From Antedon mediterranea (lineage: Eukaryota > Echinodermata > Crinoidea > Comatulida > Antedonidae): 64,000 nucleotides of DNA. The DNA lies in contig NC_092674.1 of assembly GCF_964355755.1 (NCBI RefSeq), positions 3,911,001-3,975,000 on the forward strand, read 5' to 3'. Every line of letters starts with the position of its first letter. The stretch's first letter is position 1. Under the pieces are notes generated by a model that was given only the letters and a program-made list of their open reading frames with translations, was not told where the DNA came from and searched no databases. Position numbers and translations under genes: made by a program. Positions 1 through 64,000 of this stretch are shown here, piece after piece.

Positions 1-1232
1 CATTGTGATGTCTTTGACAGCATGACATTAAACTCCTTGGATTCTAACTCTAAAGAAAGTGAACGGATTTATGTTGTGATGTGACGTAACTAATTGGAAC
101 AGGTTACTTATTGTAGGCCTTTTTGGAGAAATAAATTAAATACTAATACAAATAGGTAGCCCTCTATTCATTATAAAACGTAATTAACTGTAAACGGAAT
201 GGTAGACTACCTTTAGGTGCTGATGTCACATCTTCGTTCAGATCTGCTAAAACATAAATAAAATGTTGTCATCACTGAATATTTCAAACTTTAAAATAAA
301 CATAGGCCAACAATAAAAAAAAGTTTAGCAGTAAAATATGAATTATTTAATCAATCTAGTTTACCTTGTGTTGCTGTTGACGTCGATTGTGATTGTTCTC
401 TAATCTCTATAAGTGTTGACAGATTAGCTGAAATAATAACATTTATATCTAAATAAATAATACATTTCTACCATGCTAAATACACCTTGCATGGAGCAAG
501 GAACTATTCACATTGCCTCTGGTAGAGAAATTAATTGTTTGAGCACATATCAATCAAAATCAATCAACCAAAATCATTAGTTACTCACCAAATTAGAAAA
601 AAGTACAACCTACGTCCGTACAAAATATAAAAAATATTCGTTAACAAAAAAGGTGTTCTAGTTATACGTATATAAGTAGATTATGTTAAATTAAAGATAA
701 ATGTTGTTTTATACACACCTAATTTTTTCTTTGCTGTTGAGTTGAGGTTACCTGCAAACCGTTTTATCTTCACTTCTGTAGAGTCTAATCGTTCCTGTTT
801 CTCCAGGTGGAATACCAGATCCCAGATATTGTCAAAGCCTTTGTGACTTAGTTTGTAGAAAGCACGTAATTTGCGCAAATCGTCATCTCCCACTGCCATC
901 AGAGCTTTATACAATGCTTTTCGATAAGGTGAAAGTCCTTTTCCCCTTTTAGCATCGTTGGTGTAGTCTTTTATGGCATCTTTAGCTGACTGCAAATTTG
1001 TCACTTCGGCAATTTCTGATAGAAGGTTTATTTCGGTGTATTTTATGTCACCAGATTCTTGGAGTTTATTGAATAAATCCAACCCATCGATATCTTTACG
1101 GTCTAACAGTGAGAGAGGTAGGAAATCATAAAGAAGAAATCTTAACAAACTGAATTTATCACCTTCATATTCGTTATTAAGATCTCTAAAAAATTCTGTA
1201 AAGCGATCTTCATGTGCCTGTTCATCTCCCAT
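1..1232 (-). CDS. Gene A: multi-exon DED-like adaptor, 3' end outside the window
   Basis: Spliced minus-strand gene. Exon 1 is 719-1232 and starts at an ATG placed directly after an acceptor (cagacag|A ATG), implying a 5'UTR intron. Exon 2 is 365-427, exon 3 is 211-246, and exon 4 starts at 49 and leaves the window. Donors read TTAG|GTGTGT, CAAG|GTAAAC and AAAG|GTAGTC; all introns are phase 1. Exon 1 encodes two helical modules. Residues about 10-85 match the DED pattern (FFRDLNNEYEG.KF.LLRFLLYD, then LFNKLQESGDI, then NLLSEIAEVTNL). Residues about 100-168 (YRKALYKALMAVG, then FDNIWDLVFHLE) look like a second degenerate death fold. Exons 2 and 3 encode a Ser/Thr/Gln linker and an acidic peptide. 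It is a close paralog of the gene at 20662-22424, whose last exon shows what is missing here. DED proteins are cytosolic adaptors that oligomerise in apoptotic or immune complexes; the specific role here is unknown. Confidence 0.72.
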
Positions 1233-1239
1233 TCTGTCT

Positions 1240-1859
1240 GATAATAAAATAAATTGATAAAAGTGATAAGTTGGCTAGAAAAATATCTGAATCACCTTGT
1301 ACGAGGGTTGCTAGTCCTGGTAATGGTGCAAGACCTTCCGAATTTACTATTAATGCAATTTCTGCCAGATAGAAACCAAATTTACACATAAACTTTGTCT
1401 ATTTAGAAGGAATTCTGGATATAATTTGCCAGTATGTCACTTTGTTATCTAGTATTGGAACTGCCACGCCTATTATAAAATATACAAAAGAGCTTACGGT
1501 AGCACATTGTCCCATAGATTTATCCAAAAGATAGATACTAATTTGTTTCAAAATAATATTGTTGAGATATGCATTAACTGGCTGTGCGTAACGACGAATG
1601 GGGAGCTTATGTCATTGAAATATGCAACAGGCACAATTAAATAAGTCATTATTTCTTTTATTAATTAGGCCTAGTATTATCCTTGGTTATAATGCTGAAT
1701 TATCTTTTGTCGTTCGGGTACAAACTACAGTCTCTCAACTACTAGTTTTATTTATTTCTTACCTTATAGTTGTTTATCCAACACAACCAAAAAGAAAATG
1801 GCGCCCTTCAGCTATTTTTAATATGCTAGCCTACATTAACAATAGGTACGTCGATATTA
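1240..1859. repeat. Upstream region of gene A and old dispersed repeat
   Basis: No gene seen. About 1430-1490 matches the region upstream of gene E (about 22530-22590), so it was duplicated with the gene. About 1640-1857, continuing at 2359-2450 across an inserted MITE, belongs to a diverged dispersed repeat. Other copies lie at about 12420-12640, 48110-48320 and 50010-50300; they share an AAGATGGCG or AAAATGGCG core followed by a CTGGGAAACTACA-like patch. Confidence 0.45.
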
Positions 1860-2356
1860 GAGAGGTTTCGCAATCTTACGAATACGATAACGAAAACGGA
1901 TACGTCACGCACACGTATTCGTTTTCGTAAGCCATAAAAAAATCTATTTCGCATGGCAACGAAATATTGAGGCGCGCGTCCAATAAATTTGAGCGAAGCG
2001 CAGGTACGTGTTGCTTGGTGCTTGGCTGCCTAGGCCTAGCGTAACATCAAAGCGAGTGAGGACTTTAAAAACTGCTATTTATCAAAATTGACTTGGCATT
2101 TTAGTAAATTACTTTAGTAAATTACTTTCAATAAATCTATAATTATATTATAATCATGAATCATTCCTGATTCAAATGCAAAATGTGCAAAATAGATCAA
2201 AAACTATACTCGTTTTGTAGTTACGAATATGACTGGTGATATTCGTCAAAACACGAATACGCATTACGAATATGAAATGGGGATCAGCTCAAAAGTTTCA
2301 CAAATGTGTGACGTATCCGTTTTCGTTATCGTATTCGTATGGTTGCGAAACCTCCC
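1860..2356. mobile_element. 497-bp MITE with about 50-bp terminal inverted repeats, TA target site
   Basis: The left end reads GAGGTTTCGCAATCTTACGA and the right end is its reverse complement with few changes (gcgaaacctccc at 2345-2356). The match runs for about 50 bp through an ACGAATACGATAACGAAAAC segment. Both ends abut TA (1858-1859 and 2357-2358), as expected of a Tc1/mariner-like target duplication. No transposase ORF is present, so it is non-autonomous. It sits inside the dispersed repeat around 1640-2450. Confidence 0.7.
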
Positions 2357-2449
2357 TATTGTTTTTCTCGGAAACTACAGCGTTATATTAATAACACATC
2401 AAAGAGAATGAAACAACGACAATAGAGCGTGTGCAGAATCGACGTTTCT

Positions 2450-5130
2450 CTCCTTTCAGTGTGTCTATTTTGCCCATCTACAAGTCAAAACAAATGTAAC
2501 ATGTAATACATTTATGTGGACGTTAATATTTGTTATGAGCTATTTAGTGTATATTATTTGATTGTTTTTTTACTACTGTACTTTAACTAGTTGAACTGTA
2601 AATAAACTGAACACTAGGCATATTTATTACAACGAGATCTTTATCTATGGTTCATATAGGATTTCCTTCCTGAAAAAAAAATCATCAAATAAACTTGACA
2701 GAGGAAATAACGCATTATGGTCAAGTTAAATGTTCTTATTTGATGCAGATTGTGGAGGCTCTTTTGAGAGATAAACCGCCCCTTTCTCAAATAATTTTTA
2801 TTCCAATGCAGCAATGCCCCCCAACCCCCATCCAATTGTTCCGATTGTCGTCATAACTATTCAGAATAATTACGGCAATACATTGTACAGTCTGTTCGTT
2901 TGTCCTTCGTATTGTTCGTTTTTTTCTGTTCGAATTATACGTTTGTTATTTAATTACTGTAGGGCCTACTGTTTTTGGTGGCCAGCCCTTCTCAAGTTTT
3001 TCTTCTTTTTCGCCCGGCCCTCTTAATTTTCTGTACATACAGTAAGTGATTTAATTGTTATTGTTGAGAAAAGAGAAAATAATTTGAATGAATAAATAAA
3101 AGCAATTTGAATCATAGAATAAATAATTTATAGAACAAACAGTAAATATAGGAATTGTACATAAAACGTTATTCATAAAATAATATTTATTTTCACAACA
3201 TGAATGTGATGTCAGTTTAACTAACACTATCTTTACATTATACAATTCATGAGGACATTTCTACGTAATCCCCGCAAAAGAACTCATCTGACAAGGGCCA
3301 TCATTCACAATCCGTATAGGGTAATTAAATGTACAGTATAGGGGAAATGTATGAGGATTCTTTCTATCGATGTATGTATGATCATAACATTAAATCACGT
3401 GTACAAAATTACAAGATCTAAATCCTGTTCTCTAATATCTTAAAACGCATCATTCATACAAAATTATCTTTCTCTATGTATCTATTGCATAAAACCCAGG
3501 AAAATGGAGCCGTAAGAAGAATAAATTGGTACGGCCATCTGATAAGAAACAAAGAAAATATGGACTAAAATGATACACGGTGATTTGAAAAATGTACTAA
3601 ACTATAACAGGCTCACGATTCCACAACAGGAATAATTGGCTGGAAATAGTAGAATGCGCCTAATGAAAAATAGTTTGGTTTCGTCCTATAATTATATGTC
3701 TATTGAAATGTCTGTTCTACATAAACGTTTACGATAAGAATATTTCTAAATTAAAAGAAACACGTTATTGGAATTTGATACCTCTAACTCACATCATTAG
3801 GGTATTCATGATGTCGCTGATAAAATAAAATATTTTTTTCAACGTACAACTTGTTCATTTTTGTTTTTTATGCTTGTTTTGGTGTCCCACACAAGGCTCA
3901 TTGCGTTTTATTATTTATATAAATGATTTGGCCTACACTTGTAAACACTAAAATATTATACTTTATTATGAATGCCTAAAATTTAATAATTTTTAATAAC
4001 GATTTTAACGTTCTCTTTTTTGGTCATCCTTCCTACTTATATTTTTGTTCTCTAAATAACTAAAAGAAAGATGGAAAAATAAACTGATTGGTAAATTACT
4101 GTTAACAAACTCTTACCTTCGTTCTTTATCCTCTACAATCAAAACAGTTCTATTGTCTGTTTTAATGTCATTTTTATAGTTTAGTGTTGTACGCATTGTA
4201 TTGTAATATCAGGGAAGAGTAATTGAACTCCTTCCTGGTAATATCAATATCAATTTAATGTTCCATAGTAACAATTGGCGCAATCCGGTGTTTCACTGCG
4301 AGTACGGTCATTTGGACAAAGGTAATATAATTTAAAAAATGACATCTGTTACCATGCCATTTCCACGGAGATTATATTTAGTTATATAAACTAAACTGTT
4401 GAAAATCGAAACAAATAGAAATCACCATGGCAACTTCGATCCCAATGCTTAGATTGGTCGATTCACATAATATACTTTTAAAAGTAAATTATATTGTGTT
4501 ACTCTTGAAATATACATTATATATATCCCTGAGATATTTTGCATTTAATTCTGTAGAATTTTAGTACCACTATAAAACAAGTAACAGAAAGCTATTCGAT
4601 CCGGTAATACAGAAGTGTAATAACATTTTATTCAAAGACATTGTATTCACATTGTTTGACCGGTACAGTATTTTGTCTTTACATTATTATACTTTTTGTT
4701 AGCCCTTCATATAATGTGATTGTTCAGTACTTTCCTTGAATGATTGTGCCTAACTTAGGCAAGGAATTAATGAGTAATTACTAATTTATTGATTTGATGA
4801 CACATATATAGATTGAGAGATAAATTGATTTATGTAAAGATTGCCAAACCCACTTACCCATTCTAAATAAATACTTTTAAAATAACTACTTAAAAAGCAC
4901 TTCTTACGTTACAATTAATTCCTAAAGGATGCACTACTTTTATTATGTAAAACAAAGAAAATAATAATAATTGACATATTGTTATGTACTTCAAACTTGT
5001 AATAGCCTAAATCTATTTAAAAAACCCGGACCCTCACCCTTTGTCTAGCTTCACACTATTCCTACCTCCAACCACTCAAACATTGATCTAGATCTTCTCC
5101 CCCCCCCTCCCTGCTTACCCAAGCTTGATT
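2450..5130. repeat. Gene-free stretch containing 3'-flank sequence shared with other DED copies
   Basis: No convincing coding exon. About 3110-3310 resembles 19430-19600 and 50640-50790, the DNA downstream of gene E and its gene-less duplicate. About 3400-3560 matches 11210-11345. These patches travel with the DED gene copies and suggest segmental duplication. The rest is AT-rich with no assignable function. One micro-palindrome insertion (4210-4237) is listed separately. Confidence 0.45.
4210..4237. mobile_element. 28-bp palindromic micro-insertion with 7-bp duplication
   Basis: CAGGGAAGAGT at the left and ACTCCTTCCTG at the right form an imperfect inverted repeat. The insert is flanked by GTAATAT at 4203-4209 and 4238-4244. 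It belongs to the CAGGG/CATGG-ended family described in the findings. Confidence 0.6.
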
Positions 5131-5136
5131 TCTCTT

Positions 5137-6754
5137 ATCGTTTTTTCTTTTTCTTACTTTTCGAAACATCTGGACTACAGCTTCTTTTATTTGTTGTTAT
5201 TAGTTTAGAAGCTACATGGTGTAGACCTATATCTTTAAGGTCTTTAATAATTTCTTTCGCACCATCAGCAAATACATTCAGACCATTGATCTGTATACGC
5301 ATTCTTCGACACTTCATACACATCTCCCACTCGTTTTGCTTCATCTTTTGAAAGTGCTTTCCCGAGTCCCATCAGTTGTTATCGATAGGCCGAGAATGAT
5401 GTGATTTTGCCGTCTTTGTTTGCGTTACTGAGTAGTTTCACATCTTCTACAACTCCACGGGTATCTGTCACTTTCACCATATAAGATCTCCACAAACCGT
5501 CAAGGCATCGAACAAGCTGGATACGTCTTTCTGTTCTTCTGCATCTTGTATAATGTCCCTGAACAGCAGTCTCAGCATGGTTATTTTGTCTCTGTTTTGG
5601 TACCGTTGTGATGTCTTTGACAGCATGACATTAAACTCCTTGGATTCTAACTTTAAAGAAAGAGAACGGATTTATGTTGTGATGTGACATAACTAATTGG
5701 CACAGGTTACTTATTGTAGGCCTATATTGGAGAAATAAATTAAATACTAATACGAATAGGTATCCCTCTATTCATTATAAACGTAATTAAAACTGTTAAA
5801 CGGAATGGTAGACTACCTTTAGGTGCTGATGTCACATCTTCGTTCAGATCTGCTAAAACAAAAATAAAATGTTGTTATCACTGAATATTTCAAATTTTAA
5901 AATAAACATAGGCCTACAATAAAAAAAGTTTACCTTGTGTTGCTGTTGACATCGATTGTGATTGTTCTCTAGGGTCTGTAAGTTTTGACAGATTAGCTGA
6001 AATAATAACATTTATATCTAAATAAATAATACATTTCTGTCATGCTAAATACACCTTGCATGAAGCAAGGAAATATTCACATTGCTTCTGGTAGAGAAAT
6101 TAATTGTTTGAGCACATATCAATCAAAATCAATCAACCAAAATCATTAATTACTCACCAAATTAGAAAAAAAGTACAACGTACTGTACAAAATATAAAAA
6201 ATACGCGTTACCAAAAGAGGTGTTCTTACACGAGTTGTACGTTCAGATAACTGAATTATGTTAAATTTAAGATAAATGTTGTTTTATACACACCTATAGT
6301 TTTTTTGCTGTTGAGTTGAGGTTACTTGCAAACCGTTTTATCTTCACTTCTAATCGTCCCTGGTTCTCCAGGTGGAATACCAGATCCCAGATATTGTCAA
6401 AGCCTTTGTGACTTAGTTTGTAGACATCAGAGCTTCATACAATGCTCTTCGATAAGGCGAAAGTCCTTTTTCTCCTTTTAGGAGCATATTTGGTGTACTC
6501 ATCTATTACATTTTTGCTAATTGCAAATGTGTCATTTCTGACAGAAGGTGTATTTCGGTAACATTTATGTAGCCAGACTCTTTGAGTTCATTGAATAAAT
6601 CAAACTTAGTGATATCTTTACGGTCTAACATTGAGAGAGGTAGGACATCATAAAAAAGGAATCTTAACAATAGAAATTTATCACCAGGATATACGTCATT
6701 AAGATCTTTAAGAAATTCTTTAAAGCGATCTTCGTTTTCCTGTTCATTTTGCAT
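5137..6754 (-). pseudogene. Decayed DED-like paralog (copy B)
   Basis: All four exons of the gene A/E layout are recognisable: exon 1 6294-6754, exon 2 5934-5996, exon 3 5817-5852, exon 4 about 5137-5650. The translation from 6754 (MQNEQENEDRFKEFLKDLND) matches the DED module. Exon 1 then has a frameshift near 6510 and a further deletion around 6425. The exon 4 acceptor has changed from TTTAG|AG to TTTAAAG, moving the junction by 2 bases. Exon 4 also carries a net 28-bp deletion near 5480 and a loss of part of the fourth module near 5288. The lysine-rich C-terminus survives (5137-5344). This is a pseudogene, although a shorter protein cannot be excluded without transcripts. Confidence 0.75.
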
Positions 6755-7350
6755 TTCTGTTAAAACAATGGAAAGTGATGACAAACTTTATAAGGTTAAT
6801 ACATCTAGGCATACGAGTCATTGATGAAAAGTTGCCAGTCTGGTGATGTGTAAAGGTGAAATGTCTGGAATGTTATAACATTATCATTAAGATAACGCTT
6901 TAAGGCAAGGGGCATCTTATAATCAGCCGATTATGCTACTGAATCGGGTCTTATAATAATATAATCGAGTTTATAACCCATTGTAAATCTAACAATATCC
7001 ACAATAAGCCAACCCCCGCAAGCTCAAGGAGGTAAAGTATTACCAGCATATAAGTCATTTAGATTTCGAAATCCTATATAGCGATCTTCGTTGTCCTGTT
7101 CATTTTCCATTTCTGTTAGAACAGTGGAAAGTGATGGTAAACTTTATGAATTGGTTAATACATCTAGTACGAGTCATTGATTAGAGTTTCCAGTCTGGCG
7201 ATGTGTAAAGGTGAGTCTGCAATGTTATAACATTATCATTAAGATAACACTTTAAGGCAAGGGGCATCTTATAATAATATAATCGAGTTTATAACCCATT
7301 GTAAAATTAACAATGTCCACAATAAGTCAACCAGCAAGCGCAAGGAGGTA
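6735..7350. repeat. Tandem duplication of the start-codon and upstream region of copy B
   Basis: About 6735-7030 and 7090-7350 align in direct orientation. The repeated stretch covers the first codons of exon 1 (QNEQEN region), the acceptor, and about 250 bp of upstream sequence with the same GTTATAACATTATCATTAAG and GGGGCATCTTATAA stretches. The second copy carries only a remnant of the first exon. Confidence 0.7.
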
Positions 7351-7625
7351 AAGTAAAGAGACATATACAATGAAGCAATTATACAATATCTTGCAAAAAA
7401 AGAAATAAATGAATATTTTTGTTCGTTGAAAAAAACTACGATAATTATTTAGGCCTATAATTCTCATTGTTGCCGTTTACTAGATTAACTTCTAGTAAAC
7501 ATCATTAAAGTACATGGCCCAATGTTATGGAACCACATCTGTAAATATCATCTTCTAAATGCTACTGCTACTCAAACGACTCTTCATTGAAAACCCAAGC
7601 AAACACCCAATATATTTCAAAGTAT

Positions 7626-9605
7626 ATTAATAATAATAATAATAATAATAATAAGCTTTATTTAATCACGGATACTTAACTCAACTAAAAGTTGTTTTTC
7701 AGTAAGACCGTGCTCAATGGAAAACACCAACAATAATAAATGTAAAAAGCAGATATCAAATCAAATAATAAAACAATTACAGAAGCAAAAAACAAATGCA
7801 GATAATAAAACAATTACAATGAAATAAAATGAAACAAGGATACACTTACTAACTAAAAAATTAAATAATACACTACATTTAAATAAAGCTACATGAAATT
7901 AGCAGTTAACAGTTTCTTAAAAAGAGAGACAGAGTTCACATTTTTAATATCTTCATGTAGTTCATTCCAAACCTTGGCACCTCTATATGATAAGCTACGT
8001 TTTTTGTTGTTTGTTTTTGGTTTTGGTACTATTAAATTTGGCTTAGTTCTAATATTATAGTAATTGTTTTTGATATTGAACTTATTTAATAAATATGGAG
8101 GTGCAAGGTTGTTCATAATCTTAAACATATCAATAGCTTCATTTATATATAATCTTTCATCTAAGTTCATTCAATTTAGACTTTGTAGAGCTTGAGTACT
8201 AGAGTCGGTTTGAGATTTGTTTGTAATAACTTTTGCTGCGCGATTTTGAAGAACTTGTAGTGTTTTACTTTGAGTTATATTTGAACGTCCACAAACAACA
8301 TGGCAATACTCAAGATGAGGAGCCATAAGTGATTTGTATAGTTTGCATTGAATTTCTTTTGGAAATATATTATTAGTCTTTTTTAAGTAGTACAAGCTCT
8401 GAAAAGCCTTAGATTTTACATTATCGATTTGTGAGCACCAAGAAAGATTATTATCTAATATCACACCAAGATGTTTACATTTATTTACACGAGAGATTGG
8501 TTCTCCATCTATGTTAATGTTGACTTGTAAGTCAAGTAAGTAAGATAGTTTACTTAACCTGTCTCGTTCCAATTAACATAAATTCAGTTTTTTTAATATT
8601 TAGGCTAAGTTTGTTGCATATGAGCCATCTTTTAAGACACAATAAGTCAGAATTTATTGTTTCAGTAAGGTTATTAATATTATTGGAAGTGTAGTATATG
8701 GCAGTGTCATCAGCATACATAGAAACAGAGCATTTATTTACAGCATTAGGCAAGTCATTAACATAAAGGAGAAACATTAATGGTCCTAGGATGGACCCCT
8801 AAGGAATTCCACATATACTGTGACTTTCATCAGAAAAATCACCATTTACATTGGTTATATGTACACGATTATGCAGGTAGTTTTCAAACCACTGAATAAC
8901 ATTTGAATGAAAATTGAAAGATCTTAGTTTATTGATAAGAATACTGTGATTTACTGTATCAAAAGCCTTTTTCAAGTCTATCATTACTAACCCAATATAA
9001 TTTCCAGTGTCAATTGCTTCTAGCCAGGTCTCTGTGATATTAAGCAATGCAGTCGTAGTTGAGTAGCCTGGTCTAAACCCAGACTGATTTTCATATAGCA
9101 TTTTGTTTAGATTTAGGAAATCATAAACTTGTTTATGTACGTCTTGTTTATTAACATATTTAAAAGTTAATTTGTCGTTAGTATTATTTACATCATTAGT
9201 AAAGTTAGAGAGTTGATTAGTAGATTGAATACTTTGAGCTAATGTTGGACCCACATTGGCAAAATATTTATTTAATACATTTGCAATATCTTTAGAATTA
9301 GTTACTTCATCATTTTCTTCATCATTTGTGGTTTTAATACTTGTTATATTCATGCTTTTAGTTTTGCCAGGAATAATTAATTTAATATTTTCCCATATCT
9401 TTTTCTGATCTTTAGTATTGAGTTGTTCAGAAAAATAGTTCTTCTTACTTTTTCGAAGTTCATAATTTACTTGATTTCTTAATTTTCTATATTCGGGCCA
9501 AAGCTGAGACCTATTTTTCTTATTTATTCGTCTTTTTAATGCATCTCTTTTTCTGATGAGAAGTATTACATTTTTAGTTAGCCACGGACTGTTTTTTTGT
9601 ATTAA
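7626..9605 (-). mobile_element. LINE (Jockey/CR1/L2-like), 5'-truncated, inactivated
   Basis: Minus-strand non-LTR retrotransposon lacking its endonuclease. From the 5' side there is a lysine-rich linker (about 9353-9600), reverse transcriptase with QSGFRPGYST, DLKKAFDTVNHS and CGIP (8799-9353), then GSILGP and YADDTA (8550-8780), then the thumb and C-terminal region ending SYRGAKVWNELHEDI (7889-8572). Damage seen: internal deletion between LTFKYVNKQDV and YENQSGF, a stop in place of the Gln of the P-Q-G motif near 8800, a frameshift near 8560, and an in-frame stop near 8171. The 3' end is AATAAAGC followed by a (TTA)n tail at 7626-7655, typical of this LINE group. Confidence 0.85.
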
Positions 9606-9829
9606 GTAAGTCAGTTTTAAATTTAAAAATGTTTATAGTTCCTATTTATTAATTAATTTAATTCAGTTAACTTTAAATGATACTTTTTATTTATTTATGT
9701 TCTAGTTAATTGACTACGGACTTGTGCCGTCAACTGATTGTTAAATTGTTTTTTTGTTGGTTTTTTTTTAGAGGATTGATTGTAAAATTATTTATGTTTA
9801 CATACGTTAGGTAATTATTATTTTAGTTC

Positions 9830-10590
9830 GTGCTTGAATAAAATTTTTCGTAAACTATTAAGCACTGCTTTATTACAATGTACATTTGACTATTCTGCCT
9901 CGGCATGGTAGAATCTTAAACATAAATTACAAACTGTCCAAAACAAGATGGCACGTATTATTTTAAATGTTGGTCCGAGGTCTCACATAGGTACCAAAGA
10001 GCTTTCCGATTTGGGGGTTCTTAATGTCAGCCTCAGAAATAAGTTTTTAAGATTAAATTATGTTCACAAAAGTCGCTATAATTTTAATACGCCTTCTTTC
10101 CTTAAGGATAACTTTTGGTTAATTTCTGATCTTCATAACCATTTCACCAGGGGTACAACATTTAATTTTGTCACTCCTAAGGCTACTGGCGTTAACGATT
10201 CGACTTTTTATTTTTTAGGTATCCGTGACTGGAACAGGCTCCCCAATTCACTTAAATCAATACAAAATAATGCAACCTTCAAAATAAAACTTAAAGAATA
10301 TTTTAATAATGAACAGCTTGGAATATCAGTTTGATTAAGTTATTTTATAATATTGTTTTTTGATGCTATCTTGTTTTATATGTATTTTCTTGTTTTTCCA
10401 TTTTTACTGCGTCCAACTTAATCATATATTGTACTAGGCCCAACCACTCACTTTTTCAGCGACGGACTCGTTTGAGCCTCTATGTCATTAATCGATCAAT
10501 CAAATAGTACCTTTTTTCCTTTATATTTGTTTTGTTAATGAACATATCATGTTGATGTTTTGGTCGAAATAAATGTTAAATTTAATTGAT
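9830..10590 (+). mobile_element. LINE 3' fragment
   Basis: The plus-strand ORF at 9948-10334 encodes a LINE RT C-terminal region (KMARIILNVGP, then GIRDWNRLPNSLKSI, then FKIKLKEYFNN). Upstream, 9880-9947 is a broken continuation in the same frame (KLQTVQNKMARIIL). A 3'UTR follows to about 10590. It is a different subfamily from the LINE at 7626-9605 and is oriented head to head with it. Together they separate copy B from fragment C. Confidence 0.75.
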
Positions 10591-10616
10591 ATATTATTAA
10601 CAAACATTGATATTTT

Positions 10617-10907
10617 TTACGATAGCTTTACGATAACTTGAAAGTGTTCATCCCGTTCAGCCAGTACGTTTGTCACTTCGGTAATTTCTGATAGAAGGTT
10701 CACTTCAGGGTGTTTTATAATGTTCTTCGCTTGAATTTTATTGAATAAATCAAATGCAAAAACATCTTTACTGGTTAACAGTGATTCGTGTAGATAGTCA
10801 CAAAGAAGAAATCTTAACCACCGAAACTTTTCACCTTTATATTCGTCACTAAGATTCCTAAGGAATTCTGTATATTGGTCTTCGTTTTCGTACGGTTCAT
10901 TTGCCAT
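10617..10907 (-). pseudogene. DED-like first-exon fragment (copy C)
   Basis: The reading frame starts MANEPYENEDQYTEFLRNL and covers about 85 residues of the DED module (LRFLLCDYLHESLL, LFNKIQAKNIIKH, NLLSEITEVTN). It then runs into unrelated residues and a stop. The bases before the ATG (ctaactgac) lack the AG acceptor found in the other copies. The rest of exon 1 and all later exons are absent; a LINE lies immediately downstream. It is most likely a remnant truncated by transposon insertion. Confidence 0.7.
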
Positions 10908-10929
10908 GTCAGTTAGATAGTGTATAGTT

Positions 10930-12430
10930 ATAAAGTGTATATTGCCTCAAAGTTTTACCGAGGCAAGCATGAATTGCTGAAAAGACGATCTATGCAAGGC
11001 TAATTTTCTAAAAAAAGGATGGGATAACCAATCGAAAAGTGAGGGAAAGGCCTACTTTCCGTAATGTGAAGCTTTATATCGATGGTTGTTTGAATATGTA
11101 ATACACATACTTCGGAGAAAGTCATGGATAATGCTTTTACCAATATATTTGATCATCATCACAGTAAATCAGGTGTTATATTGCCGATGTCCCTGAACAC
11201 TATTCTATCCCAAAATTACAAAATCTAAATCCTGTTCTCTTAAATCTTAAAAACGCATCATTCATACAATACTATTATGATTATCTTTCTCAATGTATCT
11301 ATTTTATAAAACCCACGAAAATGGAGCCGTAAGATAAAAAGAAGAATAACTTGGTATTAAAGGACACCCGTAAAACTAGCTCTAAAAAAGAAAGACCCGT
11401 TGTAAGACCAGGGAAAATATGGATTAAAATAATACAAAATGATTTGAAAAATGTACTAAACTACACAACATACTTCAGACACACCTGGCCCCAACAGAAA
11501 TAATGGCATGAAATAATAATAATGATTTGAACTCGACACTTTGACGAGTTCGGGTTATCCGCGGAAAGGCAACATACACATACGTTAAACTATATGAACG
11601 TCGACAATTATTATGCCATCCTATGACATGAATTAAATAAAGTGCTGAATATTTTGTGTCATAAAGCATAACAGTATTTACGGAATACACTGTATATGTT
11701 ATATACAGTGTTATAGATTAAATTACGAGACCCGTCTTTTAATTCAATTTTAAAGATGATTGTTCATCATCATGTAACATAAAGATAGCAATTTCAGAAA
11801 AAAAGCGCATACTTACGCTACGCGAACATATTTTTATTAAACCAAAGTCAGGTGGCCGAGTTACAGCTGAACTGCTTTCGCAGTTTTATAGATCTGCCAG
11901 ACACAAAAAATGAGCAGAGGCATTTTTTGACAATAACAATCGCTCTCTGTGGGGGAGAGAGCGATAGCCTTAAATCGCTCTACAGAGAGCGATAACCAAA
12001 AAAAAAAGGAGTTTGGTTTTCGTCCTATATATTAATAGGGACTAGGGAAAAACTAGGGAAAACACGACTAGGCTATGGGCGTGCCATGGATACGCTCGTT
12101 TGGTTTCAGTTTTTGTTGCTAAATTCATAGTTTTTAACAGAAATTCGGACGATTTTCGCTATAAAATTTGGGTTTTCATAATTATTTAACAATTGTACTC
12201 TCGTTTGGTAGGTATTTGCAACATTCTGAGTCTCGTTTGTTTCCGTTTGGTGTTTAGTAGAGGGAGGGGTTGTTATAAAACAAAATATAATTAATAGTCG
12301 AAAATAAGTGCTCTCTTAATATAGCCTATAATATTTATTTTCTTCCGGTTCTGGTTAGGTATAGGTTATATTAAATGGTAAATCTTATAAGACTATATCA
12401 AGATTTTTTCCGATCTTACCTTTTTTCCTC
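10930..12430. other. Gene-free stretch with duplicated patch and hairpin
   Basis: No coding exon supported. About 11210-11345 is a copy of 3400-3530. At 11941-11997 two stem-loops built from ATCGCTCTCT / AGAGAGCGAT repeat units form a cruciform-like pair. The remainder is AT-rich without recognisable function. Confidence 0.4.
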
Positions 12431-12640
12431 CCGAAACGAACCAAACAAAATGGCGGCGTCCGATAGGTTTAAATTATATGCTTTAGGCCTATACCTTACA
12501 ATAAAGGTACGACGCCAATTGATTTTCTGGGGAAACCACAATATAACCGAACGGTTTATGTATAGATATGGAACTCGAAACAAACAATGGCAATAGAACG
12601 AGCGTGCCGAATAATCGATTTTGCATAACAATAGGCCTAC
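12430..12640. repeat. Dispersed repeat copy (AAAATGGCGGCG core)
   Basis: Resembles 48130-48320 and, more weakly, the flanks of the MITE at 1860-2356 and the region 50110-50300. Shared elements are an AAGATGGCGGCG-like core, a GACGCC or GGCGCC patch, a CTGGGGAAA patch and AATGGCAATA. It is probably the remnant of an old interspersed repeat rather than a gene. Confidence 0.4.
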
Positions 12641-12692
12641 ATCATAACCCTAAATTAATGTGAGGTCTCTGATATAGGCTAAGATGTTATAC

Positions 12693-12745
12693 CATGGATC
12701 TATAAATGAATTATTAATAATAATTAATACTATTATAGGTCCATG
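12693..12745. mobile_element. 53-bp palindromic micro-insertion with 7-bp duplication
   Basis: Starts CATGGATCTATAA and ends TTATAGGTCCATG, which pair as a stem around an AT-rich centre. GTTATAC occurs directly on both sides (12686-12692 and 12746-12752). The terminal bases CATGGAT equal the left terminus of the 4.5-kb element at 29599. Confidence 0.7.
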
Positions 12746-12759
12746 GTTATACTGGGTCG

Positions 12760-13410
12760 GCTATTCAGTAAATATCCGAGTTCTTTTTTAGTGTAGTTCA
12801 ACCATGGACCTAGGTACGAGGTTGAACTGTATCAAAATGTGAACCATCATCGAGCTATAATATCTATATAGAATAATTAATAGAGCGTTAAATTACAGCG
12901 GGATATTTTAGTCCAGGTTTTGTTAATTGGCATTGAGTTCTGCTACCACCAAGGAAAAGTGAATTGTAAATCCACCCTTCCCCTGCCCCGAATGTAGTAG
13001 TAGGCCTACAAAACGAATAGAATAGGTCATTTGCAGTTTTAATAAAGTTATTCACTTTGGTAGAAATATAATGATTTCACTTATAAAAAGACAAAATAAG
13101 CGATTAAATTTAACCAAAACCCCATTGGCAGCTGCAGCTTGACTATTTTCTGTATACAGCATACATAATATATGTCTACTGTAGGTTTGGTTACGTTAGC
13201 CTCTAGACTTGCCCCAAGTCTGTAGTTATTTCGAGGCTTTTTCCGATGTTTACAAGCTCAAGTAGTAAACGTATGAAACGCCATATGTGCCAACATATTT
13301 ATCTTTTAACTAATGATTTGTTCCGCCTCTAGGACGTAGCGACCACGATTCTGTTTTATTAGAACCTCGGATTTGTTTGCCACAAAAAACGCATTACAAA
13401 ATTACCACGA
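12760..13410. other. No gene seen; partial MITE similarity
   Basis: About 13020-13150 (AATAAAGTTATTCACTTTGG region) resembles the arms of the TTAA-flanked MITE family at 15434-15640, 18085-18288 and 28326-28577. Nothing else could be assigned. Confidence 0.35.
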
Positions 13411-13491
13411 GACCGCCCGGTGATATACTGAAATTTAATTAATTAATTTGAAACGATAAAGATGAGGAAATCTGTGAGAATGAGAAAAAGT

Positions 13492-13563
13492 CGCCTCAAC
13501 CGAGACTCGAACTCGGACCGCCTGCTTGATATGCAGATGTCCTAACCATTAGACCACTGGGGC
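13492..13563 (-). tRNA. tRNA-like sequence, copy 1 (anticodon loop reads ATC)
   Basis: The minus strand folds into a cloverleaf. Box A TGGTCTAATGG and box B GTTCGAGTC are intact, and the T arm CCGAG-loop-CTCGG is fully paired. The anticodon stem CTGC/GCAG encloses ATATCAA, giving anticodon ATC. The body resembles tRNA-Glu/Asp. The acceptor stem has mismatches in this copy. Because it sits inside a duplicated repeat it may be a tRNA-derived repeat rather than a working gene. Confidence 0.5.
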
Positions 13564-13854
13564 TTTCATGGTATTGTTCGAACTCGATTGGATAACGACT
13601 CTTTAACATTCTCGGCGTGGTACGGCGGAACAGCACTAGTCCTCAGTTGTACGCACGCGCAACAGAGATCAAATTGATACGCCCTCATCTTTCAGTATTT
13701 TTATTCACGAGGCGGGATCTCCGAAGAGATACTTTTATATATATAAACACAAGAGGCAAAGAACATTAATTCTAAACCGCCCGGTGATATACTGAAATTT
13801 AATTAATTAATTTGAAACGATAAAGATGAGGAAATCTGTGAGAATGAGAAAAAG

Positions 13855-13926
13855 TCTCCCCAACCGAGACTCGAACTCGGACCGCCTGCTTGATATGCAG
13901 ATGTCCTAACCATTAGACCACTGGGG
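13855..13926 (-). tRNA. tRNA-like sequence, copy 2
   Basis: Same sequence as copy 1 except in the acceptor stem, where TTGGGG pairs properly with CCCCAG. This is therefore the best-folded of the three copies. Anticodon loop ATATCAA; intact box A and box B. Confidence 0.55.
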
Positions 13927-14139
13927 CTTTCATGGTATTGTTCGAACTCGATTGGATAACGACTCTTTAACATTCTCGGCGTCGTACGGTGGAACAGCAC
14001 TAGTCCTCAGTTGTACGCACGCGCAACAGAGATCAAATTGATACGCCCTCATCTTTCAGTATTTTTATTCACGAGGCGGGATCTCCGAAGAGATACTTAT
14101 ATATATATAAACACAATAGGCAAAGAACACATATACTGA

Positions 14140-14368
<229 letters not shown>

Positions 14369-14439
14369 AAAAAATTCAGTATATCACCGGGCGGTTTAGA
14401 ATTAATGTTCTTTGCCTCTTGTGTTTATATATATATATG

Positions 14440-15250
14440 AAGATGAAGGGCTAGTGTTGCCCGAAAGCTCTGCTAACTTTTCTGGCTGTTTTACTTTATC
14501 GTTTTGATTTAGTTTTCCGTTTTTTTTTTGTATCTCCATTGAGATCTAGCTACATGATACCCACAGCATTGTCATTTCTTCAGTAATTTGCCTTTGGCAC
14601 AGCACAGGCACAGAATAAATTCTAATCCGCCCGGTGATATAATGAAATTTAATTAATTAGAAACAATAAAAATGACGAAACCTGTGAGAATGAGAGAAAG
14701 TCCTAACTGAGATTCGAACCCGGAACCTTCTGCTTGATATGCAGATGTTCTAACCATTAGACCACTGGGGCTTTCATTATATTGTTCCAATTCGATTGGA
14801 CAGACTCTCGGTGGGGTATGGCTGAATGTATCTGTACATAGCTGTGCCTACTGTATACTGGTGGATATATATATATTGCTGCTACTAAATTTGTCGATTA
14901 ATTTTACGTTTCTCCTCCGAAACCGCTGAATGGTACGTGCTCACATTTGGCACACTTATGTTTCCTTTTATCATTGTTGAATGTTTTGATATTAGCCTAA
15001 TTGTTAAAACAACCTTCACAACCAAAATATTTCTTTGTAATAAAATTTATTTTAAATGGAACGCTACAAAAATAATCCTCTGCTTCATCAGAGCATGAAT
15101 GCCTAATAACCAGACAAGAACGTATCTTTATTACGTTTTACTATCAATCCATTTTCATATCACGCAATCCATTTTTCAACAATATAGTATACAGTATAGT
15201 ATAATAACATTTTGATTGAATAGTGAGGGATTAGTTACAGTTTGACTTTG
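14440..15250. repeat. Composite dispersed repeat with third tRNA-like copy
   Basis: 14441-14600 (gatgaagggctagtgttgcc, ccacagcattgtcatt) recurs at 18630-18700, 19230-19350, inverted at 52500-52660, and in part at 63020-63080. 14940-15240 (ATATTTCTTTGTAATAAAAT region) recurs at 18700-18960, inverted at 53040-53290, and at 54850-55090. These are parts of one repeat family. No gene is seen. Confidence 0.6.
14700..14771 (-). tRNA. tRNA-like sequence, copy 3 (diverged)
   Basis: Retains box A TGGTCTAATGG, box B GTTCGAATC, the CTGC/GCAG anticodon stem and loop ATATCAA. The acceptor 3' side is degraded (GTTAGGAC). Probably a pseudogene of the 13492 and 13855 copies. Confidence 0.4.
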
Positions 15251-15433
15251 AATAAACCATTGGTAATTTACTGAAAATCCAAAATGAACTTGTGTTATAA
15301 TACAAACAACAGTATTCAATCAAAGAAACGCTCTACTACACATGAGAAATAGATGTCGGTCGATAAACTTCTGACGACGACTAAAACAACGACAATCAGC
15401 TAAATGTTAGTGATTTTATTTCATCTCTGGCTT

Positions 15434-15640
15434 GTTAAAGTTGTATTGTCCCCCAAAACATGAAAAATAAAGATGAAAAAAATCAAATTTTGAATAGACC
15501 ATTTTGTAGTTATAATAAAGTTATTCACTTTCGCCGAAAAAAAATCCGAAAAAAATATTGATTTCGCTTATAAAAAATCAAAATAAGTTTACCATTTTTT
15601 CGAACTCATAAGTTCAGAAATTCCAAAATAACGATGGTTA
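15434..15640. mobile_element. MITE end, TTAA target type (left arm)
   Basis: TTAAAGTTGTATTGTCCCCC is the terminus of a MITE family seen complete at 28326-28577. An oppositely oriented terminus, GGGGGACAATACATCTTTAA, lies at 18267-18288. The two could be the ends of one long element spanning 15434-18288 or two separate halves. Confidence 0.5.
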
Positions 15641-15699
15641 GCTAACAGCTCATAAATATGCATGATATGTTAATGAGTATCCAAACAGGGGAGATCCGA

Positions 15700-16690
15700 T
15701 CTGTTCACCACGTAAACAAACATGTGCGAAGAACAGAAGAAAGTGCTGGGGTTTCCCTGATCGTATGATGTAAAAAGCTCTGCCGTTAATTTGCTGGTAA
15801 GTAGAATTCTATTTTAGATGAATGACACATCCTCCTATAATAGTTTTTGGCGTATAGCTATAGGCTTAGCTATCTAGGCTAGGGCTATAATATAAGCCTA
15901 CTTCTACTATCTAGTAGGGCCTAGGCCTAGTACTGTAGTTTACTACTGTGTAGTGTAGTGTAGCAGCAGCTGTAGGCAGGCAGATAATCGGGTCAGAAAA
16001 GTAGACGGGAACCCACTTTGAGGCCTAGCTAGGTCCTATATATCGTACTCACCTAGCTAAGCCATCACTCCACAACTAGCTACAGGAAATAGGCCTACTA
16101 TGTTGATGTACCACTGATATACATTTGGAGCTCGAATTAATTTTAAAGTCTAAAAAAAGACTAACTGATGACAAAAAACGAACATTTGGAAAATGATCAG
16201 CATACAGTACCAAAGAAGTTGACGGTAGAATAGATTGTTGTTGATAGCAACCAAAACGAAAACACTAGTAATTAGACTAGGCCTTTTTTAGGGAGGAGAT
16301 GCACTTTTCAGGGATTCCTTACTGTACATTAGTATCCCAAATTGAAAACTTCAGATTCATGTACAGAAATAATAATTATATGTATGCAATACATTGTGAA
16401 ATATTTAACTTTTCTATTTGACTTTTGTATTTATACATCATTGTTTTTCAATTTATAGACTTAAGCTAATGAAGACTGGAACAGAAGTTACACCCATACA
16501 GCATTTTAAGGGCAACTGGCAGTAGACTCGGTAGTGGAACACAAGATAAATATTGGATGACTATCATAAAGCATTAGGCAAATGTGTTGGTTGTTTTCCA
16601 GCTTTTAAAATGTTGTATAGTTTTCATAATTCGAGCAATAACATTTGTATACAGCATTAAATAAATAAAAAATACTACTACTACTACAGT
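15700..16690 (+). other. Possible two-exon plus-strand transcript
   Basis: A strong donor (TTGCTG|GTAAGTAG at 15797) is followed by a good acceptor (TTCAATTTATAG|ACTT at 16459) and AATAAATAAA near 16660. No long reading frame is present; the best is an 18-codon ORF starting MKTGTEVTPIQHF in the second exon. This could be a non-coding or micropeptide transcript running tail to tail with the minus-strand gene at 16764-17910, or chance. Confidence 0.25.
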
Positions 16691-16763
16691 ACATGAGATA
16701 AAATCACCATAATTTTAATGTGTGAAGATTTACAGTACAGTACAGTAAAAAATGAGTTAATTA

Positions 16764-17910
16764 CTAGTATATTTCATTGAATTTCTGCATTATTGTTGAC
16801 AATTTATTTTCAACTATTAATTGATGTGTTGATTGTGGCATTACAGCAATAGCTTGTCTTCTTTGATTGTTCATCCATTTTAAAGTGTCATAGTAAGAAA
16901 CGTTCAAATAAATATTGTGAATGTTGCTACCACATTTTGTGTTGATTTCTTCACCATTTTCCACTACTTGCTCATATTGTTCATTCAAGTGTGTTAATAC
17001 CTATTAAAAGAAAGACATTATTTATTAAAATATGTACATAAAAAGTTTAATTGTGTGAATGTTGGTTTGAACGTTATTGCTTTGGAAGAATTTTCAACAT
17101 AACGGTACTAAGTACTGTAAAGTACACATTCCAAAAAATATTTAACTTAGATTATTTGGTCATTTTCTCTAAAATAATAACATTATTGGATGTACAGTAT
17201 AGGCCTAGTTACAATTTTCACAAATTTATATTAGCATTAAAATCTAATTAATCATGAAGGAAAAACCAAGCACCATAATCTCTCCTGGCCCTGGTGGTGA
17301 CCTTATTTTCTATTTTTGGCAGCCATTCACAAGTTTTCGCTTTTTGAGTTTCGCTGCTCTTATGTATAATTTTTTTTAATCACAAACTCTACATAGAAAA
17401 GAAAATTAAATGTTTTAAAATGAATGAAAAGTGATATGAATAATGATAAATTAAAGACTATTATTAATATTATAGTATTATACTAAAAATAAGACGAGTT
17501 GGTGGTGTCGAAATTCACACAAGTCACAATAAAACCATGGAGGTATAAAATATTTTATTTTTATACCTCCATGCTAAAACCTTATTCCTTACTCCATGCT
17601 CACAGATGAATGTTATAGGCCTAATCCTATTTAAAGCTAGGTTGGCAATAACTATTAATAAGGCTTACAAGTTGTATCTATTAGTATTAGCTAGGCCTGC
17701 TACTCACTCAGGGTGAACCCTCACTCAGGCCTACAACTAGGCCTAGTACTACTACTACTACTACTAGACTAGCTACTACTCTAGGCCTAGCCAATAGATA
17801 GGGGATAGTACACTAGATAGCCAGTACAGCTGTAATGGGCTAGCTAGGCTTCCTATACTAACTAACAAAGCTGCACCATAGAAACTACAGTTCTTACTTA
17901 CCAATCTGCT
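16764..17910 (-). CDS. Putative small spliced gene of unknown function
   Basis: The terminal exon 16764-17000 is open from a good acceptor (CTTTCTTTTAATAG|GTA) to a stop. It encodes VLTHLNEQYEQVVENGEEIN and onwards, about 78 residues with charged helical character (KWMNNQRRQAI, STIMQKFNEIY). A possible preceding exon at about 17302-17360 (SSETQKAKTCEWLPKIENK) ends AAG|GTCACC in phase 0, matching the next exon's phase, but its own acceptor is weak. A 5' non-coding exon may end at 17902 (GCAGATTG|GTAAGTAAG). I do not recognise the protein. The gene lies between two oppositely oriented TTAA-MITE ends, so it may be cargo of an element rather than host DNA. Confidence 0.4.
17536..17573. mobile_element. 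38-bp palindromic micro-insertion
   Basis: Near-perfect palindrome starting CATGGAGGTATAAAATA and ending TTTTTATACCTCCATG. Flanks are ATAAAAC (17529-17535) and CTAAAAC (17574-17580), a 7-bp duplication with one mismatch. Confidence 0.65.
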
Positions 17911-18084
17911 AGGGCCTAGTCATAGTCTCTTCTTCAAGTAGGAGTTGTTTTTGTTGTTGTTAAACTACAGAACTTTCCCACATCGTCGTCTCGCCATATC
18001 ACGTCGTATTTTTTTCTGATGACCTAGAGGTCACATACACGCGCAAGAATCATACAATATGCATAATTCATAAGCTAATTCAGG

Positions 18085-18288
18085 TCAAGGGTTAAATTAA
18101 ACCGGAAGCCAGCTGGCTGCCAGCCAACCGACTTCCGGTTGACTATTTTTTACTTTAAATTACGATTTTCTAAGGTAAATAATTTTTTTTTTGATCCAAT
18201 TTTTGTTCAAAGTGAATAACTTTTATGTATCATTAAAATGGCCTTTAAAAAAAAAAAAGTTTTGTTCAGGGGGACAATACATCTTTAA
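18085..18288. mobile_element. MITE end, TTAA target type (right arm)
   Basis: Carries GTTCAGGGGGACAATACATC and the internal GTGAATAACTTTTATG and AAAATGGCC patches shared with 28326-28577 and 15434-15640, plus a GCTGCCAGCCAA motif also present in the complete copy. Confidence 0.5.
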
Positions 18289-18289
18289 A

Positions 18290-19356
18290 GTTTTCATGAC
18301 ACATTACCGGACTTCCCCCTCCTCTCGCAATGAACGACAGTACAGATCTTCCCTATCTAGGCTCGTGTATGTAGCATACTAAGTTAGTCACAAAGTACCC
18401 ACGCATAGCAGTGTTACTAGAGCCATCACAGATTACCTTCAAAAATTCATCGACAAACGAAATATAGCTTATATTCATTCCTTTTAAATATTAGGCATAT
18501 TGCCAAGGCTAATAATCGATTTGTCCATAATTATTGCGTTTTGCCGGGGGTTTTCCATAATCTAAGGCCAATTTTTAGGCCAAATCATAATTGTGCGTAT
18601 AGTTTTGTATTTCCGATGCGTGTATGCGTTTTGATTTAGTTTTTCGTTTTTTTTTTTATCTCCATTGAGATGCAGCTACATGATACCCACAGCATTGTCT
18701 GTTTTGATATTAGCATAATTGTTAAAACGACCTTCACAACCAAAATATTTCTTTGTAATAAAATTTATTTTAAATGGAACGCTACAAAAATAATCCTCTG
18801 CTTCATCACAGCATAAATACCTAATAACCAGACAAGAACGTATCTTTATTACTTTTTACTATCAATCCATTTTCATATCACGCAATCCATTTTTCAACAA
18901 TACAGTAGTATAATAACATTTTGATTGAATAGTGAGGGATTAGTTACAGTTTGACTTTGAATAAACCATATTAGGAATATTGCCAAGGCTAATAATCGAT
19001 TTGTCCATAATTATTGCGTTTTGCCGGGTTTTTTTCATAATCTAAGGCCAATTTTTAGGCCAAATCATAATTGTGCGTATAGTTTTGTATTTCCGATGCG
19101 TGTAGTACCCTATTTATCTTAATTTCCGTACGTTCGTAAATATTAGGCCGAATTTCCGTAGTAATTTATAGACGTTCCGAAATTTGAACCGTGTTATACC
19201 GGTAGCAGAGCAAAGGTTGCTTCTTTCTGCAAATGTTTTCTGGCTGTTTACTTTATCGTTTTGATTTAGCTTTTCGCTTTTTATTTTTGTATCTCCATTG
19301 AGATCCAGCCACTGATACCCACAGCATTGTCATTTTTTTCAGTAATTTGCCTTTGG

Positions 19357-19428
<72 letters not shown>

Positions 19429-19430
19429 AA
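18290..19430. repeat. Dispersed repeats and second (TA)n tract
   Basis: 18290-18620 and 18960-19200 repeat each other in part (GCCAAGGCTAATAATCGATT) and recur at 55100-55620. 18700-18960 is a copy of 14990-15245. 19359-19424 is a pure TA run. No gene is seen. Confidence 0.65.
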
Positions 19431-20640
19431 ACAGAATATAAATAAAATGATAATAAAGGACAGTCATAGGTCATCTATCATAAAATAATATTTATTTCTA
19501 CAACATGAATATGTCAGTTAATGTAATCTTTACATTGTATAATCATGAATACATTTTTTCGTAATCCCAAAAGAACTATCTGACAGGGTAAAATGTAGGC
19601 CTACTAAAACACATGTTTCACTGATATAACAAAACAACCACAAACTATTACTGATCTGGTGTAAACTAGGCTAAGAAGGAGTCTTATCCTAGTCTACATC
19701 AGATCAAAGTTACAAAGTCACTTGTAGAGTAAACAACAATTACTGATCTAGGATACGGTCCAATAAATAGATTACAAATAATTTGTTTTAGAGAAAAAAT
19801 ATAAAACTGAATGATACTAAGATCAAGACTGAAACAGATTGTACATTCATTATTATTCAAGACTTACTATTTTTTTTTTCAATTATCTATATTCATTATT
19901 ATTATTACACTCCAAAATATTATTAATATATTCAATCTGAGAATCCAACAAGATGGCGCTGTACGACAGTACAATTACGCGTTGCATTACATAAACTATT
20001 TTTATTTAAATTCCTCCAACAGACACAGGATAAGTTGAGGTTATGTATTCTTGATAGTAACTTGATATCCTATTTTGCGTTTAAATCTATAGAATGTTAG
20101 TCCCACTATAAAAACGAAACAAATAACAGATATTGGATCCGAGAAGTTCAATTCAAAATTTAATTCAAATATATATTCACATTGTTTTGTCGTAGGTCCC
20201 TATAACAGCGATTACTATATTTTTGTCTGCCCTTCGTGATAATAATAATGTGATTTTTTTCAGTTTTTTTTTGTTCAGTAGGCCTACTTTCCTTAAATGA
20301 TTAGGCCTAACGTAGGAAAGGAATTAATGAGTAACTACTAATTTATTGATTTGATGATACATATATAGATTGACAGATAAATTGATTTATGTAAAGATTG
20401 CCAAGCCCACTTACCCATCCTAAACAAATACTTTAAAAATAACTACCTAAAAACACCAAAGCAATGTACAAGGACTTTTTACGTTACAATTAATTCCTAA
20501 AGGATGCACTACTTTTATTATGTCAAAAACAATTGATGGAAGATTGTGGGAGAGAAACCCGGACACCACCCTTTGTCTGGCTTCATACTTGTTTATTCCA
20601 ACCCCAATGCTCAAACATCGATATAGTTCCTCCCACGTTT
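19430..20640. repeat. 3' flank of gene E, duplicated at 50590-52010
   Basis: No gene. 19450-20010 aligns with 50640-50890 and 51770-52010, including CCAACAAGATGGCGCTGTAC. 20330-20640 matches the DNA downstream of copy B (about 4780-5130). This shows the flank was copied together with the gene in one case and without it in another. Confidence 0.6.
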
Positions 20641-20661
20641 TTAGGCCTACCTAATCAGTTC

Positions 20662-22424
20662 TTAACGTTTTTTCTTTTTCTTACTTTTCGGAACATCTAG
20701 ACTATAGCTTCTCTTATTTGTTGTTATCAGTTTAGAAGCTACATGGTGTAGACCTAAATCTTTAAGGTCTTTAACTAATTCTTTCGCACCATCAGCAAAT
20801 ACATTCTTTGTTTTTTCAAGATGCATGATTAAAGACCATTGATCTGTATACGCATTCTGTGGCACTTCATACACACTTCCCACTCGTTTTGCTTCATCTT
20901 TCGAAAGTGCTTTCCCGAGTCCCATCAGTTGTTGTCGATAGGCCGAAAATGATGTAATTTCACCGTCTTTGTTTGCGTCACTGAGTAGTTTCACATCCTC
21001 TACAACTCCACGAGTATCTGTCACTTTCACCATGTCGATTAGAACTTTGTAGTTTGTACGCGTAAGATCTCCACAAACCTTCAAAGTATCGAACAAGCTG
21101 GATACGTATTTGTGTTCTTCTGCATCTTGTATAATGTCCTTGAACAGCAGTCTCAGCATGGTTATTTTGTCTCTGTCTTGGTACCATTGTGATGTCTTTG
21201 ACAGCATGACATTAAACTCCTTGGATTCTAACTCTAAAGAAAGTGAACGGATTTATGTTGTGATGTGACGTAACTAATTGGAACAGGTTACTTATTGTAG
21301 GCCTATATTGGAGAAATAAATTAAATACTAATACAAATAGGTAGCCCTCTATTCATTATAAACGTAATTAAAACTGTTAAACAGAATGGTTAGACTACCT
21401 TTAAGTGCTGATGTCACATCTTCGTTCAGATCTGCTAAAACAAAAATAAAATCTTGTCATCACTGAATATTTAAAGTTTAAAATAAACATGGGCCTACAA
21501 TAAAAAAAAAATAACAGTAAAATATGAATTATTTTTTCAATCTAGTTTACCTTGTGCTGCTGTTGACGTCGATTGTGATTGTTCTTTAGTCACTGTAAGT
21601 TTTGACAGATTACCTGAAATAATAATACATTTATATATAAATAACTATTTTTTTAAAATAAATTTCTTACACGCTAAATACGCCTTGCATGAAGCAAGGA
21701 AATATCATATTGCCTCTGGTAAATATGTTAATTGTTTGAGCACATCAATCAAAATCAGTCAACCAAAATCATTAGTTACCCACCAAATTATATAAAAAGT
21801 ACAAAATATAAAAATAATCGTTACCAAAAGAGGTGTTCTTACATACACGAGTTATACGTACAGATAACTGAATTATGTTAAATTAAAGATAAATATTGTT
21901 TTATACACACCTAATTTTTTCTTTGCTGTTGAGTTAAGGTTACTTGCAAACCGTTTTATCTTCACTTTTGTAGAGTCTAATCGTCCATGTTTCTCCAGGT
22001 GGAATACCAGATCCCAGATATTGTCAAAGCCTTTGTGACCTAGTTTGTAGGAAGCACGTAGTTTGCGCAGATCATCATCTCCAACTGCCATCAGAGCTTC
22101 ATACAATGCTTTTCGATAAGGTGAAAGTCCCTTTCCCTTTTTAGCATCGTTGGTGTAGTCTTTTATGACATCTTTATCTGACTGCAAATTTGTCACTTCG
22201 GCAATTTCTGATAGAAGGTTTATTTTGGTGTATCTTATGTCCCCCGATTCTTGGAGTTTATAAAATAAATCCAACCCATCGATACCTTTAAAGTCTAACA
22301 GTGAGAGGGGTATATAATCATAAAGAAGAAATCTTAACAATAGGAATTTATCACCTTCATATTCGTTACTAAGATCTCTAAGAAATTCTGCAAAGCGATC
22401 TTTGTTTTCTTGTTCATCTCCCAT
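20662..22424 (-). CDS. Gene E: complete DED-like adaptor, four coding exons, about 394 aa
   Basis: Exon 1 22424-21911, exon 2 21613-21551, exon 3 21434-21399, exon 4 21233-20662 (stop). All junctions are GT-AG and phase 1, and the joined frame is open throughout (1185 nt). Residues about 10-85 fit the DED pattern (FAEFLRDLSNEYEG, LLRFLLYDYI, LFYKLQESGDI, NLLSEIAEVTNL). About 100-168 is a second module (YRKALYEALMAVG, FDNIWDLVFHLEKHG). Exon 4 encodes a second pair: about 217-285 (TMLRLLFKDIIQDAEEH, SLFDTLKVCGDLTR) and about 300-375 (YRQQLMGLGKALSKDE, DQWSLIMHLEKTKN, LKDLGLHHVASKL). The C-terminus is a basic KSKKKKKR tail, possibly nuclear or RNA/membrane-binding. The charge-triad RxDL motif of classical DEDs is not obvious. 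The ATG follows an acceptor, so a 5'UTR exon lies upstream. This is the best intact member of the cluster; function as a death-fold adaptor is inferred. Confidence 0.78.
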
Positions 22425-22429
22425 TCTGT

Positions 22430-23800
22430 CGGATAGTAAAATAAAGTGATAAAAATGATAAGATGATCAGGATCAGGATTGTAGTCATAGTGGTGGTGCA
22501 AGAGCGGTGTACAGGAATTATGGATATAATTTGCCAGTTTGTTATCTAGTATTGGAACTGCCATGCCTATTATGAAATATACAAAAGACGGTTATAGAAT
22601 ATTTGGCCAACTATTAGGAAGTAGCAGGTTTATCAAATTGCTATGATTGATTTGTAGATGATTGCAATCCCACGGTGTCTGTCACCAACTCTTGAGACAT
22701 TCAGAAAGGTTCGAATAACCCGATGAAGTAAATTCCGCAGGATCTTCTTCACCAAGCCAAGCTTCAATCAACCAAAATATTTATTGCAGCAACCACGTAG
22801 GCCTATCAATCACTTGGGAACAATATTGAAAATTGTAGGCCTATAGGCTTTATCAACTATTTATGATGATATTGTATACTCTATAATAACTTTTTCATGC
22901 AGTAACAAGTTTATTTTGTATGTTTGCGTTTATGTACACACTAAACAAAGCAAGACATGCTTTAGATGGTGACCGTAAACAATGTACCTAGTTTAGTTCC
23001 TATTCTTATTCACACATAATTTGAGGAATCCTTATTATCGGTCGTGGAGCTAAAGTCTAACCGGAAACACCCATAGTTAGTCATAGATTCTAAATAGTTT
23101 TTAGTCGCGTGCAAACGCGACTCTACTGCTGAAGTCGGTCGGTTCGACTGCAGCCATGTATATGGCCTTGTTTTATAACCTTTTTGTCGGTAAACAATAT
23201 AATGTTGTGCTCGAGCACTAACTAAATTTAATTAGTAAACAGAGTTACGTTACGTGGTTAAAAACAGTATGTATAGGCCTACAAACTTTCTATGCCATTG
23301 AGTAAACAGATTCTAGCAGTTCTTTTCGCGATTTACTCAATTTTGTTCTTACATAATTTATATTATATAACTTTTGTTTTATGGCCTCAAAGTAGATATG
23401 CCTACGTATTTTGATTTTAGGTTCATGTTGTAGCCTTTTTTAGGATTTACAACTGTACATTACCTTTGCTCTATGCTTGATTTGTGCAAATCTGTTGATT
23501 GAGTTTTCCTCGTCAATACAGTGGTAACTTTGTTCATGCAAAAATAATAAAAATCACAGTACAGTACAGTAGAAAAACACACTGCTCAAAATATAAAAAA
23601 TATGAAATATTTTATTATAATTAAATACAATTTTCATCACAAATTGCAAATAACAAAAATATATAGTCCCATAAAAATGTTGATGAATGATAAAATACAA
23701 CTACTGCTACTACTTTTTTGGGATTTGGAAACCAGTGACTATACAGTTCAGGTTTGCTAACTTTTATGGCAAACTGATTGATTATAAATACAGTCAATCA
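22430..23800. other. Intergenic region between genes E and D
   Basis: No gene seen. 22530-22590 matches the region upstream of gene A. 23100-23200 contains TTAGTCGCGTGCAAACGCGA and the GTCGGTCGG / GCAGCCATGTAT patches that recur at 46805-46990 and 48565-49370, a dispersed palindromic repeat. TTTATT at 23611-23616 could be the poly(A) signal (AATAAA on the minus strand) of gene D. Confidence 0.4.
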
Positions 23801-23803
23801 TAC

Positions 23804-23845
23804 CAGGGAAGAGTTAAATTAAAATTGTAATTTAACTCTTCCCCG
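23804..23845. mobile_element. 42-bp palindromic micro-insertion with 7-bp duplication
   Basis: CAGGGAAGAGTTAAATT pairs with AATTTAACTCTTCCCCG across a short loop. ATCATAC is present on both sides (23797-23803 and 23846-23852). Confidence 0.75.
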
Positions 23846-24221
23846 ATCATACAGTTTTTCTACTTGACTTGATAAAATCTTCTGCTAAGCAAGTCAGCAA
23901 TCCAAGCGGTATTTAAAGATGAAACATTCATATTAATTAATCTGGAACGTAGAAGGCTTTAAAAAACCAGTGAACAAAATGTGAAAGACAGTGTAGAAGA
24001 ATTGTCAGCATACCTATGCAACAAATAAATAAGGCTGACATTAAGTGTGGCATAGGAGGACTTTCTTAGTAGCAACAGTGTTGGAATGTTTCCAATCAGT
24101 AGGTAGATGTAGTAGAAGTTTGTAAAGACGAAATAATGATACGGGATAAATTCAAATGAGAACGTTTTAATAAAACGAGCAGAAATTAAGGATGCTTTTT
24201 GTTCAGAATCCGAAGACTCAC

Positions 24222-27200
24222 CTGTTTCTGCTTTAACAAGTTTCATCTCTTCTCTATCACTGATCGGCAATTCTTCTGTTTTGCCGCCTATGTAAAAGGA
24301 ACAAACAAATACCATCATATTAGTGTTAAAAATTGAACATGTACAGTACTTTTATTAATAGATTCTCGTACAAATATGAGGAAAATGAAATTCAAGAATA
24401 GGCCTAAGTGCAAGGCCATACAAAAAAAAACAAAATGAAAAAGTAACAGAAATGAGAAAATATAAAAATAAACATTAATTTAAAAAGCTAAACTAAGCCC
24501 AGCCGGACACCAACCCGGTATTTCAGGGATAACTCTAAAATCAAATTTATGCAGTTCAACTAGATTTAAATATATTAATATATTAAGATCATCTGAAATG
24601 TTATTCCAGAGCTTACTGCCATAAAATGAAACACTGTCTGTTTTAAATTTAAGAATGCTAAAGTTTCTACTATTAGCTTTTCTAGTATTATAGTTTATTT
24701 TCTGTGATATGAAAACGGTCATAAAGATATAGAGGAGCATTTAAACTAAAGATTTTATATACATAATTATTGCTTCTGTATTGTACATTTCTTTGATGAA
24801 GATTTAGGTTAAGGTTTTGTAAGGCTTGTGTGCTAGAGTCATACCGTGAAGACCTAGTAATAATCTTGGCAGAACGGTTTTGCAGAATTTGGAGTTTCTT
24901 AAAGCATTTTTTACTAATGGCAATGGCCCAGACAACACTGTAGAGCTATTAGTGTTTATATAGGTCACATTGAATTTTTTTAGAAACAAGTGTGCTTGCC
25001 TTTCTTAAATAATATAAAATCCTGGTAAAAGGTATTTTGCCTTTACATGATTTTTCCACGTATGGTTTTCATCCATTTCCAACCCAAAGTGTTTACAGCA
25101 TTTTACTCTTTTAAGAATTTGATTGTCAATTTTAATATTACAATCAATTCAGCTCCTCCTCCCCTTATATCAGCCAAACAATTGTTAGTTTTTACTTGTA
25201 ATGGCAGTAAAATGTAGTAAACGATGTAGACACCTTCAAGTGTGGCAAGAAGGACTTTCTTAGTAGCAATTCAGTGTTGGAATGTTTCCAATCAGTAGGT
25301 AGGTGTAGTAGAAGTTTGAAAAGACGAAATAACGATACAGGATAAATTCAAATGAGAAGGTTGTAATAAAACGAGCAGAAATTATATCTTATGTCTGGTC
25401 CACTTGCTTTCCTACATTTCATTTTATTTTATTTAGGATGTTCACAACTTCCCAAGGTTTTACATGACGTGGCTTAAGAGCAGATAAGAAAATATGTAAA
25501 GATTTTCTATCAAAGGGCTTACGATCTTATATTACTACTGTACAACGTACAGACAGCGTCATCAGTATCTTTGTCAATGTTTAAATTCAAACAGTATTTC
25601 TAAACATTTTGGCCAATCATAATGCGTATACTTCTGTACCAATCAATGGATGAAAGTGTTGAATTTTGACTACATAGAAAAATTGTTTTGCTTTACAAAT
25701 AAGGTGATTGATTATTCAATTCCTCGTATAAGGAAAAAACACACTTTAACGTTAAAGTTAACATTTACGGGCTCGTGCGAAAACTCCCTATAGACATTTA
25801 AAAGAAAAAGTAAGGTCCCAAGTATGGAACCATGGGGTATCTGAAACACACTATTACGAACATTTGAGGTTATACCAAATATTTGTTACATGACATCTAT
25901 AGTTGAGGTAATTCTCAAACTAAAATTACACCTTCACTAAAAGAAAAATATTTCAGCTTTGTAAGTAAAATAATATGGTCCATGGTATCAAAAGCCTTCT
26001 TAAGATCTAAAGATCTAAACTAGACCAGTGTATTTCCCAGAATCAATCCATCCATTTATCCAATGTTCTGTAATATCCATTAAGAAAGCTTTAATACTCA
26101 GTACTGAATATCTCATCTCTGTCATTCTAGCCACGTTGATAATGAAAGTAAAGGATGAATAAAAAATAAATAAATAAAATATAAATATTTAAAATTTATT
26201 TTTGTAATCAACTAAAATAAATGAAATGACAATGAAAATCATATATTCCTTTATAGCTAAAGCTATATCTAGTTATTAATTTCATTTTGAATTCTTGTAT
26301 TTTACTTCCTTGGATGTAACATATATACATGAGAAGAATCTAGAGACTCACCTGTTTCTGATTTTACAAGTTCTTTCTCTTCTCTAACAATACCCCATTC
26401 ATTATCCTCGAGGAAGTTGGCCAAATCAAATGTTTCACCCGATTCCTCTATAAAGAAATAAAAATTCAACTGATAAATATTTATATTAGTCTCTTTATCA
26501 ATTTGCACAACCATTTTTTTTTCTGTTCCTGATATTACCATGTTTTTATAAAAATAAAATTTAAATAGGTGTGTAAAGAGTGTAAAAAACACATCTTACC
26601 CAAATCAAACACCTGTAGTAATCAACATGTTATTAATTGAAAGTGACTTGGATGATCTGGTGGTACAAGGCCTACTGTAGTTTTCACATTTTGTGATGTG
26701 AAATGAGCGATAGTTTTGCAAAAAAATTTTTTTTTAATATTCATCTTTTGTACAATGTTTAGTCTTCATCTAATTAATTTGAAGTGGTTTGGATGAGTCT
26801 CATTAAATAAGCCATACATTGTGTACACTTCATGCTTACGTTGCACAGGGACCTATTTCTCACCTTCTAGCTTATGTAGTGACTTTTCAAATTCATGTTT
26901 ATCAATGTGTGTCGTCCACTTTTTAAGAAATTCTTGCCCATCTTCCTTTGCAACTAATATGCCTGCTAAATCTTCAAGAAGTTTGCGGCTTAGATGCAGT
27001 TTCCAAAGATTCACAAGGGCATATGGATCGATGACAGATAAATAGAACATTACACTTCCGAATACTATATCATTTAGTTGAAAGCCAATGCGACGAAAGC
27101 ACTGATAACAACTCTTAAAAAATGGCTGCTTCTTATCACAAGGTTGTGGTGCCAATTCTGACAGTTGAGTTATTTCGAAAGGTGGTAGAATATTCTTGGT

Positions 27201-29252
27201 ATTTCTTTGTGCTGATAGACCAATGTCAGTTTTTGGAGATGTTCGATCTTCAGCGGCAGGATTTTCCAGTTTTACTGTTAATAGTATGTCAGCACCTTTA
27301 AAATTACAAATAATGTTAAATACACTAACTAGATTTTAACTCAGATCGGGTGATTTCTCTATCACGTTGGCATTTACAGTATTTGAAAGGTTCCTAGTGC
27401 CAATAAATGAACTGCACATCCTTACACAATACATGTTAATTGACCTTAAACGACCATTGAAGTCCATAATGGTTGTAATTATTATGACATTTTGAGACTT
27501 AAAAATTGTAAGATAATAACTCTTGCATTTCTTACAAATTGAAAAAAAAAAGATAGGAAAAACCTAATGTTTCAGTGTTCACAGATGCCCTATTTCACTT
27601 TGGTAGTATTCCTACATGGTACAATGTGTTGTTACAATTACTATTACTGTACCAAAAAAAAATGTTTACTCCAAATTTATACTATTTTCGGAACACAAAA
27701 TAATATATCCATAGTGCGCAAATTCGCACAATTACCTTTGGTAAGAGGCTTCTCCGGTATTCCTAGTTGTCGCAAAGTTTGAATAAATTGTTCAAGTTTT
27801 TCTCTTTCTTCACAGATAATTGTTTTTTGTTCTAGATCCATTATCAGATGCCAATTATCTTCATAATTCTTTGGAGGATCATTATATGCCTGATTAATTT
27901 TGTCCAACTCATCTGTTTTCAATGCATGTCCAAGATCTAGAATTCGTTGTCTAAAATGAGTAAATGTTGATATTGGTTTTTCTTTTGCGATAGGGAAAAA
28001 GATTGCACCAAACTGTTTTGTTACCTTTATGGTATCATGAAGAATTGTAAGATTTGTTGAACTTAGATATCTAGAAGAAATCAATTCATCCAGTAATTCT
28101 TTTGTTTTATTTGCGTTATCCAAGTTACAATCTTCAATATGATCCTGATACAAAACTTTCAGCATCCTTAGAGGCCTCTTTCTATCATACCAAGTTGAGA
28201 CGGTGACTAGAGTTTCTTCAAAACCAACATCAGACATTGCTATAAAAAATCAAAATGAATTACCAATATTGTATCTGAGAAACAGATCAGGTTAAAATTT
28301 TTTACGAATATTTCTTATCTTCTTAAAGATGTATTGTCCCCCTGAAAAAATAATTATTGACAATTTTTGTTGTTGAATATGCCATTTTAATGTCAAATAA
28401 TACCGGTAGGTATCCAATTTGATCCAAAATTGCTGCCAGCCAATGGATTTTTGGTTGAATTTAACCATTTATTTAGTCATTTTATAAGTAATGAATAACT
28501 TTATTAAAACTACAAAATGGCCTATATTCAAAATCTAATTTAATTAATCTTCATTGTTTTTTTGGGGGGACACATTTTTTCATACATTATAATTTACTGT
28601 ATGTAAAAAAAAATAAAATATCAGAAATTATAATGTTTTACTCAAATATGAATATGAAAGAAATAAATGTTTATTTGATTTGAATAATAAATTATTTATT
28701 ATTATTTATTTATTTATTTTTAAATAAACACATACCTAAGCCCAATAGAATATTCTTTGCTCGAGGTCCAAGACACTTGGCAAATCTCTGTATTGTGTCT
28801 GTATCCTTTGCATCTAATTTTGTAGTACGCTCAAGTTCGAACACTACATCCCATATATTGTCAAACTTGAGGTGCTTTATCTCATAGTATGAAATAACAC
28901 AATTTACGCCTTCTGAGCAAACTAGTATCAAGGCCTCATACAGACGTTTTCGATAAGACGATAACTTTTCTCTATCTGTATTTTGCACATGGTTGCCATC
29001 CATATACTGAGTAATTAGATCTTCAGCACCTCTTTTATTGGATACTTTGGCAACCTCCAACAAAAGGCCTACATCATGAGGTGTAATATTTAATTCATTT
29101 AATAAATCATGTGCACGAGACTTTGGAGAGCTAAGATCTCCTATTGGTACATGGTCGAATAGGAGGAATTTCAACTTAAGGTAATTTTGACCCTCATAGA
29201 ATTTACTAATTTCTCTTTTTAAGTCTCTAAACTTATCTTCAAGATTAGCCAT
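24222..29252 (-). CDS. Gene D: tandem DED-like modules plus TRADD-N-like exon; 3' end unresolved
   Basis: Exon 1 29252-28736, exon 2 28239-27736, exon 3 27295-26864, exon 4 26447-26352, exon 5 24287-24222. All donors and acceptors are canonical and phase 1. Exon 1 (MANLEDKFRDLKREISKFYE, LKFLLFDHVPIGDL, FDNIWDVVFELE) is the counterpart of exon 1 of gene E. Exon 2 (MLKVLYQDHIEDCNLD, FRQRILDLGHALKTDE, DNWHLIMDLEQ, LRQLGIPEKPL) is the counterpart of its exon 4. Exon 3 encodes about 144 residues in which FGSVMFYLSVIDPYALVNLW and LSRKLLEDLAGILV fit the core pattern of TRADD N-terminal domains. Exons 4 and 5 are acidic linkers, each ending with a similar EEKELVKSETG-type sequence. After exon 5 the frame stays open to a stop at 23959, adding a hydrophobic stretch, so either that is the end or further exons are lost. 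The ATG follows an acceptor (TTTTTGCAG), so the 5'UTR exon is upstream, possibly beyond the retrotransposon at 29507-45069. Confidence 0.68.
24480..25160 (-). mobile_element. LINE 3' fragment in the gene D intron
   Basis: Broken minus-strand frames encode the LINE C-terminal region: NYNTRKANSRNF, SVSFYGSKLWNNISDDLN (24480-24740), with upstream pieces around 24804-25150 (KKIQCDLYK-like and HFGLEMDENHTWKNHV). It interrupts the intron between exons 4 and 5. Confidence 0.7.
25200..25390 (-). repeat. Second, frameshifted copy of the region after exon 5
   Basis: Aligns with about 24033-24195 with a handful of changes and one frameshift-causing indel near 25270. Exons 4 and 5 also resemble each other, so an exon plus its following intron was duplicated and later split by LINE insertions. 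Confidence 0.6.
25790..26110 (-). mobile_element. LINE reverse-transcriptase core fragment
   Basis: The minus strand shows RT motifs in broken frames: KAFDTMDHIILLTKLKYFS (about 25950-26010) and HGSILGTLLFLLNVY (about 25785-25840). Several stops make it inactive. The YADD region is missing. Confidence 0.65.
26864..27295 (-). other. TRADD-N-like domain exon of gene D
   Basis: The exon runs from acceptor TTTTAAAG|GT (27296) to donor CTAGAAG|GTGAGA (26863), 144 codons in phase 1-1. After a Ser/Pro-rich N-terminal part, residues about 60-140 alternate hydrophobic and charged segments: FRRIGFQLNDIVFGSVMFYL, YALVNLWKLHLSRKLLEDLA, ILVAKEDGQEFLKKW. Human TRADD's N-terminal domain has the same order: a hydrophobic strand, an aromatic-containing helix, then a Leu-rich helix ending in hydrophobics. 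Identity is low, so this is a fold-level guess. Confidence 0.45.
28326..28577. mobile_element. TTAA-type MITE, complete copy (about 250 bp)
   Basis: Lies in the intron between exons 1 and 2 of gene D. The left end is TTAAAGATGTATTGTCCCCC and the right end GGGGGGACACATTTTTTCAT, an imperfect inverted repeat. Inside are GCTGCCAGCCAATGG and GTAATGAATAACTTTATTAA patches shared with 15434-15640 and 18085-18288. Confidence 0.6.
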
Positions 29253-29506
29253 CTCGATGAATTAATTTGTTTCCTGCAAAAACAAAATGGAATATAACTA
29301 TATTTATAAATGTTTTTGAATTGAATGAAAAACATTTTCATTGGTTGAATAAACAGTATAGAAATTACCGTACAATATGTTTACTGGTAAAAGAGTAAGT
29401 AAGTACAACGTTAATATGACTGTCACTTTTATTTATAATTTAAGTTATCAGTTACGTTACGATAGTTTTACAGTAAAATAATAATTAATTAGTAGGCGAA
29501 ATGCAG

Positions 29507-29598
29507 TGTGAGGCCCTTAAGGCCGCCCATACGTATGACGTATGGAGTTGGAGAAAATGAGAAACAACGTGCGTAGACCGCCATATTGTTCGTTTGAC
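29507..29598 (+). repeat. 5' LTR, left part
   Basis: Matches 44894-44987 almost base for base (GGCCGCCCATACGTATGACG, ACAACGTGCGTAGACCGCCA). The rest of the LTR is displaced to 34103-34168 by the 4.5-kb insertion. GTTTGAC at 29592-29598 is the left half of the 7-bp target duplication. Confidence 0.9.
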
Positions 29599-30370
29599 CA
29601 TGGATAAAAGAATAGAAGGATATGCATCGACGGTGACATCAAACGATTTTACAACGCGCTTGCCTATACTAAAGCACTGCTGCCAATCAAACAAACACGT
29701 TCATTGAACTCCGTGTCTCTAACCGCGGCCCTCTGTAAAACGCTGCGAATCAACTGTTACATTTTTTGAGACCAAAACGTAATCATGTAGAAATCGTATG
29801 CGCAGTCTGAATGTTCTATTGACATGTCTGCGTCGATGATTAATTGACAACAAAAATATATTGCTGAATAATTCTGTTTTAGTTTCATCACAATCGGACT
29901 ACGAAAAGTTCACTTTCTTACGACTGGTAATTTTAAGTAGTTGGTAATATTATTAATAAAATATGCAAATTTTATAGTTGAATTATCATTATTTGCCTGC
30001 CATCTTCTGTCATTAAAAATTGCGTTAATCTATAGAATATTAAATTATGCATTTGACCATGTATGTTGTTAGCGTGGCCGGTGTTCACCCATACAACAAT
30101 CGTGCTTTTAATATATGGCTAAGCAGTGGTTTCTTCATAAATCTCCTTAATTATCGATGTGATTATATTTAAATTGTAGTGCCTGGTGATTGGCTAGTGG
30201 TTATGTCATCCACATCACATCCAATCACCGGGTCTAATTGAATGAAAACAGCGATCCCTGATCCGGGATTGGCTGGCTATGTATAGTTGCGATACGTTAC
30301 CTAGCGGTCGTTTTGAAAAGTACACGCAGGGCAAACTTAATCACGAACAAACGAAGTACAGTACCTATTA

Positions 30371-31437
30371 GGGTGTCACGAAACCTAAGACCACGAAAGC
30401 TCAGACCCCCTAAGACCTAAGATCACGAAAGCTAAGACCCAACACCTAAGATTACAAATACTAAGATATACTACAGCTTAAAAACAATACTTGTTTATCC
30501 ATACATAATTTTAAACACAGTAGGTTTCATTTATTACCATAATTTAATACTACCGCAAAACATAGATAAACTCACATTATTTTCGCCCGTTGAGTAAATG
30601 TATATTTTTTCTTTACAACAAACAAACTTGACGGGTTGTTTGTTGGTATATATTTACTCCATTGTGTTGGTTCAGAGGATGTTTTTCTTACGCACCTGCC
30701 TTTCTTGTATTTTGACTCCAAATTTGTTGACTAACTTTATCCTGAACACCACACTTTAAAATTAGGACTTATAAGTACTTTCAGAAAGAGAAACACATAA
30801 TAACAAATAAATAAATCCTTTAAATTGATGATTTTACAGATGTGTTTCTTTGTATACTGTATATACTCGAGCTCCCCACGCTCAATGTTTTTGTTTCTAT
30901 GGAGCGCCAAAAGAGCAACAATAATAGTACAAGTATAAAAACAGAAAGAAAACGAAACAAAAAAACTTATCATGATTTTTAAATTAAAATTTATTTGCCA
31001 GTATTTATTTCTTCGTACTTGCATGATTATACTATTATCATTACAATTTTAATTTTACATTGTTCCATCCACACTGTAGATGGACTCCACAGAGTTTTCA
31101 GCCCTCTATATAATTTTTGCTCTTTTGACGTTCCATAGAAACAAAAACATTGAACATGGCCCATGGGGTAGGCCTACTGTACTGTAGGCTAGTCATTTTG
31201 TGTGTGAGAAAACGTCTGTAAAATCATCAATTTAAAAATGTATTTGTTACTTTTTATGTGATTCTTTTTCATGAAAGTGCCAATTCTAAGGTGTGGTATT
31301 CAGAATAAATGTTGGGAGTTAAAATACAAGGCAGGTGCGAAAGATAAATATTTGTAATCTTAGGTCTGGGTCTTAGCTTTCGTGATCTTAGGTCTTAGGG
31401 GGTCTTCGCTTTCATGGTCTTAGGTTTCGTGACACCC
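30371..31437. mobile_element. Foldback element, copy 1 (1067 bp, 10-bp duplication)
   Basis: Starts GGGTGTCACGAAACCTAAGA and ends with its inverse (TTTCGTGACACCC). GTACCTATTA is duplicated at 30361-30370 and 31438-31447. The two halves are inverted copies over most of their length: the CACCTGCCTT, ATTGATGATTTTACAGA and ATGTTTTTGTTTCTATGG blocks occur in both arms, so the strand can fold into a long hairpin. No transposase. It is nested in the 4.5-kb element. Confidence 0.85.
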
Positions 31438-31704
31438 GTACCTATTATTATTCACACAAGAAGTAAGACAACGGTGAGTATATAGATCATGATTACACGT
31501 TGTATCTACTACACTTAAGATTAGCCTAGGCCTACCTAGGCAGTATCAATGTTGGCAAATCATATGGTTTAGGCCTAGTCCTAGTATCCTTGCTGATTTT
31601 GTAATTTTACATGTAGGCCTAGGCTGAGACAACAAATAGTTATTGTAAAAACATTAGCGTAGATCAATCGCGGCAGAAACCTATACTAATTACAATTATA
31701 GCAT

Positions 31705-31767
31705 CTACAATTCCTCATCAGAAAGGTTATAATTACATTCGTCGTCGTATAAATTGTTCGTCGCCAT
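31705..31767 (-). CDS. Short ORF (20 aa) following the gag-like gene
   Basis: ATG lies 11 bases after the gag stop codon region; the ORF begins MATNNLYDDECNYN and ends at TAG. It is acidic with no recognisable domain. It could be a leftover of a downstream pol frame or simple chance. Confidence 0.2.
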   Translation of the reverse strand: MATNNLYDDECNYNLSDEEL

Positions 31768-31778
31768 TGTTGCTAGCG

Positions 31779-33266
31779 CTAAAACATCATGCCACCAAAG
31801 GATTTCGGGATTTTGCATTCAGCTATACGATGCCCTCTTACTAGGCAGCCAAAACATGCACCCTTGGCCCTAACAAGTTGTGTTTTGTCAGATAGGTTCA
31901 TTGCAATGTAAGCCCGGCATTCAGGCGTGGTATGCTGGCCCATGTCATGGACTAAGCAGTTCTTGTTGTTTTCAGATTTGGGTGCGTCGTTTCTCTCTTC
32001 AATGTTTGTGGTGTTAATGGTAAAGCGCGAAGACGGCTTCGATCTCACTCCCGACACTTCGTATTCTACACTTTTCTTTTCCCTCACTAAAAATTTAAGA
32101 AGGGCAGGAAATCTGTCAGTTCTATCAATTACTGCTTTTTCATCATATAATGACCTTGACCATTCTCTTCGAATAGCAGGTGGCAATCTCCTCTCAATGT
32201 CACTAACCACTCTGGTGTTGGACATTTCCTTCTCCATTCCTAATTTCCGTAGGTCATTATGACCTCTCTCGATGATGTCGACAAACTCAACAAATCTTTT
32301 GTCGTCTCCGTCTTTGAGTGAGTCGATACTTTCAAAGTCATCCATAACGGCATCTGCTAATTTTATTGGGTCGCCATACCGCTCATCCAATCGCTTCCAT
32401 ATTTCGTTGATATCATCATCTACGGCGCCTACAACTTGTAGAGGTTTTTCTCCAAGAGATTTCCGCAAAACGAAAGCTGCTTGATCCCTTGTGGTCTCAG
32501 GCAAAATGAATTTTAGAAAGTCTGTTTTGAATCTAGGGTAGGCCCTTACATCTCCGTCAAAGGTTGGCAATCGCATTTTTTCCAATTGTATACCGCCTTT
32601 TCTCTTTTTATCTACTGTCTTCTGAGTTTTGCTTTTGTCGAGGTGCTCCAAAAATATAGCAACAGCACTACTGGTCTCGCCGTACTTATCACGTACTGAC
32701 TGGAGCCACAGATTTTCATTTATTGCCTCTTCATTGGGAAGCATGGAAACGTATTGCATATGTGCAGTTTTTACGTCTTCCATCAATTTTACAAGGTCAG
32801 CCCTTGCAGCTTTACCACCCTCAACAGAATTCTTGTTAATCAATTGGATTATCTGATCGCAAAGTTGTTGAAAATCATCATGTTGTATGCTACGAACGTT
32901 TTTCGCTCTCATTGCTGATATTTGGAATTCTTCCTCCTGCAGATGCCTTCTGTCAATTGCCTCGGAATCTATGTGCTGTTCATTAATGCGTGTTTTGTGT
33001 CTAAGTATCATTTCTCTTACTTCATCATATGTCTTCTCTAGTTGGCCAATCCAATTCTCATTCTCCTCTTCGTCCTTTGCAGACTGTAAAACTACTGATT
33101 CATGTCGATCGTTTACTGATTTCCAGGCTTCCTTCAAGTCAGCATTCAGCATATGTACATATTCTATTGTTTTATTCTGGTCAATTGCGGCGACGATAGA
33201 ATTACAAATTCTTGTAAAACGTCCCTTGGCAATACGTCTCAATTTCTTATAATCGGGGTCAGCCAT
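31779..33266 (-). CDS. BEL/Pao-like Gag protein (495 aa), no pol attached
   Basis: A single uninterrupted minus-strand frame. Residues 1-225 are rich in charged heptad-like helices (probable coiled coil). About 228-390 match the Gag region found in Pao/BEL elements (DUF1759-type): LEKMRLPTFDGDV, YPRFKTDFLKFI, IWKRLDERYGDP, VSDIERRLPPAIRREW. The C-terminus has a zinc knuckle, C471-X2-C474-X4-H479-X4-C484, preceded by a second Cys/His cluster (C437, H440, H445, C450). The family packages element RNA in cytoplasmic particles. Protease, RT and integrase are absent on either side, and no LTR pair was found around it. An intact frame in such battered surroundings is notable; it is either a recent partial BEL insertion or a gag captured by the inverted-repeat element. 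Confidence 0.8.
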   Translation of the reverse strand: MADPDYKKLRRIAKGRFTRICNSIVAAIDQNKTIEYVHMLNADLKEAWKSVNDRHESVVLQSAKDEEENENWIGQLEKTYDEVREMILRHKTRINEQHIDSEAIDRRHLQEEEFQISAMRAKNVRSIQHDDFQQLCDQIIQLINKNSVEGGKAARADLVKLMEDVKTAHMQYVSMLPNEEAINENLWLQSVRDKYGETSSAVAIFLEHLDKSKTQKTVDKKRKGGIQLEKMRLPTFDGDVRAYPRFKTDFLKFILPETTRDQAAFVLRKSLGEKPLQVVGAVDDDINEIWKRLDERYGDPIKLADAVMDDFESIDSLKDGDDKRFVEFVDIIERGHNDLRKLGMEKEMSNTRVVSDIERRLPPAIRREWSRSLYDEKAVIDRTDRFPALLKFLVREKKSVEYEVSGVRSKPSSRFTINTTNIEERNDAPKSENNKNCLVHDMGQHTTPECRAYIAMNLSDKTQLVRAKGACFGCLVRGHRIAECKIPKSFGGMMF

Positions 33267-34078
33267 GTTTTATAGAATAAAATTAAAGTCGGTGATTCAA
33301 GTGAATACAGTTCTGTGTATACAGTAATACAAGGATGTAGCTCCTGGCGCAGTCAAATATTGGTATCACACCGAAAGAACGGTAACTTGAGTGCGTGATG
33401 AGCAGGTTCATAAACAGGTCAGCAGAGTGCTGTCACTTCTCACTGTGCACGTAGAACACAGTATTTCGAATGTAAAGAAGACCCGTGTCACACGTTAACG
33501 TTTCCAAACAACTTTAATTCAACAATGATCAGATGTTCGAAATCTGCAACAATAACAAATTACATAAACACAAGCATCTAAAGGCTAAGCCTAAAACAAA
33601 GCTAGGCCTACTAGGCCTACACCACTGTAAAGCTACCAAAAGCAAACTAGACAAAAAACTCCTTAGAGCTACAGTATATAATAATATCAAAGTGCTATAC
33701 AGTGAATGCACTACTCAAAGAACTTACACTATTACGTCTACATTAAGGTTGTATTTCACGGGAATTCTCTTAAGATGTGCGTATCAATCACCAATTCAAA
33801 GATTCACATGGTCAACATGACCTCTGACCAACTCTTATTATCTAGAACTAGAGAGGGCGCTAAACCATTAAACAAGATATAAAGTCAAACTTTACACAAA
33901 GAACGCGCGAAAGAAGCGTAGCCAACAAGGTTAAATATCGTTGCACATGTGCAGTAAACAATATATTAGGCACGCGACCGTTTCGTTGTTACCATGCGGT
34001 TAATTAAACTGATAACATTGTGGGTGGTCCGCGGTCTGTCGGCGAGAGTCAAGGAACCCTTGATCTCACGTCGATGCA
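33267..34078 (-). promoter_or_regulatory. Upstream region of the gag-like gene
   Basis: About 800 bp between the gag start and the right inverted repeat. It has no ORF of note and may hold the promoter or a solo LTR-like leader (TGTTGAATTAAAGTTG near 33510-33525 on the minus strand). I could not find a second copy of it in the window to define an LTR. Confidence 0.3.
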
Positions 34079-34102
34079 TATCCTTCTATTCTTTAATCCA
34101 TG

Positions 34103-34168
34103 GTTTGACTTGAGTTGTTAATAAAGTTAGTTATAGCACATCTTTGTGTATAGAAGCAACATACCCAA
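34103..34168 (+). repeat. 5' LTR, right part
   Basis: Continues the LTR after the insertion (TTGAGTTGTTAATAAAGTTA, TAGCACATCTTTGTGTATAG). Relative to the 3' LTR, 22 bases (TTTTATTATTGTGGTATTGA and two more) are missing just before GCAACATACCCAAA. The gag ATG follows almost at once, and TGGCACTGCGAGC after the LTR end may be the primer-binding site. Confidence 0.8.
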
Positions 34169-34555
34169 ATGGCACTGCGAGCAATCAAAGTTCAGCCTCC
34201 CAAGCTAGATTTAGCGAGCGACAGACTGTCGGAGTTTCGTGTATGGAAAACTCAATGGGAAGCGTACATTGCTGTCACTGAACTTGATCAACAGCCCAAC
34301 CAAGCACAGGTAAACGTGCTCAGTTTGAGCCTTTCTGTTGACACTATGAATATTTTAATGAACCTAAGCCTTACTCAGGCTCAGCTCAAGTCACCTACGG
34401 ACATTATTACGGCGTTGGAAACGCATATTCAAGGTCAACTGAACGAATCCGTTGAACGGAAAAAGTTTCGATCCAGGGTACAAAAACCTGGCGAAGAATT
34501 TGACGACTACCTTGTTAGCCCACGCGACCTTGTGCTCGAATGCAACTTCTGTAAT
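34169..34555 (+). pseudogene. Gypsy-type gag, N-terminal part
   Basis: Begins MALRAIKVQPPKLDL and shows the typical retrotransposon Gag core: FRVWKTQWEAYIAVTELD, AQVNVLSLSLSVDT, ERKKFRSRVQKPGEEFDDYL, ending CNFCN, where a LINE interrupts it. The remainder resumes at about 39088 with a frame disturbance near 39146. Confidence 0.8.
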
Positions 34556-37500
34556 ATAAAAAATAAAATGTATAAATGTAAATACCACTCGAACGACACG
34601 GACGTGTTTTTAATCGTGCTCCTCAGTGTGTTTGGAATTCAGTTTTTCCTAGTGAATTTGACTTTGCTTTGGTGTTTTGGATGTATCCAGTCGTTATTAT
34701 TCTTGATGGTATTTATGTTTGATCTGTGGTCCAATTTCGTGAATTTAAGATGTTTTTTGATGTATTTGTGCCATCGGAACTAAGGAATTCCGGATCACGC
34801 CGTGATTTGCATTTCGCGCCAAACCAGCTGCTGTAGTACGGTGTAGTACACTGGCTCGCTAGTTGATTAGCTGTACCGGTACAACAAACACATATCTGGA
34901 CCTATTTGAATTTCCTTATTTAACAACATAATGGCTCTATTTAGTTGTTTGATGACATTACTCTGCACATTATTTCTGAGATCAATCAGATCAAATTGAT
35001 GAATTGGACATCTTGATTGTCACAGAAACGTGGCTGGACTCCTCTATTGATAGTACGGAACTGTTTCCAGACTCATTCGTTGTGTACAGAAAAGACCGTT
35101 CAAGACACGGTGGTGGTGTTCTGTTAGCTTTGAAGAACGCATTTAAATACTGTGGTATAATTTTAACTGGTGATTTTAATTATGATTACGGTGTTGATAG
35201 TCCCTTAGTTTATAAGAAATTTAAAGAAATTATTGCTCCACTTGATACTATACAATTTGTTGATTTTTTTACTCGTGTATCTAACACCAAAAGTAGCATT
35301 ATTGATCTGGTCTTGTGCAATAACCCTGACATTGTATGTAATTTCAGAAGTCATCCCGGTCTCGGTACAAGTGACCAACTTGGGGTTTATTTTAATATTA
35401 ACGCTAGATTCAGTAAAGTTAAACCTGTAGATAGATATTATTATCAATATAGTAAATGTGACCATGACGATCTTTTTACAACGTTGGGGGCGGTTCCTTG
35501 GGGACTGTGCCTGGAACAATCAGACTGTGAGGAAATGTGGGAAAATTTTAAAGAAACAGGCCAGCTTGGATAACTCAAGAAATGGTTATCATGGCTCGTA
35601 AAAAGAAACGAATGCTAAAAGAGGCTTATCGTCATCCTCATAACCCAAGTAAGATGGACAAATATAGAAAGTTTAGTAATAAATTAAGAAACCTAACAAA
35701 ACAAGCTCATTTACAATATATTAGGAAATTAAGTATCGCCTGTGTAAATGGTGACTCCAAACGTTTTTTTAGTTATGTTAAGACTAGGCGTAAGACTGGA
35801 CAAGTCAAAAACTTAGTTTTTAACGGTATACCCTTGGTTTCCGATATCGATGCGGTAAATGCATTTTCCACATTCTTTGCGTCAAACTTTAACGAACCTA
35901 ATCGTAATTTCAATGTTAACCATGAGATCTGTAATTGTGTTCACCCAGATATTGTTCCCCTTAATAACATTAATATTACTGAAAAAACTATTTTCGAGGC
36001 TCTGTTGTCATTGAAACCCAACAAATCCCCTGGACCAGACGGGATTACACCTAAAATGTTATCCATGTCACCTCCAATTATTGCCCCAGTGTTGTGCAAA
36101 ATGTTTAACAAGTTATTAACGGATGGCTTTGTACCAAAAGATTGGAAACTCGCGAATGTCACTCCTATTTTTAAGTCAGGTAATCGTAACGATGTTAATA
36201 ATTATCGACCCATATCGCTATGTTCTATTATAGGTAAGGTTTTTGAACGTATTATAGCAGATAACATTCTTTTTCATCTTCAATTTTTTGGATTTATAAG
36301 TCCCACGCAACACGGGTTTTATCCAGGTAGATCGTGTATTACACAGGCCTCAGCGTTATATCATGATTGGTCACAAACAATGGATGTTAGACAACCTCCT
36401 GTAATTGATGCAATATTCCTTGATTGGGAGAAGGCCTTTGACCGTGTTCCCCATGATTTAGTAATCAAGAAACTGCACAACATGGGAGTATGTGGATCTC
36501 TCCTAAAGTGTCTTCACTCCTTTCTCAGTGACAGATTCCTGAATTTAAAATCCCTGTTAGAAAAATTAATAATCTACAGAATACGATATTAAGATACAAA
36601 ATCCGGTGGTTGGGATGCAGCTCCGACTATTCAAACTAAAGGTACCACTATTTGTTCCATCGAAAACTAGCGAAACCGCCATTTTGTAAACACATCGTCA
36701 TCGTGTTTATGAATTTATTTATAGCGAACGATATACGCGATGTTTATAATTGTCCGCGTATAAGAATTCATATAAATAAATACATTCCAATACAACGTAT
36801 ATTATTACTTGTTTATTTATCACAGTATACATTTTAGTTGAGGAATATTTATCATAACTATTATAATAGCTTTTATACGAGTCCGAGGCCTAGCCCTATT
36901 AGCGAGCGATTGTTCCAGGGGCGGAAAGTCACTTAGTGACGTTGTGATCGGGCGCGTCGGGCCTAGCTAATATTAATAATATGACCTGAAATAAGCGGCT
37001 AACAAGAACTGTTATATACTTGCTTACAATTGTTTTGTTATTGATGAACAAACAAGCAATTAGATTGAATAACACATTATTTATTCATTTTTTTGGGGTA
37101 AAAACATGTACAAACTAGTACTGTATTAAATATAAATTAATAGTAATATTAAACTAATACAGTATTACTATTAATAAAATATAAAATAGGCCTAACATAC
37201 AATAAATATTCAATTTTTAAGGTCTACCACATGACAATAACATAATTTACAGAGTATAGTGTAGTAGGTTTGCATTCAACATAAATATTTGTATTGTAAT
37301 TCATCTAAATCCTCTGCAAACAACATACATATTATATATTTGTAATTCAACATTTTGTTTTAAATAATTAAATTATAGTATCCACTTCACTTTCAGTTTG
37401 AAGTCACAAAGACAAAGAACTCTGCATCATCAACGATTCCTGAAAGTGTCAGAAAAAATAATAAATATTATTTTTAAAAAATGTTAATGTCTGGTTGTAT

Positions 37501-39087
37501 ATATAATTATAATATTATATGATGACATAAAAGTAAGGCAAATGGAAGCTGTATTTTATTAATTAAATTACAGTATTTACTATTATTATTTATATAATCT
37601 AGGCCTACTAGTAGCCTAGCTAGGCATCTATTGAGCCTAATAAATCAAATAATAAATGAAAAATAAAATAATAATATTAATACTGATTGAAAAAAAGTAT
37701 TTTTTGGGGGGGATCAGATCACCAGGATAGGCCGGCCAGGACCAATGATACTCGTAATCAGTACAACTTAACGACTATCGGATCAGCATCAACACAGTAC
37801 AACACACGTCTCGCTATCTCCTATACTGACACACGTGTCTCGCGTTGCCGAAACCACGCTCACAGCTAGAAAATGTACCTACCTTTCGAAGCCTGAGAAT
37901 ACACCAACACATTTTGAACAGGATAGAAATATATCATACTCGATTAAACTAATATTATTCTTGATAAAACAATTGATTACAATTTTTTTAATTTGTTGGG
38001 ATGCACCTCCGACTATTCAGAAAATGGACAACAAAACAGTAGTCAAATCGTACCACATTTATAAATGTCACGAGTCCCGACTTCAGTCGCCGAATGTATT
38101 GTATTAGCTTCGGTTTCTTTGAAGGAAACCGATTGGTTATTCAATTATACTTATTAGGAAATGCTTTTACCATAATAGGTAATGTTGGGCGGTTCTTAAA
38201 TATTCATGAGAGCTTAAAATAAAACAGCACTTATTTACTAGGCGACGAAACATCGTGGTTTCAGTTTTCAACGATAGGTGGCGCTTCAAAATCGTCAATG
38301 CGGAAGTAAGTCGATTTTACACGATTTAACGGTCAAAACGCGAAGTGGCTTTCCCACTGTATGAGAATGCTTGGGTTTATCAAACGGTTTGTAGGTTTCA
38401 ATGACACCGAAATTTTTACTACGACTTTTTAATGCACTATGTCGACCTGTTATTGAATATGGTGTTCCTGTGTGGGATCCACATCAAAAACAACATAATA
38501 TAGCTATTAACAAGTCATTAAGACGGGTTACTAAATTGTGTGCTGAAGGCGATTTCACTGACAGGCTTAAGATACTAAATTTACCAGATATGGTTCAAAG
38601 AATGAAATTTCATAGTATAATTTTTGTAGTTAAGTGTTTGCATAATTTAATTGATTTTGATATATTTGAATACCTTACAATTAATTCTCGGTATCCAGAG
38701 TCCCTCACCTTTAAACACATGTATGCTAGAACTAATGCATTTAAATACTCCCTGTTTGTTAATTTCCCTCGAATATGGGAAAGTATCCCGCATGAAGTTC
38801 GTAACAAAGTCCTGTTTAACTTTGGGGGGTTTAGAAGGGATTTGAAACAATGTATTACTGATATCGAATTCATCTAGACTATCACTGTGTTTTTATGTCT
38901 ATTGCGTTTTCCGTACTATTAGTTGGGAAAGCCACTCGACAGTGCAGTTCTTTTGAACTGATCCACTTTTGGTTACCCGCAGGTGCTGATAGTACTTTTG
39001 TTCTGTTTTGTTGAATGATGCCGTACCTTTTTTATGATTTTTGTATGTTACCTGGAAATTGAATAAAATAAAAAAAATAAAAAATAA
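34556..39087 (+). mobile_element. LINE inserted in gag, itself interrupted
   Basis: Endonuclease piece 35004-35573 (ILIVTETWLDSS, then GDFNYDYG and SSIIDLVLCN; an internal deletion separates GVLLALKNAFKYC from the GDFN motif). RT piece 35582-36545 (SLKPNKSPGPDGITPKML, NYRPISLCSIIGKVFER, FLDWEKAFDRVPHDLV). C-terminal piece 38401-38877 (NALCRPVIEYGVPVWDP, FVNFPRIWESIP). The 3' end is an A-rich AAATAAAA tail at 39063-39090. The RT palm with the YADD region is replaced by about 1.8 kb of other DNA (36546-38340). The host gag frame can be followed on both sides, so the LINE landed inside it. Confidence 0.82.
36546..38340. mobile_element. Unclassified 1.8-kb insertion within the LINE
   Basis: Replaces the LINE RT palm. 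GGTTGGGATGCAGCTCCGAC near 36607 recurs in direct orientation near 37997, close to both edges, which hints at short terminal direct repeats. A hairpin (CGGTTTCTTTGAAGGAAACC) lies near 38109. There is no coding capacity of note; the middle is AT-rich. Confidence 0.4.
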
Positions 39088-39801
39088 AATGATCAATGTG
39101 CTAAGAATGCCATAAGAGATCAGACCATCGAGGGACAATTGTTGAAAAACTCTTAGCGATTGACAAATTGGATTTGACCAAAACCATATCAACGGTACGT
39201 GCGTTAGAGGCTGCTAAACGACGAAGAGATGAAATAAATCCTCAACAGCTAAGCCTAGACCAGACAAGCACTACTGCGGCTGTAAGAAAGTCCAATAATA
39301 TGAGAAAACATCACAGTAAAAAAACAGAAAAGCAGCATATTAATAAGCAGCAGGGTAAGCAACAACCATCTTCTAGTAATAATGATAAATGTAACTACTG
39401 TGGCAAGGTCCACCAACGTGGAAGGCAGCACTGCCCCGCTGCAGATGCTACGCGTAATACGTGTAGGAAACGCGGACATTTTTCAACCGTATGCCGCTCT
39501 AAGCTCCAAAATGGAGCGATACGGATCAATACGTGCAGTCAGTACGATCAGTTTACACATGCACCTCGAACCACAGTAATGATAACACACAGGGAACATG
39601 CCGTAGACGCTCTTGCTCTTCCTGATTCCGGTTCAGATATTTGTCTCGCTCCTACATCACTGCTCGAACAAATTAATGACCACGTAGAGAATCTCATCCC
39701 TTGCAAAATACGACCTGAAACTGTCGAAGGTAGCAGAATTCAGATTGCAGGAAAATTACCACTAATCGTTTCAACCGACGAACGTTGCGTGAGTGTTACA
39801 A
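39088..39801 (+). pseudogene. Gypsy-type gag C-terminus, zinc knuckles and protease
   Basis: Resumes gag (AKNAIRDQTIEGQLL, then a frame break), continues LDLTKTISTVRALEAAKRRR, two Cys/His clusters (CNYCGKVHQRGRQHC and CRKRGHFSTVC), and an aspartic protease segment with a DSGS catalytic motif (DALALPDSGSDICLAP). It ends at the 9-bp duplication of the MITE that follows. The second knuckle is CX2C-less at its start (TCRKRGHFSTVC), suggesting mutation. Confidence 0.78.
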
Positions 39802-39810
39802 TTTATTTTT

Positions 39811-40577
39811 TCGCCGTGGCTAAAGATACGGTACCGTATTCTAACTTCTGTTTACTAAAGGTACGGTAAAATTGCATTACGTCATAACCAGCCAATGGGG
39901 TGCTGGTACGTGTGTGACGTCATCGTATAAGGACTTTGGATTTTTTTTTCATATCGCGAAAACAGTATCAACCGCATTTTCTTTATGCTTCATTTATCGC
40001 TATTATCGCCGTCGTGTGTGACAAAAACTAAATGTAGCCTACGTCTGTTATTATTATTAAAAAGCCAAAACATGTTGATTCTAATTCTAGAATACAGAAA
40101 ACCGTTTCAAAAGAGGCCTAGGCCTACTTACTACGTACTATAACCTCATTATATGAGTTTGTTTGTGTGTAGGGAAAGCGATGCCAGGCTGGGGCCAGCT
40201 GCATGTGTGCGCTGATGATTGACTCAGCCCTGGGGCTACTGTCTAAAAATCATAGTATTTGAGGGCCCCTTTATTGTCCGCATTTGCTTGTTGTTTATGG
40301 TCACCATATTGTAAACAAAGTTTAATAAAAAACATAGACCTAAAGGCCATTTGGAATAAAAATAAAACCCTCATCAGCGCACACACATCCATGCAGCCTG
40401 GCGCAGCCGGCGACAGGAATTCTCTACATACAACAGACGCGATATGAAAAAAAATCCTTATATGATGACGTCACACACGTACCAGAACCCCATTGGCTGA
40501 TTATGACGTAATGCAATTTTACCGTACCTTTAGTAAACAGAAGTTAGAATACGGTACCGTATCTTTAGCCACAGCGA
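39811..40577. mobile_element. 767-bp MITE with long inverted repeats and 9-bp duplication (Mutator-like)
   Basis: Ends are TCGCCGTGGCTAAAGATACG and the inverse of TCGCTGTGGCTAAAGATACG. Inverted similarity extends at least 140 bp (TTCTAACTTCTGTTTACTAA, GCATTACGTCATAA, GTGTGTGACGTCATC). TTTATTTTT is duplicated at 39802-39810 and 40578-40586. The Gypsy protease-linker frame is continuous if this DNA and one duplicate are disregarded. A 9-bp duplication with long inverted repeats suggests Mutator-like mobilisation. Confidence 0.82.
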
Positions 40578-40586
40578 TTTATTTTT

Positions 40587-40759
40587 CTGATGACATCGAT
40601 GACATTATTTTATCATGGGATGCATCAAAGCAGTTGGGATTTCTCTCACCAGCTTACCCTGAGCCACTGTGTCACGCAAACGTTGCATCAGTTACTAACA
40701 TTAGTCCAATTGCTGCGCCACATTTCAATCTGACTAACTTGTCCAAGGAATTTCCAGAA
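40587..40759 (+). pseudogene. Gypsy-type linker between protease and RT
   Basis: Frame fragment SDDIDDIILSWDASKQLG, then LSPAYPEPLC, typical of the segment between protease and reverse transcriptase in Ty3/Gypsy polyproteins. It is cut by the second foldback element. Confidence 0.7.
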
Positions 40760-40769
40760 GTGTCTGATG

Positions 40770-41858
40770 GGGTGTCACGAAAGCTCAGACCACGAAAGCT
40801 CAGACCCCCTAAGACCTAAGATCACGAAAGCTAAGACCCAACACCTAAGATTACAAATATTTATCTTTCGCACCTGCCTTGTATTTTAACTCCCAACATT
40901 TATTCTGAATACCACACCTTAGAATTGGCACTTTCATGAAAAAGAATCACATAAAAAGTAACAAATACATTTTTAAATTGATGATTTTACAGACGTTTTT
41001 CTCGCACACAAAATGACTAGCCTACAGTACAGTAGGCCTACCCCATGGATGGGCCATGTTCAATGTTTTTGTTTCTATGGAACGTCAAAAGAGCAAAAAT
41101 TATATAGAGGGCTGAAAACTCTGTGGAGTCCATCTACAGTGTGGATGGAACAATGTAAAATTAAAATTGTAATGATAATAGTATAATCATGCAAGTACGA
41201 AGAAATAAATACTGGCAAATAAATTTTAATTTAAAAATCATGATAAGTTTTTTTGTTTCGTTTTCTTTCTGTTTTTATACTTGTACTTTTATTGTTGCTC
41301 TTTTGGCGCTCCATAGAAACAAAAACATTGAGCATGGGGAGCTCGAGGAGTTACATTGTCATTACAGTATACAAAGAAACACATCTGTAAAATCATCAAT
41401 TTAAAGGATTTATTTATTTGTTATTATGTGTTTCTCCTTCTGAAAGTACTTATAAGTCCTAATTTTAAAGTGTGGTGTTCAGGATAAAGTTAGTCAACAA
41501 ATTTGGAGTCAAAATACAAGAAAGGCAGGTGCGTAAGAAAAACATCCTCTGAAGCAACACAATGGAGTAAATATATACCAACAAACAACCCGTCAAGTTT
41601 GTTTGTTGTAAAGAAAAAATATACATTTACTCAACGGGCGAAAATAATGTGAGTTTATCTATGTTTTGCGGTAGTATTAAATTATATTTATGGTAATAAA
41701 TGAAACCTACTGTGTTTAAAATTATGTATGGATAAACAAGTATTGTTTTTAATCTGTAGTATATCTTAGTATTTGTAATCTTGGTGTTGGGTCTTAGCTT
41801 TCGTGATCTTAGGTCTTAGGGGGTCTGAGCTTTCGTGGTCTGAGGTTTCGTGACACCC
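40770..41858. mobile_element. Foldback element, copy 2 (1089 bp, 10-bp duplication)
   Basis: Same family as 30371-31437, with the internal arms in the opposite orientation. Ends GGGTGTCACGAAAGCTCAGA and the inverse (TTTCGTGACACCC). The flanking duplication is GTGTCTGATG (40760-40769) and GTGTTTGATG (41859-41868), one mismatch. The pol frame is continuous across the site without it. Confidence 0.85.
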
Positions 41859-41868
41859 GTGTTTGATG

Positions 41869-42633
41869 GTATAATTCGCTCGATGCCTGGTGAAAAATTC
41901 ACAATCAAGATAGCAGATGATGCTAAACAATTTTGTGTTAGCACCCCACGAAAGATACCGTATGCCTACAATGATAAGCTGAAAGCAGAGCTTGAAACGC
42001 TTGAAAGCCAAGGCATCATTGTCAAGATTACTGAATATTCCAATTGGTGTGCTCCAATCGTCATTGCACCAAAGAAGAACACTGAAAAAATCAGAATGTG
42101 TGTTGACTTATCTCAACTAAATAAAAGTGTAAAACGCGAGTATTATCCTCATACTACTCCACAGGAAGCTGTAGCAGATATTGCTGCATCCGATGCTCAG
42201 TTCTTTACTGTAATCGATGCGCTGAAAGGATATCACCAAATTCCATTAGAGAAACAGAGCCAATCTTGTACAACGTTCATACCTCCCTTCGGACGGTATA
42301 AATATTTGCGAGCACCATATGGTATCACATCTATTTCGGACCATTATAATCGTCGAATGGATGAGGCGCTTCAAGGCTTAACTAATCATAGACGCATAGT
42401 CGACGACGTGGTTATTTTCAGTAAAACCAGACAAGAGCATCAGAAAGTGGTTACAGAATATCTCAAGAGATGTCAACAACACCATATTGCGCTGTCAACT
42501 GATAAGGTACAGTTATGTAAAACTACAGTTGCCTTTGCAGGTTTCACCTTAAATATCACGTAATGGATATTCGATTGGTCCTAAAACCATGGAAGCGATC
42601 AGTAAATTTCCAAAGCCCAGTTCCAGATCAGAT
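41869..42633 (+). pseudogene. Gypsy-type reverse transcriptase
   Basis: Pol RT segment: ELETLESQGIIVKITEYSNW, APIVIAPKKNTEKIRMCVDL, FTVIDALKGYHQIPL, RYKYLRAPYGITS, and the catalytic box as IVDDVVIF (usually YxDD). A stop near 42563 and the LINE insertion at about 42634 end the frame. The change at the box and the stop indicate an inactive copy. Confidence 0.82.
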
Positions 42634-42912
42634 TTCTTCAATTCACATTTATTTACTCATCGTTTATAAATACAGTTTCATAGCATAAATGATGGCAAGG
42701 ATCCTGTATAGAGAAGTTTACACTTCTGTTTTCGCAGGACCCTTTTACATAAAAAACATAAAACAATAAACACAACATAATAGATACAAAATAAAAAAAA
42801 AAAAACATTTCCTTTATACATTTTAGAGTTGTTCATCATCAAAAAGCGATACTGTTTTTCTAACATGATTATTTATACATTTTGTCTTAAAAAAGAAGAT
42901 ATTCAGTTTATT
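42634..42912 (-). mobile_element. LINE 3' end inserted in pol
   Basis: On the minus strand it reads as a LINE 3' region with a long A/T tract (poly-A at 42790-42805 on the plus strand) and ends AATAAATGTGAATTGAAG, a typical LINE tail. The pol frame is SRSDL before and RAFSGLVNQLASS after, so roughly 280 bp were inserted. Exact edges are uncertain by a few bases. Confidence 0.65.
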
Positions 42913-43600
42913 TGAGGGCATTTAGTGGACTTGTAAACCAACTTGCCTCCTCGACTAGTAAGATCGCAGAGCTGATGACTCCACTGCGACCCTTGCTATC
43001 TGAAAAGAACGAATTCATGTGGAATGCTGTTCATGATCAAGCTTTTGATAACGTTAAGAATGAACTTTCTATACTGTAGCACCCACAATGGCGTTTTTTT
43101 ACTTTAAAAAGCCAACGAGATTGACCACTGATGCCTGCAGACATGGCATTGGCTATATTCTATCTCAAAGACATGATGGTGATGAGTGGAAAACAGTACA
43201 GGCCGGTTCGCGATATCTGACAGATGCAGAAAGCAGATACGCAGTGATAGAACTTGAAATGTTAGCCGTTGCTTGGGCAGCACAGAAATGCTATATGTTT
43301 TTAGATGGATTGCCAGGCCCGTAGGTATGGGGGTGTACCAAATACTTAGTGTGCGAACCCCCCCCCCCCCCTTGACAGATCCTGGCTACGGCCCTGATTG
43401 CACCATTTTCAAATAGTCACTGATCATCATCCGCTTATTCCTATATTGAACACTCATAGATTAGATGAAATCGTCAACGTCAGATTACAACGACTTAAAA
43501 CTAGAACTACGCAGCAGACGCACTGTCACGTTACCCACATGCGAATCCTTCGAGTACAGATGAATTAGCTGAACAATTAGCATTCAACGGTCAAGGATCT
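42913..43600 (+). pseudogene. Gypsy-type RNase H region
   Basis: FSGLVNQLASS and IAELMTPLRPLL are followed by the RNase H block TDACRHGIGYILSQRH, YAVIELEMLAVAWAAQKC and, after the 83-bp MITE at 43314-43396, FQIVTDHHPLIPIL. A stop at about 43077 (TATACTGTAG) and frame changes after 43500 show decay. Confidence 0.75.
43314..43396. mobile_element. 83-bp MITE, CAGGCCCGTAG ends, 5-bp duplication
   Basis: Left CAGGCCCGTAG and right CTACGGCCCTG are inverted; ATTGC flanks both sides (43309-43313, 43397-43401). Contains a 14-C run. The same terminus (CAGGGCCGTAGCCAGGATCT) occurs at 54633 and, inverted, at 58091-58107. Ignoring it restores the RNase H frame. Confidence 0.75.
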
Positions 43601-44848
43601 AGTCCAATACCTACATTGGCTGCCATTCGAGCAGCCACGGACAGTGTGGACGCTGATAATGCCAGATTGCTCGAAATATTGAAGGCCGCAAATGATGACA
43701 ATGAATATCAGACACTGAAACAAATGATATCTACCGATGGCTTCCCAGCAACGAAGACGAGTATGCCTGATAATCTAAAGAAATACTGGTGTATTCGAGC
43801 TGAATTGTCAGTTGAACAAGACCTTCTTGTATATGGATGCAGACTATTTGTTCCAGAGGCCCTTTGACCAATCATGTTAGACAAGCTTCATCATGCACAT
43901 CCTGGAATTCGACGAGCTCAAGACAGGGCCCGTATGATTTTATATTGGCCGAACATGGATCGAGATATCGAGAACATGACTTCAAACTGTAAGTTTTGTC
44001 AGGATAACTTACCTGTCAATCCCAGAGAACCACTGATTCAGAAACCTTAACCAACCAGACCCTTCCAGCAACTTGCAGCAGATTTTGCCTTTGTGAATGG
44101 TAGAAATTATCTGATCGTGGTTGATTGCCTAACTGACTGGCCAATTATTGAAGATATGGGTAAGAATACTACTACAGCAGCTACGACTGAAAAGCTAAGG
44201 GACATATTCTGTAATGTTGGTGTACCTGAAGTATTTTGGTTCGCTAATAACTGGCAGTTCACCATAAAATACAGCTCACCTTATCACCAACAATCTAATG
44301 GGAAAGCTGAAGCTACAGTCAAATCCATGAAAAAGCTTATCCGCTCATCATCTTCAAATCATACATTACCAGACAAAGAACAGTTAGCAAAAGCGCTCTT
44401 GCACTACAGAAATATTCCATGTAGGAAAGATGGATTATCTCCTGCTATAAAGTTATTTGGACGACCTATTCAGGATACACTACTAACGCACCATCGTGCC
44501 TTTAATGCCGACTCCCAGAAAGATATTAAGGAAGCCCAAATTATCTTGGAAAAGGGGAAGGGGAAAAAGAAACAATACTTTGATCTTCACACCAAAGAAC
44601 TGTCCGATTTAAAGCTTCATAACCATATTGCAGTATATAATCATTTAGATAAACTGTTTAACATTTATGGAACAATAATTGATATAAAACCAAACAGGAG
44701 ATACTTCATCAAAACATCGGCGGGAAGGGTGTTAGTTAGAAACCGACGCTTTATACGTAAACGTACGCCGCAATCCATTGGCTTTGTACCAGTGGACCCG
44801 AAAGGCATAGGTATATGCGCAGCACCATTAAGGCCCCTGCAAGATTGA
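43600..44848 (+). pseudogene. Gypsy-type integrase
   Basis: 43616-43867 is the pre-integrase region. A stop lies at the HHCC zinc domain start (43866), after which HHAHPGIRRAQDRARMILYW and CKFCQDN remain readable. The core follows at 44093-44848: LIVVDCLTDWPIIE carries the first Asp, but the second (normally in a DNG motif) is replaced in WFANNWQFT, and the segment after it is deleted. The last acidic residue survives in NGKAEATVKSM. The C-terminal chromo-like part ends before the polypurine tract. Catalytically dead. Confidence 0.82.
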
Positions 44849-44893
44849 TTGAAGATCCAAAATGGCCATAAGCACTTTGGATCTAAGAGGAGG

Positions 44894-45069
44894 TGTGAGG
44901 CTCTTAAGGCCGCCCATACGTATGACGTATGGAGTTGGAGAAAAAGAGAAACAACGTGCGTAGACCGCCATATTGTTCGTTTGACTTGAGTTGTTATTAA
45001 AGTTAGTTATAGCACATCTTTGTGTATAGTTTTATTATTGTGGTATTGACAAAGCAACATACCCAAACA
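44894..45069 (+). repeat. 3' LTR
   Basis: 176 bp, TGTGAGGCTC at the start and ACCCAAACA at the end, followed by target duplicate TGCAG. Includes AAGTTAGTTATAGCACATCT and a TATTAAAG motif that may act in polyadenylation. It is unbroken, so it shows the empty target site of the 4.5-kb insertion. Confidence 0.88.
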
Positions 45070-45089
45070 TGCAGAACGCTCTTTATCTT

Positions 45090-45915
45090 TATGTATGTAG
45101 CAAGTGGCAGTCTCTGATTGGATGTTCACTTGCACAAGCGGTCACTTATGTTTGACTTTCGTAAAATTAAGAGGCAACTTATACCTTTAAATATCAAAGA
45201 TAATGATGTCCGCACAACTAGTGAACATAAATATTTAGGAGTATGGATAGATGAAAAACTGTCATGGAATGCCAACACTGCCAAAGTCTATGCGAAGGCA
45301 AACCAAAGATTGTACTTCTTAAGGAAATTAAGAAACTTTAAGATTGGCAGAGATGCGCTGTCTCTATTCCATCAGGCTATGATACAGTCCATATTAACAT
45401 TTTGCTGTATTGTATGGCTAAATAGTTTATCTAAGTATAACTCAAATAAATTACAGAGAATAATCAAAATGGCTAAGAAGGTAATAGGTGCAAACGTCCC
45501 ATCTATCCATGATATATGCGATAAGGTTATGAAGAAAAAACTAAAATGTATAATTAACGACCAGTCTCATCCTCTTTTTAACTTTATAAATTTCAGTAGA
45601 TCCGGAAGGATGATTCCTTCAATTAAGAAGACTGAGCGTCATAATAAATCATTTCTTCCGTGTGCAATCAGGCAATACAACAAGCAATTTAAAAGATAAC
45701 TTGAGACGTTTTATATTTTATTCTTTATATAGTATTTTAATATTTATACTGTTCATAATGTTTTATACATAGCATATTTTCTTATATATTATCTTATCCA
45801 TTGTATAGTATTGTATGTTTTTAACTGTTGTTATTTTTATTGTAATTTGAACCTTGGAAGGCAAATTTCATTTACTGTGTATTTGACAATAAATTTGAAC
45901 TTGAACTTGAACTTG
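45090..45915 (+). mobile_element. LINE 3' fragment
   Basis: An uninterrupted frame at 45118-45699 encodes the RT C-terminal region: FRKIKRQLIPLNIKDNDV, HKYLGVWIDEKLSWN, FHQAMIQSILTFCCIVWLNS, ending QYNKQFKR. The 3'UTR ends GACAATAAATTTGAAC followed by (TTGAAC)n at 45886-45915. The element is 5'-truncated. The frame is open over 190 codons, so this is one of the younger LINE pieces in the window. Confidence 0.82.
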
Positions 45916-46171
45916 AGGATAGAATGTTATACCACTTTAGATTGATATTTGGTAGACTTGCTCCAAGTCTGTATTTATTGTCTTTTGTTAGTCCACCAGT
46001 CGGCTATTCCATATATTGTTATAACCTTCTAAAATTTGAAGTGTATAGGCCATACGTTTACAGTATTCGTTTTCTTTCATTCTTAGCTTGTGCAAAATCG
46101 TATATCGGCTATGCCACCTGTATTTTAACAATAGGAATGCGAATTATTCGTTTACGTAAGGCGATTATTAC

Positions 46172-46793
46172 TAAGGCCAATTTACACAGACGAGCGGTAA
46201 CGGTAAGCGGTAAAGTTGAGCGGAAAACGCAAAAATAGAATCTATGTTATTTCTTATGACCATTTACACAGAACGCGGAGCGAACGAGCGGTTGAGCGGA
46301 AATCCGCTCAGGATCGAAACAGATTCGATTTTGTGAAAATACCGCGCGGTATTTATGGATTCTGGCCAACCAACGACATGATTGATATGACGTCATCTAT
46401 CAACAACTTTTTTTTGCGTCCGTCGAGTGAAAGACGACAATATATACGAGTGCCGTAGTAGGCCTAGCCTAGTTTGCAACTTCTTTTTATTCAGAAATAC
46501 AAACACCTACGACGTGACTAATGTTCGTATAAGGATAGTGAAAAGAAAATATACATTTTAGTATGTTATTAGGCAACAATTCCCTATAAAACTTAGGTCT
46601 GTGTGTGCTAGGCCTACTGACAGTCATTCACATCCAGGCCAGCAGTGACTGCATTAGCCTCGAGGCCTACACGCACCTACTTTCCACCACTCCGTTCGCG
46701 AACTCCGCGCGCTGTGTAAATGGAAAAAGCCACGCGGTTTTTCGCTTACAATTACCGCTTACCGTTACCGCTCGTCTGTGTAAATTGGCCTTA
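46172..46793. mobile_element. 622-bp inverted-repeat element
   Basis: Ends TAAGGCCAATTTACACAGAC and its inverse; the inverted repeat continues through GAGCGGTAACGGTAAGCGG (about 38 bp). A subterminal inverted pair (TTTACACAGAACGCGGAGCG versus CGCGCGCTGTGTAAATGG) is also present. No coding capacity. The target duplication is not clear. Confidence 0.7.
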
Positions 46794-46799
46794 TGCTAC

Positions 46800-46990
46800 C
46801 ACGCTTTTAGTCGCGTGCAACGCGACTCTACAGCTCACTATGTCGGTCGGTTGGTCGATTGACTGGGGTAATAATGTTCAGGGCATTGAGAGCTTGCTTA
46901 TATGCGCTATATAAGAATGAACTATTATTATTATTATTGGTCGGTCGGTAAACACTAACTTGAGCACGCGACTGCAGCCATGTATTATGG
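46800..46990. repeat. AGTCGCGTG repeat split by a LINE/SINE tail
   Basis: TTTTAGTCGCGTGCAACGCG and GTCGGTCGGT patches resemble 23100-23200. The stretch 46862-46939 (GGCATTGAGAGCTTGCTTAT, ending (ATT)n) looks like the 3' end of a non-LTR element inserted into it. Confidence 0.5.
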
Positions 46991-46999
46991 CCTTGTTAT

Positions 47000-48120
47000 T
47001 CTAGGCACATGCTAACCCTGAACGTCTCTACACAAGTTCCCAAGTTATACACAAGGTTTGAACGTAGTATTGATTAATTCATTATTCTAGTAATCCGCAG
47101 GATAATTACCAGCTTATCGTTGGTACAGAATCTACCCTTTGGCGCCTATCATAATTTGTTTACTCTGGATTTCCTAAATTGTAATCAAAAAGTATGTAAA
47201 TGCATTTTAATGTTACCTTGCAGTGCTTACATCACTTTACATGAGGGATACTGTACATACAATTCACATTGCATCATCGTATTCGGGATTGTCAACGTTG
47301 TGGACCACCTGAGTCTGCTAATTTAGTTTATTGATCAATGTAAGAAAACGTTGCATGCCTTAACATTTGTCCGCGTATAGCTTATGTTAGTTTGATTTTT
47401 GTGTATCCAATCAAAGTTAACTTTTGTAATAAAAGTCCTACATAAGTGTTAATGTATATACAGTATAAGCCCATGGAGTAATTTATCATTCTTCCATAAG
47501 CTTTCTGTAAAGATAATAAAAGCGTCAAATTTTGTATCTTATAGGCCTATTTGTTTTGTATATTACAGTACTGTAATATACGGCTACTACCCGGTAATCA
47601 TAATTATGGTGCAACAAACAATTAAAATCGACACACAAAGCGCTCCAAATAGGCAAATTTGTTTTTTTTATATTTTTGTATGCCTGTTATGCCAATGTTG
47701 TAAAAGTGAAGTATCCAATAAATTATTATTATTATTATTATTATACGCCTATGAGGGCCTATATCATCGGTTTTGGAATGCCATCACCAGATTATTAAAT
47801 TATATATTTTGAATAGCCCGTCGATAAACAACTTCCCTTCTTGTAGACATAAAAACAAAATGTGACTCCTTTAATTCACAACCAAACAGGAAAATGGCCC
47901 CGTTACTAGCTATATATTTTGAACACTCATGTTTTATCATGACTATAATGTCAGTTCATCAAATTGACAAAATTATTTACAATTTTGCAAAATAAAATAA
48001 ATAATTATATTTATATACAGTTAACACAAATTATTGTTCGTGTACTACAGACCCAGTAAAATATTCAATTATAACTCTAATATCAAGATTTATTATTATC
48101 TTACCTTCTTTTTATAGTCC
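47000..48120. other. No gene seen
   Basis: AT-rich sequence with several short ORFs but no domain, no convincing splice pair and no repeat I could match elsewhere in the window. An ATT microsatellite lies at 47721-47742. Confidence 0.4.
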
Positions 48121-48330
48121 AACAATGAAACAAACAAGATGGCGGCGTTCGATAGCTTGTTGAATATTATAAGCTTACAAGCATACAGATAATAATATCT
48201 CTATGTTACAAGGTACAACGGCGCCAAATTTATTTCCTGGGGAAATAACCTATAACGGTTTATTGTCACAAAACAAAAAATGGCAATAAACGATCGTGCG
48301 GAATCGGGTTTGGTTATCAATAACACAGGG
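48120..48330. repeat. Dispersed repeat copy (AAGATGGCGGCG core)
   Basis: Aligns with 12440-12640: ACAAGATGGCGGCGTTCGAT, GGCGCCAAATTTATTTCCTG, AAAATGGCAATAAACGA. Confidence 0.45.
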
Positions 48331-48564
48331 CAGGAGCTATTCGATGAATATTTGAATGTTTGTAGTTAAACTGTATCAATGAACAAGAGCTATATCTTTA
48401 TGGAACAACGAGTTGTTGGGTGAATGTTTGATTATGGCTTTGTGTTATGAGAATTGTATTCCCAGCATGCCACACAAAATGTTGGTGACGAAACAAGCAA
48501 AACAAATCAATACACAATACCGGTTTTATAGTTAATGTACTATGAACAAGGCCAACAGCCATTA

Positions 48565-49365
48565 AGTCGCGTGCTACAATGCATAGTGATACCGGACCGA
48601 CAGACAAACAGACCGACAGACAGACAGACCGACAGACAGACGGACCGACCGACATAGTGAACTATACTGACCGAAATTACTGAACATGTTTAAAAATGTT
48701 GAAATGTTTAAAAACATTTATATTTTTTTAATTTACACGTGCGTAGCCTGTCACTTTTGACGTGCTCGTATAACGTAATTTCGAGTTGAAAATTAATTCA
48801 AGAAAACAGAAATCGGACAAAAAGAGTGCGCAATAACATTTAACGCGCACTGCGCGCGCAAAAATCTGCGCACTCATGGCAGTTTTGTAAACGCTTAAAA
48901 TTGCCTGAAATGTACTCTTATTTCATCGAAAATAAATTTTGAAAATTTTAAGCGCGCGTACGCATGCGTTACATGCGCTACGCACGTAATTGTATTGCCA
49001 TATGATGATTTATGCCCTGAAATTTATGAGTACCAAATTTTATTTAATTGTGATTCATGGTTGTTAAGATATGATTACAAACGTGATTTCGTTAAATCGT
49101 GCGTAGACCGCGTAATTTTTTATTGCGCACCGTGAAAACATAACCACATTGATTCCTGGCCATAAGGAATATTCTGTGAAAAATTGACTTAGCTAGATTA
49201 AACTGATATCAAGATAAGGTCATAAAGCGATAAAACGCATAGTGATACCGGACCGACAGACAGACAGACAGACAGACCGACAGACAGACCGACAGACAGA
49301 CCGACAGACAGACAGACAGACCGACCGACCGACATAGTGAACTATAGAGTCGCTTCCACGCGACT
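48565..49365. mobile_element. Repeat bounded by AGTCGCGTG, with two GACA/GACC minisatellites
   Basis: AGTCGCGTG at 48565 and CACGCGACT at 49357 are inverted. Near each end a minisatellite of CAGACAGACCGACAGAC units (48595-48655, 49248-49335) is bordered by TAGTGATACCGGACCGAC and CGACCGACATAGTGAACTAT in direct orientation. The middle has GC-rich palindromes (GCGCACTGCGCGCGCA near 48844). The block resembles a unit of the dispersed family also seen at 23100 and 46805. Confidence 0.55.
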
Positions 49366-49379
49366 AAAAACATGAAAAT

Positions 49380-50600
49380 CATGAACTGTTTTAAAAGATC
49401 CGGCTAATGATTCGTGAGTGATGTTTTTGCTGTCTTCTCCTCTGGAATGAATGAATAACTGATTATTAACTACCCCCTTTAAACATTTTTATCAGCATCA
49501 TATTCAATTTCTCTTATGGTTTTCTTTTTTCCTGACGCTTCGGGACTAAATGAAGCTTCCCTGTTGGTATCTAGAATTTCGAAGCTATTTGTTTTAAAGA
49601 AATAACTTTTAAATTAACAGATTGAAATGATGAATTGCATTAATAAGGAAGAATAAGTATGAATAATTGTAAGCATGCATAAGGTCAATATAAAACAGCT
49701 ATGCATGGACTGTACTCCTTTTGCCTTTGTGACCCCGCCCTGCCTACGCCCATGTAATTAAATAAGTATGCCCATAATGAGTGTGTTATTGCACTATAAA
49801 TAAAATAAATTAATGATAGTAAACATAACGAACGAACAATTTTATCAGTATTTATATACGGTTTTTATATTTAATGTTCTATTCGAAAGAGATTTATTAA
49901 ATAATAATAAACTAGATATAAAATGAAATATAAACAATGGTCATATCAGGGAGGTATTATACCTCCCTGGTCATATGCCAAGTTTGAGATTGCTACTGGC
50001 TCCTCCTATTAGTATTATCTTAGGTTCTTCTTAATTGTCTTTAGCCGTTCTAGTACAAACTACCATCACTCCTTACTTCAAACATTATATCAATTTTATT
50101 TTAGTTCTTTAGTTTATATTCAAACATAAAAATAGCTCCCGTTACATAATTTGGATGCGCCTACAACTATTGGAGATAGCGACTAAAATCGTTTTCCTGG
50201 GAAACTACACGATTCTATTAATAACCCATCGGGCTGTTCAGTGAATTAAACAATTACAATAGAACTGCAGCAGTTGGTTTTTCTTTCTTCCTTTCTTTTA
50301 ATAAGTTATTCTCCATGAGCATATCTATTGTGTCCGCTGCTATACATTACAATCCAAACAAGAATGTATGTGGACGTTAATAATCATTTTGTATTTGCTG
50401 AATATTTGAGTGTTTTGAACCGTGTAAATAACCTGAACAATGTACAATCTTCTAGTTGTATAGGCTAGTAGCTAGGGAATCATGTCCTTTCTGACTGAAC
50501 GCCATCTTGTTTAAGCATTTAATTTTAAAAAATCACAAAAATCATGAAAATGTTGATAGTAAGTACATTGACGCAGATTTTGATTTTTTGAGTGATGGGA
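49380..50600. other. No gene seen; repeat patch at 50000-50300
   Basis: About 50010-50300 belongs to the dispersed repeat with the CTGGGAAACTACACGATTCT patch, also flanking the MITE at 1860-2356. One micro-palindrome (49947-49969) is listed separately. Confidence 0.4.
49947..49969. mobile_element. 23-bp perfect palindromic micro-insertion, 7-bp duplication
   Basis: CAGGGAGGTAT, one central T, then ATACCTCCCTG: a perfect inverted repeat. GTCATAT lies at 49940-49946 and 49970-49976. Confidence 0.8.
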
Positions 50601-50890
50601 TATAAAATATGAAACAATAGACTATATAATAAATAACATAATAAAAGACAGTCATAAGTCATCAGTCATAACATATTTATTTCTACAGCATGAATAGGCC
50701 TATATGTCAGTTAATGTAATCTTTACATTTTACAATTATTAATTCATTTTTTTGTAATCCCAAAAGAACTCGTTTGACAGGGTAACATGTACTAAAACAC
50801 ATATTGCACTGATATAACAAAACAACCACAAACTATTAATGATCTGGTGTACTAGGCTAAGAAGGAGTCTTATCCTAGTATACATCAGAT

Positions 50891-50914
50891 CATGGAGATT
50901 TTTATACCTCCATG
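50891..50914. mobile_element. 24-bp palindromic micro-insertion, empty site available
   Basis: CATGGAGATTT and TATACCTCCATG are an inverted pair. ATCAGAT is at 50884-50890 and 50915-50921. The paralogous segment at about 19698-19707 reads CATCAGATCAAAG with one ATCAGAT and no palindrome, a natural empty site. Confidence 0.85.
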
Positions 50915-51191
50915 ATCAGATCAAATGAGTTTGGCAAGAAAAGTTTTCCACATTTTACTGGACCAACTGAAAACAATTTGCAGAACTCGGCGAATCAAAT
51001 AAGATAGTCATGACGTGGTCCAGGAGAAGGACACAATGACAGCTTTAAGTAACTAGTGTAGAGTATAGAGTTTGATAAAATTTGCTTATGTAGACTACAA
51101 TAACCCTCTCTTTTGTCACCCTTAAATACCAGTGCTAAGAGGAATTTGATCTGGATGTCTTGGTGCCCATTCTTTTACCCATGGCTTAAAT

Positions 51192-51213
51192 CATGGAGCT
51201 ATTTAGCACCATG
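51192..51213. mobile_element. 22-bp palindromic micro-insertion, 7-bp duplication
   Basis: CATGGAGCTA and TTTAGCACCATG form the palindrome. CTTAAAT lies at 51185-51191 and 51214-51220. Confidence 0.75.
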
Positions 51214-51416
51214 CTTAAATCCCGTTAAATAATCTTAGTGCTTATTCATACCAAGGCTTAATGAAATGCTAATACCATAAGTTATCAATTCTGATAATTA
51301 TTATACTTAATCAAAATCAAAACATCAAGATCACTTGTCATAGTAACAACAATTACTGTAAATATTGGATATATGTATAGGATATTTTTACTTGATGTTA
51401 TATAATGGCGAACTGA

Positions 51417-51725
51417 GCACTGTGGCGCAGTGGTTAGAGCATTAGACTTGCAACCAAGATGTTGCCGGTTCAAGCCCGGCCGGTCACTGCAGTGTTGAGT
51501 CCTTAGAAAGGTTCTTTATCCACATTGTTCCTCCCCACCCAGGTGATAGAAATGGTTCCCGGTATGTAAAAAGTACTGGGAAGGTAAATCAGACTCGTTG
51601 GTGCGGGAGGAGTGGCGTACCCCGCACAAACATACACACTTAGTGGAGTCTGGCCCAAACGCTAGAAATGGAGATGGGCACCACGGCCGTTAGCATTAGC
51701 TTAGGTTTCGACTTTACCTTTATCT
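51417..51725 (+). mobile_element. tRNA-derived SINE
   Basis: The head (51420-51490) is tRNA-like with box A TGGCGCAGTGG and box B GTTCAAGCC, but the anticodon arm is irregular. A body of about 230 bp follows (GTGCGGGAGGAGTGGCGTAC, CTAGAAATGGAGATGGGCAC). A T-rich tail ends near 51725. It lies inside the duplicated flank. Confidence 0.75.
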
Positions 51726-52049
51726 AATAATGGCTTACATTAAATGAAGAAACAAAAACATAAAAATATGAAAGATCTAGGACACGGTCATCATATAAAT
51801 GGCTTAAAAAGAATTTGTTTTAGAAAAATAATATACAACTGAATGATAATAATAAAGACTGAAACAGATATTCAGTTAATTCAATATTTACTAATTTTTT
51901 TTTTCAATTGTCTATATTCATTATTATTAAACTGCACAATATTATTGATATTCAATCTAAGAATCCAACAAGATGGCGCTGTACGCGTTACATTACATAA
52001 ACTATTTTATTCAGTGGCGGATCTAGCGCGCGGGGGGGGGGGGGGCGTA

Positions 52050-52480
52050 TGGGTCACTCCCTGTGACAATGTCTAATCTATTAAGACATCATACAAAATC
52101 ACACAAGTACAATTTACGTATCGACAATAAATTTCAGCATCTTGATGTACCTCCTTTTAGACTGAAAATTTCCGAATATTTTATTTCTGTTTCAGGACCG
52201 CGAATCTGGAATGATCTTGATGATAAACTAAAGCATTTTAAATCTCTTTATACTTTTCGTAAAAATTTTAAAAAATATCTTATTTCTTTATACTAATTTT
52301 AATATTATTATGATTGTAGTACACTGAAAGTATCTATTTTTATTTCATCGTTTTTGTTTTTATTTATTATTTTATGTAGTAAATTGTATTAGTTTAAATG
52401 TATGTGTATTGTTTCTGGGGTCTTTCTCGAGACAAGAAACTTGATTTCTTCTAGAGAAGACACCAAATAATGGCTTATTA
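52050..52480 (+). mobile_element. LINE 3' fragment
   Basis: The frame 52063-52296 encodes the LINE C-terminal signature KISEYFISVSGPRIWNDLDD, then FRKNFKKYLISLY. A 3'UTR follows to about 52480. Directly upstream is a CAGTGGCGGATCTAG terminus plus a poly-G run (52014-52044), the edge of another element. Confidence 0.7.
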
Positions 52481-52489
52481 CTATGTTTT

Positions 52490-52690
52490 CATTTATGAAT
52501 CCAAAGGCAAATTACTGAAAAAATGACAATGCTGTGGGTATCAGTGGCTGGATCTCAATGGAGATACAAAAATAAAAAGCGAAAAGCTAAATCAAAACGA
52601 TAAAGTAAACAGCCAGAAAACTTAGCAGAGCTTTTGGGCAAAACTAGCCCTTCATCAGGGCAAGTGAAGGAATTTGGATAATGTCATACA
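52490..52690. repeat. Dispersed repeat, inverted copy of the 14441-14600 family
   Basis: Contains CCAAAGGCAAATTACTGAAA, GACAATGCTGTGGGTATCAG and AACTAGCCCTTCATCAGG, the complement of 14445-14600, and a direct copy of 63020-63080. Confidence 0.65.
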
Positions 52691-54056
52691 CACCTATAAT
52701 TATATTATACTGTATAATGCCATTGTTGAATAAATAAATGTTTTTTGAATTTGAATTTTTGAAAGTACAATAAAAACAAAGGCTAGGACTCAGGGGCGGT
52801 CGCAGGACTATTACTGAGTATTTGAACCACAGGCAAAGCAAATTGTTAAAAGACACCCCCTGATGGCCGCAAATGGTACTCTCGCACATAAAATTCATGA
52901 TAAATTGCGCCTCTAGTTCGCCGGAAATGTCACTCACTCTATAGTGCGCTAGCAAACAGAGGATTGTAGCCTATAACATACGCGACTAACAATATAGGAT
53001 AACGTCACGGGGAATTAGTAAATCAGTAAATTACCAATGGTTTATTCAAATTCAACACTGTAACTAATCCCTCGCTATTCAATTAAAATTGTATTATTAC
53101 TACTATATTGTTGAAAATGGATTGCGTGATATGAAAATGAATTGATAGTAAAACGTAACAAAGATACGTTCTTGTCTGGTTATTAGGTATTCATGCTCTG
53201 ATGAAGCGGAAGCGGAGGATTAATTTTGTAGCGTTCCATTTAAAATAAATTTTGTTACAAAGAAATATTTTGGTTGTGGAGGTCGTTAAATTCGTTGGCG
53301 CCAGCATTGCTTCTTTTACAAATTTTAACAGTTAAGCTAACAACAAAACTCTGTAACTACTTTAAGTCTATCAAGATCCGGTTCTTGCAAAGAACTATAC
53401 ATTCATTTCAATATTCCAATATTCATTTCGTAGCAACAACTGCGCACCTCTCTTTGAGGTCAGTCAACTTTAATATCACGATCACATGCCGCTATTGACT
53501 TTGGCCGTGACGTTACAAAAGCTGTTCCACAGTTAGTGCAGGTCTTTCTGTACTGTAGACAATAGGATATTACTGAAGTCTATATTTATTCACTCAAAAT
53601 TACACAGATACTATTTTAGAAAAACACACAGGATTCTCGATATAAATGTATATATTACCAATACCTTACCTGTTATAGACCTTTTGAAGAAATTGTATTA
53701 TTTGGTGCCAATCATTGAGTTCATTAAAACACACACACTTACAAACACTATCAAAATCCAGGCACAACACCAAAACAAGAGACACTTTTTTTTGACACAA
53801 GAATCATAAAGATGAACGCACTATAACAACCCGGGATAACAACAACATGTTATAGACAGGCTACTATAAAATAGTTTCAAACAATCATATGACAAACACA
53901 TTAACACATCCAAGAGAGAGGGCAGTCAATATGAGTACTAACTCACTTGCCTCCTGATTTACGTAAAGGTAAGAAATTACAAAACACGGTACTACCTATA
54001 AAACATTTTTTTTTATACAGCAACACAATAGCGATAAGACGGAAGTTGCCTTAATT

Positions 54057-54276
54057 AATCCTGTTTCCTGTCGACGTTATTCGACGCTATCGTCCGTCGT
54101 CTTTGATCGTTAACAGTTCAACGACGATCGTTTGAAAACGATCAAGTTGAAATGATAACGATACCGAGTACCTTTTTCTGTAAATCGTTAACATTTCAAT
54201 GTTTACGTAGAAGATCGCCGATTATTGTTAACGATAGCGTCGAATAACGTCGACAGGAAAACAGGCTTTAAGATAC
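54057..54276. mobile_element. Short MITE, TTAA-type
   Basis: CCTGTTTCCTGTCGACGTTA at the left pairs with AACGTCGACAGGAAAACAGG at the right. Flanked by TTAA (54050 region and 54271-54275). The end GGTTTCCTGTCGACGTAAG recurs at 58815, where only one end is visible. Confidence 0.65.
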
Positions 54277-54849
54277 CGGAATTACTTGTATGCAATTGAC
54301 ACGCAGTAATTTGAAGGCAATTCCGTTTGAATCGTGTTTGTAGTTTGTTGACGCGCGCGTGTTGTGTTTAAAATGTTACTTGTAATACTAATTGCAGATT
54401 CATTTGGACCTTCCCATAATGCATTGGTGCGTGGAGTTTCATTCATCATTATATCATACTGTATTGCTATACAGTAGTCTTTTTTTTGTTATCACGTGAC
54501 ATACAATTTCCAGAATTCATTTTCATTTGAATCCACTATATAAACTGTACAACCACACTCCAGAAAAGAAAATATGGGCTAGGGTACTACGAATGATGGG
54601 GAATCCCCGGCAAAATGTAATGATTATTCAGGGCCGTAGCCAGGATCTGTCAAGGGGGGTTCGGACACTAAGTATTTGGGTCACTGTCCCACTGTCACTG
54701 TGTTTCCCTTGTGGCCCGGGCAACAGCCTTAATTTCATACTAAATGTTGTTTCTGCCACTAAATTGAAATTGAGTTCCATTTCATCGTATACCATCCGGA
54801 CACGGAACTTGATAGGCTTAGTCATAAAGTAGTTACAGAGTTGCAGGGC

Positions 54850-55620
54850 ATTTTATCATTGTTGAATGTTTTGATATTAGCCTAATTGTTAAAACGACCT
54901 TCACAACCAAAATATTTCTTTGTAATAAAATCTATTTTAAATGGAACGCTACAAAAATAATCCTCTGCTTTATCAGAGCATGCATACCTAATAACCAGAC
55001 AAGAACGTGTCTTTATTACATTTTACTATCAATCTATTTTCAAGTCACGCAATCCATTTTTCAACAATATAGTAGTATAATAACATTTTTATTTCATCTC
55101 TGGCTTGTTACATTTTTCATGACACATTACCGGACTTCCCCCTCCTCTCGCAATGAACGACAGTACAGATCCTCCCTATCTAGGCTCGTGTATGTAGAAT
55201 ACTACTACGTTATTCACAAATTACACACGCATAGCAGTGTTACTAGAACCATCACAGATTACCTCTAATGGATCAATCATTCACACATGATTTAAAAAAT
55301 TCATCGACAAACGAAATATAGCCTATATTTATTCCTTTTAAATATTAGGCATATTGCCAAGGCTAATAATCGATTTGTCCATAATTATTGCGTTTTGCCG
55401 GGGGTTTTCCATATTCTAAGGCCAATTTTTAGGCCAAATCATAATTGTGCGTATAGTGTTGTATTTCCGATGCGTGTAGTACCCTATTTATCTTCATTTC
55501 CGTACGTTCGTCGTAAATAGGCCGAATTTCCGTAGTAATTTATAGACGTTCCAAAATTTGAACCGTGTTATACCGGTAACAGAGCAAAGTTTGCTTCTTT
55601 CTGCAAATTTCCTATCATTA
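54850..55620. repeat. Dispersed repeat, copy of 14940-15240 and 18290-19200
   Basis: 54850-55100 matches 14950-15200. 55110-55610 matches 18290-18620 plus 19030-19230 (GCCAAGGCTAATAATCGATT, GACGTTCCAAAATTTGAACC). No gene is seen. Confidence 0.7.
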
Positions 55621-56237
55621 TTTTCTTTGTTTTATTTGGAGTGTGGTTTAAAACAACACTTTTGTAAAGTTTATAGTGGATAAATGAAAATGAATTTTTG
55701 GAAAATGTGGTTTTAACATCTGACTTTATTTAGCATTTTTAATTGAATTAAAATTCCAAATTATACAATTTAACCTTTTGCTCAATATATTTATAGCAAC
55801 TGCTTCATATTTTTTGTACAACTTTTTAAAATTATTAATTGATAATTAATTTACATTAATTGAGTACAGTTATTAGAATGTATTACCGTACCAAAAGTAC
55901 CTTAATCGGAGACTTCCCCGCGACGTTTGCATTGAACGAAAGAAAAATTATCATAAATTTACGTGCGAGAGTACTATTTGCGGCCATCTAGGGGTGTCAT
56001 TTAACAATTTGCTTGCTCAAATACTCAGTGTCTACAGCCCTGGGTTGGCATTTATCAATATTTGCTTATATTTTTGCTTAAGCTGAAATATTTAAGAAGT
56101 GCTTAAGCAAATAACTTAATCTTATTTATCAAACCGTCTTAGCAATGTCTTAGCAGAACAAGCACGAATGTGCAATACTCGGGGTACAGCGAAAGAAGCT
56201 GTATACAGACGTATACAGTTAGAAAGTAAAGAAAATA

Positions 56238-56308
56238 GGTTTCGCCAGGGCTCGAACCGGGACCTTCTGCGTGTTAAGCAGACTTGACAACCACTACACT
56301 ACGAAACC
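56238..56308 (-). tRNA. tRNA-Val(AAC)-like sequence
   Basis: On the minus strand, GGTTTCG and CGAAACC form a perfect 7-bp acceptor stem. The anticodon loop TTAACAC gives AAC between TCTGC and GCAGA. Box A TAGTGTAGTGG and box B GGTTCGAGCC are present. Compared with animal tRNA-Val the T stem is one base short and has a mismatch, so it may be a pseudogene. Confidence 0.6.
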
Positions 56309-56520
56309 TCTTACATTAAAAATGTGGGTTACAGAAAGTTTTTTAATCCATTTAAATTACAAATAAATGGTAATAAGCACAAAGCAAAATAAACATGTGT
56401 AAAAGTGATAATTACCGATTACACAAAATAAGTATTTTAAAAAATAATAAAAATAAGATATACTCTGTATAATTATCATATTGCGTATACAGTACTTTTC
56501 ACCATAAAGTTAAAAAAAAA

Positions 56521-56592
56521 GGTTTCGTCCGGGCTCGAACCAGGTACCTTCTGCGTGTTAAGCAAACGTGATAACCACTACGCCAAGAATCC
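56521..56592 (-). tRNA. tRNA-Val(AAC)-like sequence, degraded acceptor
   Basis: Same body as the copy at 56238 (GTGGTTATCACG, CTTAACACGCAG, GGTTCGAGCC), but the 5' acceptor strand GGATTCT pairs poorly with CGAAACC. Probably a pseudogene. Confidence 0.45.
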
Positions 56593-57604
56593 GCATATAA
56601 CCATATAACTACATAACGCTGTGGTGTGTGTCACACATTGTGGCTTCTTAATTAAACAAATTAATTAACAAAAAATTAAAAATCCGGCTCTATAGCTTTG
56701 AGGACATGTCCCTGTAGTATGTTCATGCCAAATCCCAGCTCAATACTATAACGAATAAGGGAGGAGTAGTACTTTAAAAATCGCACTTTTTACTCAATAG
56801 TGTCCAGATGGAGGAAGAGAAGGAGAAAATGAGTAAGTACTAGACTCGGGTACCCCGAGTAAAAAAAATTGTCTTAGGTAAATTTTACTTTGCACATGCG
56901 CAAAATTAAACTCTAGAGGGCAGCAAATTAAAAATTCTTGCTTACGCATGCGTATTAGCTTTTTTCTCTTAGCGATGGCGGCGCTATAACATTATATCTC
57001 CGTATTTTCACTCCCAACAAGAGAGGGCGCATTCTGGCTACTATTGTTTTTATTACTTGAAATAGAGAAAGAGCACAACAGTCGGAAATACATACGAAAA
57101 TCATTCGCTCTAAACTTAAATCAAATCAACATTTATTTATTTTTATGACAGCGACCCTTGGCAGCCGATACAGTTTTCTAAAAGCTAGTCAATTGGGTCG
57201 TACCTATCCCGAAAATATTAGTTTTGCTCGTCCAATTTCTAGGCCATCTTTATGAAGATCGATATCATTATTTTAGCGTCCGTAGTACAGCGTAAAACGC
57301 ACTAGCGTAGCCTTTCCGAATGTTCAATGTTCCGGCCTAGCGCGCTCGCGTTGTCAAAAAAGAATGTTTCTGTTGCAGAAATGAGATAAGACGAAATTTT
57401 TCATCTTAAGGCAGGGTGTTGTTCGTCTTAGATTTAAGACAAAATTAAGCAAATTTTTTTGCTTAGATATATTGATAAATCTGACTTAGGCAAAATCAAG
57501 GATTTAAGGCAAAGTTAAGACGATTTTTTTGCTAAGCAAGTTTGATAAATCCGGCCCCTGGAGTCTTTCGGCAACCCTCTTCTATAGTCCCGCGACCGCC
57601 CCTG

Positions 57605-59360
57605 ATAGCTCTATCTGTGTTTATTTACAGCAATTTGTTGAGGAAACTAAATATATCAATGTAAATAGGTGGTATTGATACAGTTGAGTAGGCCTACGTA
57701 TCGGCTGGTGGTCTAGACAAAAATAATCGAATGCCATAGGCCTAATGTAAACTACAGTACATGATACCATAGATATTATAGTGTAATATATTAAATTCAC
57801 TATAATCCTCTATGATGATGATACACTATACTTCATAGCCACACATAAATATTGTAGGTAACCGCAGCGTTCCATTTTTTGATGTACGTCGGAAGGCTAT
57901 ATACTTTATGCATGCTGACTGCCAGTGATCGAAACAATAGGTACGCGGTTGTATAGCGGTGTTCTTTGTACGATTCGTTCGTGGCCAAGCTCGCGTCAAT
58001 ATCATGTTACATCCTGGGACCAAAAATTCGTATTATTTTTCAGGTGAAAATCGGCAACCGCTGTAAAGGGGGGTTCGCCCGAACCATAAAAACCCCCCCT
58101 GGCTACGGGCCTGATTATGGCTAAATCAACGACCCGTGTGACGGGGGTTTACCACGATCACAGTGTGTAGTGGCACTTCTCACGCACACAAGCAATCCAA
58201 ACAGACGGTCAACAAACACAACAAAAACGCTAGTTTTCCAACCCTGAACTTCTATAACGTTAATGATTAATATAAATATATGCTGAAATGGGATCTAAAT
58301 TTTAATTTAGTGGCAGAAAAATTTAGTATGAAATTAAAGGTGTTGCCCGGGCAACTGGGGAAACACCCCTGCGTCCGCCCCTACTGTATAGTCAAGTGCC
58401 TATGAAAATTATCCCGTTTAGCCTACATTTTATTAAAACGTATTACTATTAAAATATTAACAATGCTGCAGCATTTCATGACCCTTGTTGTTTTATTTGC
58501 TTTCCCGTCGATGATTCTCATAAACAAATCGCGATGACAAAAGAGGTGTTTTGTTTTTTTCAAATCATTAAATATAATGTAATGATGATCGAGCCGGACC
58601 GCTAATTTTTAAACGATCGTTTAAACACCCAGGTCGTTGAATATACCGTGATTTTAATTGTCAAAAACATGATGTCAGTCGATGGCTCGGAGTTTCGATA
58701 AATCTCGCGTCGCATGTGTTGCGTGGTGGTGGAAAACACTCTCAGCAAGTTTGCTTCATTAATATGAGACTCTGTGACGACCCGCTTTAACGTGACGTCA
58801 TTTTACTTTAAGGCTGGTTTCCTGTCGACGTAAGAAGTCGAATTTTGCAACGATTCTTGCGTTTCATACGTTTCTTACGTCTCTTACGAAAGTTGAGAAA
58901 AAATTGACGTCGTTGACGTTAGTCAAGACCGTGTCGGGCCGCAGAAAAACATCTGTAGTTATGCTGCTCCCGAAAGTTGAAATTTTAGCTGTGAAACACA
59001 CGTCGTATGCGAGCTATATTTCCTATACCATCCTGGCTAGTTGAGAATTCTCAACTATTTTATGTTTTTTTCTACCTTTCTGGAAAATGATATAATCCAA
59101 ATTGTATTAATACTATCAGTAGTAAACATTTAGAAACACTTGCATACCTTCACTAATTTTAGTTGTTTGTAGTTTAAGACAATCTTAGTGATATTTAAAT
59201 GAAAACAATACCATAAAAACTATTGTGTCTGTATTTTACAAGACTATGACTTCCGTATAACGTGCATTGTGGGTACTTCAATTTTTATAGAAAAGCTAGG
59301 GAATCCTAATTTAGTAGGTAGCATATGGGGGCGGGGCAACCAAACTTGCTTATCAAATCA
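57605..59360. other. No gene seen; MITE ends and a perfect palindrome
   Basis: 58068-58107 carries an inverted CAGGCCCGTAGCCAGG terminus matching 54633. 58811-58835 is one end of the GTCGACG MITE. 59037-59056 is a 20-bp perfect palindrome, TAGTTGAGAATTCTCAACTA, whose halves equal part of the satellite hairpin downstream. Confidence 0.45.
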
Positions 59361-59390
59361 AAGCACAGTAAAGCAAAGGATAAAATTAAT

Positions 59391-62115
59391 GTACGATCCA
59401 GTTTACCACTGTTCTCAACTATAGTCATTTTAGTATACTTGAGCACAGTGATAAAGAATAGGATAAACTTAACAATATACAACAAATAGCATTAATGTAC
59501 GATCCAGTTTAACACTGTTCTCAACTATAGACATTTTGGTATACTTGAGCACAGTGATAAAGAATAGGATAAACTTAACAATATACAACAAAAAACATTA
59601 ATGTACGATCCAGTTTAACCCATGTTCTCAACTATAGTCATTTTGGTATACTTGAGAACAGTGATAAAGAATAGGATAAACTTAACAATATACAACAAAT
59701 AACATTAATGTATGATCCCGTTTAACACTATTCTCAACTATAGTCATTTTGGTATACTTGAGCACAGTGATAAAGAATAGGATAAACTTAACAATATACA
59801 ACAAAACATTAATGTACGATGTAGTTTAACACTGTTCTCAACTATAGTCATTTTGGTATACTTGAGCACAGTGATAAAGAATAGGATAAACTTAATAATA
59901 TACAACAAATAGCATTAATGTACGATCCAGTTTAACACTGTTCTCAACTATAGTCATTTTGGTATACTTGAGCACAGTGATAAAGAATAGGATAAACTTA
60001 ATAATATAGAACAAATAACATTAATGTACGATCCAGTTTAACACTGTTCTCAACTATAGTCATTTTGGTATACTTAAGCACAGTGATAAAGAATAGGATA
60101 AACTTAATAATACAACAAATAGCATTAAGGTATGATCCCGTTTAACACTGTTCTCGACTATAGTCATGTTGGTATACTTGAGCACGTCAGTGATAAAGAA
60201 TAGGATAAACTTAATAATATACAACAAATAACATTAATGTACTATCCCGTTTAACACTGTTCTCAACTATAGTCATTTTGGTATACTTGAGCACAGTGAT
60301 AAAGAATAGGATAAACTTAATAATATACAACAAATAGCATTAATGTACGATCCCGTTTAACACTGTTCTCAACTATAGTCATTTTGGTATACTTGAGCAC
60401 AGTGATAAAGAATAGGATAAACTTAATAATATACAACAAATAGCATTAATGTACGATCCCGTTTAACACTGTTCTCGACTATAGTCATTTTGGTATACTT
60501 GAGCACAGTGATAAAGAATAGGATAAACTTAATAATATACAACAAATAAAATTAATGTATGATCCCGTTTAACACTGTTCTCAACTATAGTCATTTTGGT
60601 ATACTTGAGCACAGTGATAAAGTATAGGATAAACTTAACAATATACAACAAATAACATTAATGTACGATCCCGTTTAACACTGTTCTCGACTATAGTCAT
60701 TTTGGTATACTTGAGCACAGTGATAAAGAATAGGATAAACTTAACAATATACAACCAATAACATTAATGTATGATCCCGTTTAACACTGTTCTCGACTAT
60801 AATCATTTTGGTATACTTGAGCACAGTGATAAAGAATAGGATAAACTTAACAATATACAACAAATAACATTAATGTACGATCCAGTTTAACCCTGTTCTA
60901 AACTATAGTCATTTTGGTATACTTGAGCACAGTGATAAAGAATAGGATAAACTTAACAATATACAACAAATAACATTAATGTATGATCCCGTTTACACTG
61001 TTCTAACTATAGTCATTTTGGTATACTTGAGCACAGTGATAAAGAATAGGATAAACTTAACAATATACAACAAATAACATTAATGTACGATCCCGTTTAA
61101 CACTGTTCTCAACTATAGTCATTTTGGTATACTTGAGCACAGTGATAAAGAATAGGATAAACTTAATAATATACAACAAATAACATTAATGTATGATCCC
61201 GTTTAACACTGTTCTCAACTATAGTCATTTTGGTATACTTGAGCACAGTGATAAAGAATAGGATAAACTTAACAATATACAACAAATAACATTAATGTAT
61301 GATCCCGTTTACACTGTTCTCAACTATAGTCATTTTGGTATACTTGAGCACAGTGATAAAGAATAGGATAAACTTAACAATATACAACAAATAACATTAA
61401 TGTATGATCCCGTTTAACACTGTTCTCAACTATAGTCATTTTGGTATACTTAAGCACAGTGATAAAGAATAGGATAAACTTAACAATATACAACAAATAA
61501 CATCAATGTACGATCCCGTTTAACACTGTTCTCACCTATAGTCATTTTGGTATAGTTGAGCACAGTGATAAAGAATAGGATAAACTTAACAATATACAAC
61601 AAATAACATCAATGTACGATCCCGTTTAACACTGTTCTCAACTATAGTCATTTTGGTATACTTGAGCACAGTGATAAAGAATAGGATAAACTTAACAATA
61701 TACAACAAATAACATCAATGTACGATCCCGTTTAACACTGTTCTCAACTATAGTCATTTTGGTATAGTTGAGCACAGTGATAAAGAATAGGATAAACTTA
61801 ATAATATACAACAAATAACATTAATGTATGATCCCGTTTAACACTGTTCTCGACTATAGTCATTTTGGTATACTTGAGCACAGTGATAAAGAATAGGATA
61901 AACTTAACAATATACAACAAATAACATTAATGTATGATCCCGTTTACACTGTTCTCAACTATAGTCATTTTGGTATACTTGAGCACAGTGATAAAGAATA
62001 GGATAAACTTAACAATATACAACAAATAACATTAATGTACGATCCCGTTTAACACTGTTCTCAACTATAGCCATTTTGGTATACTTGAGCACAGTGATAA
62101 AGAATAGGATAAACT
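59391..62115 (+). repeat. 106-bp satellite array, about 26 copies
   Basis: Unit starts GTACGATCCCGTTTAACACT; starts at 59391, 59497, 59603 and so on give a 106-bp period (105-107). Copies differ at a few positions only. Each unit holds CACTGTTCTCAA and TTGAGCACAGTG, complementary at 11 of 12 positions, around a 20-base loop, so every monomer can form a hairpin. The last unit breaks off at 62115. Confidence 0.95.
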
Positions 62116-62118
62116 TAT

Positions 62119-63119
62119 TGCAACTTGTCCATGTCGTATTCATCTACAAATAAAGTGTCTATTACCGTACTTTAAAAAATCTATTTATATCAATACCTAT
62201 CAACGTATGTACGTGTGCATATTATATTATACAAAAATATATACATCAACATAAATGTCATATCATCTACAGTCATTAGTGTTATTTCACCTTTAATAAC
62301 AAAGGCAAAATACTTAAATAATAACAATGCTGTGGTCTCAATGGAGATACAAAAAAAGAAGCGAAAAGCTAAATCAAAACGAAATGTGCTAATGCGTATA
62401 GATATGCTGAGTGGTTTCCGAGAAATATGAGTACGCATAATATGGCCTTACGGAAAAGTAATACATACCAGGTCCCCAAAAATAAGACAAATAGATATGG
62501 AAACAGTGCAATCCCGTTTCTCACTCACTGCCACAGTATTGATTAAATAATAAAAGAAAATAGATGTATAATGTAACCAGATATTAATTAATTTGACATA
62601 TAGGCCTAGTAGAAATTTCTTGAATTTGACTCAATTTATTCTTAATTCTCATTTAATTTTGTATTTAATGTTTTTGTAAATGTATAATTGTAATTATTTA
62701 ATTGTCTGAAGTCGACTTTAATTAAGAAACCAATGTAAATACTGCAACTTAAATTTAAGATTATATTTTTATACTGTAATTAAGCATGGACTATTCTTTA
62801 ATCCATGAATTAAGTAATAATGTATATACTATATCCTTGCAATAAGACTATATTTTTTTAACTTTATGTTTACATTTACATATATTTTGTAATTGCGATA
62901 ATTTTGTTTAATGATGACTATTACTTTACTTGTCTTTTGAATGTATATTGTCCCTTACCATGCAATTCAGCAGATTTGCTGCCAATTGGTTTGTTTTTAA
63001 TAAAAAAAGAAAGAAAGAAAGATAAAGTAAACAGCCAGAAAAGTTAGCAGAGTTTTCGGGCAACACTAGCCCTTCATCAGTGCAAGTGAGGGTACCTGTA
63101 CAAGATAGTGTTATTTAAC
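62119..63119. repeat. Spacer between inverted satellites
   Basis: 62130-62300 has degenerate copies of the 83-108 bp repeat. 62330-62400 and 63020-63085 carry parts of the 14441-14600 family (GAGATACAAAAAAAGAAGCG; AAACAGCCAGAAAAGTTAGC). The rest is AT-rich, with no gene. Confidence 0.55.
62785..62807. mobile_element. 23-bp micro-insertion sharing its right end with the 4.5-kb element
   Basis: Begins CATGGA and ends CTATTCTTTAATCCATG. Those last 17 bases are identical to the right terminus of the element at 29599-34102 (34086-34102). AATTAAG flanks both sides (62778-62784 and 62808-62814). It looks like an extreme internal deletion of that element. Confidence 0.8.
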
Positions 63120-63925
63120 GTTTAGTCGATTTATATCAATACACTCATCAACATAATGTACATGTAATTCACGTCTACAATCAATAGTGTTAATTCCACT
63201 TTTAAAAGTCGATTTATATCAATATAATCATCAACATATGTACGTGTCCACGTCATATTCATCTATAAATATTAGTGTTATTTCACTTTTAAAAGTCGAT
63301 TTATCAATATACTCATCAATAAATGTACTTGTCCACGTCATATTCATTTACAAATCAATGTTATTTCACTTTTCGAAGTCAATTATATCAATATAGGCCT
63401 ACTCATCAACATATGTACGTGCAATTCACGTCATATTCATATATGATCAATAGTGTACAACTAATAGTGTTATTTCACTTTTAAAAGTCGATTTATATCA
63501 ATATACTCATCAACATTATGTACCGTACGTGTCCACGTCATATTCATCTACAAATATTAATGTTATTTCACTTTTAAAAGTCGATTTATATCAATATACT
63601 CATCAACATATGTAAATCGTGTCCAAGTCATATTCATCTGCAAATATTAGTGTTAATTTTACTTTTAAAAGTCGATTTATATCAATATACTAATCAATAT
63701 ATGTACGTGTCCACGTCATATTCATCTACAAATATTAGTGTTATTTCACTTTTCAAAGTCGATTTATATAAATATACTACTCATCAACATAATGTACGTG
63801 CAATTCACGTCATATTTATCTACAATCATTTGTGTTAATTCCACTTTTAAAAGTCAATTTATATCAATTACTTATGAACATATATGTATGTGTCCGCGTC
63901 ATTCATCTACAAATATTATAGTGTT
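63120..63925 (+). repeat. Tandem repeat, unit about 83-108 bp, about 9 copies
   Basis: Units contain AAAAGTCGATTTATATCAAT, ACTCATCAACATATGTACGT, CACGTCATATTCATCTAC and TAGTGTTATTTCAC. Unit starts near 63125, 63208, 63294, 63486, 63579, 63671, 63759. Lengths vary through small indels. Confidence 0.85.
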
Positions 63926-63932
63926 ATTATGT

Positions 63933-64000
63933 TTTTCATATTATCACTGTGCTCAAGTATATGAAAATAACTATAGTTGAGAACAGTGTTAAACGGGATC
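63933..64000 (-). repeat. Inverted copy of the 106-bp satellite at the window edge
   Basis: The reverse complement reads GATCCCGTTTAACACTGTTC, then CTCAACTATAGTTATTTTCA and TTGAGCACAGTGATAA, the same monomer as 59391-62115 in the opposite orientation. It continues beyond the window. Confidence 0.85.

Follow-up and report, generated by a model that had tools for sequence, protein, structure and literature searches.

In Drosophila, the cut made by the P transposase lies 17 nt inside the element and leaves 17-nt extensions (PMC7776569); among the repair junctions of P{wa} in flies, two recur 14 times each (PMC2895639). The short palindromes analysed here, from a 64,000-nt stretch of the genome of the feather star Antedon mediterranea (the window, meaning the whole of that stretch), are built like the P{wa} junctions, with a duplication, at most 17 nt of each TIR, a microhomology, blunt or A/T-rich joint, and a second duplication (PMC2895639). 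They differ in their TIR sequences, in the length of the duplication (8 bp in the fly construct, 7 bp in the crinoid) and in their provenance, the fly junctions being experimental whereas the crinoid scars are fixed in a natural genome. Galileo, a P-superfamily transposon of Drosophila, likewise has 7-bp duplications, and its palindromic GTANTAC is close to the crinoid RTNNNAY (PMC4168063); its TIRs are very long, in contrast to the ~32-34 nt of the crinoid TIRs, and the portion of that source available to us describes no excision scars. Zebrafish Pdre2/THAP9 shares the CA..TG ends (Pdre2 TIR, CATACCTGTCAAC) and has a transposase that excises elements, but Pdre2 has an 8-bp duplication and a 13-bp TIR, and no natural scars are described in the available portion of the source (PMC10983969). 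Titles and opening abstracts of the open-licence literature yielded, among the matches listed, neither natural genome-wide P excision scars nor P elements in crinoids.

We propose that the crinoid palindromes are very probably the excision scars of several P-superfamily-like DNA transposon families and not ultra-short transposons; each looks like the remnant left by the departure of a larger element of 0.85 to 4.5 kb.

Palindromes and target sites in the window

A preliminary description had listed eight palindromes with 7-bp flanking duplications. All eight are present with those flanks, and the duplications are exact at seven, the exception being 17536. They are given below with two sites added here, an intact-ended element and its empty site; no strand is assigned unless stated.

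4210-4237: scar, 28 bp; duplication GTAATAT; TIR type CAGGGAAGAGT
12693-12745: scar, 53 bp; duplication GTTATAC; TIR type common to a 40-bp scar on C1 (L043)
17536-17573: family-A scar, 38 bp; duplication ATAAAAC/CTAAAAC; within a dispersed repeat
23804-23845: scar, 42 bp; duplication ATCATAC; TIR type CAGGGAAGAGTTAAATT
29599-34102: intact-ended family-B element, 4504 bp; TIR of 34 nt with 1 mismatch; duplication GTTTGAC; CA..TG ends
44893-45029, plus strand: paralogous repeat, empty site of the 29599-34102 element; single GTTTGAC
48182-48205: added scar, 24 bp; duplication TTACAAG, both copies exact
49947-49969: scar, 23 bp; duplication GTCATAT; near family A
50891-50914: family-A scar, 24 bp; duplication ATCAGAT; 17 nt of one end plus 7
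51192-51213: scar, 22 bp; duplication CTTAAAT
57768-57814: added, probable degenerate scar, 47 bp; left copy ATGATAC, right copy 3 bp off and displaced by ATG
62785-62807: family-B scar, 23 bp; duplication AATTAAG

The palindrome at 23804 has a terminal CCCCG instead of CCCTG. The two family-A scars, 50891 and 17536, have exactly 17 nt in common. A paralogue of the 48182 region at 12385-12612 (67%) is without most of the 48182 insert. An empty site for 50891 had been placed near 19700; this is not confirmed, because the alignment ends 2 nt past the 7-bp repeat.

The association of the palindromes with 7-bp repeats was compared with shuffled sequence. A scan of the window for CA..TG palindromes (18-60 bp, 8-nt stem, at most one mismatch; criteria that leave out 4210, 17536 and 23804) found an exact 7-bp flanking repeat at six of 125, and among the remainder a repeat of 3 bp in one, of 4 bp in one and of 5, 6 or 8 bp in none. 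The same scan of 200 dinucleotide shuffles gave one case with a 7-bp repeat and 26 with 5 bp or more. When the palindrome was not required, the window had 11 CA..TG inserts (2-80 bp) flanked by an exact 7-bp repeat, seven of them palindromic, where 40 shuffles averaged 2.5 and never exceeded 6; at other repeat lengths, palindromic inserts in the window numbered four for length 5 and none for lengths 6, 8 and 9. hAT elements duplicate 8 bp of their target; palindromic cases at this repeat length were absent from the window and from a 200-kb sample, which does not fit hAT.

The target sites fit RTNNNAY. In the window, position 2 is T at 9 of 10 sites and position 6 is A at all 10, which was equalled in none of 100,000 random draws; at the family-A sites the same positions fit in 29 and 30 of 37. 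The 7-bp duplication is common to the window scars, the 4.5-kb element and the 37 family-A scars. Three features that mark the P superfamily are found, namely a 7-8 bp duplication, CA..TG ends and a palindromic target motif whose outer bases are GT..AC.

Families A and B across the genome

Family-A elements have CA..TG ends, and the TIR of intact elements is ~32-34 nt long. The first 17 nt of the family-A TIR occur 200 times in the genome (reversed control, 0), and the 28-nt TIR, with as many as 3 mismatches allowed, 16 times. Among the 93 occurrences examined there were 75 distinct ends, of which 67 depart from the TIR at nt 17 (56 ends), 18 (1), 19 (8) or 20 (2), seven belong to intact elements and one (L069) retains ~30 nt. 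Copies of the 17536 scar account for 17 of the 93 ends, read elsewhere in the genome. Where the duplications are exact (37 scars), the non-query end on the other side keeps 2-17 nt, with 17 in four and more in none. These 37 carry a P-type footprint of two duplications, TIR pieces no longer than 17 nt and end-joining joints; they comprise 27 distinct inserts and 36 distinct duplications, with variation limited to the joint, and one (L100) is irregular. Empty sites were found for two scars outside the window, over 164 nt at 99.4% and 177 nt at 97.7% identity, both ungapped. Family A persists chiefly as scars.

In family B, by contrast with family A, most copies are still in place. The empty site of the 4.5-kb element aligns without gaps and is identical at 134 of 137 positions. 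On the minus strand, the scar at 62785 consists of 17 nt of the TIR of that element followed by TCCATG, the terminal 6 nt of the other end. The family-B 17-mer is followed by CCATG within 30 nt at 46 places in the genome against 5.8 expected.

These retained lengths point, indirectly, to a 17-nt staggered cut inside the TIR. Elements insert at RTNNNAY sites with the 7-bp duplication seen at these loci. We propose that a P-type transposase would later cut at the outer TIR end on one strand and, judging from the retained lengths, ~17 nt inside on the other, each flank being left with a putative 17-nt single-stranded tail. End joining of the tails would proceed bluntly, through a short microhomology or with A/T-rich filler, as in the joint classes observed, and the likeness to the fly data suggests alternative end joining as the repair route. 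Since both tails copy one inverted repeat, joining is predicted to yield a palindrome of ~22-53 bp with a copy of the duplication on either side.

Several observations count against this proposal. Of the 67 ends, 11 match the TIR for 1-3 bases past nt 17 (GA in eight), and the L069 end retains ~30 nt; the opposite end is present but the duplication absent at 11 of the 93 ends, and unrelated sequence follows another 12 of the 93; a single 25-bp family-A insert recurs at six sites, each with a duplication of its own; at no site was one allele observed to carry the element and another the scar; and no transposase gene could be tied to the family-A or family-B TIRs.

Transposase and alternative origins

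The last point bears on the possibility that the scars come from a different cut-and-paste superfamily, one that makes a long staggered cut and duplicates 7 bp. No responsible transposase gene was identified beside the TIRs: no P transposase was found in the 29599-34102 element, its sole domain above the cut-off being DUF1759 on the minus strand, which we take to be BEL/Pao-related (Zn_ribbon_Dof gives one match below the cut-off), and no TIR with a 7-bp duplication was found around the transposase loci L109, L110 and L111 in the readable span. L109 has three near-identical copies, and its ends lie beyond the span read because the copies match across the entire query. Against another superfamily, P-type domains are present in the genome: PF21788 occurs at 12 places, and PF21787 and PF21788 lie together within one 794-aa frame, so that the genome has an RNase H transposase with a GTP-binding insertion domain. 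No THAP domain was found in the 794-aa frame itself, an upstream exon being outside this scope. The target motif is close to Galileo's, and a 17-nt stagger is unusual and sets P elements apart (PMC7776569); we therefore regard another superfamily as unlikely. The P-superfamily affinity hinted at in the preliminary description thus gains support from the target motif, the 17-nt limit and the P-type domains. In further searches, tblastn of proteins P0001 to P0121 against the window returned nothing below E 0.018 except P0001, a TIR core scan of viral and genome contigs gave 0 matches, no P transposase was confirmed in viral contigs, and among the P-transposase homologues listed (120 in each of two sets, few of them named) none bears an Antedon name.

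That the palindromes are ultra-short MITEs, 22-53-bp elements that transpose themselves and duplicate 7 bp, is very improbable. They resemble MITEs in being short, with inverted-repeat ends and exact target duplications, and the 25-bp insert at six sites is what such an element would give. MITE copies, however, have common internal sequence, and here there is none: the scars share only their ends, up to ~17-20 nt, the 37 scars hold 27 distinct inserts with only the joint varying, and where an insert recurs, at six sites at most, it is a short joint that is repeated. The ends stop near nt 17, whereas intact TIRs reach ~32-34 nt, and such tiny inserts leave no room for the internal transposase binding sites of P elements. 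The family of tiny elements envisaged earlier is accordingly not borne out, since the retained ends belong to a longer TIR and the joints vary by site.

Internal deletion derivatives, which would arise when a gap is only partly repaired from a sister copy instead of being closed by direct end joining, are a highly improbable source. P-induced gaps in flies are often partly repaired by copying (PMC2895639), and the ~30 nt retained by L069 would fit, but copying predicts ends of any length, whereas 67 of the 75 distinct ends leave the TIR between nt 17 and nt 20 and none of the 37 opposite ends exceeds 17 nt. The window does hold 125 CA..TG palindromes, very few of them with a flanking repeat, but the chance that these are random hairpins beside random repeats is practically negligible given one match over 200 shuffles against six in the window, TIR 17-mers occurring 200 and 304 times with reversed controls at 0, and the empty sites; the earlier view of insertions with 7-bp target duplications is borne out to that extent.

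Implications

If the palindromes are past excisions of P-like elements, they record past jumps and the mending of DNA breaks in a feather star. The 17-nt limit, read here from natural echinoderm scars as in Drosophila P, suggests that the P cutting geometry is old. With tail length and TIR sequence known for a family, each scar would serve as a separate natural experiment on how a non-model animal repairs double-strand breaks, and whether excised elements reinsert or are lost could be tested directly by counting, family by family, scars against intact elements. A small palindrome with a target duplication, it should be cautioned, can be a wound rather than an element. It seems rather likely that the genome holds thousands of fixed P-type scars from many TIR families, the older families surviving almost only in this form; if so, they would show that the 17-nt stagger operates in echinoderms together with a 7-bp duplication, and would constitute a natural archive both of end joining in the germline and of DNA-transposon loss by excision.

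Palindromes of the window and a 4.5-kb element

The palindromes of the window are a real finding: all eight that the preliminary description listed are present with their flanks, and window scans compared with shuffles place the association of CA..TG palindromes with 7-bp repeats far above chance; insertion stands. Its account of a family of very short insertions has a better explanation as excision footprints, here called scars, and its empty site for scar 50891 near 19700 has to be withdrawn because the alignment merely ends 2 nt beyond the repeat. The scans added two cases:

48182-48205, further palindrome
57768-57814, further palindrome, degenerate

A window scan for longer pairs revealed an element of 4,504 bp (29599-34102) that has GTTTGAC at either side, a 34-nt terminal inverted repeat (TIR) with one mismatch, and an empty site in the paralogous repeat 44893-45029 (134/137 identical, ungapped). 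The scar 62785-62807, read on the opposite strand, consists of nt 1-17 of this TIR, where the match breaks off, and then of TCCATG, with which the opposite TIR ends. Exactly 17 nt are likewise common to scars 50891 and 17536. Nested inside the element is a foldback-type element of about 1.07 kb (30371-31437; 71-nt inverted ends GGGTGTCACGAAACCTAAGACC.., 8-bp flanking repeat TACCTATT), which has a second copy (96.5%) at 40770-41858 and also occurs in the stretches L044 and L042. The minus strand of the 4.5-kb element carries a 495-aa open frame (31779-33266) with DUF1759, a retrotransposon-related domain.

Elsewhere in the window, ORF 681-1232 is identical to P0001, a protein of the crinoid Antedon mediterranea, across the first 171 residues and has short paralogous proteins at 21873-22424, 27677-28237 and 28710-29252, the last seen by tblastn of the proteins against the window; of the four short proteins scanned, two gave a sub-threshold match to the death effector domain. 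A tandem repeat of about 106 bp at ~59407-62096 contains the inverted repeat CACTGTTCTCAACTATAG..CTTGAGCACAGTG within its unit, and tRNA-like gene groups lie at 13492-14772 and 56236-56592 (three tRNA-Asp, anticodon atc; two tRNA-Val, aac).

Retained TIR length and joints in family A

The genome searched is an assembly of 354 Mb in 18 contigs, with the window at C5:3911001-3975000. For family A (CATGGAGGTATAAAATA), the 17-mer occurs 200 times in the whole genome and the reversed control not once. Allowing up to 3 mismatches, a 28-nt form of the TIR is present 16 times, including five end pairs spaced 845-890 bp; the left TIR of L001, an element of 878 bp, is a little shorter and is absent from these 16. 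CCATG follows the 17-mer at most 30 nt away in 140 cases against about 4 expected, a count in which scars with two full ends appear twice and passenger copies are included. Among the first 100 ends listed, 93 (hence 93 of 200) were read, the other seven being the window's own and six more. A duplication (at most one mismatch, within 75 nt) accompanies 63 of the 93, 7 run on into the TIR, 11 have the opposite end without a duplication, and 12 belong to another class. Scar 17536, copied inside a dispersed repeat, accounts for 17 of the 93, and the A/C mismatch in the 17536 duplication arises because this scar is carried in that repeat.

Merging ends that share their 12-nt upstream flank reduced the 93 to 75. 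By exact comparison, the bases matched past TIR nt 17 number 0 in 57 ends, 1 in 2, 2 in 8, 3 in 2 and at least 11 in 6. Visual inspection corrected two of these: L001's left end (1 base) is part of an intact element, and in L069 (0 bases) a substitution at nt 18 is followed by further TIR, about 30 nt being retained. After correction, 67 of the 75 ends depart from the TIR at nt 17-20 (17: 56; 18: 1; 19: 8; 20: 2), the remainder being 7 intact-element ends and 1 longer remnant. Against a strict 17-nt rule, 11 of the 67 match 1-3 bases past nt 17, mostly GA, for which filler, microhomology or a slight variability of the cut could account.

Thirty-seven family-A scars (24-49 bp long) have exact duplications and distinct flanks; among them, 36 different duplications and 27 different inserts occur. 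One of them, L100, is irregular: it lacks a family-A right end, and its flanks resemble those of L019 at 89%. On the side opposite the end used as query, 2-17 nt are retained (2 solely in L100), with 17 nt in four scars and never more. The joints show microhomology of 1-3 nt in 13 scars and are blunt in 3; inserted bases number 1-3 in 12 and more in 9, and of all 108 inserted bases 83% are A or T. The most frequent insert, 25 bp at six sites, is joined at a 3-nt microhomology. Position 2 of the duplication is T in 29/37 and position 6 is A in 30/37.

Empty sites were sought with 46 flank-joined queries. That of scar L087 matches L047 over 164 nt (99.4%, ungapped) and that of scar L101 matches L005 over 177 nt (97.7%, ungapped); for L104 and L052 the matches are weaker and gapped. 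Such matches identify the palindrome as extra sequence; whether a site was never used or was precisely repaired, it would look the same.

P-type excision as the probable origin of the scars

P transposase makes its second-strand cut 17 bp within the element, giving 17-nt 3' extensions (PMC7776569). PMC2895639 describes Drosophila P{wa} excision, in which 17-nt tails stay on the flanks and the repair junctions have a duplication at each outer edge, up to 17 nt inside each of these, and a microhomology or insertion in the middle; the junction table includes shorter products too. The window scars share this anatomy. PMC4168063 gives GTANTAC as the target motif of Galileo.

This genome has PF21788, the P-type GTP-binding insertion domain, at 12 places, against none in 14 control genomes. 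One transposase family (L109, C1:2821800-2826300) combines PF21787 and PF21788 in an open frame of 794 aa, and its three copies are at least 99% alike, which suggests recent movement. A convergent 337-aa frame without a Pfam match lies beside it. L041:8351-9957 (1607 bp) and L047:5791-6193 (403 bp) are two more elements that end in CA..TG and lie between 7-bp duplications; their TIRs begin CAAAGA.

That elements insert and duplicate 7 bp is established; we propose that the transposase would cut about 17 nt inside the TIR and that the tails would be united by alternative end joining. For the cut, we rely on retained lengths at many sites in family A and, in family B, on one site read fully and one printed by the search; the likeness to the fly junctions points to the end joining. 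What points to a P-type transposase as the maker of the scars is the 17-nt limit taken together with the 7-bp duplication, the target motif and the occurrence of P-type transposase genes in the genome. As a kind, the P-type excision footprint is already known from Drosophila; among the papers that the literature searches listed, none gave a natural record of it from an echinoderm in which duplications are of 7 bp and families differ in their stage of loss.

Scar abundance and the fate of the two families

Sampling C1 every 2 Mb in twenty stretches of 10 kb (200 kb in all) gave three plausible scars whose 7-bp duplications are exact, and a fourth hit of 14 bp that looks fortuitous. At repeat lengths 5, 6, 8 and 9 this palindrome scan gave 3, 2, 0 and 1 matches, and twenty shuffles averaged 0.3 at length 7 (maximum 3). 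Extrapolating from three cases, we estimate about five thousand scars per genome, to an order of magnitude and with wide limits. The window, with ten scars in 64 kb, exceeds the C1 density, having been picked for them in the preliminary description.

For family B (CATGGATTAAAGAATAG; represented in the window by the 4.5-kb element), the 34-nt TIR occurs 275 times in the genome at up to 3 mismatches, and the 17-mer 304 times. CCATG lies within 30 nt of the 17-mer in 46 cases, or 44 after removal of two double listings, against 5.8 expected. These measure 23-29 bp in 13 cases, 32-38 bp in 27 and 39-51 bp in 4; a class near 34 is expected from two full tails. Base-by-base reading, with a check of the duplications, covered two of the 44: the one in the window and one that the search printed. 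Many family-B elements of about 1.27-1.3 kb (C1:12859846-12861149 and similar pairs) have 34-nt TIRs that are identical, a hint that a non-autonomous form has recently spread in a burst. From the TIR, 17-mer and CCATG counts, family B is therefore mostly still in place, and family A persists mostly as scars.
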